64,000 nt of DNA, taken from NCBI GenBank assembly GCA_031213475.1, contig JARUPZ010000019.1, positions 5,187,896 to 5,251,895 on the forward strand. Direction: 5' to 3'. The translations under genes and the position numbers were made by a program. Origin of the DNA: Nereocystis luetkeana. Taxonomy: Eukaryota > Sar > Phaeophyceae > Laminariales > Laminariaceae. Positions 1 through 64,000 of the stretch are shown here, piece after piece (positions within the stretch are counted from its first letter, which is position 1; the number at the start of each line of letters is the position of its first letter). Under the pieces are notes generated by a model. That model saw nothing but the letters and a program-made list of their open reading frames with translations, was not told the DNA's origin and did not search any database.

Positions 1-781
1 CAGTTGGCAAAAATACGAAAAATTGAGAAACATACGTATACATATATACCAGGGTAATGCTCATTATATTTCTATACAGAGTCGCATATGCCAGAGGATA
101 CAAAACGTCCTCAAATTCCTATTAATAGGGCTGGGCCCTAGTCCAGTATGCACTGGCTGAGGGGGCTGCCATGGTGCCAGTACTTTGACTATTTACGTAC
201 GTCCTACAATAACGCCACATTAAACAGCGGAAACCCATCGAAATTCACGGCGTAAAGAGCAGAGAGGGCACGCAGAACAGCTAGAGAGGGGAGAGAGGGA
301 GACAGGGAGCACGATGGACGAAGCCGCCTCAACCACTATCGGCTTGGGCTGTGTGGATCCTGACGGGGCACTTGGAGCCGAGCTCTTGGTGGAGTCGAGC
401 CCCGCCACCGCTGCTGCTGCGGCTGCTGCTGCTGCTGCTGGTGTGGAGGTTGTATCGGCTCCCAATCGAGAAGGGAGTCGGGACTGGCTGAAGCACTCAC
501 AGTGGGAAGCGAAGCATGCAAGGCTAGAACATCGCGAAGGAGAATCTGAGTAAATATCATGTTTGGAACACTATAAAAGGATATGTACGTGAATATTTAC
601 GTCTCTGAGGCCGCGATTCCGCATATTGTAGCGGTTCGGTATTGCACACTTCAAACATGTTTTTGAACCCGTGTCCCACCATTTCGGTATCTAGGCTGCG
701 TGCTGCAGTGTCCCGTATTTCCGCACAATCCTGTCCATCATAGGCTTCGCTCGCTTTTGCTCTATTTTGTGTATTATTTAT
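1..781. other. Gene-free left edge
   Basis: No gene is recognised. A short open frame at 314-553 (+) and its reverse shadow exist only because of a run of GCT/GCC codons (about 410-440). It has no domain, splice context or codon signature that would support it as coding. Confidence 0.5.
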
Positions 782-890
782 TATTTACGGGGGGCCATAG
801 TTAACAGGACCCATGGTATACATAAAAACCTATATGTTAAAAAAAATTACTAACAATATTTGGTCCTGTTAACTATGGCCCCCCGTAATA
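782..890 (+). mobile_element. MITE-like element, copy 1
   Basis: Ends are inverted repeats: ACGGGGGGCCATAGT on the left and its near complement ACTATGGCCCCCCGTAATA on the right. The interior contains the family motif CAATATTTGGTCCT. It has no coding capacity. The same element recurs at 2614, 4356, 8461 and 41347, with a degraded copy at 34489. The flanking TA/TTA is compatible with a TA-type target, but the superfamily is not established. Confidence 0.8.
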
Positions 891-1405
891 GTCAATCTAC
901 CACGAAATTGCATTTGAAATGGTACAAAAACGACGTATTTTTCAGCTCTATTAATAGTGAAGCCCAAACGCGGAAAACGGGCCTCCGGCAGGGTGCCTCC
1001 AGCGGGGCCTTCCGGGGACGCCTGCGGCGGCCCCCCCTCACCAGCCGGCGGGGGGCAGGGGTCGCGGCTTTGCTGCCACCACCAGTGCACTGGTCGGGGC
1101 CAGTGTACTGACATATGACGCAGCTAGTACATACTGCAGTATCTAGAGCTACCAGGGCCCAGCCCTACAAAGTCCGCACTATATCCTACCAGGTAGATAA
1201 CAAGTAATATCCCCGGATTCCGCACTATATCTGTAACAAGTTTGTGACGTGAGAAGGATACTGCATTTTATTGTGCGATGGTTGACAAAAGCTGGTTGTC
1301 AGCTTGGTTTCGGATGAAATTGTGCTCATCGTGAAATTGTGACACTGCTGCCGTTTTGTGTTTTTTCGATATATTTTCACACCCTGGACAACAGACAACA
1401 GTCCA
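891..1405. other. Unassigned spacer
   Basis: Contains a GC-rich patch at about 980-1110 with frames open on both strands (860-1111 + and 869-1114 -), neither recognisable. The + frame starts inside the MITE end, so it is likely spurious. Confidence 0.4.
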
Positions 1406-1990
1406 ATAGTCTATTAATAGCTTCCTATTGCAATTGACTGTCTAATGTGGGGTGGCCCCTATTTCCAATGAATTGAAAGGCATCGAGCTCTATTATCCAG
1501 GCAACTTCCATTGAATGACCCCTACCTAATTGTCCAGACAACTCCATTTTACAGGCAGTCGCCGTAATCAATGGTCCGGACAAAATTCCAATTAATGGAC
1601 CTTCTCCTATATAAATTGTCCGTCCAGTTCCAATTGACAGACCGTCTGCTGAACCAATTGTCCCGACAATTCCAATTGACGGACGGCCCCCCGAATCAGT
1701 TGTCCGGACAATTTCAATTAATTAGATTGCCGCCAAAAATATTTGTCCCCACAATTCCAATTAATAGGCAGTCTCCCAGATCAATTGCCCCGACAATTCC
1801 AATTTATACACAGCCTCCAAAATCAATTGCCCGGACAACTGCAAATAGCAGACTGCCTTCTAAACCAATTGTCCGGGTAATTCCAATTAGTAGACAGTAT
1901 ACAAAATCAACTATCCGGACAATTTCGACTTATTACTAAAACACTTCTTCAGACAATGCCATTGGTAGGCAGTCGCCTGACTCAATTTCC
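1406..1990 (+). repeat. 42-bp palindromic satellite, forward block
   Basis: About a dozen degenerate units with a 42-bp period. Each has a core close to the 16-bp palindrome AATTGTCCGGACAATT followed by CCAATTAATAGGCAGTC. Because 42 is divisible by 3, a 122-residue open frame (1571-1939) of 14-residue repeats runs through it. I treat that frame as an artefact of the period, because the same array occurs in both orientations nearby and has accumulated stops. Confidence 0.85.
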
Positions 1991-2149
1991 CGTACATTTC
2001 AAGATATCAGTGCATACGGATTATTTTGTTTCGTGAAACGTTTTTTAATGATTTACATCTGAGCACACGGGCTAGGCGGTATCAAAATGTCCTGCGTGCG
2101 GACTTGAAGTACAAAGCTAAAGTTGAGGTGTCCCGCCCTTTTCTGTTTA

Positions 2150-2860
2150 TGCCTTGGACAATAGACCTATCAATAGACTATTGCCCCTACAGCAGAATCA
2201 CGAAGTTGTCTATTGATTGGAATTGTTGGGGCCAGCGATGTTGTAGACTGTGTAGCGATTAAAGTTGTTTAGACAATTGATCTTGGATACTGTCTATCAA
2301 TTGAGTTTATTCGGATAATGGTTATCGGGTACTGTCTAGCAATTGGAATTATCCTGACAAATAATATTGGAGACTTTCAATCAATCGAAATTGCCCTGAA
2401 AGTTGATTCCAGAGACTATCTATTAGTTGAAATGGTCTGAACAATTGATGTTTGGTGCTTTTAAATAATTGGAATTGTCCAGACAAACGAGCTCGGAGAC
2501 TGCCTATTGATTGAAATTATGCTGGCAAATGATCTCATAGGCTGTCTATTAATTGAAATTGCTTGGGCAATTGATTTCGGGTGATTTACACGAATTGGAC
2601 TTGTTGGGGCAACTATTACGGGGGACCATAGTTAGTAGGACCTATGGTCTACTTAAAAACCTACATATTTGACCATTTTTGCCAACAATATTTGGTCCTA
2701 TTAACTATGGTCCCCCGTAATACTATGAGAGACCGTCCATTAATTGGAATTGTCCGGACCATTGGTTCCGGAAGTGATATACTCGTTGGAATTGTCACGA
2801 CTATTGAGTTTAAGAGGGCTGTGTTATTTGAAAGCCGGCAGCTGCTTGTAGAACTACACA
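2150..2860 (-). repeat. 42-bp palindromic satellite, inverted block
   Basis: Same unit as the 1.4-2.0 kb block but reverse complemented (GACTGTCTATTAATTGGAATTGTCC...). The two blocks face each other across about 160 bp of unique sequence. MITE copy 2 has inserted into this block at 2614-2722. Confidence 0.8.
2614..2722 (+). mobile_element. MITE-like element, copy 2 (inside satellite)
   Basis: Intact terminal inverted repeats TATTACGGGGGACCATAGT / ACTATGGTCCCCCGTAATA with CAATATTTGGTCCT inside. It interrupts a 42-bp satellite block, so the insertion post-dates array formation. Confidence 0.85.
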
Positions 2861-3079
2861 GTTGATTCGGTCAGTACATAACAATATCATGTTAATATTG
2901 CCTCTACAACTGGATCGGGAACTTCCCTGTAGACGTAATCATTTGCGAGGTCCTTTACTGTACCGTATTACGAGTAGGATCAATTCAATGGGGAGTGTCT
3001 TATCATAATACATTAAGTAGGTACATGGCCACGACATTTATCGAGCAGTTGGTTTCTTGCGCGGCATCTGCAACACATT
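2861..3079. other. Spacer between satellite blocks
   Basis: Unique AT-rich sequence between the inverted and the second forward block. No gene seen. Confidence 0.4.
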
Positions 3080-3640
3080 GTGCGAACGATTCCAACTACT
3101 TTCCGATCGCCGAAGTCCGTTTGGATAATTCCATTTAATTCACAGCTCCCGAAACCAATTGTTTGGACAATTCCATTCAATAAGCAGGATCCGAAATCAA
3201 TTGTTCAGACAAATCCAATTAATAGGCAGCTCCCGAAACCATTTGTATGGACAATTCCAGTTAGTGGACAACACCCAAAATCATTTGTCCGGACAATTCT
3301 AATTGTTGGGCCAGCACCCGAAATCAATTTGCTAGATAATTCCAATTAATTTAGCAGTCTCCGCAATCAATTGTTCCGACAATTCCATTCATAGGCAACA
3401 CTCGAAACCTATTGCTCGCACAATTCCAATTAATAGATGGTCTTCGAAATCTATTGCCTGGACAATTCCATTTCATAGAGAATCGCCGAAACATTTGTCT
3501 GGCCAATTTCAATTAATCGGCAATCGCCCAAATCAATTGTATGGACAATTTCAATTAATAGACAGTCGCCAAAGCCAGTTGTTGAGACAAATCCAATTAA
3601 CACACAGCCTCCTGAATTAATTGTAGACCCAATAGACTAT
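3080..3640 (+). repeat. 42-bp palindromic satellite, second forward block
   Basis: About 13 units of the same 42-bp family in forward orientation, giving an incidental repeat-encoding open frame at 3080-3349. Overall layout is forward, inverted, forward. Confidence 0.85.
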
Positions 3641-5259
3641 TGAAATAGGAATTGTCCAGAGTGTGATTTATATTTGCACGCTGACCGTAAGGCTTTGCTT
3701 TTTTACCTGGATGTCAGGATAGTTAATAATATGTACCAGGTAGGTGCTACTGGTTCAGGTGGTGTAGCTTCTTGGGGTGTTGGATGTGGGCGCTGCCAGC
3801 TAGGGGGCTGCCATAGTCAACTCCCCCCCCCCGTTTGTTCCGGTGGCGTTAACAGGTTTTATAATGTCCACGTCGGTGCCCTGTAGTAACTACTACTCTG
3901 TAGGGGTGGGTGTTTCACTTTGCTACTACACGCGAACAGCTGACTGCTGCTCTGTGTTCGATAGTCTTCGGGGGGGGGGGGCACCGATGCAAAGTCAAAC
4001 GAGAAATAAGCGATAAATTTGTCACCAGCGGTTGTTTGTTTTTGGCCCCACGCAGTGCATCATCGCGAGATCCGTATTTTCCTCTTCTCTTTTTTGTCTC
4101 CTGTGGTCCTGTGATACATGACCACGGTCCATGCCGACTTGTTGCATTGTGTAAAAGACCCTGCCAATAAGGGTATCACTACCATATACCAGGAACACCT
4201 TGTATGTATCAGGTATACGATTGAGCTCGTCGAGCCTGCTGCATGTTTTCCATGCCTCAACTTATTTTAGAGATTGCCACATTACCAGGGCAGTATATTA
4301 GCCTAAGAGGGCTGTTATAGTTGAAGCTCTACACAAATAGATGATATACTATTGATATTACGGGGGACCATACGTAGTAAATAGGACCTACGGTAGACAC
4401 AAAGCCTATATGTTTACCTACTGTATTTTTGCTATTAATAACAATATTTGGTCCTATTTACTATGGCCCCCCGTAATACCAAGCGGCAGGTGTACGGTAC
4501 TGCCGTGCTACTGCTGTATAATTGAGTACATATATACGAGTAGATACGAAAGGTCTTGTTTTATTCCACGAAATCACATCATCCCGTACCATTACGTGCT
4601 GTTGTTACAGCAGTGAGTGCCACACCACCTCATTTTATGGTCGCATGGTCGCACACCACCAGTAGCTCGGAATCCACATAAACAGCACGTATTGGACGCA
4701 AAATTCCCGTTTGGATCAATGATAAGGAGGTGTTTCACTTTAACATCCGGTTTAAACCGGTTTTCGGAAAGCCGGTTAACACCGAGTAAAAGAAACCGAT
4801 TTTATCCGGTTTTCGTTTTCAGAATAACGCCTCGTTATCCGGTTTTCGTTTTTTTTAATTCCCTTAAGGTGCCCACCTCTAGTCGTATCCAGTACGATGG
4901 CATTGCATTGCATTGTTGTCTTCTCTGCTTGCTGCATCCTCGTACTGGTACCTGGTATCAACGTATTACTATTAATACTGCTGTGTCGTAGTTTTGTTAC
5001 CACAGATCTTGTACCTCTCTGTTATTAGGATTGAAGAACGGCACGGACACTCCCAGGTTGTGCTGAATGCCGATGTGAAGAACACTCACACACATTTGAT
5101 TGCAGGGTATTGTTCTGAAGTCAAGGAATTCGCGGTCACAAAGGTGCTGGAGTCCTTCGTGTTGTTGGTTGTTGTTCTCACATGAACTCTACTCGTAAAT
5201 CAAAGGGGCCGTGGTTACACAAAGGTGCTTGAGCCCTAGGAAGGTCCGAAGAACCACAA
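3641..5259. other. Gene-free region with MITE copy 3 and CCGGTTTTC repeats
   Basis: No coding exon recognised. Contains a MITE (4356-4478), poly-C/poly-G runs near 3825 and 3970, and a short cluster at about 4745-4855 in which ATCCGGTTTTCGTTTT-like words and their complements recur. Confidence 0.45.
4356..4478 (+). mobile_element. MITE-like element, copy 3
   Basis: TATTACGGGGGACCATA... / ...CTATGGCCCCCCGTAATA ends and the conserved AACAATATTTGGTCCTATT segment. Slightly longer than copies 1 and 2 because of a small internal insertion. Confidence 0.85.
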
Positions 5260-5625
5260 AAATTCCACACCTCGGATAACGTAACACTCGGATAACACTT
5301 ATCTACGTTATGGGGCCTAACACAGGAACGAGGGAACGTTCTAGTATAGTGTTAGCACTGGAGGAGTGATCACGGTATCACGGTAACACAGCAGTGTTAT
5401 CTGAAAACCCACGAACGTGCACACGCCTGAGCGTTATGTTGCTGCTCGACCTCGTCCTGCTCTGGCACATAACATTATGTTATGTCGTGATCAGTCCTTG
5501 AACTAACACCGTAACACGGTTTTAGACTTTGACCAAACACGTACGTTATCACTCTAACATGCCCAGATCGATATCCGCATATTTACTGACACGATAACAT
5601 AATGTTACTGTTAGGGGTGGGACTG
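5260..5625. repeat. TAACAT-rich degenerate satellite, block 1
   Basis: Dense occurrences of AACACT, ACGTTAT, GTAACA and ATGTTAC words, many arranged as short palindromes of the GTAACACTATGTTAC type. There is no constant period and no coding signal. Confidence 0.6.
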
Positions 5626-6719
5626 GAGGCCTGTTTTGACCCAAAAAAGCGGCAGGCTATTCGAAACGACCAGCCATAAAATATTGAAAATTCTGAAAAA
5701 GTAAAACTACCGATATATCCCTATGTACTTGGTTTGAGTGTAAATGCATAGTAAACTTAAACTTGTATCCAATATTTCTCTGAGGTGGAGATGAATTCGA
5801 TCTTGACCATACAGACACCTCACACAGGCGCATGCCTTCCGGATGTTCTGCTTGTTTTAGCACAGGAGTACAAATTGACGTATTTATAGACTAAAAGGTG
5901 CGGAGAAACATGTTTTTTTCTGTGGTTTCTGCCTCTTACTCTATGGCGTGCTTTTGAGTAGTGCGCAGACTTGGAGATGCTCTACAATGGGATGTGTGGC
6001 ATACAGCAAAACAAACCCCGCTCGAATCGACGTGATATCCGTAGAGAATGATCCGGCGAAAAGTCGCCCCTTGAGTCACTTTTTGGGGACCACGACACTC
6101 AATTTCGTGATGGGTAATTCGAAATAAACAGAAAGAACCTCGGCCAAGGGCAACAACAAAAATAAATTGTCTACTCGTAAGCAAACTGGGAGGCATATCT
6201 GCAGCGTGCGGGTCGTAGTGTCCACGAGGCGGCGGCGATCGTGTGCCGAGCGAAAGCTGTTATCCGCCGTGGCATCGCCGGGGCGGAGGACAGCCGCGAC
6301 CGGGTTAGAGGGGTGTAGATTGGAACATCTTGCACCGCAGCAGCAGCAGCAGCCGGGTCAGCAACGCCAGCAGCCGCACCAGGATCAGCAGATCCACCGT
6401 CAACCAGGCCCGGCAGGGGCTGCACCAGTAATCCCCCTCCACGCTCACGCGCCCGTTTGTGCGCTGCTGCGCTGCTGCTCAAGCACCCGTCGTGGTATTT
6501 TTTGTGTGTGCTGCTCCGCCTTTCTCGAGCTAGACGCTGCAGCTCCTCTCGTACCATACTACCCTGGTATCTGGTATATGATACCACATGATGAAGAGTT
6601 TTTTTGTGACGTGCTTATTCTTTGCCAAGCGCTGATTGGTTAATTTATTAAAGATTCATCTTTCCCCCCTGACATTTTTTGTGACTTTTTTACGTCTAAA
6701 AATATTTCGGTCCCACCCC
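5626..6719. other. Unique spacer with CAG-rich patch
   Basis: Open frames on both strands at 6167-6643 (+) and 6171-6587 (-) overlap a CAG/CTG-rich patch (6335-6480). They mirror each other in composition and show no domain. No gene can be supported. Confidence 0.4.
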
Positions 6720-7120
6720 TAGCTGTTGTCGACGCAGCGTTAACACACTAACATAGTGTTACCCTTAGGAGGAGTTATACATAACACCCTAACATAACGT
6801 TGCCATGTTCGCCAGCACTACTAACACTACGTTATCTGGACCCCCATCTGATTGGCTTTGGCTCGGATAACGTAACACATAACGTGCGTTAGATACGTTC
6901 CAGTCTCAGCCGGCCCATACGTAACAGGTTAGGATGTTAGTCTAGATGCGGAGGTCTCTCTAACATTTTTTTTCGGTATTACCGTCAGTAAAGATCTGAT
7001 GGTAACATTCCGTTACCGCGTTACCATAAAAATCAATCCGGGTCTAACATTGTGTTACTGAGTTACCGTTGGGGCCGAAGTCGTTCTAGCGTAATGTTAC
7101 TACGTTACCCTTTGGATCTT
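6720..7120. repeat. TAACAT-rich degenerate satellite, block 2
   Basis: Same word family as 5260-5625 (TAACACACTAACATAGTGTTAC and variants), continuing to about 7190. Confidence 0.6.
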
Positions 7121-8240
7121 CGCGAGATCTAACATGTGTTACCTCTATTAGTGGTAAAGCGGCGTGTGGGAGTAACATAACGTAGCCGTGATATCCAATT
7201 TCGCCGACATCCCAGTAGGGGAAACCTACTAAAACATCTCCGGGGGGGAAGGATAGCATGGCATCCCCGGTAAAAAACGCCTCCATATTTTTAAATACCT
7301 AAACAGGGGATATTCAGGAAGGATCCCCGCAAAAAACGCCTCATTTTTTTTCTGGAAACCCCGTCAGTACGTTATCCGTAGGCAAGTGTAAACTAACACG
7401 GGGCAGTTGACACCAGCCATCTTCCAATCATATGGCTGAAATAACGCGAACGACGGGAGCCATCTTCCAATAAAATCGCTGTATTAACAACCACGGGAAC
7501 CACGGGAACCACGGGAACCACGGGAAATCACGCCGCACACAAACAAGATGAAGAAAGACACAGCTCGCAGCTCGCACACCCACAGCCACGCGACGATTGA
7601 CCTTCGATCTCGGCATGTAATCCACCCACGGTCAACGAGCTTCGTACCGGGCAAGGGCAATGAGTGAAAATGATGGCCTCGGAGGTATCATTGGCATCCG
7701 TGGTCTAGGGGGCGAGAAGTTGGCCGCGGCGTCCTACGCTCTTCGTCACAACTTTAAAAAAAAATGTTTTGTGCCAACGGAGAGGAATCAAGAGTTTTTG
7801 TCGTCTGTTTTCTATAAACCTGCTGCCAAATATGTTTCAGTAGACGCCTGGCCCACCCACGCCACATATCACCGACCGAAGTGTGAGAACTGTGATACTA
7901 GTGTGGGTCGTAGCGAGTTCGTGACCTAATCGTTGGGTTTGTCGGTCGATGTCTAACGTGAAAAATGGTCGATTTCTTGCCATCGGAGAGGGGTCGAGAT
8001 TTTTTGTCGCCTATCTTCTACAGACTAGCGCCAAAATGTTTTTTTAGCAGATGCCTGGTCAGCGCATCACGTTCAGATTTCATGACGGTGTCGTTGGTTT
8101 TGTCGATCGATGTGCCGAGGATTCTCATAAAAGTTGGCTCTAGTCAATGGGAATTACTATATCTTGCTCCGGCGCCTGCCAGAACAGGGGTTTTATACAC
8201 ATTGCGTGGCGCGCAATTAAAGTCCACGTGAGCTGTCTCG
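7121..8240. repeat. Diverged tandem duplication of about 190 bp
   Basis: A segment at about 7757-7960 is repeated at about 7961-8120. Shared landmarks are CGGAGAGG, TTTTTGTCG, the C(A/C)AAATATGTTT-like stretch, GA(C/T)GCCTGG and TTTGTCG(G/A)TCGATG. Open frames (7660-7929 and 7965-8231, +) cover the two copies but share little protein similarity, so coding is doubtful. A 10-bp unit CCACGGGAAC is repeated four times at about 7490-7527. Confidence 0.5.
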
Positions 8241-9225
8241 TGACGTTAAAAAATTACCGTTATCCATCTATAACACAGTACGTTATCCATCTATAACGTA
8301 ATCTACGTTATCCATCTATAGCGTAATCTGTACACTCGCACGTACGAGCTAACACGGCATTAACATGTTGGTGATGTTAGACTGGGGATGTACGTTATCT
8401 GCTAACTTGTGTCACTAAATACATTGCCTACGAGCTACCAGGTACACATTAACATTATGCTATTACGGAGGACCATAGTAGATATAACCAAATATTGTTA
8501 GCAAAAACAGATACATATACAGGTTTTTATATGTACCGTAGGTTCTATTTAATATGGTCCCCCGTAATAGTGTGTTATCGATCACACCTGATATACGTTA
8601 CTCGTTTGATGTATGTTATGATAGCAAGACTTCCGTTAAGAACCTCACACGACGTCGCTCGATACAGATTGCTGCTGCGGCTGATACGGTAACATAAAGT
8701 TAACGTTGTATTGACCATATACTACGTCATCCCTCTAACGTGTGCTACGATAGCCACTATTGATAGGAATTTCACTATCACACTAACATAGATAGTGTTA
8801 TGTACGCGTCTATTCGGCCGTGTACGTTATCCGTCTAAAGGGTATTACGGTAGCAAGTAAGAATCCCGCTAGCACACTAACATAACCTTACTCGCTACGG
8901 GCTGATGTCACTAACACGGTAAAATAATGTGAACGTTTAATTGGCCGTGTACCTTGTCCCTTCAACGTGTGTTACGATAGCCACGAGGAATTCCGCTAAA
9001 ACGCTAAGATAGTGTTACTCGCTACGGGCTGAACACCCTAACACCGTAACACATATACTGCGGTCGGTACGGTATCAAGGTAACACTCTAACATAGTGTT
9101 ACGAGATCACCCGCCAATATCGTAACACACTAGCACTATGTTGTCACACAATGCAGAAAGTAGTCAACGTAGTAGCGTAATGTTACGGGGTTTTTTCGCT
9201 GACGCCTAACATTAACATAAAACGC
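8241..9225. repeat. TAACAT-rich degenerate satellite, block 3
   Basis: Longest block of the TAACAT/GTGTTAC word field, interrupted by MITE copy 4. No coding sequence. Confidence 0.6.
8461..8569 (-). mobile_element. MITE-like element, copy 4 (reverse orientation)
   Basis: Ends TATTACGGAGGACCATAGT / ATGGTCCCCCGTAATA. The internal motif appears as its complement (AACCAAATATTGTT), so this copy is inverted relative to copies 1-3. It lies inside the TAACAT field. Confidence 0.85.
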
Positions 9226-9685
9226 TGAGCGCTAAGTATTACGTTTTCCGAGGTGTGAAAAAATCATTCGGCTTGGAGGCACGACGCTTCCCACCTGAAA
9301 ATACACGGGACGAAGAAGGCGCACACATGAGGTGAAATCAATTTGCGAATTAAACCATTGTATTGTTAATAACATGGCCACGGGTATCCACTCAACTACA
9401 GCATAGAGTTCCCCCCGTTCCCACAACTAACCAACTCGTGGCTACTGACTTTTATGCGGTTGCCGTCTGGAATGTTGCCTGCACCGAACGAAACGCACGG
9501 TAGTCGTGAACATTAGAGAGGATCACGCCTGCTGTCAGGGGTGATGTCAGAGTGATGACTCGCGGACATGCCGTAAAAAATAGCAATCGAAACAAAAAAA
9601 CACCATACCTGGTATAAATATCAGCGATCCCCATGTCTTGCTGTGTGTGTTCTTCACATTAAACCGTTCACACCTCGGAGAGATC
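9226..9685. other. Unassigned spacer
   Basis: Two short minus-strand frames (9232-9426, 9452-9634) without recognisable features. No gene supported. Confidence 0.4.
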
Positions 9686-10150
9686 GGCTCACGGTAGCTC
9701 AAGCTAGCTCTTTGAGGAGCTAGCTCACCGGTGCGCTACGTGAGCTCCGTGAGCTACACGTGTTTTCCTGGCTTGAACTATAGAAGGGTAGCTCATCTGC
9801 ACATGTTTTCCAAGCTTGAGCTATAGAGGATAGCTCATCTGCACATATATGTCCAGAGTGAGCTATAGGAGCTACCTGAGCTAGCTCATCTACCCCCGAG
9901 ATGAGCTATAGGAGCTACATGAGCTACGCATGTTTTCCCCGGTTTGAGCTACAGGCGGTAGCTCATTTATACATGTTTTCGAAGCTTGAGCTGTAGGCGA
10001 TAGCTCATCTGCACATGTTTTCAAAGCTTGAGCTATAGGCGGTAGCGCATCTGCAGATATTTTCAAAGCTTGAGCTATAGGCGATAGCTCCTCTGCACGT
10101 GTTTTCAAGGCATGAGCTATTACAGGGGATAGATGAGCTAGTTCATCAGC
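9686..10150. repeat. Second 42-bp palindromic satellite, left block
   Basis: Units of 42 bp built on GAGCTATAGGCGGTAGCTC (an imperfect palindrome) followed by ATCTGCACATGTTTTC. A minus-strand open frame (9890-10411) encodes 14-residue repeats of the A-D-E-L-x-P-I-A-Q-A-L-K-T-C type, a by-product of the triplet-compatible period. Confidence 0.85.
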
Positions 10151-10690
10151 TGTGTAAGTGACCAATACAGGTACGCACAACAGAACGACATCAACGCAAA
10201 CAACTATACCAGGTATATTTTCGGGACGTACCAGGTACAGCATGTTGATATTATATGAGATCGGATCTGATTCTATTCTGAAGATGCCTGACGATTGGTC
10301 GACACCCAACATAATTTGAAGTTTCGTTTTTGAGAACCATATACAGCAGCTGTCAGCTGTCACCATGCACACCACAAGAGGCGCTCGCACAGAACACAAC
10401 ACCACCACCACACAGCAACACCCCTAGCATGCCCACGACCCGGGGTAGCAGCTCTAGCGGCACTTCGACCGTAGACCAGACTGGCGGCGGGCAGCAACCG
10501 GATCCATGGATGCATGTGGACCCCACGAAAAACGTCATCGATGTGGATGAGGACAAGGATCAAACCCAGGCCGAACCCTTATTCTTCCTATACGTACAGA
10601 GTTGTCCCGGAGGGTGGGCTTTTTCAGCTACTTTATCTCTCACGCGTGTGTTGCCGAGAAAGAGCTGCAATGAGCTGCGTGCATGAGCTA
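10151..10690 (+). other. Unique insert splitting the satellite, with short ORF
   Basis: About 540 bp of non-repetitive DNA between two blocks of the same satellite. A plus frame contains a methionine at 10430 followed by a Ser/Thr/Gly-rich, then acidic stretch (D-V-D-E-D-K-D). It resembles the low-complexity N-terminus of many transposon proteins but has no catalytic motif. It could be a captured gene fragment or the remnant of an insertion. Confidence 0.35.
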
Positions 10691-11045
10691 TGATTACGTT
10701 CTCGGGGGGTGAGCTATTGGCGATAGCTCATCTGCACATGTTTCCCCTGTTTGAGCTATAGGCGGCAGCTCATCTGCACGTGCGTTGCCGGCTTGAGCTA
10801 TAGGTGGTAGCTCATCTGCACATGTTTTGAAGGCTTGAGCTATAGAAGAGAGCTCATCTACACACATTTTCCCAGGCTGAGCTATAGGAGCTACATGAGC
10901 TAGCTCATCTGCCCCCAAGATGAGCTATAGGAGCTACATGAGCTACGCATGTTTCCCCTGGCTTTGAGCTATAGGCGGTAGCTCATCTCCACATGTTTTC
11001 GAAGCTTGAGCTATACACGATAGATGAGCTAGCTCATGAGCTGCC
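10691..11045. repeat. Second 42-bp palindromic satellite, right block
   Basis: Continuation of the GAGCTA..TAGCTC array with the same 42-bp unit after the 10.15-10.69 kb interruption. Confidence 0.85.
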
Positions 11046-11740
11046 CGGGGTGTGAAACCGTTCTCGATACCCGACGACATCCAGCACAACAAAACTTATC
11101 AGGAGACAGCACTTTCACCCCTTGACAGATAGCAACTTTGCCTTGACATACCTTGACTGACACCAAACTACGAGGTTTTAGTGTGGAACACTCGGCCCTA
11201 CGCCCTTGACAGCACATATTTTGTGTGGCTTGACATGTCTCCTGACATCTTTGAGCACAATCAGTGTCGGTGCCGATTATTTTTCTTCAGTCCTAGAGAG
11301 GTACCGGATACAAGCTCTGTGGTCACAAAACTGCGATACAGAGATCCTACTTCGTGACCAGTGTGCAGTACTCGTACGTAAGAAGAGTAGACCCTACACA
11401 CACACGCCATGCCATCGTACTGGATACGACAGGCACGACATACACATTCAAGCATGAGTTGAAAGGGAGAAACACGGAAAAGAAACAACGAGTAAAAAAA
11501 AAAAAAGAAGACTGTCGTGCCCCCCCCAACGGAGATGTGGCAGACAATACAAAACAAGCGAAAGAAACAATACCACTCCATGTAAAAACACATAGGCAGG
11601 TTGTACAGCACATACTGCTACCAGGCCTATCAATGGTTCACACGCAAGCATGCATGCCCCATCTTGCGTTCATCGGTGGCTGCAGGCCGTCGTTGTGGTA
11701 AAGCTGCACAAAACTGCCTAGTTGTGGTTCTCGTTTTTGG
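11046..11740. other. Unassigned spacer
   Basis: Frames on both strands at 11206-11701 have no recognisable content. A poly-A run lies at about 11495 and a C-run at 11521. Confidence 0.4.
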
Positions 11741-13960
11741 GCGATGAGACTCGACAGCGTCCGCGCTGACGCCCTTGCTACGAAAGGAAATCAATATCGG
11801 TTCGCAATCGGCGCCATAATTGCCTCTGCTCTCGCCTGGCACTCGGCTAGGTGCTACGCGATGTGTCCCACCACTTCCTGCGGTGGGAAAGAGAAACCGA
11901 ACGCCGATGACCCGTTCCCGAGTACGCGCGACACGTCTTGGGTGAAAAGTTCCACTCCCGCCGAGGCGACGCAGTGGTTGGTACCAGCACAAAATCAGCA
12001 GCTGCTGTCCCGTACGCCGGGAGGAGCTGCCTGAGCAGTGCCAGTGGAGGCCATGAGGTCTACATGCAACTCCCCAAAGAACGGTCACACTCGACGGAAT
12101 GCAAACGCCGTCAGCGGTACTATTGAGTCCCGCGACGACCGTTCAATTGCGTCGGCGGTCGCATTCTCCGCTGTTGGTGCTCACATCAACGACAACCAGA
12201 ATCCGTGGGTGACCTGCATGTCGAATAGTTGGACCAACAAGGAATGCGATTATTTTGCCCGCCCCTTTTCGAACGCATGTACCACGGATTGACTGTCCTC
12301 GTCCGCAAGGATGTTCGTTCTCTGCCACTCTCCCGAGTGCTCTTTGGAGTGCTGATCGAGCACTTCGTTCGGCGCAGGCACTTACGTTGCGTTGATGTAT
12401 GTGTGCAACCATTCGTTCGGGAAAGCGCCAGCTACGGCGAATTGCCCTTCTGGCCTATCCATGCGTCGGGTATATCACGATCTAGATCAAGATCCTAACC
12501 TGCCGTTACGAGATGCTCTGCAGGACCTGTGTAGTACAGATGAAACCCAGGAAACATGTGCTACAGTAGTTCATGCCAATTGTACGGCTTCTACCCGGCG
12601 ACATGATCTAGACCATACAGACCAGGAATATACCTTCCCTAACCGATCGACTCGTAGATCATTCAAGTGGGGGTCGGTGATCTGTGCATGTGCTGCCTAT
12701 TCACCACTCCCCCCCATGTGCTGGAGGACACTTCTGTGGCCTCCGCTGTAATACCCACCGGGTAGTGGCGCGGCTTGTACCAATCACGGGTGTCGCGCGT
12801 GGTCGAGCACAACTGTAGCCATTGGTTCCACTCTGCCCAGAGGTCTGCCTTGTTGTGTGACGGCGCCACCGTGTTTGCTATCTGTGCGATCGTCGCGATC
12901 ATGCTGTGGGCCCAAATGGGCGTCGGTCGAATCTCCACCGACATGCTGACGCACCTCCTTGCAATCTTCTCTAGGTTGGAAAATTATGTACGCTGCCTTG
13001 ACTCGCCCTGGCTACGCACGTGCGACTGACTTTTCAAGAGTTTGTCGCTGGGTATGCTGAATTAAAGTTTGTCTTCAGCAACATAGAATCCCGAGGGAGC
13101 GTTGGATGCGTGACAAGCGCAAGACGCCTTTATTTGCTGACAAAATGTAGTCGCAAAAAACGAGACTAAGATGGCGACGTGGTAAAAGACTTCCGCAGCT
13201 ACGAGCCATTGCCGTGGGGCGAGTGGTCCGAACGTAAAGGTAAATTTTGCTGTCCAAGAGTCACCGGTGTACACCAACGTGGGGATGTCCCCGTGACCAA
13301 ACGTTCGCCGCTTTTGGTTCGCTCAGCGAGTGGTACGCGAAGAGACTCTCGGATCAACCTGGACGCTAGTTTCGTTCACACAATGTATTATATCCCTCCA
13401 GGACGAAGAATCAGCACACTGGATGTGCTTGATGTCGACGGGTAGAAAAAAAGGTTGCATGTGGAGATTATTCACACACACTAGGTCGATGCCTTCGCAC
13501 TGTACCCCAAGCGACGGCCACGACTCTGGCAGAGCAAAATGTAGCGGAAACCAGATTGTCGGCCAGTGAGCCCCGGTTAAAAACGTCTGCCGCAATTGCA
13601 CCGCTCGCGCCACCGTGTCCACGCCGAATGCGACGTGCCGGCAGCACGCGTGAAGCGGCCTTGCAACATAGTTCAAGCCCTTCGTTTTATCTCCATCACC
13701 CGGCCCGTTCGGAGGGAAGATTATGTGATACAAGCGAGCGGTTCCACCCTCTACGCTAGCTCACAACGAAGGACGGAACGGAACGGATGACCCTAAATTG
13801 TGGTTGCACACAGGCGATTAGCAAATGCCAAGAGCCCCAGGCTCCCAAACAACAACACGGACGTCGCATGCATTTACGTACATTCTTACTTTGATATAGA
13901 AAGCCCGGCACAACACCGCACAGCGCTGCATTGCGCTGCACGGCTGCGCTGAGCTAGCCG
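11741..13960 (-). pseudogene. Decayed coding region, mostly minus strand
   Basis: Long minus-strand frames (12143-12412, 12663-12944, 13062-13277, 13323-13733) with protein-like composition, including Trp- and His-rich segments, follow one another but are broken by stops and frame changes with no convincing splice sites. I cannot name the family. The proximity to a transposase-like fragment at 14.3 kb suggests one decayed mobile element, but this is inference. Confidence 0.3.
12465..12660 (+). repeat. AGATCAT-flanked dispersed repeat, copy 1
   Basis: Shares CAGGACCTGTG, (G)AAACATGT/C, and CTTC(T/C)ACCCGGC(G/A)ACATGA with copies at 42500-42660 and 42840-43030. Flanked by GATCTAGATC-type words. 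Non-coding. Confidence 0.55.
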
Positions 13961-14184
13961 AGCTGGGTGTGCCTTTTTTGTTATTCTATGTACGTACATA
14001 TCCAAGAAGTTCGTATGATACCTGGTATGTTTAAAGAGGTTGCACAGCACTACGGCATAGCGCGCACCACACGGAGACCTCTCACAATGCCCGTGGCTTC
14101 CCCAGCTCCTGAGATGGCTGAAACTCCCCTGCCCCCCACACTGGCTACCGGGTATTTAGCGTTCGCCAGACCCTTCTCGGCCGC

Positions 14185-14640
14185 TGCCTATCTTTGGCCT
14201 TCCCCCCCCCCACGTGGAAGGCTGGTGCCAGTGCCCGGCGTTGCGGTATTCGGCGCTGGAAACGCGGGAAGCATAATGCCCGCGCCCAGCGCTGGCACTG
14301 CGGAAGGCAGCACGAACTGCCCCGCTATGCCGCGCAGGCCGTGAGCCTGTCGAAGGCGTGCTCGATGACGATTCGCACGCCCCAGCTTGCTTGAAAATGG
14401 CTGCTCCTGTCGCCGCGAGCTCTGCGGCCTCCGCCGTCCGGAGGCAGGCACCGACATCCCCGCCGTCAACCGCTGGTGCAGTGAATAAACAGCGGGATGA
14501 GGCGCGCCACGGCAGCGTGCCGGTTCTCCGTGGCGAAACTGTGTCGGCCCCCGGTGGTAAACACCTTTGCGAGTACAATGACCCCGGGGGCATCACCAAC
14601 ACCTACCTTCTTCCGTGGAAGGGAAAGTAGTACACCGGGA
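14185..14640 (-). pseudogene. DDE-type (Harbinger/IS5-like) transposase C-terminal fragment, decayed
   Basis: On the minus strand, near 14335-14395, one frame reads W-G-V-R-I-V-I-E-H-A-F-D-R-L followed shortly by a stop. This resembles the R-x-x-I-E-x-A-F-G-R/I-L helix carrying the last acidic residue in DDE_Tnp_4 transposases. Upstream on that strand (14480-14640) frames are broken. No terminal repeats were found. The call rests on a single motif. Confidence 0.35.
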
Positions 14641-16780
14641 TTTCTGCCGGAATGGGTACCCCTGGCGAAGTCCGGAGGCAACTGTGCGCAAGCGCTCACG
14701 TCGGTGGATGCGCGGGTGGATGTCATCTGTATTGTTGTTTGCATCCCTGTTCCTACTTAACTGTTTTATTTGAGGAGTAGGGCAGACTGTTTTAGACCAG
14801 GAGGGAACCTCCCCTTCAGGCCTTCGGTTGCCACAGTAATTAGTCTCAACACTTGAAGCATACCAGTATATTGGAGGAGCGTTTGGTTTTAACAATTTGG
14901 CCTCCATGATCCATGAAGACGATTAGCACCTACTCGACGAACCGAGGGTTCCTGCTCCAGCAGGCTTTCGAGAAAGGCACATCGTTCAACATGATGCTTC
15001 GAATTCCCCACAGTAGTTCATCATCTTTGTTTTTTTTCGCACGAGACAGCTCAGTCGTTGAAGGTGCCACGAGCTATCAATACTTGCAATATCCCATGAT
15101 CACCATGGGTGGCATTACAGCCGCCAGTGTACTATTAGCACTCTAGCGTATTGACTGCAGAAGAGCTTGAAATGAGTGAGCAATGCGGTAGTCCGGTGCA
15201 TGTACTCGTACGACGCATGGGTCGGTCTCTGGTGCACCGCGCACGTTTACCCCCTCCACCATATAAAAATAGTGTAGCTGTTGCTAGGAAGTCATCAAGC
15301 AGGATATGCATAACTGCCGTCAACTTGTGTGCGTTGCTGGATGGTAGACGGTGGTACTTGTATTAATAGTAGTCATCGTTGTTGTCTCGTCGGCACTGAC
15401 ACCGCAAAAAAATATTTCCCTGTAAAAACAGTTGTGATTGTTGTTTGGTCACAAGACAGAAAACATCGGATCAGACTGTAATAGCCTACCAATGTACTGA
15501 TCCTGCTGCAGTACCGCACACAAGAGATAAGACATCCGGGTCAGGGATCAGGCTCAGATAGATTCCCACTGATCTGTCGTCTGCGAGTGGTATGACGGAC
15601 TCGTACAGTAGTACCACACAGCAACAACAGCATTACTGCTGCACCATGCTATTCTACACAAAGTACGTGCGTTCAGTACTGGTTCTGGAGTCTGGAGCCG
15701 AACTCGAGTGGGGAAAAACAAAACCAGGAACGGCGGGATGCTGCTGTTGCTGCAGCTGGAGCTGTGCTCCCGACGGAGTGTTGGGGTCGAGGCTGCCGAC
15801 ATGTATCTCTTGCCATGGCGCAGCAATTGCACAGCAAAAAGCACACCAGCAGGATGGGGCTAGGAATCTCAATTCCGCCCATTTGCGACTCTGGGCGCGC
15901 AGCGGTGGGGGTGCTGTTCAGCTGCTTGTCGTTTGTTCGATAGCTGCCCCGTGCTTGCTCGTGCTCTTTTTGTTTGGTATTTCGAAAAAACAGTTCAAAC
16001 CCGAGGACACGAAACCCCATGTTTTTCTGAAAACGCCTCACCATACACTACCAAACGTCACGGCGGGGGATCCAGGCGTGTTTTTGGGCACACTATTTTT
16101 TTGGCGTCGTCAAATTCAGAAACTCCCATTCGCTCGTAATAATTCCTTGTAAGCGGTGCTATCAAATGGGGGGGCCGACGTCAGGCACATCAATTTTGTT
16201 TTCTGGGAAACGATGCACGGCCCTTCTCGCACGAGGGCCGCCTAGAACCATTGGTAGCCCTGTTCTTTTTTTCGCCACCTCGTCGCCCTCCACTTCCTAC
16301 GCACAATTTTCGGTGTCTCAGCTAAGGTGTCTGTAATTTTTTTAAAGGTCAACCCAGCTGAGGAATGGCACCTTTGGCCTCGAACCACGCAATACCTGCT
16401 GGGTAAAGCTGAAACAGTCTCTACTGTAGTCCCGAAGACGCGTTCTACGATAGAGGTAGCACATTTCCGCTGATTTATTTCTTAATGACGGGGCTTCTTA
16501 ACCCAAAATCGTCGGAATGCCTGTTATTTCGAAAAACGATTTTGTCTATAGTTGGGCCTTCGGATTATTCATCGGGATGCGATTTGATTTTTGTAAAAAC
16601 CAGTTTTTGGGTGAGGTGCGGAGCTCCTTAGTGAGGAGCCTCGAAAAATTACGATGAACCTCTATCATAGAACGCCTCCGAACCTTCGGTGTTGCCATCC
16701 AGCCGATCTAACACTCTCAACACGGCGTTTGAAATCTGACCTCTATTGACGCCGTGCGGTCGTTTTTGTCATGACTTGAT
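14641..16780. other. Region without a recognisable gene
   Basis: Open frames at 14913-15146, 15592-16152 (+) and 15673-16044 (-) are biased by CTG/CAG repeats and have no domain. The upstream exon(s) of the terminal exon at 16785 may lie here, but I cannot identify them. Confidence 0.4.
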
Positions 16781-16784
16781 TGCA

Positions 16785-16983
16785 GGTCGGTGAAATTGTG
16801 AGCAGCGACCTGCCCCCGATGTGGGTGCCGCTTGCGTTGGGGGTCGCGCTTACGGCGGGCATCAGCCTCTTGCAGGGGAGCTTGGGCGACGTCATGAACG
16901 ATGAGGCTAAGCTTGGGAGCCTGTCGGGCGCTAGGGCAGCCAAGCAAAGCGCTCGCGACCGTAACATGTTCAAGAAGAAGTAG
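16785..16983 (+). CDS. Terminal exon of a small single-pass membrane protein (possibly plastid)
   Basis: Follows a good acceptor (TTGATTGCAG) and runs to a TAG stop at about 16981-16983, encoding about 65 residues. These are a short polar lead, one hydrophobic helix (M-W-V-P-L-A-L-G-V-A-L-T-A-G-I-S-L-L), then G-S-L-G-D-V-M-N-D-E-A and a basic tail ending R-N-M-F-K-K-K. The layout resembles small nucleus-encoded plastid membrane proteins of stramenopiles, but I do not recognise the family. It could be read alone from the Met near 16819, though the splice signal argues for upstream exons that I could not find. The longer minus-strand frame across it (16717-17145) is a shadow. Confidence 0.6.
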
Positions 16984-18150
16984 TAGAGTCGGGATTGGGT
17001 ATGGATAAGCAGCACGTAGGATTTGATATCGCACGTCTCGCGGTTCTGACTTTGACTCACGGTCTATGTTGATCTGCTTCGGAGTTCCCAGGCGTGGTTG
17101 AGGCGCGAACGTGTTGTGCGCAGAGCTGAGGTTCCGAGCAAACATACCAGGCTTGTTTGGCTCAATGGAGGTATTTCATAATGGCAGTATACCGCGATAA
17201 TAATGACGGTAGATCGTCACAGCTCAGGTATGTTGTAACCAGCATCGTCAGTGTTTCGTCTCGAAACAAGGGGTTGTGACGTCATGTAGCTAAGTCGTCA
17301 CGAGCGACGGTTGTCAGGCGGGTGCGTTCTCATTGCAAGATATACTCTGTAGCACTCTGCGCCTAGATGTAAAAACCGTGTCGTCTTCATACTGATGCTT
17401 GAACGGTCCTTATATTTCCGTCCGCCCCGAGTGGTATAGTACAAGTACCGGTGTACTTACCTGGTGTACGTTATGAAGTTTTGACCAAGATCTGTATAAA
17501 AATAAATCACCGACGACAAATTTTGGATGGGCGCCAACGCCTTCCGTGTCTGGCAGCGCTGCATGTTCGTTGCAAACGCACCACAGGGCTTTCTCTTGGC
17601 GACGACTTTGTCGAATACAGAATTCTGTTTTTAGCCCCCACGTCCACGTATCATATGGGACTCCAGGGCGGGGAAAATTAGTCAAATGACGACGAAAACA
17701 GGCTGATGACAGCATCGGTCTCTGCTTGTTTGGGTGTTCATAAATGTGTAAACTTGGTTACCGGACGCACCGCTCTGGGCGGAAATCGAAGGACCGTTTT
17801 TACTTGCACCTCAAGACCAAGCGCCCCTTATACTTATGCCTAGAAGAGTGGTGTAACGCAAGGGCCGCTTGTTACGTCGGCGTTATCACCGATTGCTCCT
17901 GGGGCTCCTGACTTGGCCCCAAGGAGATCTATCCCTCACCCAAAGACGCATTTATTTAGAGAAAAAAAAGACGAAAAGCACAAACCCCGACGAACGATCC
18001 CAAAACCTGTATAGGAAGTGCGGTGAGCTTCAGCTTTATTTTTACCAATCCGCCGGAGGAAGACAAAAGAGGGGGAAAAGTTCATGTACATCACGAATAA
18101 CGTTGCAAAACACTCACGTTCGTATCATAATGATATTCCAACGATATTGG
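16984..18150. other. Intergenic region
   Basis: Probable 3' flank of the preceding gene. Small plus frames (17451-17681, 17869-18165) have no recognisable features. Confidence 0.4.
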
Positions 18151-18250
18151 GTTCAACCATCTTAGGACCGCAGTCCCGTTTTGGCGACAAACGACTCAAG
18201 AATTTGAGTCTTGTCCCGAAAACGTGACTGCAATTTGCGCGAAAAGGGCG
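18151..18250. mobile_element. Palindromic hairpin element, copy 1 (degenerate)
   Basis: TTAGGACCGCAGTCCCGTTTT...GACAAAC and the complementary CTTGTCCCGAAAACGTGACTGCA...AAAAGGG form two arms of an inverted repeat of roughly 100 bp. The family recurs at 23297, 40488, 62103 and 63642. Confidence 0.75.
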
Positions 18251-19060
18251 AAGGAGCCCGTCCAGGCTTAGTGACAGCTTAGCCAATATACCCCGATCGT
18301 TGGCAGCACGCCTCGATACATTTGTTAACCGATCTAAAACGCAAGGAACGCGTGCTACGTGTACGGTATAGAGGGGCACATCTGGCTCCCCGGGTTCCTG
18401 ACGGTCCTCACTTGGTGATAGGATAGCAGCTCTATACCTCACCCAATAGCCGACGATTCATGAATTCAAGACGGAACATATCCCATGCGCTGCATACGTA
18501 GGTGTTGCAGCGAATATTTTTGGAAACAAGAACTGGGTTCCAGGTTTCTAAATGCCACTGCTGTAGAAAAAAAAGTTGGAGTTCCGAGGTATTTTGCTAA
18601 AATATGAATGGGGGGCTCCATTAGTACTGGATAGTTCCAGTTTTGGAACCCCGCCAGTCAGTCAGAAAATAGTTTCATCGCCAAAAAGCGCTACACCTGT
18701 ATCGTAGCACGTGTCAAGGAGTCGTGGACGCGAGCGTAGCATAATCCGGCTTGCACTGCTGCGCGCTCATGCTAATTCTAGTAGACCTGTCTTACACTGT
18801 TGATCATACCAAAGTTATCTTTTTTTTCTTTTTCTTTTTCGTCGAGACCTCTGCACCCCAAATAGTTCAGCGCGGCTCTCGTTTACAAAAAGACAATTAA
18901 TTGAAGGATCCTTCAGAACATCGCGGGGTCCGTGACCCCTTCCTCGGTTATTGCCAGCCGTGGTGTCCCCCTCCTGCGTGCACTGTTTTTTCTTTTGAGC
19001 ACAACCGCGCGTCACGTGTCTGTGTTCCATTCCGCACACACCTCTCTATACTACAGTAGT
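18251..19060. other. Intergenic region
   Basis: No gene recognised. A hairpin-like TTCCAG...GGAACCCC arrangement occurs around 18540-18650. Confidence 0.35.
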
Positions 19061-19062
19061 CT

Positions 19063-19232
19063 TAAGACCTAACGGAGGGTCTCGAGCAAAAGTGGGCTAC
19101 CGGTTTGAACACTTTGAGCGTAGTCTGCGCTGGGGCGAGCTTGCAGACAAACGGCGTGCACTCGAGCCTGCCGCTGCAACTACTGCTGCATGTAGCTCGA
19201 ACGAGCAACAGCCGCTGAAAGGTACCGTGTAA
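19063..19232 (+). CDS. Candidate terminal exon, unknown protein
   Basis: An acceptor-like CTACAGTAG precedes a frame without stops of about 55 codons ending in TAA. It encodes a charged segment (Y-R-F-E-H-F-E-R-S-L-R-W-G-E-L-A-D-K-R-R-A-L-E-P) then an Ala/Thr/Ser tail. The charged amphipathic part looks protein-like. The opposite strand is also open here, so strand choice is uncertain. Confidence 0.3.
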
Positions 19233-19239
19233 GCGGCGG

Positions 19240-20158
19240 GCGGTCACATAGTGGAAACTCTTCGCACGTCGGACCACGAGCTAGACCCGAAAGTTTGCCG
19301 TTGTGAGATATCATGCAAGAGCCTAATTATACAGATCCACCCGGCAAACACGTGCGCAAGAGCCGTGTCATACAGACCATACCGATCACACAGATCACAC
19401 AACTCAGGGACGTATCTGCCTCGAAAAACCTGGATCATGAACTGGGGATCTGATCGGTCCGAAGTGTTGACATTTTCCTACTTATTCGCAATCAGCCACG
19501 AATACAGAAAGTCAGCCCTATATTTCGCGGCGTGACGCACCATCCTCGGCATTATCACCAAAAATGTTGTCGAAAAAGCGCCGCCCAAGGAGGGGGCTTA
19601 ACCCACACGCTAAGCCATACGAACAACCTGCGACCGTTTTACGCGTCCTGCCTACCACATCATCCTAATGTACTGCCCCAGTACAAGAAGGCAAAGCGGT
19701 CGCGCGCCCAGGACGTGGCCTTGTACCTCAAGGACAAGACCATGAACGAAACAAGATGCAAGACTTACTCACAGGCAGACACCAAACACACTACAGTAAC
19801 CAAAATGCCACGGAACTGCTAATAATTGTAGTCGCTAAAAAAAAATTCATCCCGCTTAAAATTCAGGGACCCCTCTTGAGCTGGGGGTGAAGCCGGAGAT
19901 CCGCGCCGTCCACCCGAAAATCTTCGAATATATAAATAATATATATATATATATATATATACCAGGTATATATTACGAGAATAGTTCGAAGTTAACAAGG
20001 TATCAGGTATACAGTTTGTTTTCGTTGAGCCTAGGCCCTATCTACGCGCTCCAACAGCGCAAACAAACAGTTGAATACAACAGATACACACATCCACCAT
20101 CGCGATTCTCTAGCGAGAGCTACCCTAAGTTACATATTTCGGGCCGGTTGCTTCAGAC
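19240..20158. other. Gene-poor stretch with AT microsatellite
   Basis: Contains an (AT)n run at about 19930-19960 next to TACCAGGTATA. Minus frame 19244-19438 and plus frame 19532-19822 are unassigned. A third exon of the minus-strand membrane-protein gene is expected here but was not found. Confidence 0.35.
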
Positions 20159-20332
20159 CTTTTTGGGGTTTAATTCGGCATCGTCGATTTCTGTGCGCGC
20201 GTGCGGCGGAAATCCGCGATCGTCAAAGGCGGACGCTCTTCTCAGCAGCATGTTGTGGTTGTGCACGGTAAACACCGCCGTTGGGCCGAGCGATGCCGCT
20301 GCCGCTAACACAATGACGCCGAGGGTCCCGCC
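20159..20332 (-). CDS. Membrane-protein gene (minus strand), downstream exon
   Basis: Read on the minus strand, GTTGTCCAG precedes exactly 58 codons with no stop, then GTCTGA as donor (phase 0 in, phase 0 out). The product has a hydrophobic helix (L-G-V-I-V-L-A-A-A-A-S-L-G-P-T-A-V-F), then H-N-H-N-M-L-L-R-R and a polar acidic end (E-I-D-D-A-E-L-N-P-K-K). The helix followed by N-x-x-L-L loosely recalls DUF1772/anthrone-oxygenase-like four-helix proteins (weak). Its 5' neighbour is the exon at 21081-21350. Confidence 0.6.
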
Positions 20333-20499
20333 CTGGACAACCGAACGATGTGCAAGGGAGAGTTACGCGCTTATCATATTGCGGACTTGGACTCAGGCTT
20401 CGGGAGGTGTCACACACAACGGGGGGTTGCGGAGGAGCGGGTTTTTCGCACACACGAAGGTGTCGGATAATACGTAAATGCACCAACCCCTCGAACCCG

Positions 20500-20800
20500 T
20501 ACCCCATCTATGCCCGTCTTCAATCGCCACCACCCTGCTTCAGTACACACACACGGATTCAAAAGATATCGGGGCGGTGCGGGTGTTCTTGCCTCAACCT
20601 CGTCAGCGCTACGACCGCCAGGAGCAGCGGAATCTCTACTCGTATCGTGCTTGATAGTGGCACAATGACCGTATGCGTTTTTTGGTGAAAACGACTTGGT
20701 CAAACATGGCCGAAATGATGCTGTGGTTGAAGCACTACTACAGCATAGCTGCGCAATACGGTCCGGCCCGTCTCTGCTTCCAATGAAATGCTTCATTCTA
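20500..20800 (+). pseudogene. Possible decayed coding fragment
   Basis: One plus frame carries protein-like pieces (I-G-A-V-R-V-F-L-P-Q-P-R-Q-R-Y and, after stops, M-A-E-M-M-L-W-L-K-H-Y-Y-S-I-A-A-Q-Y-G) ending near a TGA at about 20784. Two stops interrupt it. It lies inside the presumed intron of the minus-strand membrane-protein gene. Family unknown. Confidence 0.25.
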
Positions 20801-21080
20801 CATCAAGACCAGGTGCGTGCTCTCAAGTGGCAGCGCCTACATCGGTTTCCAGTGTCAAGGTATTACAGTACTGATGAACCGCTGAGAGACAGCACGGAAC
20901 CAGATTAGTCAAAAGGCTGTAAGCACTCCACGGGCATCATCTAAAGCTTGACGCGAGGTCAATGTTTGTCCAGCATCTCTAAAAACTCTGGGCATTGCTC
21001 TACATGGCAAAGCTTGATGCGCTAGGCGCGGAAAAAAAAAACAGAACGCTACAAGCTTCCATGGCGTTGCACAGACTCGC

Positions 21081-21350
21081 CTGTTTCAACACATCGCCCG
21101 CTAGACAGTAGATCACTGCGGTCATCGCTGCCGCCGCCACCACGCTGATAACCGGCAAGTAAATGAGCTGCCGCAAAGTCTGATTGCTTTCACCGGCAGA
21201 ATGTGCCGCGAGAACGCCGAATGAAGCCCCGACAATCTGCGACCGCCCCACGTCGAAAACATGCACAAGCGTGACAGCAGTTGTTAGTGTTAGCGCGCCA
21301 TGACCGAATGGCCCGTCGAAAACCATCGATGTTGCACGCACAAGCGTGGA
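21081..21350 (-). CDS. Membrane-protein gene (minus strand), upstream exon
   Basis: On the minus strand TTGTTTCTAG is a pyrimidine-rich acceptor, followed by an open frame of at least 90 codons with two or three hydrophobic helices (around V-F-D-V-G-R-S-Q-I-V-G-A-S-F-G-V-L-A and L-I-Y-L-P-V-I-S-V-V-A-A-A-A-M-T-A-V-I-Y). The end at 21081 assumes a GC-AG donor (AAACAG|GCGAGT, phase 0), which joins in frame to the exon at 20332. A later GT donor at about 21045 is also possible. Together with that exon it predicts four helices. Function unknown, DUF1772-like at best. Confidence 0.5.
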
Positions 21351-23296
21351 CTAGAAACAACAGCTGACGTATACCGGGTGCAAGCTGGTTCCAGCTGGCT
21401 CCAGCGACAGCCGAGACTTGACTCCTTCCCACTTTTGCGCTTTGGTTTTTGAGAGTTGGAAAACGAAATTTGGCATGGTTGTGCGTCATGACAAGACGAA
21501 CCAAATGCAAACTGGACTTCTTGAGGGTTTTTTTTGGTTCTAAAGATACAATTTTCAGCTTTTTCTGATTCGTTCAAAAAACTTTGACTCTCCCTGATTC
21601 ACGAAAAACCCCCAGGAAATTCCACCTTGTAGTTTGTTCGGCTGGTAATGACGCACAGCCGTGCCAAAATTTCGTTTTCCAGCTCTAAAGAACCAAAGCG
21701 CAAAAATGATTCCCATTAAGAGTAAACTGTTCCCTATGGTTTCCGAAAACCTCAATACATTGTTCTCGTAGTAGTACTCTGGCTGGCGTTTATTACAACA
21801 ACCTTGTGCGGCTCGTGAAGCGAACCAAGTGAAATGGACGCCTTCCCCTTGTTGATGCGATAATTTCAACACGTCTAGTACCAGTGTCGAATTATTCGTC
21901 GTATTGGCCGATGTATGGCCTGAAAACGATTTCTAAAGATTTTACTGTAGGAACTTGGAATCCCCATGAAATAACGCCTCCCCAAGTACTACGAACAGTT
22001 CCCATATCTCGCGAACTGCAACCCGCACGCCGAAAAGTCACGTTTTATATAGAGCTTGGGAAAGAGGTAAAAAAAATATCTAAGGCTTTCGGAGGGATTT
22101 TCGATACCGGGGGCTTAACGTTTTTGAGATTTGTGCATTTCTGGTCCGTAAAAAATGTCCTCTGCATCGATGCCACCACGAGCGCTACAGTTGGAACCTT
22201 GCCGTGTAAATGGAGTATTTCGAACAACATTGCCAAGAACTATCGAGGGTGTTGAAATCAACTCAATTTCGTTGGATCACGTGATGTATTAACCCAACGC
22301 CCTATGATCAGCCATTCACGAGGCTGAAAGATGAGTACCGATCTGGACGCAAATGCGAGAGCCGTTCAATCGTCATGTTTAGACCCCAACAATAGTCCTT
22401 ACAATTCGGCACAGAGTGAGTGGTACGACGATATGAAGTTCCAGTACGTACTGCTGTTGCCTTCTTCTTGCAAAATTGTTTTCTCTGCCCGGCTTTACGC
22501 GACGCCCCTCCCTTCCGACATAGCCCCTGCCCCGTGAGGCGACACGCTGCGGCAGCAAAACATCACATAGCCGCTCGTACAAGCTCATCCAATTTCGTGT
22601 GCCGCTTGTTGTACGTTCCGAGTTACTACTGTTGTGACATTTCGTTGTAGGTTAATTTGTGCCAGGCATATAGTCTGGGATCAATATCAATGAGGCCTCC
22701 TGCTGCGACCAACCGGAGACTCTCACCCAGGGTTACTACTCCCGCATAAATTTTCAATCGATCAACGCGACACCTCGTCGCAGAGAGTACGTACCCCGGT
22801 AAAACAACCACCAACAAAACTGATGTTGTCGACGGCACACCTCGTTACCAACGATGAGCGGGGGGAATGGTCTGTTTTTTTCTAGCCTCTTTCTATTTTG
22901 TCGTGCTGTTGTAAAGTTGCGATATCGCTCACGGAGTGACACTTATCCACTATCTCCCAGTACAACAATGAGGCTTTCCCGAAAAGAGATCCACCCTCCC
23001 CTCTTTTTTTCTTCAGGTTACTATTGCAACATTGCGTCGTAGGTTGATATATACCTGGTATATAGGTGGGACTAATGAGGCCTCTCTGCTGGGGCATGAG
23101 ATCACATCTATACTTGTTGACTCTGCTCTCATCTCCATGTCGTCGCTCGTTTGACTCGTATCGTTTCTGCGAGTTCCTTATTTTCCTTAGTGTCCCCAAG
23201 CTTCTAACCTAGCTCATTAGGGGTTCTGCTGCCGTTGGTTGTCCCGTGGGAACGTCGTGTACGACTTTCCCAACCCCTCCCACAGTGATCAGGCGC
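21351..23296. other. Region without a firm gene
   Basis: Open frames occur on both strands. One plus frame beginning ATG at 22331 reaches a GTACGT donor-like site at about 22443 after a hydrophilic segment (D-A-N-A-R-A-V-Q-S-S...Y-D-D-M-K-F) and could be a first exon, but nothing downstream confirms it. Confidence 0.35.
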
Positions 23297-23394
23297 TTAA
23301 CCCTTTTAGAACCGCAGTCCCGTTTTGGGGACAAACTACTTGAAATCTGACTGGTTTGTCCCCAGACCGGGACTGCGGTTTCCAAAGGGGTTAA
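23297..23394. mobile_element. Palindromic hairpin element, copy 2
   Basis: Near-perfect inverted repeat: AACCCTTTTAGAACCGCAGT at the left and its complement running into CCAAAGGGGTTAA at the right, with GTTTTGGGGACAAAC / GTTTGTCCCC internal arms. It abuts the candidate exon to its right. Confidence 0.85.
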
Positions 23395-23395
23395 G

Positions 23396-23525
23396 GTATG
23401 CGATTGCGGTGCGAGGCACCCGGGAACGCGTCTACCTGATAATCGGGAAGGAGCCTTTCGTGGCGTGTCTCCGTGCGGTTCTTCCGGAACTAAAATACGC
23501 TCACGTCGTGCTTGAGGGGCGATAG
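23396..23525 (+). CDS. Candidate terminal exon abutting a hairpin element
   Basis: Immediately after the hairpin end (GGGGTTAAG, a possible acceptor) a frame of about 42 codons reads A-I-A-V-R-G-T-R-E-R-V-Y-L-I-I-G-K-E-P-F-V then A-V-L-P-E-L-K-Y-A-H-V-V-L-E-G-R and a TAG. The alternating hydrophobic pattern and lack of low complexity look protein-like. No family is recognised and no upstream exon was found. It may be a remnant cut off by the insertion. Confidence 0.35.
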
Positions 23526-24545
23526 CCGCGGAGCTTTTATGTGGGTGGTCTCCCAAGACTACCTTTTCCCCGATACCACAGCCCGCAACCCACCGCAATC
23601 ACCGCGTCAACATACATTTTCGCCAGACAAATACCGCATAACGTCTGCCACAGTCGGCATGTTCTCTACGTTTCGCTTGGTCCTCGCCCCCCCCCATCCC
23701 ATTCGCTCCTCGTATATTTTCCCGCTTGCAGGGAGCCGCCAATTTCTGCCAGCGCAGCTCCTTCCTCGCTACTCTAGGTCTGTGTCCCTGGTCTTGGGAT
23801 GTGTCTGGTGCCGCTTCACATCGAGCTTTCCGTGAGCACACACGGCATCATACCATTCATGTACTGCTACACGTGCGGCGTCTTCCGTAGCGGCTGCACG
23901 CGCGGCGCTGCTGAATGCCGTGCTTGTTGCAGCGGCGGGCTGAGTGTTACGGCGAAGCGTTCAAAACAAAAAAAAACGGTTGTGGACCAAATATAATATA
24001 TTCATATAACGATTTTCAAGGAGCCCACTACTATATAATTGCCTCTACCTGCCAAAAACCCCTTCGCCGATATCTCCCCCTGTCCTCCTTCCGTCCATGC
24101 GGCCATGTGGATATCTTTACTTTTGAACAAATCAACGTATATATTTCGCTTTTTCTTGCCCGAAGGTGGAAGTTTACGCATATTCTTGGAACCAGCTCGA
24201 ATAGATTGGGAGTTTCTTTCATAAAAGGTCGTACCTGGTCAAGTCTACCAGAGGTTGTTGGTACCTCTTTTTGATAGCGACCGAAACAATGATAACCGTC
24301 TACGAGCTATACTAGAGCAGCGTGAGGGCCCAGAAGTACGGTTACGGTTAGGATCATGTTGCGCCAGTGACATGGAACACGACTCCTTTTTCTTGTCCAT
24401 CATCACTTATACACTCTGTCCCCAAATATTTAGTAGTTCCAAACATCTCTAAATACAAGGTATTAATAGCTCGATATTAGTATGAACTGCAAATGACTTG
24501 CGCATAAGAAACCGCGAAGTTGCTTCAATAGATGCTTCGACATGA
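23526..24545. other. Intergenic region
   Basis: No convincing exon on either strand. Confidence 0.4.
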
Positions 24546-24549
24546 CATG

Positions 24550-24886
24550 TGAACCGAGGGGAGGTACTTTCCAGGTCAACTCGTCGGAGGCTTTTACGTT
24601 TTACCCTCGGCGATCTTCTGGAGAAGCCGTGGTCACAGGTGTCGTCCCTTCTCCCCCCCCGGTACGTGCCTTCATGTTTACCGCGCGTGGAGTTCAGCGT
24701 TCCCACTGCTCGTCGACTTTCATCAAATGTTGCTATTAATAACTCACGCTCTCGCGCTTTCCGCTGATCAATTTTTATGGAGAAAAAGTCCTTACGAGTG
24801 TGCACTCGGTGAGACTCGAACCCACGGAAAAACGATTTTAGTGCACGCGGACTATACCTATGCCAACCCACCGGGGATGCCGGTTT
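24550..24886 (-). mobile_element. tRNA-derived SINE, family 2, copy a
   Basis: On the minus strand the head (about 24886-24800) is tRNA-like, with an A-box-like GGCATAGGTATAG and a B-box-like GGGTTCGAGTCTC near CACCGAGTGCAC. The body shares GAGCGTGAGTTA, GATGAAA(A/G)TCGACGAGCAGTGGGAACGC and GGTACGTGCC with copies at 38506 (+) and 46520 (-). The 173-residue minus frame across it is incidental. Confidence 0.75.
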
Positions 24887-25049
24887 CCTTTGCACTGCTG
24901 CTGTAACTCGGACACCAACCGATATACCTGGTACCAGGTACTGGTGAATCATCACCCCCCATCCACGCAATGACCGTCGCTGTCAAGGTCACTTTTTATC
25001 CAATACCTGGTATACGATACGTCAGGAGACATTTCAAGCGAGGGAAAAC

Positions 25050-25318
25050 ATGCGCTGCCAAGGGTGTAGGGCCGAGTGGTCCAGACAAAAATACCAGTTT
25101 ACCAGGTACAGCAGTAGCACAAGTAGTTTTGGTCTAAAGCCAAGGCATATCAGGCTGAAATATTCTCGCGATAAAAATGAAGGCACGTACCGTAGCGGGA
25201 AGGAGGTAAAAGAGCCTGCTATGTGACCCCGGATCTGAGTTACGAGTTGGAAGGAGAGAGAGAAGAAGATGTGCGAAGATAATAAATGGGATGAGCAAAA
25301 AAAAAAAAAAAAAAAAAC
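25050..25318 (+). mobile_element. tRNA-derived SINE, family 1, copy a (chimeric head)
   Basis: The tail from about 25150 (GATAAAAATGAAGGCACGTACC...GACCCCGGATCTGAGTTACG...AATGGGATGAG plus a run of about 20 A) matches the copy at 41367-41703. The head is different: GGGCCGAGTGGTCCAG resembles the A-box of Leu/Ser tRNA, and no clear B-box follows. Confidence 0.7.
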
Positions 25319-26453
25319 AAGGCGAAGTTGCTGTCTGTGAAGGGGTGAAAGTGCTGTCTCGCACACTCTTCATCGCGTTTCCCCTTTGCATGGAGTCCTA
25401 TTAATAAGGGTTAATTAAAGTAGTAATACTCGTGCAGCAGCAAGTACTCCGCGAAGCTTCAACTTTTTCGTGTAGTTGCCACGGGATCCAGAGCAAACTC
25501 ACCACGCCTGGAGCAGCAGGTAGCCCGCCTGGGCTTCCCCCTTGGCTTGGGGTCAGGAGGACAGCAGATACAAAGCCACACATGGTGCCGAGCAAGGTGC
25601 CCATCGCCTGGCATTACGAGTATTTGGTACGAACGAAGTGGAGGGAAGGCGGAACAAGGTACCTGGTATGTTATTTACCAGAGTTGCGTCGTTCGAGGCC
25701 ATTGCCAATGATTGCGCATTGTGTTCGCTCTCCGGTGCGTTCAGCCAAAGCCTGCTGCACTATGCTTCACCTGGAAAAATACTAAGCTCACTCACAGTCC
25801 TTGCCACGAATCGTGCGTCGTTTACCTGCAACCCTGCCCAGCAAGTCGGCAGCGGCGGATCGTCCATATTTCGGTCGTTGTTGCCACAGAGTGTTGCGTC
25901 GTTGTGTCGTTGCTTTTCTCGATCATTCGAGATTCCTCCGCATATCTGTCAAGGTTTACAGGTTTGCTTGCAACTACCGATCACCAACGATAGGCTGTGA
26001 TGGCGGGCTGCAGGTTGCGCTTACAGGCAAATCTGCGGAGTGAGCAAGCCAGTCACGAGTCCCGTTCGGATGGGAGAAGGAGCATTCCCTGTTCCACAGA
26101 AGTGCCCATGTTCCATGTTCCCACATGAATTGACCCACAGGAAACTTGACACTCGAAACAGTGACCCCTGACCCCAAGTTGGTTGACCTCGCAATACTAT
26201 TGAAACCTGGCGTCACCTCTCGCACGTTTAGGATTTTTTACGTAAGACAGGGGGGGTGTGATGATTAAGATTACCGCTTGCCGATGCCCCTTCACCTAGA
26301 TGGGAACCGGCACCCATCACCCAATGCGGCAGGGCCCTGAAAACCCGCGCCGCCGGCACCGGGTGCGACATGGGGTATCCTACAAATATTTGCAGAGGTC
26401 AACCCTCCTCGCGCTCTGGTGGATCTTTGTGTCACCTGGCAGTTTGTTATCAG
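25319..26453. other. Upstream of the first traced adhesin-gene exon
   Basis: Plus frames (25432-25785, 25542-26000) look partly protein-like but do not match the repeat of the downstream gene. Earlier exons, including the start codon and signal peptide, may lie here or beyond the left part of the window. Confidence 0.35.
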
Positions 26454-26686
26454 ACCCAACAAAAGCAAACAGCAGCGGCCCGTGGCCGACTCTGTTTGTC
26501 GCTGGACAAAGATACAGCGACTCAAGCACTGCCTCGGAGGACCACGGTGCGGAGTGCGACGGGCACCAACAGCTTCGACCCGCCGTGTTCCATTCCGCGG
26601 TTGGGCACATCAACTACGGTGTAGGCTTAGAGCTCGGGGCAGACATCAAGATTCCTGGAGCATGCGAGGTCAATCTTCCTATCGAT
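26454..26686 (+). CDS. Adhesin-like gene, exon 1 traced (tentative start)
   Basis: The end is good: C-E-V-N-L-P-I-D followed by the donor GTGAGT, phase 0. The preceding I-N-Y-G-V-G-L-E-L-G-A-D-I-K fits the D-L-D-Y...L-x-L-N-G part of the repeat. The start at TTATCAG is a guess, and a neighbouring frame also shows a repeat-like T-G-T-N-S-F. Confidence 0.45.
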
Positions 26687-29600
26687 GTGAGTTCGAGTAC
26701 GAGTACATACTGACGAAAAGAGTTCGTAAAAGTACCCACAAGAGGGGGGGGGGGTTACGTAGTACGTGTTCGTGGTGTTGATCCTCACAGGAGATGCGAT
26801 GGCGTGTTGCCTGCCAGTGCCAAGTTCTAAACCAAACTCCATCAAGAGAGCAGTCTATTTATTTCAGAATTCCAGGTTACCAGGTACCAGGGTATGCACG
26901 AACGTGCAACAGCGCTGTGCTATTCCGCTTTGTCCGGCCATGTGAAGGGCACGTTGTTGGTATTCACACTAAATATTCATACATTTCCGGAAGTAACGTG
27001 TACGAGTAGTGATACTTCAGCTGACTCGCATCTGGTACATATGAATTGAATTAAACAAAAAAACGAAGCTGTGAGATAACACGTCCGTCCGATTCGACGC
27101 CAATTCGAAACGAATGGTGCAAAAACAGCATTTGTACGCACCGTGCTCTGCCGTGTTGCGCCTCGCGCCTCGGCCGTGGGGTTGCGCTATGTCGCAATTT
27201 GCATTTTCGCAAGCACGATACGCTGATTGGGTACGAATATGGAGCTAAACACGGAGTTTTCCTGACCTACAGGTACCCGCTCGCGAGCTGGGAATCGATG
27301 CGTCTGCTGCCCTTCCTGTGATCGAGGTATCTTCATCCGAGTTGGATGGCAATTACGGAGTGGGAAGCGAGATCACAATTAGTGTCAGGCAAGATCAAAC
27401 ATCAAACAAGAAATATTTTTATATTAGCGTTCAACTGCGGTATAAATACCTAACTCATCGAAAGACCTCCAGCCAACCCCGAGACGCGACTGCCTCGCTC
27501 TTGTGAAATGATGAGTAAAGACTGCGATACAGGCGTACCTGAATATACCGCCGAGCAAGCACGGCCTGCGGGGACGTAATGTCCTCGTGAAGAGCACCAA
27601 CAGTACATACACCTGTACATACGTAGTCACTTCCAAGAGGCCAAGTACTCTAGAGCATTTGAGGAGGAAACAATACTATGCGCGCTTCGACACGAAAGAC
27701 CCCATGGAACAAGAAGAAATACGGTGGCCCTCAAAACGCGACATTGTATCATAGGGTTGATAAAGTCTAAACACCAGCCCCATACATGTCTTTACGTCTT
27801 CTAGGTTTTCGAGTATCGTTAGAGTGGAGGGGTCACCAACGCTGAGGCTCCGGACGGGTTGCCACGAGGACTCGTGCCGCATATCGGAGGTTCAGAGTTT
27901 TGTATGCAGGTGCGAAAAAGGATTTATCACTGACACAATGTTGCTTGGGTACACTGTTTGGTTTGGCGAATTAACCTCTGACAACGTCGAAACATGCAAT
28001 TAGTGCCCCCATCGAATGGTGCATTTTCCCGACGAACAAGATGCGCCGGTCAAGTACGTGAGAAGAGACAGCAAATCGATGATCTGGAGCATGAGGTCGG
28101 CGACGTCGCGAGGCGATACACCTGGCGGCACATCTTCGTGTGTGTCGAGCTCACGGCTGAATGAAGCGCATGAAGCAGTAGTAAGGAAGGGACCAAACCG
28201 GCACTGCGTGAGCTTCTGTACTTCTTGTTGTCTGATTCGTAGTGTCCACGTGTAATCTGCTTCTGCCTTACAAGTTAGAGGTGTGGGAATGGGTTGTGAA
28301 ACGCCGCATCTTCGGATCCATTCTCCAAATTCTACGGATGGGTTTGGTTCGTGCCTGCGTTGTCTATGAATATACGGCCCTTCAGGGTGGGCTAGTCTTA
28401 TGGTATCCCCTCTCTCCTGTTGCGGCATTTTGATTTATAGCAAGCGCCCCCTCATCGTACCTGGCAGGCGTTATCGCCTGCCTTACTGATGAATGGCTCG
28501 CCCCTTTGTTCAGAAGGCATCTGGCGAGGCAAGCAGCAACTAATGCAAGATCCTATATCGTCAAGCACCTTGTGTGCGTGACCAGAGCAGAGCCAGAGGC
28601 ACACCCGCTAGCATTAGTCGGTCCCTAGGTTCATATTGCCCTTACACTTGACACTTCCACTCGAAAGCTAACGCTTCTTCCTGTCAACTGCGTATCATTT
28701 GTGGGGCAAACATGAGCAGACTCTCCCGATCGTGTGGTTGGAGGTACGAACCCGCGCCGAGGCAGTGGTAACCGGGTCACGGTTTTGATTTTCGAGGTAG
28801 TAGCAGAGGGTTGACCTCTAGATAAGCCCCCGAGGAGAGACAACGAACGCGTGCGAAAAGAAGACGGCGCATACTGGGACATGGTATCCTCATCATGCTG
28901 GGAACGGCCGATCCTACCAAGCGACTACTGCTGTACAGTACAACTTACGTTGCACTCCGGACACGTCTCCTATGTTCCGGCAGCTCGGGCTGCTTGGTGC
29001 GCGGCCGATAGTAGACTTATCATGTATCTTCGGCCCTTTTTTCCCGGTCAAGACCCAAAGGAGGTATATGACAGCGAGTCTGTCACGCACACACAAAGAA
29101 AAGTCGAGTGCGTCGACGCTTTCACCGATTTGCAAAACCTGTTTCAGTCGCAGCAGCTGCGTGGTCCCCGCCCCCCCCGTATCGCGGGCCCGGAAGTCAT
29201 CCCGTAGCGCCATCCTTAGCGCCGCTGCTCAAAGAATCCCCCTCGGGAAACGATGAACCCCAACAAAAGAAACCAGCGCAGCTTTCTCGTCCGGTAGACC
29301 CTGTCCCCGTAGATGGTTTTGCCAGGGATTTAGCTTTGTCTCTCGTTTCCACGTGGCCGAGCGTTGCGTCAACCACCCGACTAAAAGGTGAGATGATAAT
29401 AGGTATTAATAGACGGTTTATAAGTAGCCCAAGCGGGGTATGAACTTGACAATGCCACGACTTCGCAGCACCCCGACCCGCGCTTGGACCGGAACGTAAG
29501 ATCACGTAGACCTGTTGAAACAACAGCCCCTGCAGCCACCTGCCGTCGATGCCGAATTTGGAACCACAGCTAATCCCGCGCCAGTTTCTTCCCTATCGCG

Positions 29601-32600
29601 TTGTTGGAGGTGTGAACACGCGCCGAGGCTAGTGGTAGGAGATCGCGGTCTCGGGGCACCAACCGAGGGTTACCCTCCAGATTATTTACGCCCGTAAAGC
29701 GCAGGCAACAAAGATGCGTGCACAAAGCTGGTGCATATATTGTGCATGGAACTGGCCCAATCTTATTAGTCGAGCTTGAGGGGTCTTCGTTTAATGCCAG
29801 ACCCTCTTTTCCTCGTGTTTTCGCGTGTTTTCTGGTGGTTAGGGCTACAAGGGGAGAGTTCGCTATCAGCTTCAACGGCGAGACCATACCGAACGTCGAC
29901 GCGGGTGCATCAAAGGCAAGCATGGAGTACATATAGGGCATTGAAAGGACACTCGCACCGCCACCCTGGAGCTCCTTCATCCTGACGCTCGCTTACTCGT
30001 ACTGCTCGCCTGCTTGGTTCTCCCCGTAACTGCAGCTTCCACAGCAAACATTTTGACCGTCCTGAGGTACCCCCGCCTGGTCACCGAAAACCCGACGTTC
30101 TCCGTCTCGGCGTTATATGAGTAGGAATACGAGGGTCTATGGCCATACGACTACAGCCATGCATGATATCGAGTACCCCCCCCCCTCTCCGCTATATACT
30201 ATATAGGCTGGGTTGGAGTTGGTTGGCAACGACATTGTAAGACATGCCGCTCACTACTTGAGCTAGACAACCAGGGTGCCGTTTTATTATTTTGGTGATC
30301 GGTCTCAGCTATTTGTGCCGGGCGGAACAGCCTTCACTCTGCACACGGGGAATGATCGTACCACGTAGTGTTTACTTTTTTATTTTGTTATCCTGCGGCG
30401 GATTGGTATATATAAAGCTTAGGCTCAACATTGTAAGGCATCGACGAGGCAGATACATAGTACCCCCATTGTTGTCTCTGGAAGTGGCCACGCCGGAAAA
30501 CAAATTAAATCATTGAAGCTGCTATCCATGTGCAAATCCGCCTCACAAGCGGCTCTTAGTAGGATGAAGCTCACCCTTCATGCGACTCGCCAAACACATC
30601 ACGGTGCTTCGCGCTTGGTGCACGCAATGTCAGTCTGGTCGGCGGAAACCAGAGGTGCTCCATGCCGGCATTGTAGAGATGCGAGAGTCTATGGTCATAC
30701 GACTACGGCCATGCATGATATCGAGTATACCCCCCCCTTTATTCTCCCTCCTGATCTACCACTCTCTCTCGAAGTTTACGGACCGCTTGTATACTAATAG
30801 TTAGTTAAAACGGCCCTTATGTTCAGGGAAAGAGTGATATAGTACTGAATACTACCAGGTATAGGTCTTCTTGCTCAGCGATTGTATTACGATAAAATAA
30901 TACGCTCGTTCACGTGTTTCTTCCTCTCCATTTGCACGCCGAGAAGAGAGAAATGAAGCGCATCATACAGGACTTTTCCGGCGTCGAGCGAGCGGCCGTA
31001 GAGTACCAAACGTGGTCGGCGGCTACTACTACTGCTGCTGCTGCTGCTGCCGGGGGTCTCGGAGCAACTCTCGTTCCGAGCGACAAGGGCGTGTGCTCGG
31101 ACAACGGCACGACGGTCACGGTGACCTTCGAGCGCGTCTCTCTAGAGGTGAGAAACGAAGCATATCATTGCTGTAGTTCATTCCGCAAACGTTGGGTCTC
31201 CGAATAAGGCGTACTTTGGCTGGAATCCACGCTAGTTGGTATTAACGGTTGGGTGGCGAAGTTAGTCAAACTATCTGGCGTACAAAGTAATTTTGGGCCC
31301 CAAACGGGGGACGCAAGAAGAGCATCTCCGGAGTGGGACAAGGCCTGCCGGAAGTGCAGAATTAGTCAGCCAATGGCACTTGCTCCGTCAGTAAACTACG
31401 GCGGCAGCACTAGAAAGGAGGTGCCGCTCAGGGGAAAACAGAGCCTACCTATTTCATTAATGCCAAAACTGGGTACGACTTGAAAGCGACGACGAAATGT
31501 TACTGCAGGTATCAATCAAGGAAAGCATACACTTTGAGCCGCAAAAAAGACGCCAGTCTGATACTACGAAAATGCATCCAGAGCTCAACTCCCAACCACC
31601 GCACGCAACTGACTTTTAATACGTACCTGGTAGTCAACTTATAAATATTAAGAATCGGCGGCTTAGGTACCCAGGCAACTCACAGCCCTGGAAAATACGT
31701 ACGTACTTGAGCCATCATTTGTGTTTTAGCTGTGCGATATACTTCTGTAGGCCGCGTAGCAGATGAGAGACGAGGGTATCACTCGCACACGTTCGTTCCG
31801 TTCATTCAGTGCCAATAAAGCGTATCGCAAGTGTTCTTGATGAGTTTCGGCCATTTTTTTACCTGCCACAGGGAGATGACGGTGACTTACCGATGCTCGA
31901 GCTCGACTACCTGAATGCGCCCGTGAACAGCTACACCGGCATGAGCTGGGGAGGTGACAGCCGCTTGTGGTACGGCTGGTTCAACGAAGAGGAATCCGAG
32001 CCGGAGAGAGCGGAGAAGGTGTTTTCACGCCGCGGCGATTTATGTTTTATGAGTGAAGTACTCATGGGCTATAGATATAGATAACGTAGTCTGCATAGGC
32101 CATCTCTTCACATTTACTAGTATAACAGCTGTGCTAACTCGCGGTGTATACGTAAAATAAGCGGTATACTATATATGAAATTCCGCATCATGAAGGAACT
32201 TGACCATTTATTCAATTGTTTCAGCTTCAAAAAGGGAATTCGGGCTAAGGCGACACGCTTGTGGGTTTTGTGCTTCTATATATGCCGTGTCCTAGAAAGC
32301 AATAACTAATCAATCCGCCGAAGTTTACGCGGTTGCCATCGTTTCGGGGGAACGGTTGTCTGTGTCGGTGCTTACTTATACCGCAGGACCTGTCTTTTGG
32401 GGGCTACTACAGGGACGACTTCGGGAAAGCGATAGTGGGAGATGACGGCCTTAACGGCATCGAGCTTGGACCCGCAGTGGAGAAAACGGTTGGGAGTAAA
32501 CCTACCGATCGCCTCGCCACCTACACGGGAGGCACAGGGACCGACACGTTGTCGTTCCTGTACATCGTTCAAGAGGTATGCGTTGTAAGCACGGTCAACC

Positions 32601-35600
32601 CTGTAACAAGCCAGGACAGGCGGAGAGTATTCCCGGTTATGCGATATCAGTGTGATGGTAATACTGGTATATATCCCAAGTGGACCGTGTGGCGTGTATT
32701 GTACGCTTGCATGTTTTTTGTTGAGACTACTGCGTCCCTCCTCGCTCCTCATCTAATCGATAGTCTGCCCCCTGAGGCTATCAGATGCCCACCCACCCAC
32801 CCACCTACCCACGCACCCCTACACCAGTTGGATATTCCACCGCCCCTTCTCTCATTTTTATGGTTTTTTTTATCTTTCTGGAGATCGCTCGGTCGCTCGC
32901 TTTTCCCATAATTTCATTCAAAATAGGTATCGTTCTATTATATATGTGTTCAAGAAAACTCCTTTCGTCGATATCGCTCCGAGTCGCTCTCTTTTCTGTG
33001 TTTACACTTTTAGTGTAGTAGTTACGTATCGCTGCCCCCACTCTCTTTTTCTCTTTTCTACATGTCTCATGTACCTTCAAAAACACTATTTTTTCGCGGA
33101 TGATATCCCTCGGTGGTTGAGAGAGCAGGGCGACTACTCGGCTGACCTGGACTACTACGACGAGTCTTCACTCGCGCTGCCTGCTAACGCGACAATCACC
33201 GGCGGCAACGGCGTAGCGGCGAACCTCGACCTGCCCCCCCTCGGATACGCGGCCGTGTATCGAGTGGGAAAGGGCTCCAGCCTTGGAGCCAACAAAGACC
33301 TGATCGTCGACACTTCGCCGCCAGTAGTCGTTCAGGTAACGAGGAAGAAACCTCGGTGATGCTATGTAGGGGGGGGAGGGGGTGTGTAGTCAGTATTGTG
33401 CATGGCCGTAGTCGTATGGCCAGGGGAGGGGGGGGGGGGGGGGACTCGATGTCGGCGCATATTAAAGTTGGAGAAAATGGTCTTCAGGCACCGACTGATA
33501 ACTTGGGGGGAGGGAGCAATCGACTCTCGCATAATCTAATAGTTAGAGAAAACCGCCGTTCGGGTAACGAACGACAATTCAGCGGTGTCTATTAGTAGGA
33601 AGGGGCACTCGAATTTCGCGTAATGTATACCTGGTAGAGAAGAGCAGTCGCGCTGAATGCAACACGAGACAGGCAAAGATGAGAGGGGAAAATAGAGTTC
33701 ACCGTCGTAGCGATAAGTTGGCATCACCCACGAGCCTTCTACACGTAGGGGGCGGGGGGGGGGGGCTGAGAGAAACACCCAGAATTCGCTCTCTTTTTCC
33801 ACCTGACGAAAAAGGCTGAACGTCGTGCGATGCACAACCAACGCATCCGGCACCGAGACTATTTTCTGAAAGGCGACGCAATTGACCCCGTGTCAACGAA
33901 ATCCCGGCGGGTCAAATTTCGGTGAAACAGGTTGAATCTCCCAACGAAGCTCGGGCGTACGGGACTGGCGAAGTTATTGTGATCGATGTGGTCTTCAGCC
34001 AGGAGATTGTGCTCACCGGTGAACCTACTCTGAAGCTCGAAACCGGCGTGTTTAACCAAGAGGTGACTACTGTACCTGCACACAGAGACGCTCGCCGCAA
34101 TATCTGACGGATGTTTCGACCGAAAGACGGTACTTGCTACCTACGTACTGCTCTGCGTTTGTGAAGTTGTTGTACGTTGCGCTAAGACCGCAAACCGTAC
34201 CGGTTTATCAGTCTTGCTTACCCGCCATTTCACTATTTCACCGTTGCGCTCCATCGGGGCAGTCGGTCCACCTCTGGCCATATTTCAAGGAAATACGTCT
34301 GCGGCGATTTTGGCCGCGACACTTAGAAGGAGGCTTTAACGTCGGGTTCGTTCGTTGGCAGCAATTATTTTATTCGTTCGTGTAGCAGCACGTAGTTGCT
34401 TCCCTTCACCGCTGCGCCGACGCCTGACTCATGACAGTAAACATACAAACGATATTTGACGTTTTGTAGCGGGACAATTTGTATCACCTATACGGAGGAC
34501 CCATAGCAATCATAACCCATGAGAGAGACCCGTAAGCCATTTTTTGGTCCTGATTACTGTGTTCCCTGGTAATATCAATAGTTCCCTTTCGTTATTCGGG
34601 ACCAAACTCCAGAGTAAGAGTTGGGGTCCATTTTTGCCTCTTGCCAAGAGAAAACTTCCCCCTCCCCCTCCTTTTTATTGGCGCAAAGCAAGATAAAAAC
34701 ACCCCGACGTATCCCGTCTATTTCTTTCCAGCTTGACGCGTGCTAACGGGAAGGGAAGAAGCGCCTACACTATGAATAGTACCGTATGGTTTCGGCAGCT
34801 CCTCATTCAAGGAGCTATCTAAACTCCACACAGAAGACTGACCTTGATTCAACCCCAACCACAAGAACAATCCCATGGTCTGTTCACAGGCCTAAGACGA
34901 GTGATCCTGGAAAACGAAAAAGGCATTCTGGCGATATCGGACGAGGTAGTCTGCTCCTCGGTCGGAGCCTCGCTACACAGGTGGCAGGGTGACCCCACCC
35001 CGCCCCCACCCTCTTGCACAATGTGGGCGTAGAAACAACCCTGTGGAGACGTTGAGCAATGCAGCACACCATTGTGCGTACTGAACTGAGAGGTTGCCGA
35101 GACACCTACTATAGTGGGGTTTACTAAATACACTGCTGCTCAACGTCTCCACCTTTTTTAAAATATGTCCACAATATGCGAGGGGGGGGGGGGGGGGGGG
35201 GGCGGGGGGTCCCGGCCACCATGCGACGTCAGAAATATTTCGGCCAAAAAATTGCTAAATGCTCCTGTTGTGGCAAGCGTGTCTTTCCTCGCGCTACTAC
35301 TGTAGTACCTCGCGTCGCCACTCTAGCGGCTGGCAAGTCTCGAATACCCCTGAGGTACGGCGGTGGTTTCGTATGCCTGGTATGCCTATACATGCAAAGC
35401 ACTAACTGCTGAAGCAGCAACGTTCCTTTCGAACGTTCCTTTCGCTCACCCGTTTTTTTTTAACAGGTGTCCATGCTGTCTTGGAGCAACAACACCATCA
35501 CGTTCACGTACGTGGTGCAAGACGGGGATTCGACTTCCGACCTCGACTACACATCTTCTTCGGCTCTCAGTCTCAACGGAGGTACAAAAACAATTCCGGA

Positions 35601-38600
35601 AACTTTGTTTAGCAAGGATGAAGGACTTGTCGGCAACAACACATTCGGAACAGCAGTACAGTAGTCCCTCTACAGGTGGTGTCGGTGGAGAAGCGCCGGC
35701 TTCCGGCTGTAGTGCCTAGCACAGATGGGGAGCAACCAGTGCGACAGCGGTCGTCCCGGTTGCCGCTATAGTGCCGGTATTTGTTGGCTGGCGCATATAC
35801 ATCGGCACTAAAGAGGGATCATCATTGCACGGTTTTTGTGTCACGAACGACCCCGATTAGCCCCAAGGCCGCGTGCAAGAAAGACATGATGATGGTGCTC
35901 GTATCATACGTGCTCACGTGTTCGTTCGCTCCCAGGTTGTATTCTCGTGCATTTCTTGCTGCTGCTGTAAAAAAAAAAACGGCAACGTCGCACAAAAAAA
36001 AAAAAAACGACGACGACATCGTCACAGGTACTGGTGCCGCCTTGCCGTGGCGGTTAGAGAGTATCATAGTGTCTCAATGCTCTTCCGCCAACGAACAACC
36101 CCCCCCCCCCACCCGCGCGCGCTCTCATCCCCCTTACCCCGCGCGCTTCAAGCAAAGAAAAAAAACGCTCTCGATCTCACACCGCCGCGCTTCACTCTGT
36201 GTGTCCTCATACCTCGTGTGTTAGGATCGCTTTATCGAAAATCTGAAGACGCCACAACAGAGGCGTCGACGGTGCTGCCTGAGCCGGGGGGCACTGGGAG
36301 CCTGTCTGAGAATGAGGTATACACGACGGAGGCAAAACTACATGCAGTACGTCTGTTTTTCTTGTGCGAGATACATTGTGGCACGATATTTATTTTTGAG
36401 TGAAGGGTACATTTTTTGTGTCTCTTAAACTGTGGCTGGAGGGGGGAGGGGGGGGGGCATTCGTCTCGTTTGGTCTTTTAAGAAATAGTGCTCACTTTTT
36501 TTGGCGACAAACTACTTATTAATTATCGTGAGGTCATTTTTGCGGTAGGGAAACTTTTTTATTTTGAGACAATGATGAGTTGGACATGGGCTGAGGCGGA
36601 GCCAAAATACAAAATACCATCCAACACGGTCGAGGGTTTTCTTCGTACAGAGCTGCGGTGCGCGGTGGTGTGCAAAAACAGAGGGCGAAAACATGTCAGG
36701 AGACGGTGTTTTTGGACGTCATCGATCAACCACCTCTAGGAGCTCCTGCACTAAAACCACAGCAGTACGTTATATGTCCAGACGGTCGTCCTGTGCATGA
36801 CATCTTTGAAGAAGTGGTGCAACATGCAGGAATAAATGCGTTGATGAATGTTGAATGATGAATGCCCGTCGGAAGTCGCAAAGAGAGAGCTACAAATAGA
36901 TAGCCTTAGCAGTGCAGAGCAACTCTTCGTCGTCTGCAATAATACCACGATGGCTTCTTGGTGAATATAGATGCCACAGACGGAAGCCGAACCAGGAAAT
37001 AAAGTGCTGAACCCTTCTCGCGATAAAAATGGAGACATGTGTACACCGGGGGGGGGGGTGTACTCGATAGGAGATATGTACTCGATCTCATGCATGGCCG
37101 TAGTCGTATGACCATAGACCCTCGCATCCCTACAATGCCCGGACGGAGCATGTCGGGTTTTCACCGACCAGGCAGACATTGCTTGCACCAAGCGCGAAGC
37201 GCCGTGAGGTGTCTGGCGAGTCGCATGAAGGGTAAGCTGCATCCTATTAAGAACCGCTTTTGAGGCGGACTTGCATACGGACGACAGCTTCAATGAGTTG
37301 ATTTAATTTCCGGTGAAGGCATTTCGAGAGACAGCAATGGGAGTACTATGTAACTGCCTCTTGGGTGCCTTACCTTGAACACTACGTGATACGATAATTC
37401 CCAATTGTGCGCAGTAAAGGTTGTTCACCTCGCACAAATGATCTAACTCGACAACCAGCTGTGGGCGACCGCCAAAAAAAAAACAAAAAAACGGTACCCT
37501 GGTTGTCTAGCTCACGTAGTGAGCGGCATGTTTTACAGTGTCGTTGCCAACCGACGCCAACCCAACCTATAAAAAATAGGCATGGCCGTAGTAGTAGGAT
37601 CATAAGCCCTCGCATCCCTACAATGCCGGGACGGAGCATGTTGGGTCTTCACCGACCAGGCAGACATTGCTTGCACCAAGCGCGAAGCGCCGTGAGGGTG
37701 TTGGGGGAGTCGCATGAAGGGTGAGCTGCATCCTACCACTAACCGCTTGTGAGGCGGACGTGCATATGGACGACAGCTTGATGATTTAATTTGTTTTCCG
37801 GCGTGGCCAAAACAGAGACAGCAATGGGGGGTACTATGTAACTGCATCGTGGGTGCCTTACCACGAACACTACGTGGTACGATCATTCCCGTTGTGCGGA
37901 GTACAGGTTCTCCACCCCGCACAAATGATCTATAACTCGATCGCCAGCTGTGACCGACCACTACAAAAAAAAAAACGTACCCTGGTTGTCTAGCTCACGT
38001 ATTGAGCGGCGTGTTTTACGCTGTCGTTGCCAACCGACGCCATCGCAACCTATATATAATAGGCGGGGGGGGGGGGGGGGCTGCTCCGTATGAGGCCCCG
38101 GACCTGAGATACGGCTAGAGATAGAGCAGGAGAAAAGGGCGGAGATAATGAATGGGACGAAAACATATAAAACATCAGTACTTTCGATCGCGTCGTCTTC
38201 GCGATATGACAGTTTTTCTACCGCCGACAGCCACGCGACGCAGTCCAGCTGATTTCCATGGTATGCATGCATGCACTACGTTTTTTTTCCCCGATACGTT
38301 TGTTGTTTCATCCCCACATCTTACAACATAGGACATCGTCGTCCGACCAACGACGGCAAATGTTATCAACGTGGATTCCAGCACCGCGGACGGCGAGTAC
38401 GGAGCAGGGCAACACGTGTACATCAACATTACCTTCGGGTGAGACGAGACGGGGAAGGGGGACGGGGGCTGGTGATGTAGAGCTCCGTCGTGTATAAATG
38501 ATGCGTCCCGGTGGCTCGGTAGGTGATCCGCGTGCCTGTCAAGATTAATTTCGTGGGTTCAAGTCTCACCGAGTGCATGCTCGTAGGGGATTTTTCTTGC

Positions 38601-41600
38601 GTAAAAAAAATGATTAGCGGAAAGCGCGAGAGCGTGAGTTAGCTCCATTCGATGAAAATCGACGAGCAGTGGGAATGCTCAACCCTATGCGCGACAAAAA
38701 AAAGGCACGTACCAGGGGGGAGAAGGGTAGACACCTGTGACCACGGCTTGTCCAGAAGTTTGTTGAGGGTAAAACCTTCTACGAGTTAGGCTGGCAAGTA
38801 AAGGTGATGATTAAAAAAATAAATTAAATGTTTTAACTCTTCTGCAGAGCATTCATCGTAAGCAATTGGATTGGATCAGGCTTCCTGCCCCGAACCAGGG
38901 AGGTCTAGACCTGGGTAGACTCTGCGCCGAGTGCGTTGCTCAGCGCGTTGTTCATCCCTAGCTATATAGGCTTGAAAAAAGCGGTCAGTGCTACTTCTTT
39001 CTATTTGTTCGGGAGTTTTGTCGCACCGAAGTCCTTTCTCCCTTTTTTCCCGTTTCCCCTTCTGAACTGATCTACCAGACAGTTGGGTACCGATCTTACT
39101 TCAACAGAGTTAAGTTGAAGTGTGGTGAGCTCAACCATTTTTGGGACCCCTTCGACAATGGTTGACAAACGATGGTTGGCAAATGATGGTGTCATCAACC
39201 GTCCACGAGCACAGCGTAAAGCGCCCAGCAGCACCACGGGTTTAGATAGGGATCACGTTTTCCCCCCCGTGCCGAGCGCACGCACGACTCTCTTTCAACA
39301 ATTGTATCTCGGACACCTGTTTGTGTCGTCCCCCAAACATCACGCCGTACCCATGGCTCGGAACTGTGGCTTCTGTATCGTCCTTTTTTCCCCTCTGAGG
39401 TCCCAAAGAGGGTCGAACTTGACAGTAGTTCTACTTTGATCCATCTGCCGGAGGATAACAAGAGAAACACAAGGAAGAAAAAAAAACTTGCGTTGCGCCT
39501 TTTGGCTTGTCGACCACAAGAACCCAAAAAGCGGAGCGATGGGACGAGCGGGAGTGTTTCGCCACGGTAATTTCAACGCCGACTTTACCGACAGTTCTCG
39601 AAGTTTGTTTTAGAAGCCCCTCGATGGCCCAATATATTTTTGTGTACCCCTGCATGAGGCGGCGGCCATGGTCAAGGGTTGTAAATACTTTATATCAACA
39701 CTGCAGCCTTAGAATTTTCCTTGGAAGGTCGCGTGCTACGATTGAGTTAGCACTTTTTATGACTGCCTGATGGGGGCTGCTGAACTGAGGAGCCCTGTAC
39801 CCAATACCTTTGGACCCGATGCGTGCGTGTGGTCTTCACAGGAAACCATTCTTTCTACCCCCAACGACATCAGCTCACTCAGTGTCTGCCCTGATGATAT
39901 AAATTCGATGTTGTGTTGTCTTCAAATCAAACCATTGTTTTCTACCTCCAACGGCATCTGTACACCCAGCGTCCGTCCTGGTTATTATACGTAGGTTCGA
40001 TGTTTGTGTTGTCTTTATACTAAACCATCCTTTCTAACCCCGACGACGTCAGTATACGCGGTGTCCATCCTGATTTCTACGTAGATCCGATGTGTGTGTT
40101 TACAACAGCAGCACTCGTTCCAAACCAGGTACCTGTTACAGCAACACAGCATTTCTTGTGGAATTGGTTGTGTATCGGGATTGTATAGCCCTGGTGAACG
40201 GGACACAAAGCTCCTGCAATGACGTTAACGAGCCTTTTACCTCCCCCAAAGCCGACTTTTCAAAAGAAAAAAAGAAAAATGCAGCCTAATGAACAATCCC
40301 AAAGCCTGCAACAGCTAGGTTTATCACGAATACTTTTTGTAAAACGTCAATGATGTTTTAACGATACATATGTGGGGTTGAGGAACCCGGCTACTGTAGT
40401 CACAAATATTTGTTTCCGGAAAAAACTGCTACGTACCCCTATTGTCGTGGCACGCATCTGGTGTGTTTCCCTGCCGTAGCATGCCTCCTTAACTCTTTTA
40501 GGACCGCAGTCCCGTTTTAGGGACAAACTGCTTGGAATCAGTGTTGTTTGGGGACGAACTACTTGGAATCAGTGTTGTTCGGGGACAAGCTGCTGCAGTT
40601 TGCCCTGAAAGGGTTAAGGTCGCGGCAAACCAAACACGGCTGTATATCGTCTCCCTCGGATGTGGAAAAAACACACCCATGTCCTGGGTTCATGCGAAGG
40701 AGCATAGTAATCAGAACCAATTCAGGTGTGCAAACATACGGGGATGCCAGGTTTTTCGGGTTCATCGTGGGTTCTGATCAGTATGCGTAGCCCCCATTGT
40801 GATAGTTTTAAGTAGTGGCGGAGGCGGGACGGGGTGGGGGGGGGGGGGGGGGGGGCTCCCAAAGGAGGTTGAACGGCACCCTCGCAATGCGTGACATGAG
40901 CTGAAACGTCGGAGTTAAAAAAAATGTGCGGCGCAGGTGGTGGGACGACGATTTGACGCCAATGCTGCTCACTGGCGAATCAGCAGAGCTGTGGCTGCGG
41001 GTGGGGTGGCGAGTTCGCGCGACGGTGCACGGCACCGTGAACGATAGCACGTGGCTTGTCTTGGAGGTATGAGGCGTACACGTATTACCACTCTGTCAAA
41101 ATAATGTATGCACATTTGGAACCTTTGCTGTCTTCATATGAACGTACAAACGGTCATTATTTTTGCGGACAGATCGGGATGTGTTAAGTGTGTTTGCTAT
41201 CCCACAGCAATGCGCAGCATGAACTTTCAGCGTTGGTCACCTCAGAAGCACTGACATCGCCGAAAAAAAAGAAAACAAAGAGGAAAATTTATGTACACAC
41301 AGTGATGCCGGCCATATTTAGAGGCAACCGGCATTCCTCCGCACACTATTACGGGGGACCATAGTACCGGTCGCCCCGGTGGTTCAAGTGGTTAACCTCG
41401 AATTCTACTTGTCTGAGTCCTGGGTTCGAGCCCCAGGTGGGTCGGACTTTGACTTTATTTGCAGAAATAAAAAAGGATTCAATTGTTGAGAGCGCCTTGC
41501 AGCGTGGGTAGGCACAATTCGATGCGAGTCGACGAGGGAAGAAAAGGCTGAAATCTTCTCGCGATAAAAATGAAGGCACGTACCGTAGCGGGAAGGGGGG

Positions 41601-44600
41601 AGAAGAGCCTGCTATGTGACCCCGGATCTGAGTTACGAGTTGGAAGGAGAGAGAGAAGAAGATGTGCGAAGATAGTGAATGGGATGAGAAAAACAAAAAA
41701 AAAGTAATAGGACCTATGGTATTCAGAAAAACCTACATATTTAACCATTTTTACTAACAATATTTGGTCCTATTAACTAGGGTCCCCCGTAATATTAATA
41801 CCACACTGGTGAGTCCCATCTGTGTGCCAAGCGTCTGTGTGCCAAGCGTGTCCGCAGGCACTATAACAGGCAACCGGCACTATAGAGGGGCCACCCGGCA
41901 AGTACCTTACAGCTGAGGGCGCACAAAAAACGAATGTGTAGTTGAGTGGCATAGGTACAAAAAACGAATGCGTAGTTGTGCGGCATAGGTGCTACCACGA
42001 GCTCACACGATGAGCAGCATGATGAGCTTCAACGTTGATCACTCAGAAACGTTAAAATTTCCAGGAAGAAGAAGAAGAACAACAACAAGAAAATAAAAAG
42101 AAACCAACATAAAAAAGGAAAACTGTGCACGAAGTCCAGCTCCCTTCTGTACCTACTTCCGCCTTCAGATCGATGTACTCATTGCATACCATAGCGTATA
42201 GAACAACGACCGCGTGGGGCCACGCCCCGTTAGACCGTGAGGCCACCCTCTGGCGCGAGGAGAGGTGGTCGTCCGATAATAGTATTAAGTATAAGGATTA
42301 CCCTGGGCTGGGTATTGCGATCGACCTCTTACCTCTGTAGCTGGTGGCTCAGGAGGTGACATTTTCACAACACTATATAGTATTCTTTCTGTATCGAGAC
42401 CGCGGGATTGCTCCACACCTCGTACAGATACATTATCTACGGATAGATCATCTAGAGATAGATCATCCACAGATAGATCATCCACAGATATATTATTTCC
42501 AGATGGATCATCTGGATTGTAATCGCCGTTTTGATATGCTGTGCAGGATCTGTGAGGTCAGCCTCAGGAAACACATGCTAGATTGTGTAGAGTATGTGGC
42601 TTCCACCCGGCAACATGAGCTAGATCAGCTAGATCATACAAGATCTAGATCATGAACTGCGGGAATCGATGATCTGTCCGAGACGGTGGAATTTTATCAT
42701 CGGGGTTAAGCGTACTTTTTCCCCTCAGACGTCAGCGATTGGGGTGAGGTAAGGAACTCCTCAAGCAAAAAAAGAACCGCGTCCTAGTAAATTAAGATTC
42801 TACCCGTCGGACCGATAGATCATCTACAGATAGATCATTTAAATCGTACTATCCTGCCGTCCTGAGGTGCTGGACAGGACCTGTGCAGTACAGACCCAAC
42901 CCAAGAAACCTGTCCTAGATCATGCTGACGATATGGCTCCCACCCGGCAACGTGAGCTAGATCATACAGATCTGCGATATATCTGCCCTGAAAATATCTA
43001 TATGATGATCTGTAAATGATCTGTAGATGATATGTCCGACGTATGCAAGGTTCCCCCGGTTACCCCCCTCGGTTTATCGCCCACCGCTGTCCCCCCTGTC
43101 CCTGCTCGCGTCACCCAAGGAGGGACACGAGCTAACCGGGGATGACATTGGCGATACCATTTCGGTTGGAAGCACGGAGGTTACTCTTCTTAACGTCACG
43201 GGAAACGAGATCGAACTTTCCGAGCCGTACGTCGGCGGCGATGTATTGGAGGGGTGAGCAAGCGTCTTCTTGTTCGTTTGTCTGTTCGTTTTTTTCTGGC
43301 ATGTTGAAAGGTTTTCTGTTTTCTTCACCCTTCGCGGGACCCGAAGCTAACGCCCCCCGCAGAGTTTGACGTTATCGTTTCCCCCAACGTGCGGTATGTA
43401 CTATATTGTTGTCTTGTTTCGTCTGTCATCCTTAAGTGTGTACGGCACAAGCTTCAACTTCAGGTCACTAATAATCACTAACTTTCTCCGAACGAAGTTA
43501 AGCAAAGATAATCCAAAACGAAAGGGCATTGAACGCACGTTACTTCTCTGTAGACCTTCGGGAACCACGCTTGAGGCATCTGACTCACAACAATTTTTGT
43601 TATTTTCAGTCGGAACGAGTCCCACCTCGTGATGATGACTTGTCCACGGGATTACTATCGAATCACCCCATATGATGCGAAAGCACGCTTCAGATTCGCG
43701 CGGTTGTTCTGCTTCCCGAAAACGCTCACAATTATAGCTGTGGTGCAAACAAAACAAACAAACTAACAAACAGACAGACACAATGCTGCTGGCACGGGCG
43801 GGACACATGCTACAACAATCGGCTTATTCCCTCGTTTAAAACCGTCGCCCAACCCGGGTTGCGCATCGTCTTGCACGCCCTTCCACTTTAACCTACCGCA
43901 TCGCCCGTGTGATAAGACAACACACCTCCTCCGACGGATTTTCAAACCCGGTTTTCTCTATGACGCCGGGAAGAGAGTCACCTACGTGCGAGTGGACGTC
44001 GCGATCGTTACACATCGCCAACACCATCTTCGTTGCTTGATTATCCCCCCCCCCCCCCCCCCCTCCCCCCCCCTCCCCGACTTTCGGAGAGAAAAAATCG
44101 GGTGTGAAAAATCGTCCCAGACGTGTGGGGTGTGGGGTGTGACACCTAGCGTGTAAAACGCGGGACCCACATGATTTATCCTTTTTTTTTTACACCAACC
44201 ACCCCGCCGTTTCGACCAAGCCTGCCTGTCCCCTTGTGATACGTGTTGTTGTTTTCGGCCATCATCGCGCCCTGGTTTGTGCTTGCTAGGGTCCCTGCCG
44301 TCAACGTTTCAAGCGCCGGGTACCAGGCGGCTACCTACCACTCCGGGAACGGAAGCGCAAACTTCGTCTTCCTGTACACGGTTCAGCCGGGAGACCATTC
44401 CGCCGACTTAGAGTACTGGGACGAGGACGCGTTCAAGACGGATGGCTTCGTTCGTCGCGCCGCGGATCAGGTTCCTTGCCACGATTCTAAAAAAACACTT
44501 CACAAACACCACCACAGAGTAGTACGGTGGTACGTAAATATGCAAAGCAGAGGTCATATAATAGTGTGTCTCATCTCAGGTCCGCTCTTCTAAGGGAAAA

Positions 44601-47600
44601 CAGCCAGGGATTTCGATAGCATCGTAAAACTTTTTTTTCTAGATTCGACAAAAAAAAATGAAGATTTGACAGAATATGAACCAAAACGCCTAAATATCTC
44701 TTTCGTACCACAACCAACAACACCTTTTTCTCGAAACGGCTCGCCATTTTATCTCAATACTCGACCCCGAATTTTACCTTTTTGGGTTGTTTTGAGTCGG
44801 GTATGTTCGAGTGCATCCGTTCAACCCTCAGGAGCGTCGTCGTGCCGGTAGGAACCAACCGAGCCCATGACTCCTCAAGAGCGTAGCACTTTACATGTAA
44901 CGCACTGACTGCTGTGTCGCCCCAAGATTTGGTCCCTCGCTGCGTGCATGCATCTATCTGCTCGCCCGCAAAATGTGCACGTACCGATGACGTTCCGCAG
45001 TTTTGTTTTGTTTTGTCCCGTTTGCTCGAAACAACTATATAACACAACATTACAGGGAGCTACAGCCGCCAACGCGAGCCTCCCGGAGCCCGGCACGTGT
45101 GTCACCTTCAAGGGCTGCTCTCTTGGAATGAACCGGGACATCGTCGTTTCGACTGACACGCCACTCGTGACAAACATAACCACGACCAAGCCGGCCGCGA
45201 GTGGGCCTTTCGGTGCGGGCGACGAAATTGACGTGACGGTGTGGTTCACGGAGCCCGTTGAGGCCCTGACGAACGTCACGAACGCGCCTCGATTAAGGTA
45301 CGAATGCCACAAAAATCTCGCCTCGAATAAGATACGAGCTTTTCGAGCGTGCCTTGACTAAGGTATGTATGTATGTATGTATGTATGTATGTATGTATGC
45401 ATGTATGTATGTATGTATGTATGTATATATAACCGTCACGAGCATGCCTCGATTTAAGGTACGGACGCCACACGAGCGCGTTTTAAGTAAGGCACGAACG
45501 TCACAAGTACGCCTGGATTAGGGTACAAACCCGCCTTCTCGATAATATATATGTGCATCACAACCGCGCCTCGATTGAGGTGCGAATGCCACTAAAGGTC
45601 GCCTCCAACAAGGCGCGAACGTCACAAGCGTGTCTCCGTCAAGGTAACAACGTCACAAGCGCGCCTCGAATAATGCACGAACGCCTCAAAAGCTGGCCTC
45701 GAATTAGGTATGAACGTCACGGGCGCGCCTCGAATACGGTAACGGTGTATTTTGACTTTTATGTTTGGAGGTATATGCACTCTGATGAGGGTCGCTGATC
45801 GCTGCAGTCCTTTCGATGGTGCCCGAGGAGTTTCAACCGGTGTCAAAACTCGCAACGTTGTACACGGTTCGATTCTGAGATACATGGAGTTTTTTTGTCT
45901 ATCGCGAGACACCAACGGCGGAGAGAGACTAGCGCGGGTAGGCACGATTCAATGCGAGTCGACGGGAGAAGAAGGTGGTGGACACCTTCTCTCCATAAAA
46001 AAGCATTGCGCGTACCGTAGGAGGGAGGTGTACTCGATAGGAGAGACATACTCGATCTCATGCATGGCCGTAGTCGTATGACCATAGACCCTCGCATCCC
46101 TACAATGCCGGGACGGAGCATGTCGGGTTTTCACCGACCAGGCAGACATTGCTTGCACCAAACGCGAAGCGTCGTGAAGTGTCCGGCGAGTCGCATGAAG
46201 GGTGAGCTGCATCCTACTAAGAACAGCTTGTGAGGCGGACTTGCATATGGATGACAGCTTCGAGTCACCCCACGGTAGGGGTTGCACGAGTTGGGTCAAA
46301 GGTTTCTGACTAATTGAGTTCCTTAAGTGAGGAACTACCAGTTAGGAATAAAAATTTACGCGTATCTTCGTTTTAGGACTAGAGCATACACGTGCCGGTC
46401 AGGTGGCACGAACAAGTTTTTCCCAGGTTTTGTATCGGGTGAGATATTGAGCTCCTAATGTGAGGGGCTCAGGAACTTCTCGTGCACCCCTACTGTGGGA
46501 TGGCTCCTTCATTGTTTTTTATTTTGATCATCACTTTTACTTTCCAGCTTAACTCGTAGGAGGTTTTACCCTCAACAAACTTCTGGACAAGCCGTGGTCA
46601 CAGGTGTCTACCCTTCCCCCCCCCCGGTACGTGCCTTTATTTTTTGTCGCGCATAGGGTTCAGCATTCCCGCTGCTCGTCGATTTTCATCGAATGTAGCT
46701 AACTCACGCTCTCGCGCTTTCCGCCAATCAATTTCTTATGCAAGAAAAAGCCCCTACGAGCATGCACTCGGTGGGACTTGAACCCACGAAATTGATCTTG
46801 ATAGGCAAGCGGACCACCTACCATGCCACCGGGGACGCCGTCAATGAGTTTATTTAATTTCCGGTGTAGCCACTACCAGAGACAGCAATGGGAGTGTACC
46901 GTAGGGGGCGGGGGGGGCGGGAGAAGAGCCTACTATGATATGTGATCTCGGATCTGAGTTACGACTGCGGAGAGAGAGCAGGAGAAAGAAGGACGAACAC
47001 AACGAAAAAATCGTCAAAACCACAAATATATATATATATATATACCTGGTATATATTATACATACTTTGTACATACAGTAAGAGTCTACCCGAAAGCAAA
47101 GACAACGTTTTGTGCGCTGAACTTCCCTCTGCACCGCCCACCCCGGCTGGCTTGCAATCGACTGGATGCACTCCCACCAGGATGGACACAGGCAATTTTG
47201 CTGACTACGCATTCGGGTCCGGAACGAACGCCATCACCTTCATCTACACCGTTCAAGAGGCCGACAGCACCGGAGCTCTCGATGCTTGGGATGCCCCCGC
47301 GCACGGGGAACTGTCGGTGTGTGTATTGATGCGTGTCCTTTGCTTTTCACAATTGTTGAACTACAACAATGCTGGAGCCAGGGGAGACTAAAGTCCGTTT
47401 CTGTGCGTTGACTCCTTTGGAACTGTCTGCGTCCACGCTGTGGGGGGGGGAGCGTACTCGATATCATGCAGGACCGTAGTCGTATGACCACAGACCCTCG
47501 CATCCCTGGGGGGGGGGGGTGCACTCGATAGGAGAGATGTACTCGATCTCATGCATGGCCGTAGTCGTATGACCATAGACCCTCGCATCTCTACAAAAAC

Positions 47601-50600
47601 GGGACGGAGCATGAAGGGCTTTCACTAACCAGACAGACATTGCTTGCACCAAGCGCGAAGCGCCGTGAGGTGTCCCGGCGAGTCGCGTGAAGGGTGAGCT
47701 GCATCCTGCTAAGAACCGCTTGTGAGGCGAACTTGCATATGGATGGCAGCTTCAATGAGATATTTTAATCTCCGCTGTAGCCACTTCCAGAGAGAGCAAT
47801 GGAAGTACTATGTAACTGCCTCTTGGGTGCTTTACCATGAACCCTACTGTACGTGATACGATCATTCCCCTTGTGCGGAGCAAAGGTTCTTCACCTCGCA
47901 CTAACGATCCAACTCGACCACCAGCCGTGACCGACCGCCTGAAAAAAAAAGCGGTACCCGGGTTGTCTAGCTCAAGTAGTGAGCGGCATGTTCTACAGTG
48001 TCGTTGTCAACCAACGCCAACCCAACCTGATAAACCATCAAGGAAGGGGGCGGGGAGGGGCACTAGTTGGAGTCAGAGTGGATTAATGTTTGCAGTAGTG
48101 GAAAAAGTTAACGAAGGACCCCAAACACGACCAACTCATCGTTGCGTTCTGTCCTGCCGCTGAGAGTGACGATGACCATCATGAGCAACCGGTGGCAGAG
48201 ATACTCCCCCCACCCCTCGAAGTCGTTCACGAGTGGGGAACATTTTGGCGGGGCGGGTGTTTTACTGTTGATATGGTCACCGACCGTTTAAATTGAGTTT
48301 TCGATTAATTGAGGCCTCCTTCCCCAAAGAAAGGGGGGGGGGTCGGCTCGCCCGATCCGTCACTACGGCAAAACAAAGGGCTTTATTCCGTCGACGAACA
48401 CTTCTTGCATCCACAAAGTCGACCGACGTGTATCGTGTACAAGCTGTATCTTGGTTTACGTACTGCCCAATCGAGACGACGGACAGGAGTGACTAACTGC
48501 ACGCGACTCCCACACGGAGTAATTCCGTCCGCAGATTGATTTGATCTTCCGCGAGACATTACAAAACGCCATGGAAAACTCGCTCAAGCCCTGTTTCGGT
48601 TTTTACCTGTCTCACTGTGATAACATAATTTGTGACTCTCTGCATAGTGTTATAAGGGTTTCCCTGGGATGGGTAAACGGTCGATATTTTGTCCCTACGG
48701 CTCATTAGATAACACCTTCATAAAAATGTGAACAATCAGGGCGGGCGTCAGGTGTACCGATGCTGTTGGGCAGCAAGAACGGTTTCAACGTGACAACCCT
48801 ACTAGAAGCGGTCACAATCGTTGTCAACCCCTACCCTGGCCTTTGCCCCCGCTTAATTTGATGCCGTGATGCCTCAACATGAATGCTTGGAAAACTCACC
48901 GTGGAAGGCGTTAGACGTGAGGTATGCGGGAAACTTCGGATATCTCCGGCGGACGTCAACCTCCCCAACAACGGACGCGGACTTGACATTGCCGGAGCCG
49001 GGCAGCTTAGGGAGCCTCAGCAACCTCACCTCCGTGGTGGTGGACACAAGCGTCGCCAGGGTGATCGCTGTTAACAGCAGCCTGGCGGATGGCTCCTACG
49101 GCGTCGGCGAGGAAATTCTACTGCTGGTAACATTTTCGTCTTCCGTCGGGGTCAACAGGTGATGCCGATGTTTATCTGTGGGAGGCGGGGGGGGGACTGT
49201 ACTCGATATTAACATGGCCGAAGTCGTGTGTCCATAGACCCTGGCATTCCTATAATGCCGGCACGGAGCAGGTCGGGCTTTCACCGACCAGGAAGACAAT
49301 GCTTGCACCAAGCGCGAAGCGACGTGAGGTGGCGGAGGGGTACTCATTTTTTGCTTGCCTTAGTCATGTGACCGTTGCCCGCGCACCCCTTTGGAGACGG
49401 AGCACCGTTCCTACTCCTGCTGGGGGCAGTTCCAACATTGGGGCGCTCATTGCGTATTTTCTATATGTCCCATTAAAAGCGTTTCTGCGTATACCTTGAC
49501 CCCTTCCTGTCTCTGTCTTTTGTGGACACCGTCTATCTCCTGGGATAGCAACCGTTTTTTCGCCAGCTATGATCTAGGGTACTAAAACGTCAAGGTGAAG
49601 ATATTAGATGGGGAAGAGCTAGCGCGAGTGCGAGTCAGGTCATTTGGTCAGGTTTGGTAGGCCAGCAGACACGATTTTGTTTTGCACTGGATTACCTCTC
49701 TGGCCTGAATAGACATAGTCCCCCGTTGCGAATATGATATAAATATCCCGCGGAGGTTATAGTACTGGACAGAGTGGTATCATGGTATACTACAAGCGAC
49801 TCTGCGCTAGATTTTTGACCGGGTTAATATCGATACGGGTAGTCCTTTCAGGAAGTGGATTTCGCAAGGAAAACTCCTGCCGTCTTCTGGGAGGTTGCTT
49901 CGAAAAACCTTGCTCAAGTGCCCCCACCGCGTTGTCATCATTCCCACGGCCCCTGCGCTTGCTTTCCCGTCCTCGCTACCGAAGGACTTCGCCCTCCGGT
50001 AGCGCGCCGTATGCCCTCCTTAACAGTGGCGGCACCGCCTTTTACACCGCGGGCAACGGAACGTCGACCCTCGAGTTCCTGTACACGGTGGAGGAAGGCG
50101 ATTCTTCCGCCGCCCTAGACGTCGCGGTTGTTTCCGACGACGTGACGGCCACGGTAGCCGTCTCGCTGCCCGTCAACAGCAGCATTTTCGACGCGAACAA
50201 CATCGAATCGTCCGCCGTGGTCACACTCCCCAAGCCGGGGTTTAGAGGGAACTGGGGAGATCAAGCGAACATCGTCATCGACACTGAGTGAGGATGCCTA
50301 ATACGATAGAGGCCGCAGTTTTTTTTTGCCTTAGGAGGCAATATTTCTGACTGGCGGGGTTCCTCAACTGAAGAACTACCTAATTTCGTTCGCATCTGTA
50401 TGTTTGCAATGGTTTTCGAACAGTATTTAAGATAGGCCTCCCTTTTAACTCGAAAACAGGTTTTGGTAAAGATATATAGTCCCTCAAGTTAGGAGCGAGC
50501 TGCCTTTTCCGTTGCACACGTGTGAGTGAGTGGCTTGATCGCTTCATAGATAATTAAACACGTGAGACTTCGGGCATACGCGTGTTTCCTTTCTCAGCGA

Positions 50601-53600
50601 GCATCGCCATCGACGCTGATTGGCTCGTTTAAGCAATTGAACACGTGAGACTTCGTGCATACGTTGGTTTTCCTTTTTTGTTTTTGGTGTCTCTTGGTTT
50701 TCTTCTTTCGGGAATGTTTATGAGTGATCAATGTTGAAGCTCATGCTGCTGCACATTATTGTAGGATGGCAAACGCAATTACACCGATTGGACACGTAAA
50801 CGTGTACACGCCACACGTACCTGCAGCTGTGACGATATTATCGTCCTTCTTGCAATAGAGCTGTATACGCCACCACCAATCGTTGTTTTCCATGTGGCGC
50901 AGGAAACCCCTTCAAGCCGCCCCAAGATTTTTGCCAATCGAGCTGTCCAGTGCAAAGGAGCGAAACAGCAACAAAACGCAACAGCGAAAACAAAAACCTG
51001 CTCACCACCTTCTCGTCGATATATAACCACGCCCAGAAAGAAACGAGCAAAGATACATGAAAAAAACGTAATAACTGCTCTATTTTTTCGCACGCTCATT
51101 ATATCGCGCTGCGTGCATTGTACGGCACGCCACCAGCAGTAACAAAGACACGATGTTGTTGCGCTTCCGATATGCCAACCAACGATCGACCTCTCTTTCC
51201 AAGGCCGCCGCTGGTCGCCCAAGTGACGTCGTCCCTGGCGGACGGGCGGTATGGTCCGGGGCAAGAGGTGAAGATTCTTCTCGAGTACACTGCTCCCGTA
51301 ACCGTAGTTGGAACTCCCGTGCTGTGGCTGGATCTTGGCGACGCCGACGGCTACGCCGAGTTCGACGCGATGAGCGACGGCTCCAACGACACGCTCGTCT
51401 TCATCTACTTCGTGCGCGAAGGTTTGACGATCAACATCAACAATGCTGCAATTGTGTGATATGGACCTAAAAGTAAGGAACGTTTGTATAGTAATATTTC
51501 ATCCATACCGTCTCTATTTAGGGGCCACGAAAGGGAGATAGTTAGGCTTTCGTGAATACAGTACTACTGTGGTAAGTTTCCCTTGTTTTTTTTTTTTTTT
51601 TTTTCGGAGAATGCTTACGAGTGATCAACGTTGAAGCTACTGTAGTCCACTAGGCTACCTGTAGTCCAATCGTCTACTGCAGTCCAGTAGGTTTCCTTTT
51701 TTTTTCTTGGTTTCCCAAACTTTTCTTCAATCGGGGAGTGTTTATGAGTGATCAACGTTGAAGCTCATTCATGCTGCACATTGGCGAGGGTGGCAAACTC
51801 GATCAAACCAATTTTGTTGGCGATCCAACTCCACATGCTCGGGTCGTTTCGACAAACTCTGCGTTCACACTAACTGAATGAAGGGGGGAATCAGCGAAAA
51901 AAAATGGCAGCGTGAGGATGGCCTGCAAAAGGAAAACGCGTTGATCACGCTCTGTGCCCTTGTGTTGCGAGGGGTAGGATCGCCGACCGGGTAGGACGTC
52001 TCCTCCTCCTGTCCAATGCAAACTCACATCGAATCATAGGCGACAGCGTAACACCGTGCTGTAGGTTTAGGGAAGCGGCCAAAAAGGCAGCGGGTGGATC
52101 CCTTGCAAGGAAAGCGCGTTGTGAACGCGCTTTCGTGTTCGTTTATTGTGCATCTGCCAACCAACCGGGCGCCTTTGGAGAGATGAAAGACGCTTTTTTT
52201 CTCTGTTTTCCCCTCACTGGAGACTTTCCGAGAAATTTTCGCACGCAGCAAAAACCGGTTAGAGAATCTGAACTCTTGAAGACATATAAAATATGTAAAT
52301 GGAGCTCAATATAAACCATTGAGACGTACGTCTCAGGGCCTCTTTGACTCCTTGATGAAAACTACTCTTCACATCGCGCATTGGACGACGCGGGTTGAAA
52401 CACATCTTATCCCCACTGAACATCGGCGCGATAACTGCCGGACGCGCAGAAATGCTACATTTGCTAACCCGAATGCAGAAACCCGACGGGCGCTCTAACT
52501 TTTGTTTTGTTATGTGCGCAACGACGAACCTGCCCAAAATACCTGCAGGGGAATCGACAGCGGACTTGGATTACACGTCGCCTTTCGCGCTCGACACGTC
52601 ACAGGAAAACACCAGCAGTGCAACATATAATGCCTCGGCCATCCTGCGCTCATCCACGAACCCATCTCAGAACGTTTCTCTGATCCTGCCCACGAACGGG
52701 CAGCCTGGGTCTCTGGGAATCAGCGGCAACATTGAAATCGAGGTCCGGAGCTGCGGTTGTTTTGACCAGATACAGATTGCAAAGTGCGTGCCCTTTCGGT
52801 GTAAAATGGTCTTCGATAGCGGTCGCGCGCTATTTACGAGCAGACTAGACTAGAAGCGAGTTACCGTGCGGTTGGACATCCTTTGTTTTATTATATCGCA
52901 CGTTTGACAAACACGATGAGGCTCGCAGGCAGGTACGAGGTGGTCGTAATCGCAAATAAATACTTCGTACGGTTGATAGCGTCCATCGAACCCACCCTTC
53001 TTGATGATGGACACATTCCAGTGTTCTAGATTACCCTGGTCGCAGTAAATACAACCTCAACCCAAACGTGTTTTTTTTTTTGGCAGTTGCCCTCTGGTAG
53101 CAGCAAAGACAGCCTTAACCCAACAGGGTTTTTTTTTGTTTTTTTTTGTCAGTTCACCGTGTCATTCGTACCATCCAAAACCTTAACCCCCCGACCTATT
53201 TCGTCCTCGCTCTCTCTTCTGTGGTTGCAACAACAACAAAAAAGCAGACGACCCCACCGTCGGTCGAACGCGTGTCGACTACGGCGGCAGACGGGTTACC
53301 GCGCGGCGCCGCCGGCCGGACGCAGACGCTCGACGTCTACAGTTCCTCGACGATATCCACCGGCGGCTTCCGCCTCAGCTACGGCGGCAGCGACAATATT
53401 GTCACGCCGTGCATACCCGCCAACGCTACCACTTTGACCGCGGACGCGGTGGCGAGCGCGCTCTCCTCGGCCAACTCGTTTCTGAACGTTACGGTAGTTG
53501 AGGATGACCCTCCCTTCGACGGTGCGCGGATGTTCGTGGTGTATTTTCACGCGCCGGAGGTCGGGGTGGGACTGCTTGGTGTCGTCGATGCGGAGTATGA

Positions 53601-56600
53601 CGACGATGGGGATTGTGAGTGGATCCAGTGTTGGTCTTCGTCGGACGGAGACGGCGAGGATGACGATGAAGAGGAGGAGGGGGAGGATGGAGCGTGTGAC
53701 GAATCCGGTGTGGTCATTAACAGGGAAATGTCCGTCTTCGTGGAAGAGGGAGCGGTAGAGGTGCGTGAGTACATGGGGGGGTTGGTGACTGCGAGGTGTT
53801 TGCGCTCGGTTGTGTGGTGGTGTGTAGTCGAAAAGGGTTAGACTGGGAGACTGACCGCACTTTTTCATGACGGTGTACGTACTCTAAAATCGGGATATTT
53901 TGCAAGGGGTAGCTGTGTGTGAGCGTACATATTATATTATAGTACGCTTCCCTTCCCCACATATGCACACGGTCATGCTGATGATGCTCATGTAGGACAT
54001 AGAGACGAGGCGTGGCATGATCTTCTTGTGGTGATGAACAACCCTTGTCAATACGGTGATGCGTCAAGACCGCCGAGAGTACCACTGACCCTGTTCGTTA
54101 GTCAGTCTCCCTGGAACCAAGGCATTCGACGTGTATCTGGAGAAAACCGGCAAAGGCGACCAACCGCCCCCCCTCCCCCTACAAACCTTACTCCTGTCGT
54201 CCGCTGTAAATTATTATTGTGAACCGCACACATTCGGTTCGACATCTTGCTGCTAATTACTGTATCTAACACATTCGACACGCTGTTAACTACTGTATCT
54301 AACACATTCGGTGCGTTGTTAACTGTTTGCGCCGTCTGGGCCACCCTAGGATACCCCAGCTGATTTCCTGCTGATATGTAGGCATGTATGTGACATGGAT
54401 ACCTGCTGGGAGTCACCACATAGTATCACTCTGTACTTCTCTACCTGGATGTGCTTCTACGAGTCCACCAATCTAGCCGGGTGTGCAGCGATGCTGTTCC
54501 CGGGTCCCTGCTGGGTTCAGGGGCATGTAGGTGTGGGGCGGCCGAATCCCTACGCGCCCCATATACTTGTATCGAACGCGTTCGACACGCCTGTTGACTG
54601 CTGTATCTACAAACACACTTGACAGGATGTATACGTGACACATTCGACACGCTGTAACTACGTACTACTGTTATACCCAACTCATTTCGACGCGATGTCT
54701 GCACGCAGGTCGTGCTCCACTTCACCGAACCGATCAGCGTCAACACCACTCTCGGCAACCCGTCACTGCTCCTGCGGGTAGACCCGACGATGAGCAACAC
54801 CACCACCCTCAACTCCACCGTCTTCAACGACACAGATGGTGGGATACGATACGCTGAACACATCCCGGGCCTCACCCAGTTTGTGGACGTCGGCGTGGAC
54901 GCTTCGCGGTGAGACCCAGAGCGAGTGTTGACGGGGGAAATTATGTCTATCTTCGGACTCGATGCCTCTTAGTATGCCTTGAGCTGCTTTAACGTTATTT
55001 CAAGGGTGTGTTCACACTGGCTAGTAACTCTTACGCCCTGAACATATCCGGTTATTTCCCCGGTATGACCAATATAACCAGGTTAGGTCCCGGGGTACGC
55101 CACAGTTTATAGCACCCTCCTTGCAAGACTGAATTCTCCACGCAGACGTTTCGACCGAAGCTTGATGTCGTGATATGTTTTACCACTATGTGCGTTTGTG
55201 CATATCAGGAGGGCTGGAAGCTAGCCGTGCCCGGCGTGATCTCTGAGGAGTGAGCTGCTTTGCGACTGCGTCTCATAAGCGGCCCGTGCCACACGTCATG
55301 AGCAGACGATAAGCCCAATACTTACAGAAGGATTCCGCAACTTTCTCTCCCTCTCTCTCTCCCTAATGGTGCTAGTTTTCGGCTCGTCACTCTTTCTTTC
55401 AAGGTATCACATGTACGCACACAGACCGCGGAACGTCGTGTACATCTGTTGCTTCCAGGGATGTCACAAAACGATATAATCTGGAGGTGTTCCGAGCTCC
55501 CACGCATCCTTTGTATGGCGCCCCTCTTTCCGGAATCCCCAGACTGTGCCTCATCAACCTACCTTTGTGCCTCATGTATACAGTTTTTTTTTTCTCTCCT
55601 CTCATCGCCGTGACTCCGCGTGCCTAATATCGAGGTATTTCCCTGATCTCACATGACTGCGTTTGTCTTCACATGGGCTCGGTCTTGGCCCTTCCAAGAC
55701 CGGTTACACGGGGCCATTTTCGGCTAAGTTACGGCGGGGCCGTGTCAGGGTGCATGGACGTCAACTCTGCCAAGTCAGCCGCCGGCGGGTACAGCGTTAA
55801 GGCTCGACTCGAAGAGCTCGAAGAGGTGGGGCATGTGCATGATCGTTCACAAAGGGGGGCTCTTGGTGTGTTTTCGTCTAAAGCGTTCAGGCCTGATTTA
55901 TATCAATAGCATCTTCCATGTCTGGTCGCCGTTCGTTGGATTATAGATTCCTTTTTATGCACCAGGTATGTATGGTATCATTGGAACGAGCGCTGCACAG
56001 CGTCAGATGGCAGAAGGAGATGGCAATACTGCATACGTAACCCACCCACCCACCCACCCTCCCTCCCCTAACCATTACTGTTGCCGGATTGATTGATTGA
56101 TTAAGTGCACAGCTGTTGACTAGTTTATCGGGCGATTTGGATTTCGCAACGACTCGATTGTAGATAAGCTAAAAGCTATGAACGTACTTTGTCTCGGGAA
56201 TGAATGTTTTCTCCGTCATCCACTGCAACTGTCTGCTGTTTTCTTACAATAGCAATCAATCTCCCGAAAGCCGCGCAGGAGTTAGTAAGTTGTGATTTGG
56301 GGTCGGTGCAGCTCAACTCCTTTTCCTTCATTTTCCCCCTTCCTTGCTGGGGAAAAAAGAGACTCCACACTATCTCCAAGCAGTTTTTGTCCCCCAAATT
56401 GTGGGCGCAGGTATTTCGAAACGGACTTAACATCGTTCACGCGGTGTCATGCATACGCTTGATTGGTAGATTCGGCTGCCATTTTCAGTGTCCCCCCTCG
56501 CCACCTTTCAAGGTACACACATCAAAAGGTGCAGTTAGTTCCAAAGGGAGGTGTTTTAACATCATTCAATCGGTGTAATGCATGCGCTGCTTGATCGATT

Positions 56601-59600
56601 CGGCGGCCATTTTCAGTGTTCCCCCTCGTCACATTTCCACAAACAAAAATCAAAACGTGGGTGCGGTTAGTTCTACAGGGGTCACCATGCGTGCACTGCC
56701 TGATTGATTCGGCCCACCCTTCTCAATGCTCCCCGTCGCCTCACACAACCCTCTCTCCGCGAACCAAAGATCACCCTCATCGGCGTGGAGAAAGTGACAC
56801 GCGAGGCCCTGGGCAATGGGTTCCGCTTCACCGTCGTCTTCCGTGCAGGGAGTCCTGGGGCTCTTACGTTTCCATCCGAAAACATAACCGAGGTACACAC
56901 ACACGCACGGTGAACGTAAGCTGTGCAGCAGCAACAGTTCTCGTTGACGCCCCCCGCTGGACTTGTGGGTCGTACACTGATTTTCGGACCAGGCATGTCC
57001 GTTAGCCACCTGGTAACCAACATTGATGGCCTTTATATTTACGTGTATACCTGGTATACTTTTGCGTAATAATATCGTCTCCCAAAAGCTACGCAACCAA
57101 TTAATTATTTCACCCAAACTGCTGTGCATGCTTCCGTTCCCGAATTCCGAAAATTGTTCATTTTTTACAACCACGCCCCCTCTATACCTGCATGCGTATC
57201 CCCGAAAATATCAGTTGGTTAATAAATGAATCAAGTGTTACGTGCATCTCCCCTACTCGTATTCACTAAAATGACAAAACGTGAGCTATTTATATGTGGT
57301 AGAAATCCCGTGCAACGATAACGAGGCAGCTTTTAGTCCTGTGGACGCGGAAGCCAAGAAGACGCCACCCCCCCTCAACATCACCCGTGTGATAAAAAAA
57401 AAAGAGAACAACACACCCCCCCTCGGACTAAATTTTTCTGATCCGATTTCCTTGACCACGGGCCGAGAACGCGAAAACGCTGAGCGACTGATAGCTCTTA
57501 TCAACCCCTCTTGGGACGTCAGAGATATATATATATAAAAAAAAAGCATGGCCGGTAAAAATTGACGATCACACCAACTATTGCGGCCACCGCGTGATTC
57601 CGGGGGGAAGGTACAATGGTTGGCGTTCCGAGTGTTATCGCAAGGAGTCCCACGGCATGGGGGCGAAAAATGATCCCACCCGTATATACAATAGTTGAAT
57701 GTTGCTCGTACATGGTTGATAACACCGAAGTTGTCGTTATTTTTGGTCGCTACGGATACATATCAACCATCTCCAACACCCTAACGGATAAATATGGAAA
57801 GGTCTCGGCGACATCTATCCGAAAACCCTGTTTCGGAAAGGCCGTCTCGGAAAATTGGTCCCGAGGGGCACGGGGGGGAGGGGGGGGGGGGGGGGGGCGT
57901 ATTCATTTGTTGCTTGCCTTAGTCACTTGACCATTGACCACGCATTCATCCCTTTCGAGACGGAGCACTGTTTCTACTCCTAAGAGAGACACCTCCAACA
58001 ATGGGGCGCTCATGACGTTGGTTGCATATATTACATAGAAACTATTTGCTAATCTTATCCCCTTCCTGTTTGGCCGCCCATGGCCACCATCTATCTCCTA
58101 GGATAGCGATCGTTTTCTCGTTGCTATCTAGTGTGTCAAACTCCTCCATGTCACATTCGTCTATGTCCCTCATCTCTTCTTCTAACACATCCCGTTCTTC
58201 CTTGTATATTTCACATTCTCCTACTATGTGAGTTCTACTCTCTATGGCTTTGCCACGCGGGCGCGTCTGTGCATCTACTTCCTCCTCCTCCCGGCTACTG
58301 GTAAACCTCTTGCTTCTTTCTGGCAGGTCCAGGTTACCTACACGAAAGCGCAGTTTCAGCGATTTCGCGAAGTCCATTTGTCCGTGCTAATACGTCTTCA
58401 TCCCTATTCCTTCCCTCAACCCCCCGCATATCTCTAAGTGTTTTTCCGATTCCACCGTGTTTCGTAGCGCTAACCTTCCCCTTCTTTCTATCATTTCTTC
58501 TACTTCTGTCTTGTACCTCCCAAACTTCCCTGCGGACATCACCTCTTCTCGGACGGGGGGGGGGGCGAGGGGGGTCGTTATCTTGCGTGGTATACCGTAT
58601 AGACCGACGGATAGCGAATAATCTATAAACAAGAAGATAAGTCTCATTTTTCCCAAGAGCGAGATGCCGAATATGTGTATCGATTTGTATATTTGCTGCC
58701 GCGCTGCGCGCATGGAGGGATGGGGGGGGGGGGGGGGGGGGGGGGGTCGAGACTTCGTTGCTCACACTTCGAGAAATAATTGGATTAAATACGCAGTCGC
58801 ACTGAGCGGCGAGCGCTGCACTGAATTCTACCAAGGTACACAAAAGCCTACGCTCGAGGTTGTTCAAGGGTGTAGCGTCACAAAAAAAGGTTTTCAGACT
58901 TGTTCAGATTACGTACGTACGTAGGTTTCTTGTTGACAAACCCATGCTGAAATCAAACAAAATACATTCTACAGCGGTGGTCCCTCGATAGTGCCGGTAC
59001 GATATATATGCACCAGCCAACAACACCTGCACTAAAGCGGTAACCGGCATTACTCAACCTCGACGTGGTTCCCCTCCGGCGTCCCCACCCCTACTTTGCT
59101 CTCGTCGTCAGGGATGCCTTGTGGGCTTCGAGCCGCCCCTAGAGTCATCGGACTTTGCCGTACCAGACACCGAAAGGCTGTCCTTCCTCTACGTTCTGCA
59201 GGTAGGTGTGCTTTGCCGAACAGCAAGCAACGCGTGTGCACGGATTTAACACACGGCGGATAGATCAACTCGCCGTACAGTAGCTCGAGCTACTACTATT
59301 CTAGTCCATTTTGAGGTAGACTTTGCCCCCCTAGTTTTTTTTTTCTTCAGGGGATTTTATTTTTCTTTCTAGTGATCAACGTTGAAGCTCATTCATGCTT
59401 CCTATTGTCGGATGGCAAACGCAACAACAGTAGATCTACGTGACAATCTCTATAAGAGCTTGGTGCATGAGCTACCACACGTTTACTGGGTTCGAGCTAG
59501 AATTACAGTAGGTACAATTCGTAGTTTATCTACCACGTGCATGTGCTTGGGTAGGTGCAAGTGTGAACTTGTATGGATCGTCCGTAGTCCGTCTTGTTTG

Positions 59601-62600
59601 TTATTTTGGGAAGGTTAATTTTCTGAAGAGAAAAAGACGTCGTCGTACTTTGCGCGGTGCCCCCCCCCCCCCCCCCGCCCCGCCGCTTCAGTAGTACCGT
59701 GGTGTGAGCACTTACCAACCACATGGCACATACATTCTTGGGTAGTAGGGTCGACAGGAGCAAAGCCTTCATCTGGTGATGTAGACCTTCAAACAGTTCT
59801 TGCGAAGAAAAGCGTGCCCGTCCACGAGCAGTGTCAACCTCCCGCCAGCGCTGCGTCTTATCGTTTTCGTCTTCGCCCCGCCCGCGCTGCGACGGGGTCT
59901 GGGCAGCCTGGCGACACTTCCGACGCCTTGGGAATTGCCGGCTCGGACGCCCTCGTGCTCAACGGCTCAACCATCCGGAGAGTGTCGACTTTTCCTTCTC
60001 AGGCGGCGAACCTGTCCCTGCTTGGCGGCCGCGGTGGCGACACGGTCGAGACACAAACGTCGGGGCTATCGGGTTTTTCGCTGCGTGGCGGTGATGATGG
60101 GTCGTCGCCGGTGGTGGTCGACTGTTCGGAGGCCCCTGTCGTCGAGAATGTTACGGCGACCGCTTTTGCGGGAGAATACGGCGCGGGACAAAGAATATAT
60201 TTCCAGGTGTGATACGGGGGGGAGTGTAATCTGACCGCCCTGGACTTATGGTGCTCCGTGAATTGTTTTTATTCGCAACTGTATCACCGTAGTTGGGGCT
60301 TTTTTTTGTCAAGAGCATGCGGGGTTCTGATTACTACGTACGGGAGGGGGCATACATAATAATCAGAACCCACAATGGACTCAAAAACCACTTATCCTCC
60401 TATGTTCATGAACCGTACTTGGTTCTGAATACTACAGTGAGTTCCCCGAAATAGCATAGCTGGACTTTTTTGGGGGCTATTTTTTCGAAGATAGGCGGGC
60501 ACCATATTTGGGGTGGGGGGAGGGGTGGGGGGCGGGGCGTACTCGTTTTCTTGCTTGTCTTAGCCATGTGATCATTGACCACGAACCCCTTTCGAGACGG
60601 AGCGGGGGGGGGAGAAGCGTTAGCATTCTCGCTTTGTGCTCCTATACATGTATCAAGTAGATAGCAGAAAAATAAGAAAACACATGCAATAATGGATATA
60701 GGTCTACTGGCGACCCCCCCCCCCTCTCCGCCGTCACGGAGGGCATGTAACGCACGAGGGGTTGGGGTCTAGGAAATGGAGGTGCTCAAAACCAATGACA
60801 GATGGTACGTACGCGATGAGCACACAGAATACCGTATCTTATAAAACCGCCATACCTGGTATTAATAGTACATAGGCCCCGTGTATTCATGGTGACAGAT
60901 GGTACGTACGCGATAAGCACACAGAATACCGTATCTTATAAAACCGCCATACCTGGTATTAATAGTACATAGGCCCCGTGTATTCATGGTCGCATTCACA
61001 CTGCGTGTGAATAGCGCGACCCGCTGGTGATGATGCCGTGATGAGTTGTTCTGCGAGCGTTAATCTGTGGTAAAACAAAAAATAGCTCGATTAGCAATCC
61101 GACAACCTTTTTCTCTCTCTTAGCATACGCGCAGTGACAAAACGAGCTGTTGTGCGGTATAGGCCTTAAAAATAGGACTCTGAACCCGACGAAGGTTAAT
61201 CTGGCACCACGATGGCTGGCTTCGCCAACTGAGGGCCAAATCGCATGTTTCTGTTCGGAAGAAACAGCTTGTTATGTTTTCCACCAGACACTATACTTCT
61301 ATATATATGTACAGCATGAGCTTCAGCGTTGACCAACTCAAAAACACTCCCACGACGAAGAATAAATCTGCCGCATCAAGTCGTCGTCGCTTAAACAACT
61401 CGTACCATAGTTTGGGATTATATCGAGACCTCTCTGATGCGATCAGCCGGAGACTCTCACTGCACTCTGGGCTACTACCCCCGCGTTGACTCCACGGCAC
61501 AAGCAACGCGGCACCTTCGCCGCAGAGAGTAGCTGCTCCGGTGAAATAATTGAGCACCGAACCAGAACAGGTTCCAGGTTCCAGGTTCCACATGAAATCG
61601 CCTACGACATATATATACGTATGTTTATGTATCTAAACTACGTTGACCCGTGTTACGTGCACGCGCACTTCTTGTTACGTATTTTCAATCCGCTTAAAAG
61701 GTCTCCTTCTCCGGCGATGTGATAGTGGACGATGGCGGGTCCCCTCTTGTGCTTCTGGAGACCGGGACGACGGACACCCCCGGGACGTTCTACACAGGGA
61801 ACGGAACGTCCGTGCTCACCTTTCGCTCAACCGTCCAGGTTCGATTGCGTAGCATACACGCAGACATGAGCTTCGTTTTTTTGTTGGGGAGTTTTTTTCA
61901 TGGGGCAGTCAGTATCGGTTCTCTCGTGAGAGAACAGACTATTAAGAAATGTAAGTATCCAATAGCCTGTACGTATCTACATATATAAATATATTTAAAT
62001 GAATGAAATAAAGTAGGTCGCCTACGGTGGGTCGCTCGACGTCTGTCAGATACTGTGAGAAAATCTGCCCCTTTCTCGCTCCGCCAGGTTAAGAATGCTG
62101 AGCTTAACTATTTTAGAGCAAGCTGCTGTCAGTCCCGTTTTGGGGACTAACCAGTCAAATTATAGGTAATGTGTGCCCAAAACAGAACTACAGCTTGCCC
62201 TAAAAGGGTTAATACCTCATTTCAGGTTTGTCACGAGAGGGCCGATACGGCGGTATATGTTAAGCCCTGTGAGCAAGGCCCACGCTCCATTTGTCGCTTG
62301 TAGGGGTTTCACAAATGTGACGGCGTGTTTTTGTGCGCCCTTCAGAAGAGAGCACACGAATGCCGTGCGTGGCTTCTGAATGCACCCTGTATAAGCGCGA
62401 TATGAATGAAGGCACTACTTATATACCAGGGGGGGGGGGTAAGAGACCTGTGACCATGCGCTTTGTTAAGAATGCCGCAAAGGGTTCATGAAACCCCACA
62501 CGAGTTGAGCTGGAAATGAAAATTTGATGTTGTATAATGTTAGCATAGAACGACTACTGTAGCTGGTAGCATGATAGTAGTACGTACGTAGTTTTTCGTT

Positions 62601-63545
62601 TTATGTTTCCAGGCCGTCGCCATAGAAATATATGTACGTAGTCACAAGATGCATCCGTCCCCAACGAAGACATTATCACTGCCGTACTTCCTCTCGTCTA
62701 CCCTAGGAAGCAAGGGCTCGAACAAAAATGGGGTTTGTTTGTGCTCAAGACCCATTTCAACATGCATACGCTTCTTGAAAGATCGATTGATTCATGTTGA
62801 GGTGTTACTAATAATCCACTGGGCTGCATATGAGCTATGATACAGCAGTACAGGTAAAAATATTCCGGTATCATTATTACGAGTAGCCCAACAGAGAAAT
62901 ACCTTCACAAATATCGTCCGCGGCAGGATGAAAAAAATCATTTTTCGGCCGATACAAGCATAAACAATGGCCTCCTGTAACATCTTCTTATCAAGGGGGT
63001 TGACCACAACAACAGTAGAACTAGTCTAGGCCTACCAATCGGCAGCGGGCAGTATCGTGCCGTGTGCTCGTGTGCCTCTGCTCTGCACGCGCAGCTATGT
63101 ATATCGAGCACGAGGTGCTCGAGCGTGACCCCCTATTCCCGCCCTCCTCGCCTTCCACCAGGATACAACCCTTACGCCGGTAAAGCTCATACGTCGGTAG
63201 AGTCCATGGCTATCAAAACAGTGACCTCGAATGGTTGGTAACAAAACTCACGTTTCTTTCTGTACGGTTGACGTTAGAAACGTCATGCTTATCTCTGTTT
63301 TCTATTATTCGCGCCCGCGTCTCTGTATTTTTCGCGTCCCTTCTTTCGTTCCTGACTGTACCCGACCGTGGTCCCTGCTTCCGGCTTGGAATGTTGTTGG
63401 GTATGGGCGGCGAGGGTTATTAGGAGGGCGACTCAGCCGCTTCCTTAGGCCCGTACTCGCGAACCGCTTTCACGAGAAACGGCGGCTTCGTGCGCAGCGC
63501 CAGCTTCCACTCGTCTGTCGACGCCGTGCTTCGTCTCCCCCCCAG
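26454..63545 (+). CDS. Giant multi-exon gene for an adhesin-like repeat protein (spans introns; both ends missing)
   Basis: About 33 exons (listed singly) encode a protein of more than 1,500 residues. It has about 13 tandem Ig/cadherin-like beta-sandwich repeats interrupted by three modules of a second type (G-x-F-x-L-S-Y-G-G, then a V-x-V-x-F half). Repeat landmarks in order are S-S-x-x-D-G-x-Y-G-x-G, F-x-x-P-V, L-x-F-x-Y-x-V-Q, G-D-x-S-x-D-L-D-Y, L-P-x-P-G and S-L-G-x-N. The first type resembles repeats of very large bacterial surface proteins. The second resembles modules in large stramenopile, ciliate and PKHD1-like proteins. Many N-x-T/S sites and no membrane segment suggest an extracellular or wall protein. 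Most junctions are phase-compatible. Exceptions are the first four junctions and 43253/43363. Whether one or more genes are transcribed is unproven. Confidence 0.8.
27273..27388 (+). CDS. Adhesin-like gene, exon 2
   Basis: Acceptor GACCTACAG, phase 0. Encodes G-I-D-A-S-A-A-L-P-V-I-E-V-S-S-S-E-L-D-G-N-Y-G-V-G-S-E-I, an excellent match to the repeat start. The end assumes a GC donor (GTCAG|GCAAG, phase 2). The strand of F-S-x-P-V that should follow was not located. Confidence 0.7.
27533..27622 (+). CDS. Adhesin-like gene, exon 3 (tentative)
   Basis: After GCGATACAG the frame reads A-Y-L-N-I-P-P-S-K...K-S-T-N-S-T-Y-T-C-T-Y, fitting the P-x-L-x-L ... L-x-F-x-Y strands of the repeat. The frame stays open to about 27750, so the end is uncertain. 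Its incoming phase does not fit exon 2, so a short exon may be missing between them. Confidence 0.4.
27623..29281. other. Long intron region, possibly hiding exons
   Basis: The repeat is expected to continue here (G-D-x-S to S-L-G). Minus frame 28000-28428 and plus frame 28851-29207 are protein-like but do not match the repeat. I cannot assign them. Confidence 0.35.
29282..29387 (+). CDS. Adhesin-like gene, exon 4 (tentative)
   Basis: Acceptor CCAGCGCAG and donor GTGAGA are both good. Encodes V-D-G-F-A-R-D-L-A-L-S-L-V-S-T-W-P-S-V-A-S, resembling S-L-G-x-x-x-D-I-V-x-D-T-x-P-P-S-V. Its outgoing phase (1) does not match the next exon (2), so one border is wrong or an exon is missing. Confidence 0.4.
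29852..29926 (+). CDS. Adhesin-like gene, exon 5: start of first L-S-F-G module
   Basis: Encodes G-E-F-A-I-S-F-N-G-E-T-I-P-N-V-D-A-G-A-S-K-A-S-M (reported in short pieces of the second module type). Acceptor GGCTACAAG, donor GTACAT, phases 2 and 2. Confidence 0.65.
30110..30740 (+). mobile_element. Poly(C)-ended retroelement family B, two sense-strand copies
   Basis: A short 3' end (about 30125-30192) and a longer copy (about 30200-30738) each finish with GGCCATGCATGATATCGAGTA followed by a C-run. This is the only place where the family lies in the host-gene sense orientation. The longer copy carries C-K-S-A-S-Q-A and S-R-L-V-H-A-M-S-V-W-S-coding sequence, broken. Confidence 0.7.
30949..31147 (+). 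CDS. Adhesin-like gene, exon 6: middle of first L-S-F-G module
   Basis: Phase 2 in: completes E-E-M-K-R-I-I-Q-D-F-S-G-V-E-R-A-A-V-E-Y, then a Thr/Ala linker (ACT/GCT repeats), then T-T-V-T-V-T-F-E-R-V-S-L-E. Donor GTGAGA, phase 0. The exact acceptor in GCCGAGAAGAG is inferred from phase. Confidence 0.65.
31872..32018 (+). CDS. Adhesin-like gene, exon 7: end of first L-S-F-G module
   Basis: Acceptor CTGCCACAG. 49 codons, phase 0/0, starting G-D-D-G-D-L-P-M-L-E-L-D-Y-L-N and ending in an acidic W-F-N-E-E-E-S-E-P-E stretch. Donor GTGTTT. Confidence 0.75.
32387..32575 (+). CDS. Adhesin-like gene, exon 8
   Basis: Acceptor TTATACCGCAG. 63 codons, phase 0/0, ending T-Y-T-G-G-T-G-T-D-T-L-S-F-L-Y-I-V-Q-E. 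Donor GTATGC falls exactly at the V-Q|G-D point of the repeat. Confidence 0.85.
32576..33128. other. Intron
   Basis: Pyrimidine-rich in its 3' half with CCACCCA repeats at about 32790-32815. No element recognised. Confidence 0.6.
33129..33335 (+). CDS. Adhesin-like gene, exon 9
   Basis: 69 codons, phase 0/0: G-D-Y-S-A-D-L-D-Y-Y-D-E-S at the start, then S-S-L-G-A-N-K-D-L-I-V-D-T-S-P-P-V-V-V-Q at the end. It is the clearest C-terminal repeat half in the window. Donor GTAACG. Confidence 0.9.
33395..33450 (-). mobile_element. Family B retroelement 3' end fragment
   Basis: CATGGCCGTAGTCGTATGGCC beside a run of about 20 G, i.e. the family B end with its C-run on the minus strand. Confidence 0.6.
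33931..34062 (+). CDS. Adhesin-like gene, exon 10
   Basis: Acceptor GGTGAAACAG. 44 codons, phase 0/0: A-Y-G-T-G-E-V-I-V-I-D-V-V-F-S-Q-E-I-V-L-T-G-E-P-T (repeat strands A and B). Donor GTGACT. Confidence 0.85.
34063..35466. other. Intron
   Basis: Besides the degraded MITE it holds a run of about 25 G at 35177-35204. Short frames (34786-35032) do not match the repeat. Confidence 0.6.
34489..34573 (+). mobile_element. MITE-like element, degraded copy
   Basis: TACGGAGGACCCATAG at the left and TTTTTGGTCCTGATTACTGTGT...CTGGTAAT at the right match the family loosely, with internal deletion. Confidence 0.5.
35467..35581 (+). CDS. Adhesin-like gene, exon 11
   Basis: Acceptor TTTTTTTTTAACAG. Encodes N-N-T-I-T-F-T-Y-V-V-Q-D-G-D-S-T-S-D-L-D-Y then A-L-S-L-N-G. 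Donor GAG|GTACAA, phase 1. Reading on past this donor soon meets a stop. Confidence 0.85.
36225..36316 (+). CDS. Adhesin-like gene, exon 12
   Basis: Phase 1 in, 0 out. After a short variable lead it encodes A-S-T-V-L-P-E-P-G-G-T-G-S-L-S-E-N-E. Acceptor CGTGTGTTAG is chosen because its phase matches exon 11. Later AGs at 36247 and 36260 share the phase. Confidence 0.75.
37015..38070 (-). mobile_element. Family B retroelement, two tandem copies (minus)
   Basis: Two copies of about 490 bp (about 37045-37570 and 37575-38060) each read on the minus strand into CATGCATG...TCGAGTACA and a C-run (copy 1). The coding remnant on the minus strand includes L-H-A-T-R-Q-T-P-H-G-A-S-R-L-V-Q-A-M-S. The second copy joins a G-run (38064-38080) and a family 1 SINE tail. 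Confidence 0.75.
38085..38165 (+). mobile_element. Family 1 SINE tail fragment
   Basis: GGCCCCGGACCTGAGATACG...GGGCGGAGATAATGAATGGGACG matches the 3' end of the SINE at 41367-41703. Confidence 0.55.
38332..38438 (+). CDS. Adhesin-like gene, exon 13
   Basis: Acceptor TTACAACATAG. Encodes V-D-S-S-T-A-D-G-E-Y-G-A-G-Q-H-V-Y-I-N-I-T-F. Donor GTGAGA, phase 2. Confidence 0.85.
38506..38830 (+). mobile_element. tRNA-derived SINE, family 2, copy b
   Basis: Most complete copy: tRNA-like head with GGTGGCTCGGTAGGTGATCC (A-box region) and GTGGGTTCAAGTCTCACC (B-box region), body with GAAAATCGACGAGCAGTGGG, and an end GGTGATGATTAAAAAAATAAATTAAA. Lies in the 2.5-kb intron between exons 13 and 14. Confidence 0.8.
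38831..40487. other. Intron interior
   Basis: No further element recognised. Repeated words around 39840-40080 (GAAACCATTCTTTCTACCCCC, AACCATTGTTTTCTACCTCC, AACCATCCTTTCTAACCCC) indicate a decayed tandem repeat of about 95 bp. Confidence 0.45.
40488..40617. mobile_element. Palindromic hairpin element, copy 3 (internally duplicated)
   Basis: AACTCTTTTAGGACCGCAGTCCCG at the left and TGCAGTTTGCCCTGAAAGGGTTAA at the right. The central GGAATCAGTGTTGTT(T/C)GGGGAC segment is tandemly duplicated, lengthening this copy. Confidence 0.8.
40937..41066 (+). CDS. Adhesin-like gene, exon 14
   Basis: Acceptor GCGGCGCAG after a long intron, phase 2 (matches exon 13). Encodes L-L-T-G-E-S-A-E-L-W-L-R-V-G-W and G-T-V-N-D-S-T-W-L-V-L-E. 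Donor GTATGA, phase 0. Confidence 0.8.
41347..41794 (+). mobile_element. MITE-like element, copy 5, carrying a nested SINE
   Basis: Left end TATTACGGGGGACCATAGTA (41347-41366) and right part ATAGGACCTATGG...GGTCCCCCGTAATA (to 41794) are the two halves of one MITE split by a SINE. Joining the halves across a single AGTA gives the uninterrupted family sequence. Confidence 0.9.
41367..41703 (+). mobile_element. tRNA-derived SINE, family 1, full copy
   Basis: tRNA-like head with A-box-like TGGTTCAAGTGG and B-box GGTTCGAGCCC, a body that shares CGATAAAAATGAAGGCACGT with the 25-kb copy, and an A-rich end. The 4-bp AGTA on each side is the probable target duplication. Confidence 0.85.
42242..42336 (+). 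CDS. Adhesin-like gene, exon 15 (tentative)
   Basis: Found by looking for the missing G-D-x-S part after exon 14. The frame reads A-T-L-W-R-E-E-R-W-S-S-D-N-S-I-K-Y then G-I-A-I-D-L-L-P-L, phase 0 in and 2 out, compatible with both neighbours. Acceptor (CCGTGAG) and donor (GTAGCT) are weak. Confidence 0.45.
42420..43035. repeat. GATAGATCATC tandem words and AGATCAT-flanked repeat copies 2 and 3
   Basis: Short tandem words AGATAGATCATCCAC (42430-42515) border two copies of the dispersed repeat (42500-42660 and 42840-43030) that also occurs at 12465: GCAGGA(T/C)CTGTG...CACCCGGCAAC(A/G)TGAGCTAGATCA. Confidence 0.65.
43050..43253 (+). CDS. Adhesin-like gene, exon 16
   Basis: Start GTATGCAAG gives phase 2, matching exon 15. 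AAG|GAG at 43120 is an alternative. Encodes a Pro-rich lead, then G-D-D-I-G-D-T-I-S-V-G-S-T-E-V-T-L-L-N-V and S-E-P-Y-V-G-G-D-V-L-E. Donor GTGAGC, phase 2. The next junction does not keep frame. Confidence 0.65.
43363..43393 (+). CDS. Adhesin-like gene, exon 17 (31-nt microexon)
   Basis: Acceptor CCCCCCGCAG, donor GTATGT. The frame that fits the repeat and exon 18 encodes F-D-V-I-V-S-P-N-V, but it needs incoming phase 1 whereas exon 16 delivers phase 2, which would put a TGA in frame. Confidence 0.55.
43394..44289. other. Intron
   Basis: Contains a C-run of about 27 with single T interruptions (44046-44078) and no recognised element. Confidence 0.6.
44290..44470 (+). CDS. Adhesin-like gene, exon 18
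   Basis: Acceptor TGCTTGCTAG, phase 2 in. Encodes V-P-A-V-N-V-S-S-A-G-Y-Q-A-A-T-Y then F-V-F-L-Y-T-V-Q-P-G-D-H-S-A-D-L-E-Y. Donor CAG|GTTCCT, phase 0. Confidence 0.9.
45056..45297 (+). CDS. Adhesin-like gene, exon 19
   Basis: Acceptor CAACATTACAG. Encodes A-S-L-P-E-P-G-T-C, M-N-R-D-I-V-V-S-T-D-T-P, P-F-G-A-G-D-E-I-D-V-T-V-W-F-T-E-P-V and ends N-A-P-R-L. It spans the end of one repeat and the start of the next. Donor AAG|GTACGA, phase 2. This boundary is the parent of the adjacent minisatellite. Confidence 0.9.
45265..45745 (+). repeat. Minisatellite derived from an exon-intron boundary
   Basis: About 12 degenerate units of roughly 31 bp, consensus near GAACGTCACGAGCGCGCCTCGATTAAGGTAC. The first unit is the last 30 nt of exon 19 plus its 5' splice site. 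Several later units keep an AAGGTAC- or AGGTA-like donor. A GTAT microsatellite interrupts the array. Confidence 0.8.
45363..45430 (+). repeat. (GTAT)n microsatellite
   Basis: About 16 near-perfect GTAT units starting directly from a unit's splice-site-like AAGGTATGT, with one GCAT variant. Confidence 0.95.
45920..46270 (-). mobile_element. SINE family 1 fragment and family B 3' end (minus)
   Basis: GCGGGTAGGCACGATTCAATGCGAGTCGACGG (45936-45967) matches the SINE middle. From 46030 the sequence is family B in minus orientation (GGCCGTAGTCGTATGACCATAG...GCATATGGATGACAGCTTC). Confidence 0.65.
46520..46839 (-). mobile_element. tRNA-derived SINE, family 2, copy c
   Basis: Minus-strand copy: head at about 46839-46755 with GAGTGCATGCTCGTAGGGG and GGTTCAAGTCCCACC on the minus strand, body as in the copy at 38506. 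Confidence 0.75.
46840..47005. mobile_element. Patchwork of family B and SINE family 1 tails
   Basis: 46840-46893 matches family B (TTTAATTTCCGGTGTAGCCAC...GCAATGGGAGT). 46894-47005 matches the SINE family 1 3' part (TACCGTAGG...GATCTCGGATCTGAGTTACGA). Confidence 0.6.
47181..47316 (+). CDS. Adhesin-like gene, exon 20
   Basis: Acceptor CTCCCACCAG, phase 2, joins N-A-P-R-L to R-M-D-T-G-N-F-A-D-Y-A-F-G-S-G-T-N-A-I-T-F-I-Y-T-V-Q-E as the repeat requires. The frame is open further upstream to another AG at 47078, but that would insert about 34 extra residues. Donor GTGTGT, phase 0. Confidence 0.85.
47440..48045 (-). mobile_element. Family B retroelement, short plus long copy (minus)
   Basis: A truncated 3' end (47445-47510) and an almost full copy (47511-48040), each preceded on the plus strand by a G-run of 9-11 and TACTCGATA. 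Confidence 0.75.
48046..48907. other. Intron; possible relic exon
   Basis: At about 48755-48850 a frame reads P-M-L-L-G-S-K-N-G-F-N-V-T-T-L-L-E-A-V-T-I-V-V-N-P-Y-P-G, reminiscent of the repeat end, but its phase fits neither neighbour. It may be a degenerate or alternative exon. Confidence 0.35.
48908..49158 (+). CDS. Adhesin-like gene, exon 21
   Basis: Start tentative (CCGTGGAAG, phase 0). Encodes D-L-T-L-P-E-P-G-S-L-G-S-L-S-N, V-V-D-T-S-V-A-R-V and S-S-L-A-D-G-S-Y-G-V-G-E-E-I-L-L-L-V-T-F. Donor CAG|GTGATG, phase 2. Confidence 0.85.
49180..49342 (-). mobile_element. Family B 3' end (minus)
   Basis: G-run at 49188, GTACTCGATAT, then the family sequence to AAGCGACGTGAGGTGGCGG, where it meets the next element. 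Confidence 0.65.
49343..49580 (-). mobile_element. Non-LTR-like retroelement 3' end, copy 2 (minus)
   Basis: Matches the element at 57.9-58.1 kb: GCTTGCCTTAGTCA(T/C)GTGACC...GGAGACGGAGCACCGTTCCTACTCC...ATCTATCTCCT(G/A)GGATAGC. Heavily truncated and interrupted by stops. Confidence 0.65.
50003..50287 (+). CDS. Adhesin-like gene, exon 22
   Basis: Acceptor CCTCCGGTAG, phase 2 (CCGAAG at 49984 is in the same phase). Encodes A-L-L-N-S-G-G-T-A-F-Y-T-A-G-N-G-T, T-L-E-F-L-Y-T-V-E-E-G-D, then V-T-L-P-K-P-G and N-I-V-I-D-T. Donor GTGAGG, phase 2. Confidence 0.9.
50288..51203. other. Intron
   Basis: Includes GGTTCCTCAACTGAAGAACTACC (hairpin-like, cf. 46305-46330) and one copy of a short dispersed word GAGTGATCAATGTTGAAGCTCAT (about 50720) also seen at 51740, 59375 and, inverted, 42018. 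Confidence 0.5.
51204..51421 (+). CDS. Adhesin-like gene, exon 23
   Basis: Acceptor CTCTTTCCAAG, phase 2. Encodes S-S-L-A-D-G-R-Y-G-P-G-Q-E-V, A-P-V-T-V-V-G-T-P-V-L-W-L-D-L and T-L-V-F-I-Y-F-V-R-E. Textbook first half of the repeat. Donor GAAG|GTTTGA, phase 1. Confidence 0.9.
51422..52548. other. Intron
   Basis: Contains a run of about 18 T (51586-51604) and two copies of the GAGTGATCAACGTTGAAGCT word (about 51620, 51748). No exon or complete element seen. Confidence 0.55.
52549..52742 (+). CDS. Adhesin-like gene, exon 24
   Basis: Acceptor ATACCTGCAG, phase 1. Encodes E-S-T-A-D-L-D-Y-T-S-P-F-A-L, then V-S-L-I-L-P-T-N-G-Q-P-G-S-L-G-I-S-G-N. Donor GAG|GTCCGG, phase 0. Confidence 0.85.
53248..53760 (+). 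CDS. Adhesin-like gene, exon 25: second L-S-Y-G module with acidic insert
   Basis: Longest exon (171 codons, phase 0/0). T-P-P-S-V-E-R-V closes a repeat. Then comes G-G-F-R-L-S-Y-G-G-S-D-N-I, A-V-A-S-A-L-S-S-A-N-S-F-L-N-V-T-V and a R-M-F-V-V-Y-F-H-A-P-E-V half. After it lies a run of about 25 mostly Asp/Glu/Gly residues flanked by four Cys, plausibly a flexible or calcium-binding loop (inference). Donor GAG|GTGCGT. Confidence 0.85.
53761..54708. other. Intron
   Basis: Short degenerate repeat around 54240-54310 and 54570-54690 (CACATTCG(A/G)(C/T)(A/G)CG(C/T)TGTTAACT). No exon recognised. Confidence 0.55.
54709..54908 (+). CDS. Adhesin-like gene, exon 26
   Basis: Acceptor TGCACGCAG. Encodes V-V-L-H-F-T-E-P-I-S-V-N-T-T-L-G-N-P-S-L-L-L-R-V-D, then N-x-T/S-rich sequence and V-D-V-G-V-D-A-S. 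Donor GTGAGA, phase 2. Confidence 0.85.
54909..55698. other. Intron
   Basis: No recognised element. Ends with a CTTGGCCCTTCCAAG acceptor region. Confidence 0.5.
55699..55825 (+). CDS. Adhesin-like gene, exon 27: third L-S-Y-G module, first half
   Basis: Phase 2 in: P-V-T-R-G-H-F-R-L-S-Y-G-G-A-V-S-G-C-M-D-V-N then S-V-K-A-R-L-E-E-L-E-E. Donor GTGGGG, phase 0. Closely parallels exon 25 (F-R-L-S-Y-G-G). Confidence 0.8.
55826..56769. other. Intron with tandem duplications
   Basis: A segment containing ATTCGGC(T/G)GCCATTTTCAGTGT(C/T)CCCCCTCG is repeated at about 56470, 56600 and, more diverged, 56710. The last copy merges into the acceptor region of exon 28. Confidence 0.55.
56770..56892 (+). 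CDS. Adhesin-like gene, exon 28: third L-S-Y-G module, second half
   Basis: Acceptor CGAACCAAAG. 41 codons, phase 0/0: I-T-L-I-G-V-E-K-V-T...G-F-R-F-T-V-V-F-R-A-G-S-P-G. Completes the module begun in exon 27. Donor GAG|GTACAC. Confidence 0.8.
57326..57517 (+). CDS. Adhesin-like gene, exon 29
   Basis: 64 codons, phase 0/0. L-N-I-T-R-V-I-K-K-K...P-L-G-L-N-F-S-D-P-I-S-L-T-T-G matches the F-S-x-P-V-x-V-T-G part with an unusual Lys-rich loop in place of D-G-x-Y-G-x-G. Splice sites (GATAACGAG, GTCAGA) are weak. Confidence 0.6.
57860..58560 (-). mobile_element. Non-LTR-like retroelement 3' end, longest copy (minus), with poly(C) end
   Basis: The minus strand encodes broken but recognisable protein: K-L-R-F-R-V-G-N-L-D-L-P-E-R, S-R-T-H-I-V-G-E-C-E-I-Y-K-E-E-R-D-V-L-E-E-E-M and, downstream, N-G-Q-V-T-K-A-S-N-K before a stop. 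The H-x-V-x-x-C context is typical of the C-terminal zinc-binding tail of LINE reverse transcriptases. Directly after the stop the minus strand enters a run of C (57862-57898). Confidence 0.75.
58561..59111. other. Intron
   Basis: Run of about 25 G at 58721-58746. Minus frames here may be more of the same retroelement, frame-shifted (K-N-E-T-Y-L-L-V-Y-R-L-F). Confidence 0.45.
59112..59201 (+). CDS. Adhesin-like gene, exon 30
   Basis: Acceptor CTCGTCGTCAG. 30 codons, phase 0/0: F-A-V-P-D-T-E-R-L-S-F-L-Y-V-L-Q. Ends exactly at the V-Q|G-D boundary. Donor GTAGGT. Confidence 0.85.
59202..59906. other. Intron
   Basis: One GAGTGATCAACGTTGAAGCTCATTCATGCT word copy (59370) and a C-run (59660-59683). 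Confidence 0.55.
59907..60206 (+). CDS. Adhesin-like gene, exon 31
   Basis: Acceptor GGTCTGGGCAG. 100 codons, phase 0/0: P-G-D-T-S-D-A-L-G-I, D-A-L-V-L-N-G-S-T-I-R-R, A-A-N-L-S-L-L-G, a Gly/Thr-rich insertion, then V-E-N-V-T-A-T-A-F-A-G-E-Y-G-A-G-Q-R-I. Donor GTGTGA. Confidence 0.9.
60535..60606 (-). mobile_element. Non-LTR-like retroelement 3' end, copy 3 (minus)
   Basis: GTACTCGTTTTCTTGCTTGTCTTAGCCATGTGATCATTGACCACG...CCTTTCGAGACGGAGC, preceded on the plus strand by G-rich sequence as in the other copies. Confidence 0.6.
60797..60990. repeat. Recent 97-bp tandem duplication
   Basis: 60797-60893 and 60894-60990 appear identical except for G/A in GCGAT(G/A)AGCACAC. Intronic. Confidence 0.95.
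60991..61700. other. Intron remainder
   Basis: GAGCTTCAGCGTTGACCAACTC (61318) is a diverged copy of the GTTGAAGCTC word family. GTTCCAG(GTTCCAG)n at 61569-61590. No exon seen. Confidence 0.5.
61701..61838 (+). CDS. Adhesin-like gene, exon 32
   Basis: Acceptor CGCTTAAAAG. 46 codons, phase 0/0: V-S-F-S-G-D-V-I-V-D-D-G-G-S-P-L-V-L-L-E-T-G, then Y-T-G-N-G-T-S-V-L-T-F-R-S-T-V-Q. Donor CAG|GTTCGA at V-Q|G-D. Confidence 0.85.
62103..62212. mobile_element. Palindromic hairpin element, copy 4
   Basis: CTATTTTAGAGCAAGCTGCTGTCAGTCCCGTTTTGGGG... and ...CAAAACAGAACTACAGCTTGCCCTAAAAGGGTTAA are the two arms. The outer arm differs slightly from copies 2 and 5. Confidence 0.75.
62395..62530 (+). mobile_element. 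tRNA-derived SINE, family 2, truncated copy d
   Basis: Only the 3' part is present: GAAGGCAC...ACCAGGGGGGGGGG, GACCTGTGACCA and GAGTTGAGCTGGAAATGAAA correspond to the end of the copy at 38506. Confidence 0.5.
62531..63423. other. Intron
   Basis: No recognised exon. The minus frame at 62792-63007 is not supported. A pyrimidine-rich stretch begins near 63250. Confidence 0.5.
63424..63545 (+). CDS. Adhesin-like gene, exon 33 (last in window)
   Basis: Acceptor GGTTATTAG, phase 0: E-G-D-S-A-A-S-L-G-P-Y-S ... N-G-G-F-V-R-S-A-S ... A-V-L-R-L-P-P. Donor CAG|GTAATG, phase 2, so the gene continues past the window edge. Confidence 0.8.
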
Positions 63546-63641
63546 GTAATGAGCATGTTTTTTGTTTCACGGTAGTGTACAGATAAACCGTTGTTCTACA
63601 GACAATGTAGTGTAGACTGAAGTGTAAACAACGTCAGTAGC

Positions 63642-63743
63642 TTGATCCTTTTGGGATCACAGTCCCGTTTTGGGAACAAACCACTCAAACTCTAAGTAGT
63701 TCGTCCCCAAAACGGGACTGCAGTCTCAGTAAAAGGGTTGATG
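63642..63743. mobile_element. Palindromic hairpin element, copy 5
   Basis: GGGATCACAGTCCCGTTTTGGG at the left and CCCCAAAACGGGACTGCAGT at the right form a long hairpin ending AAAAGGGTTGATG. Lies about 100 bp after exon 33. Confidence 0.85.
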
Positions 63744-63769
63744 ATTACGAAAAAATAAGAACTCTTCAC

Positions 63770-63955
63770 GGGTCATGACCCGACCGGGTCCGGTCAGTAA
63801 GTTGTTGAAACCTCAGGGGTCGGGCCGGGTCGGATCGGGTCGGGTCGGGTTGGGTACGGTTGGGAGGTTTTCAAATTCTAGCGGATTGGGTCATCTTTAC
63901 CCGACCCAACCCGATCTGACCCGCGAGATTCGACCTGACCCGTAAACAGCCCGGG
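63770..63955. repeat. GGGTC/GACCC inverted low-complexity array
   Basis: GGGTCGGATCGGGTCGGGTC-type repeats (63815-63865) are followed by their complement CCCGACCCAACCCGATCTGACCCG (63897-63945), giving a foldable inverted pair. Confidence 0.85.
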
Positions 63956-64000
63956 AAAAACTAAATATGTTTCTGTCGTGTCGTCATACTCTCAAAACGC

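Follow-up and report, generated by a model that had tools for sequence, protein, structure and literature searches.

A predicted giant kelp gene with an exon-split array of Ig-like repeats of the bacterial giant-adhesin type

We analysed a 64,000-nt stretch of Nereocystis luetkeana DNA (the window; C19:5,187,896-5,251,895, + strand) and the sequence on either side of it; all positions are given in window coordinates. A type III polyketide synthase exon of the same genome agrees with PDB 4b0n, the Ectocarpus siliculosus enzyme, in 87 of 91 aligned positions (E 9.3e-53; next best 3.6e-23), which points to a brown alga as the most likely host. An Ig-like repeat array, which is split into exons and lies only on the + strand, runs from about 27.3 kb to about 109.6 kb, and additional + strand exons follow the array up to about 126.7 kb. 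Because the window end cut the array, which reaches 45 kb beyond it, the array is approximately twice the length that was visible to the first-pass annotation. The gene end placed there at 63,545 therefore has to be moved: the array goes on to about 109,590 and the exons to about 126,660.

Exons were assembled with a gene finder based on simple dynamic programming, which uses codon usage, splice-site matrices and a profile bonus. The first gene model, with 643 exons, was far too lenient and was superseded by stricter models. The spliced model comprises 66 exons from 27,273 to 126,658 (12,461 coding bases, 4,153 aa) and is free of stops. The median exon is 153 and the median intron 1,218, the exon-end phases 0/1/2 are distributed 44/8/14, and the G+C content is 0.605 in exons versus 0.490 in introns. 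This model is not independent evidence, because it was trained on the profile matches and stops were forbidden by the method. Weakly scoring exons are located at 40,937, 55,729, 56,770, 59,112 and 109,852-112,197. As judged from the model, the locus is an intron-dense, nuclear-type gene, as had been proposed; the predicted gene would span roughly 100 kb with dozens of exons.

Within the window, the model has 26 exons, to which one probable small exon (27,805-27,857) can be added; thirty-odd had been counted before. The gene start had been placed at 26,454. However, the exon at 26,473-26,686 scores -1 in the model, and the first supported exon begins at about 27,273. A crude search of 17.2-27.27 kb for a signal-peptide exon gave one poor candidate. 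The features in the window are as follows.

27,273-27,388, +: first supported exon, start of a repeat (AALPVIEVSSSELDGNYGVG...; profile E 1.4e-5 and gene model); its donor is uncertain (27,359 or 27,388).
27,805-27,857, +: probable small exon continuing the first repeat (FSSIVRVEGSPTLRLRT; profile E 0.0038), present in the lenient model and absent from the stricter ones.
30,971-32,018, +: two exons (30,971-31,147; 31,872-32,018) from the gene model, with no profile match of their own; by eye, the remainder of a very diverged repeat.
32,387-33,335, +: two exons (32,387-32,575; 33,129-33,335; E 4.5e-6 and 2e-10), which read ATYTGGTGTDTLSFLYIVQE|GDYSADLDY...LGANKDLIVDTSPPVV across the junction.
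33,931-36,316, +: a single repeat in three exons (33,931-34,062; 35,467-35,581; 36,249-36,316; E 1.9e-12, 6e-12 and 0.078).
38,332-38,438, +: exon VVRPTTANVINVDSSTADGEYGAGQHVYINITF (E 2e-9).
40,937-43,253, +: exons 40,937-41,066 (weak, score 3) and 43,120-43,253 (moderate, score 16), with no profile match.
44,290-44,470 and 45,056-45,297, +: two exons with the end of a repeat and the start of the next (E 5e-14, 0.013 and 1.2e-8).
47,181-50,287, +: exons 47,181-47,316, 48,908-49,158 and 49,985-50,287, the end of a repeat and then a whole repeat (E 2.2e-11, 3.6e-7, 2.4e-9 and 5.9e-23).
51,204-52,742, +: exons 51,204-51,421 and 52,549-52,742, one complete repeat (E 3.2e-22 and 2.9e-9).
53,248-53,760, +: second-type module (STGGFRLSYGG...DAVASALSSANSFLNVTVV...) and acidic tail in one exon (leave-one-out E 2.3e-9, 0/500 shuffles).
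54,709-54,908, +: exon from the gene model with a diverged repeat piece (VVLHFTEPISVNTTLGNPSLLLRV), assigned by eye.
55,703-56,892, +: second-type module (HFRLSYGG...VKARLEELEE...RFTVVF) in exons 55,703/55,729-55,825 and 56,770-56,892 (leave-one-out E 1.9e-13, 0/500 shuffles), which score just 1 and 2 in the exon model.
59,112-60,206, +: exons 59,112-59,201 (weak, score 3) and 59,907-60,206 (score 50; profile E 0.0015 and 6.1e-5), the end of a repeat and the start of the next.
61,701-63,545, +: one repeat in exons 61,701-61,838 and 63,424-63,545 (E 1.4e-11 and 8.9e-5); the gene continues beyond the window.

Several other features were observed around the array. A well-scoring + strand exon at 16,786-16,979 (VGEIVSSDLPPMWVPLALGVALTAGISLLQ...SARDRNMFKK) perhaps belongs to an unrelated upstream membrane-protein gene. 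Imperfect tandem repeats at 1,500-3,650 and 9,700-11,100, which are open in several frames on both strands, are likely minisatellites. Long + strand exons are present at about 138-143 kb, and we take them to be reminiscent of IPI1/TEX10-type ribosome-biogenesis proteins. A modelled intron contains a dispersed element (28,220-28,454), for which at least 39 other long genomic matches of 82-87% identity were found when 40 of 570 candidates were scored.

The array was delimited by profile searches. In six frames of the region from -10,000 to 224,000, the repeat profile gave 47 matches with E<1, every one of them on the + strand, which span 27.3-109.5 kb. This profile was made from 11 bacterial repeats and the 8 rows of alignment A1, which are repeat pieces taken from window reading frames, so that it includes window pieces. 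A profile from the 11 bacterial repeats alone marked 38 stretches on the + strand of the same locus and none on the - strand; these repeats had originally been retrieved with the A1 profile (22 matches in 8 loci, 11 of sufficient length). When the bacteria-only profile was compared with the final algal model, 27 stretches were matched (E<0.05), or about 22 repeats by our count, and no stretch was matched in the reversed model or in 20 shuffles. The earlier gene model likewise gave 27 stretches, with 0 in the reverse and 3 in the shuffles. The one-strand matches, the shuffle controls and the reverse control rule out a chance pile-up of motifs. Bacterial contamination is also ruled out, because the locus lies in a 10.8-Mb contig and an intron carries the dispersed element that has 39 further long genomic matches. 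Thus, the adhesin-like, many-exon repeat gene described by the first-pass annotation is borne out and is larger than was stated. The estimate of about 13 repeat copies in the window was near but somewhat high: 10 of the 27 stretches start in window exons, and the very diverged first repeat comes in addition.

The repeat is also found elsewhere in the genome. A search with the consensus as the one protein query, in which 31/31 candidates were scored, gave 21 matches; 19 are at the present locus (C19), all on the + strand, and the other two are at C23:1.808-1.814 Mb. The 9-kb stretch around the latter (C23, 1,806,001-1,815,000) contains a second exon-split array of the same repeat, with pieces 29-50% identical. 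The genome thus carries at least two loci of the Ig-like repeat, and their copies have diverged.

Relatives of the repeat are found in bacteria. In tblastn, the majority consensus of the window pieces matched 22 plasmid records (best E 4e-29, 53.5% identity); among the 11 records with a coverage of 80% or more, its identity is 43-54%. Azospirillum, Agrobacterium, Sinorhizobium and Niveispirillum make up most of the hosts, and the groups matched are alpha-, beta- and gammaproteobacteria and Persicobacter; where annotated, the matches are Ig-like, cadherin-domain, DUF4347, VCBS or autotransporter-type proteins. A real repeat, joined by hand from 51,204-51,421 and 52,549-52,742 and one residue longer at each end than the modelled exons, matched 15 plasmid records, the best in Kosakonia cowanii (E 7e-12, 36% identity over 99%), and others in Azospirillum, Niveispirillum and further plasmid-borne proteins. 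A shorter real exon was weaker as a query (best E 6e-3, 10 records). In the genome-contig collection, two of the 202 pattern stretches are relatives, one in a Spirochaetia MAG and one in a Planctomycetaceae MAG. An Ig-like beta-sandwich fold is predicted for a bacterial relative.

Type I-secreted adhesins are expected to have TolC and HlyD neighbours. A TolC gene adjoins the repeat in 4 of the 13 fetched plasmid stretches (Kosakonia and three Azospirillum), and three of these four also have HlyD-type genes. Among the other nine, four have no annotation, in four the gene runs off the end, and the annotated Agrobacterium stretch has neither neighbour. Two Marinobacter phage records match the repeat (E 2e-7 and 3e-8), as do two PHROG families of unknown function when the consensus is used (phrog_30287, E 4.7e-13; phrog_11617, E 1.4e-4). 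The repeat thus also occurs outside cellular genomes. Among viral contigs, none of 27 pattern stretches was a relative.

Domain collections gave no name for the repeat. None of the eight A1 rows matched a Pfam family at E up to 10, a range in which the HMMER filters drop most matches above 0.1. No Pfam model, those of the Big_* and cadherin families included, was matched by the algal pieces tested or by the Niveispirillum copy, NCBIfam was matched by none of the consensus, the Niveispirillum copy and the Spirochaetia copy, and the A1 profile matched no sequence in the PDB. By sequence comparison, the algal repeat is homologous over its full length to the Ig-like repeat of bacterial giant adhesins, for which the tested copies matched no model in Pfam or NCBIfam. 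The likeness to repeats of giant bacterial surface proteins, noticed at first from motifs, thus corresponds to homology (E 7e-12 with 99% covered for the joined repeat; E 4e-29 for the consensus).

In an unrooted, short tree of 58 repeats (15 from C19, 2 from C23 and 41 bacterial), the smallest group that contains all 41 bacterial repeats includes one algal repeat (C19_2051, exons 75,569 and 76,126) with support 83. The unrooted tree gives no direction of descent. We regard a bacterial origin of the repeat as likely. Another explanation is that the repeat was present in a common ancestor and was lost from, or is unsampled in, other eukaryotes, with no transfer from bacteria. The high divergence of the algal repeats, their many introns and the presence of diverged copies at two separate loci, C19 and C23, would suit such an ancestry. 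However, the repeat is scattered over several bacterial groups (alpha-, beta- and gammaproteobacteria, Persicobacter, Spirochaetia and Planctomycetaceae), and the kelp genome, which was the whole scope of the eukaryotic search, shows it at two loci only, at the sensitivity of one query with 31/31 candidates scored. We therefore regard ancient shared ancestry as rather improbable, at about one chance in four, and prefer acquisition from bacteria.

The intron positions bear on the growth of the array. In the final model, both flanks of 38 of the 65 junctions could be placed on the repeat profile. Among these, 14 junction pairs have exact position and phase in common versus 2.8 expected, a number reached in 1 of 20,000 runs, and 20 pairs lie within one codon versus 8.3 expected (25 of 20,000 runs). 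The earlier model gave 17 identical pairs versus 2.8 expected (0 of 20,000 runs; 40 of 55 junctions mapped); it held two GC-donor junctions, which were altered in the final model, and the final result is weaker. The recurrent places in the repeat are 72-75 (after F-x-Y-x-V-Q), 30 (before V-x-F) and 11, and two junctions in the C23 array seem equivalent by eye. Many intron positions are not common between repeats, and the junctions are derived from the model. Since recurrent positions point to duplication of intron-bearing units, and hence to growth in a eukaryote, this result suggests that introns were already in place when much of the array expanded.

The array is accompanied by a second module, located at 53.3 kb, 55.7-56.9 kb, 67.2-71.5 kb and 114.0-117.7 kb. 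Leave-one-out profiles recovered all seven second-module rows (E 2e-9 to 1e-16; 0/500 shuffles each). The second module type of the first-pass annotation is thus real, but the regular alternation with the Ig-like repeat does not hold, as two copies stand together at 53.3-56.9 kb. Other genes carry the module too, namely at C2:20.435-20.446 Mb and at C24:9.769 Mb (E 2e-5 to 0.035), with weaker matches elsewhere; the stretch C2:20,444,700-20,446,100 belongs to an open frame of 1228 aa in which the module is found several times. When built from three C2 modules alone, a profile gave a clear match only to the copy at 114.0-117.7 kb (E 9e-18), and for a piece of a window module it gave E 0.022 while shuffles reached 0.003.

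The profile of the second module (A4) matched the whole chain of the phage tail-tip cage protein gp23 (PDB 9d93) with E 2.8e-18, and three tandem copies in gp23 were matched at E 0.0003-0.009 each; a single C2 module matched gp23 at E 4e-8. Two PHROG tail families were each weakly matched by two of the seven rows, and A4 also touched the major capsid protein 9d9w (E 0.014) and two unlikely chains (E 0.09 and 0.23). With tblastn, one second module found no plasmid record and another no phage record, and searches of Pfam and NCBIfam did not name the module. Its AF2 model (mean pLDDT 55.5) was too poor for a structure search. Entry 9d93 is not named in the available part of PMC13033339. Judged by these profile matches, the nearest solved relative of the second module is gp23. 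The combination of a bacterial-surface repeat and a phage-tail-type module in one algal gene is absent from the first-pass annotation.

Downstream of the array, the exons at 112,848-119,822 resemble the F5/8 type C domain (PF00754, E 6.1e-6, 26.8 bits, cut-off 28.2) and the NedA-like domain (PF22633, E 7.5e-6, 26.9 bits, cut-off 27.8). F5/8 type C-like domains often bind sugars. By eye, a second module sits between the two halves of the F5/8 type C-like domain, and this insertion may lower the score. Of eight matches in the kelp genome, the five to the F5/8 halves all lie at this locus, and the three on C2 and C24 cover the second module.

The array is separated from the F5/8 C part by low-complexity G-T-S-V-S-E-G-type repeats at about 109,592-110,607, which could form a spacer or be non-coding altogether. 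The exons of the locus could instead belong to at least two neighbouring genes, such as one for a repeat protein (27-109 kb) and one for an F5/8 C protein (112-127 kb). Such a division would agree with the VSEGG-type stretch (109.6-110.6 kb) and the weak exons between both parts, and with the finding of neither a start nor an end for the giant gene. Nevertheless, both parts are on the same strand in compatible reading phases, which the gene finder enforces, and the second module occurs both in the array (53-57 kb and 67-71 kb) and in the F5/8 C domain. We consider two or more genes a serious possibility, at somewhat worse than even odds, and proceed with a single giant gene.

Evidence that the exons encode a protein comes from potential N-glycosylation sites (sequons, N-x-S/T, where x is not P). 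The model protein has 74 sequons versus 34.7+-5.2 in shuffles, and 0 of 2,000 shuffles reached 74. The 17 algal repeats have 39 versus 18.0+-3.7 expected. In contrast, the 41 bacterial repeats have 54 versus 58.5+-6.4 expected, and 531 non-exon frames of the locus have 210 versus 207+-13; 20 long bacterial frames show a small excess (529 versus 477+-20). At alignment position 62 (the G-N-G-T turn, trimmed alignment), a site is present in 7 of 17 algal versus 3 of 41 bacterial repeats. Because the excess is missing from the non-exon frames and the bacterial repeats, a real protein routed through the ER is the most likely product of the exons. The sequon excess thus provides independent evidence for a real and probably secreted protein. 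The model protein is also strongly acidic (net -338). A pseudogene or a relic of a bacterial insertion might be suspected from the long introns, one of which contains the element with 39 other long genomic matches. However, the strong sequon excess in the exons is missing from non-exon frames, and 4,153 aa can be read without a stop, although the gene finder avoids stops by design. We regard a pseudogene or relic as very improbable and retain a real, probably secreted protein.

We propose that the protein enters the secretory pathway and is N-glycosylated and acidic. Its repeats would form a long, Ca2+-stiffened rod, by analogy with the extender arms of bacterial adhesins, and the rod would hold carbohydrate-binding heads, on its C-terminal side, in the wall or matrix. 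Cells might thereby be linked to the polysaccharide wall, to other cells or to other surfaces. The repeat would have been acquired from bacteria, and the array largely expanded in the algal lineage once introns were present. For this whole account, namely a giant repeat gene, a secreted Ca2+-stiffened wall or matrix arm, a bacterial repeat and expansion after the introns, we give a probability of about 60%. An extended cell-surface or matrix arm is the most likely function. The earlier suggestion of a wall, adhesion or recognition molecule fits the sequon excess, the acidity and the downstream F5/8 type C-like domain. That the protein instead belongs to flagellar hairs (mastigonemes) or serves in gamete recognition seems unlikely to us. 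A more specific scenario is offered tentatively, as somewhat less probable than its opposite: an adhesin extender repeat of bacteria was captured in the lineage of the brown algae, split by introns, amplified along with these introns to at least about 22 copies, fitted with sequons for secretion and joined with phage-tail-type and sugar-binding-type modules into a giant extracellular-matrix protein. We recognised no account of the algal protein in the open-licence literature; brown-algal genome projects may well list a gene of this sort under a general name. The protein is a candidate link between cells and their walls of alginate and fucoidan, and the locus offers a testable example of how a multicellular eukaryote may have adopted a surface repeat from bacteria.

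Finally, the locus can be compared with known systems. The algal F5/8 type C-like domain differs from the F5/8 type C or NedA-like galactose-binding domain in being interrupted by the second module, and it scores just under the cut-offs. The similarity of gp23 to the algal second module lies mainly in the first half of the module. With regard to the Pfam Big_* domains, the Niveispirillum repeat (residues 1458-1581 of the frame) directly precedes a Big_13 domain (1588-1684). The giant plasmid proteins of Azospirillum, Niveispirillum, Kosakonia, Sinorhizobium and Microvirga resemble the algal protein in having several copies each and in being mostly very large; however, their genes have no introns and their repeats no sequon excess, whereas the algal gene has both. 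By eye, the bacterial repeats often have an I-x-D-x-x-G-N turn where many algal repeats have an R-x-S-T-N-P-T type stretch; the algal repeat at 76,141-76,386 retains the bacterial-like DEAGDVANVTLP. Further points of comparison are the LapA-type extenders and region II of MpAFP, the ice-binding adhesin of Marinomonas, in which, according to the available part of PMC4083281, Ca2+ lies between the domains of an extended rod. The repeats of MpAFP are identical copies, whereas those of the alga are strongly diverged.
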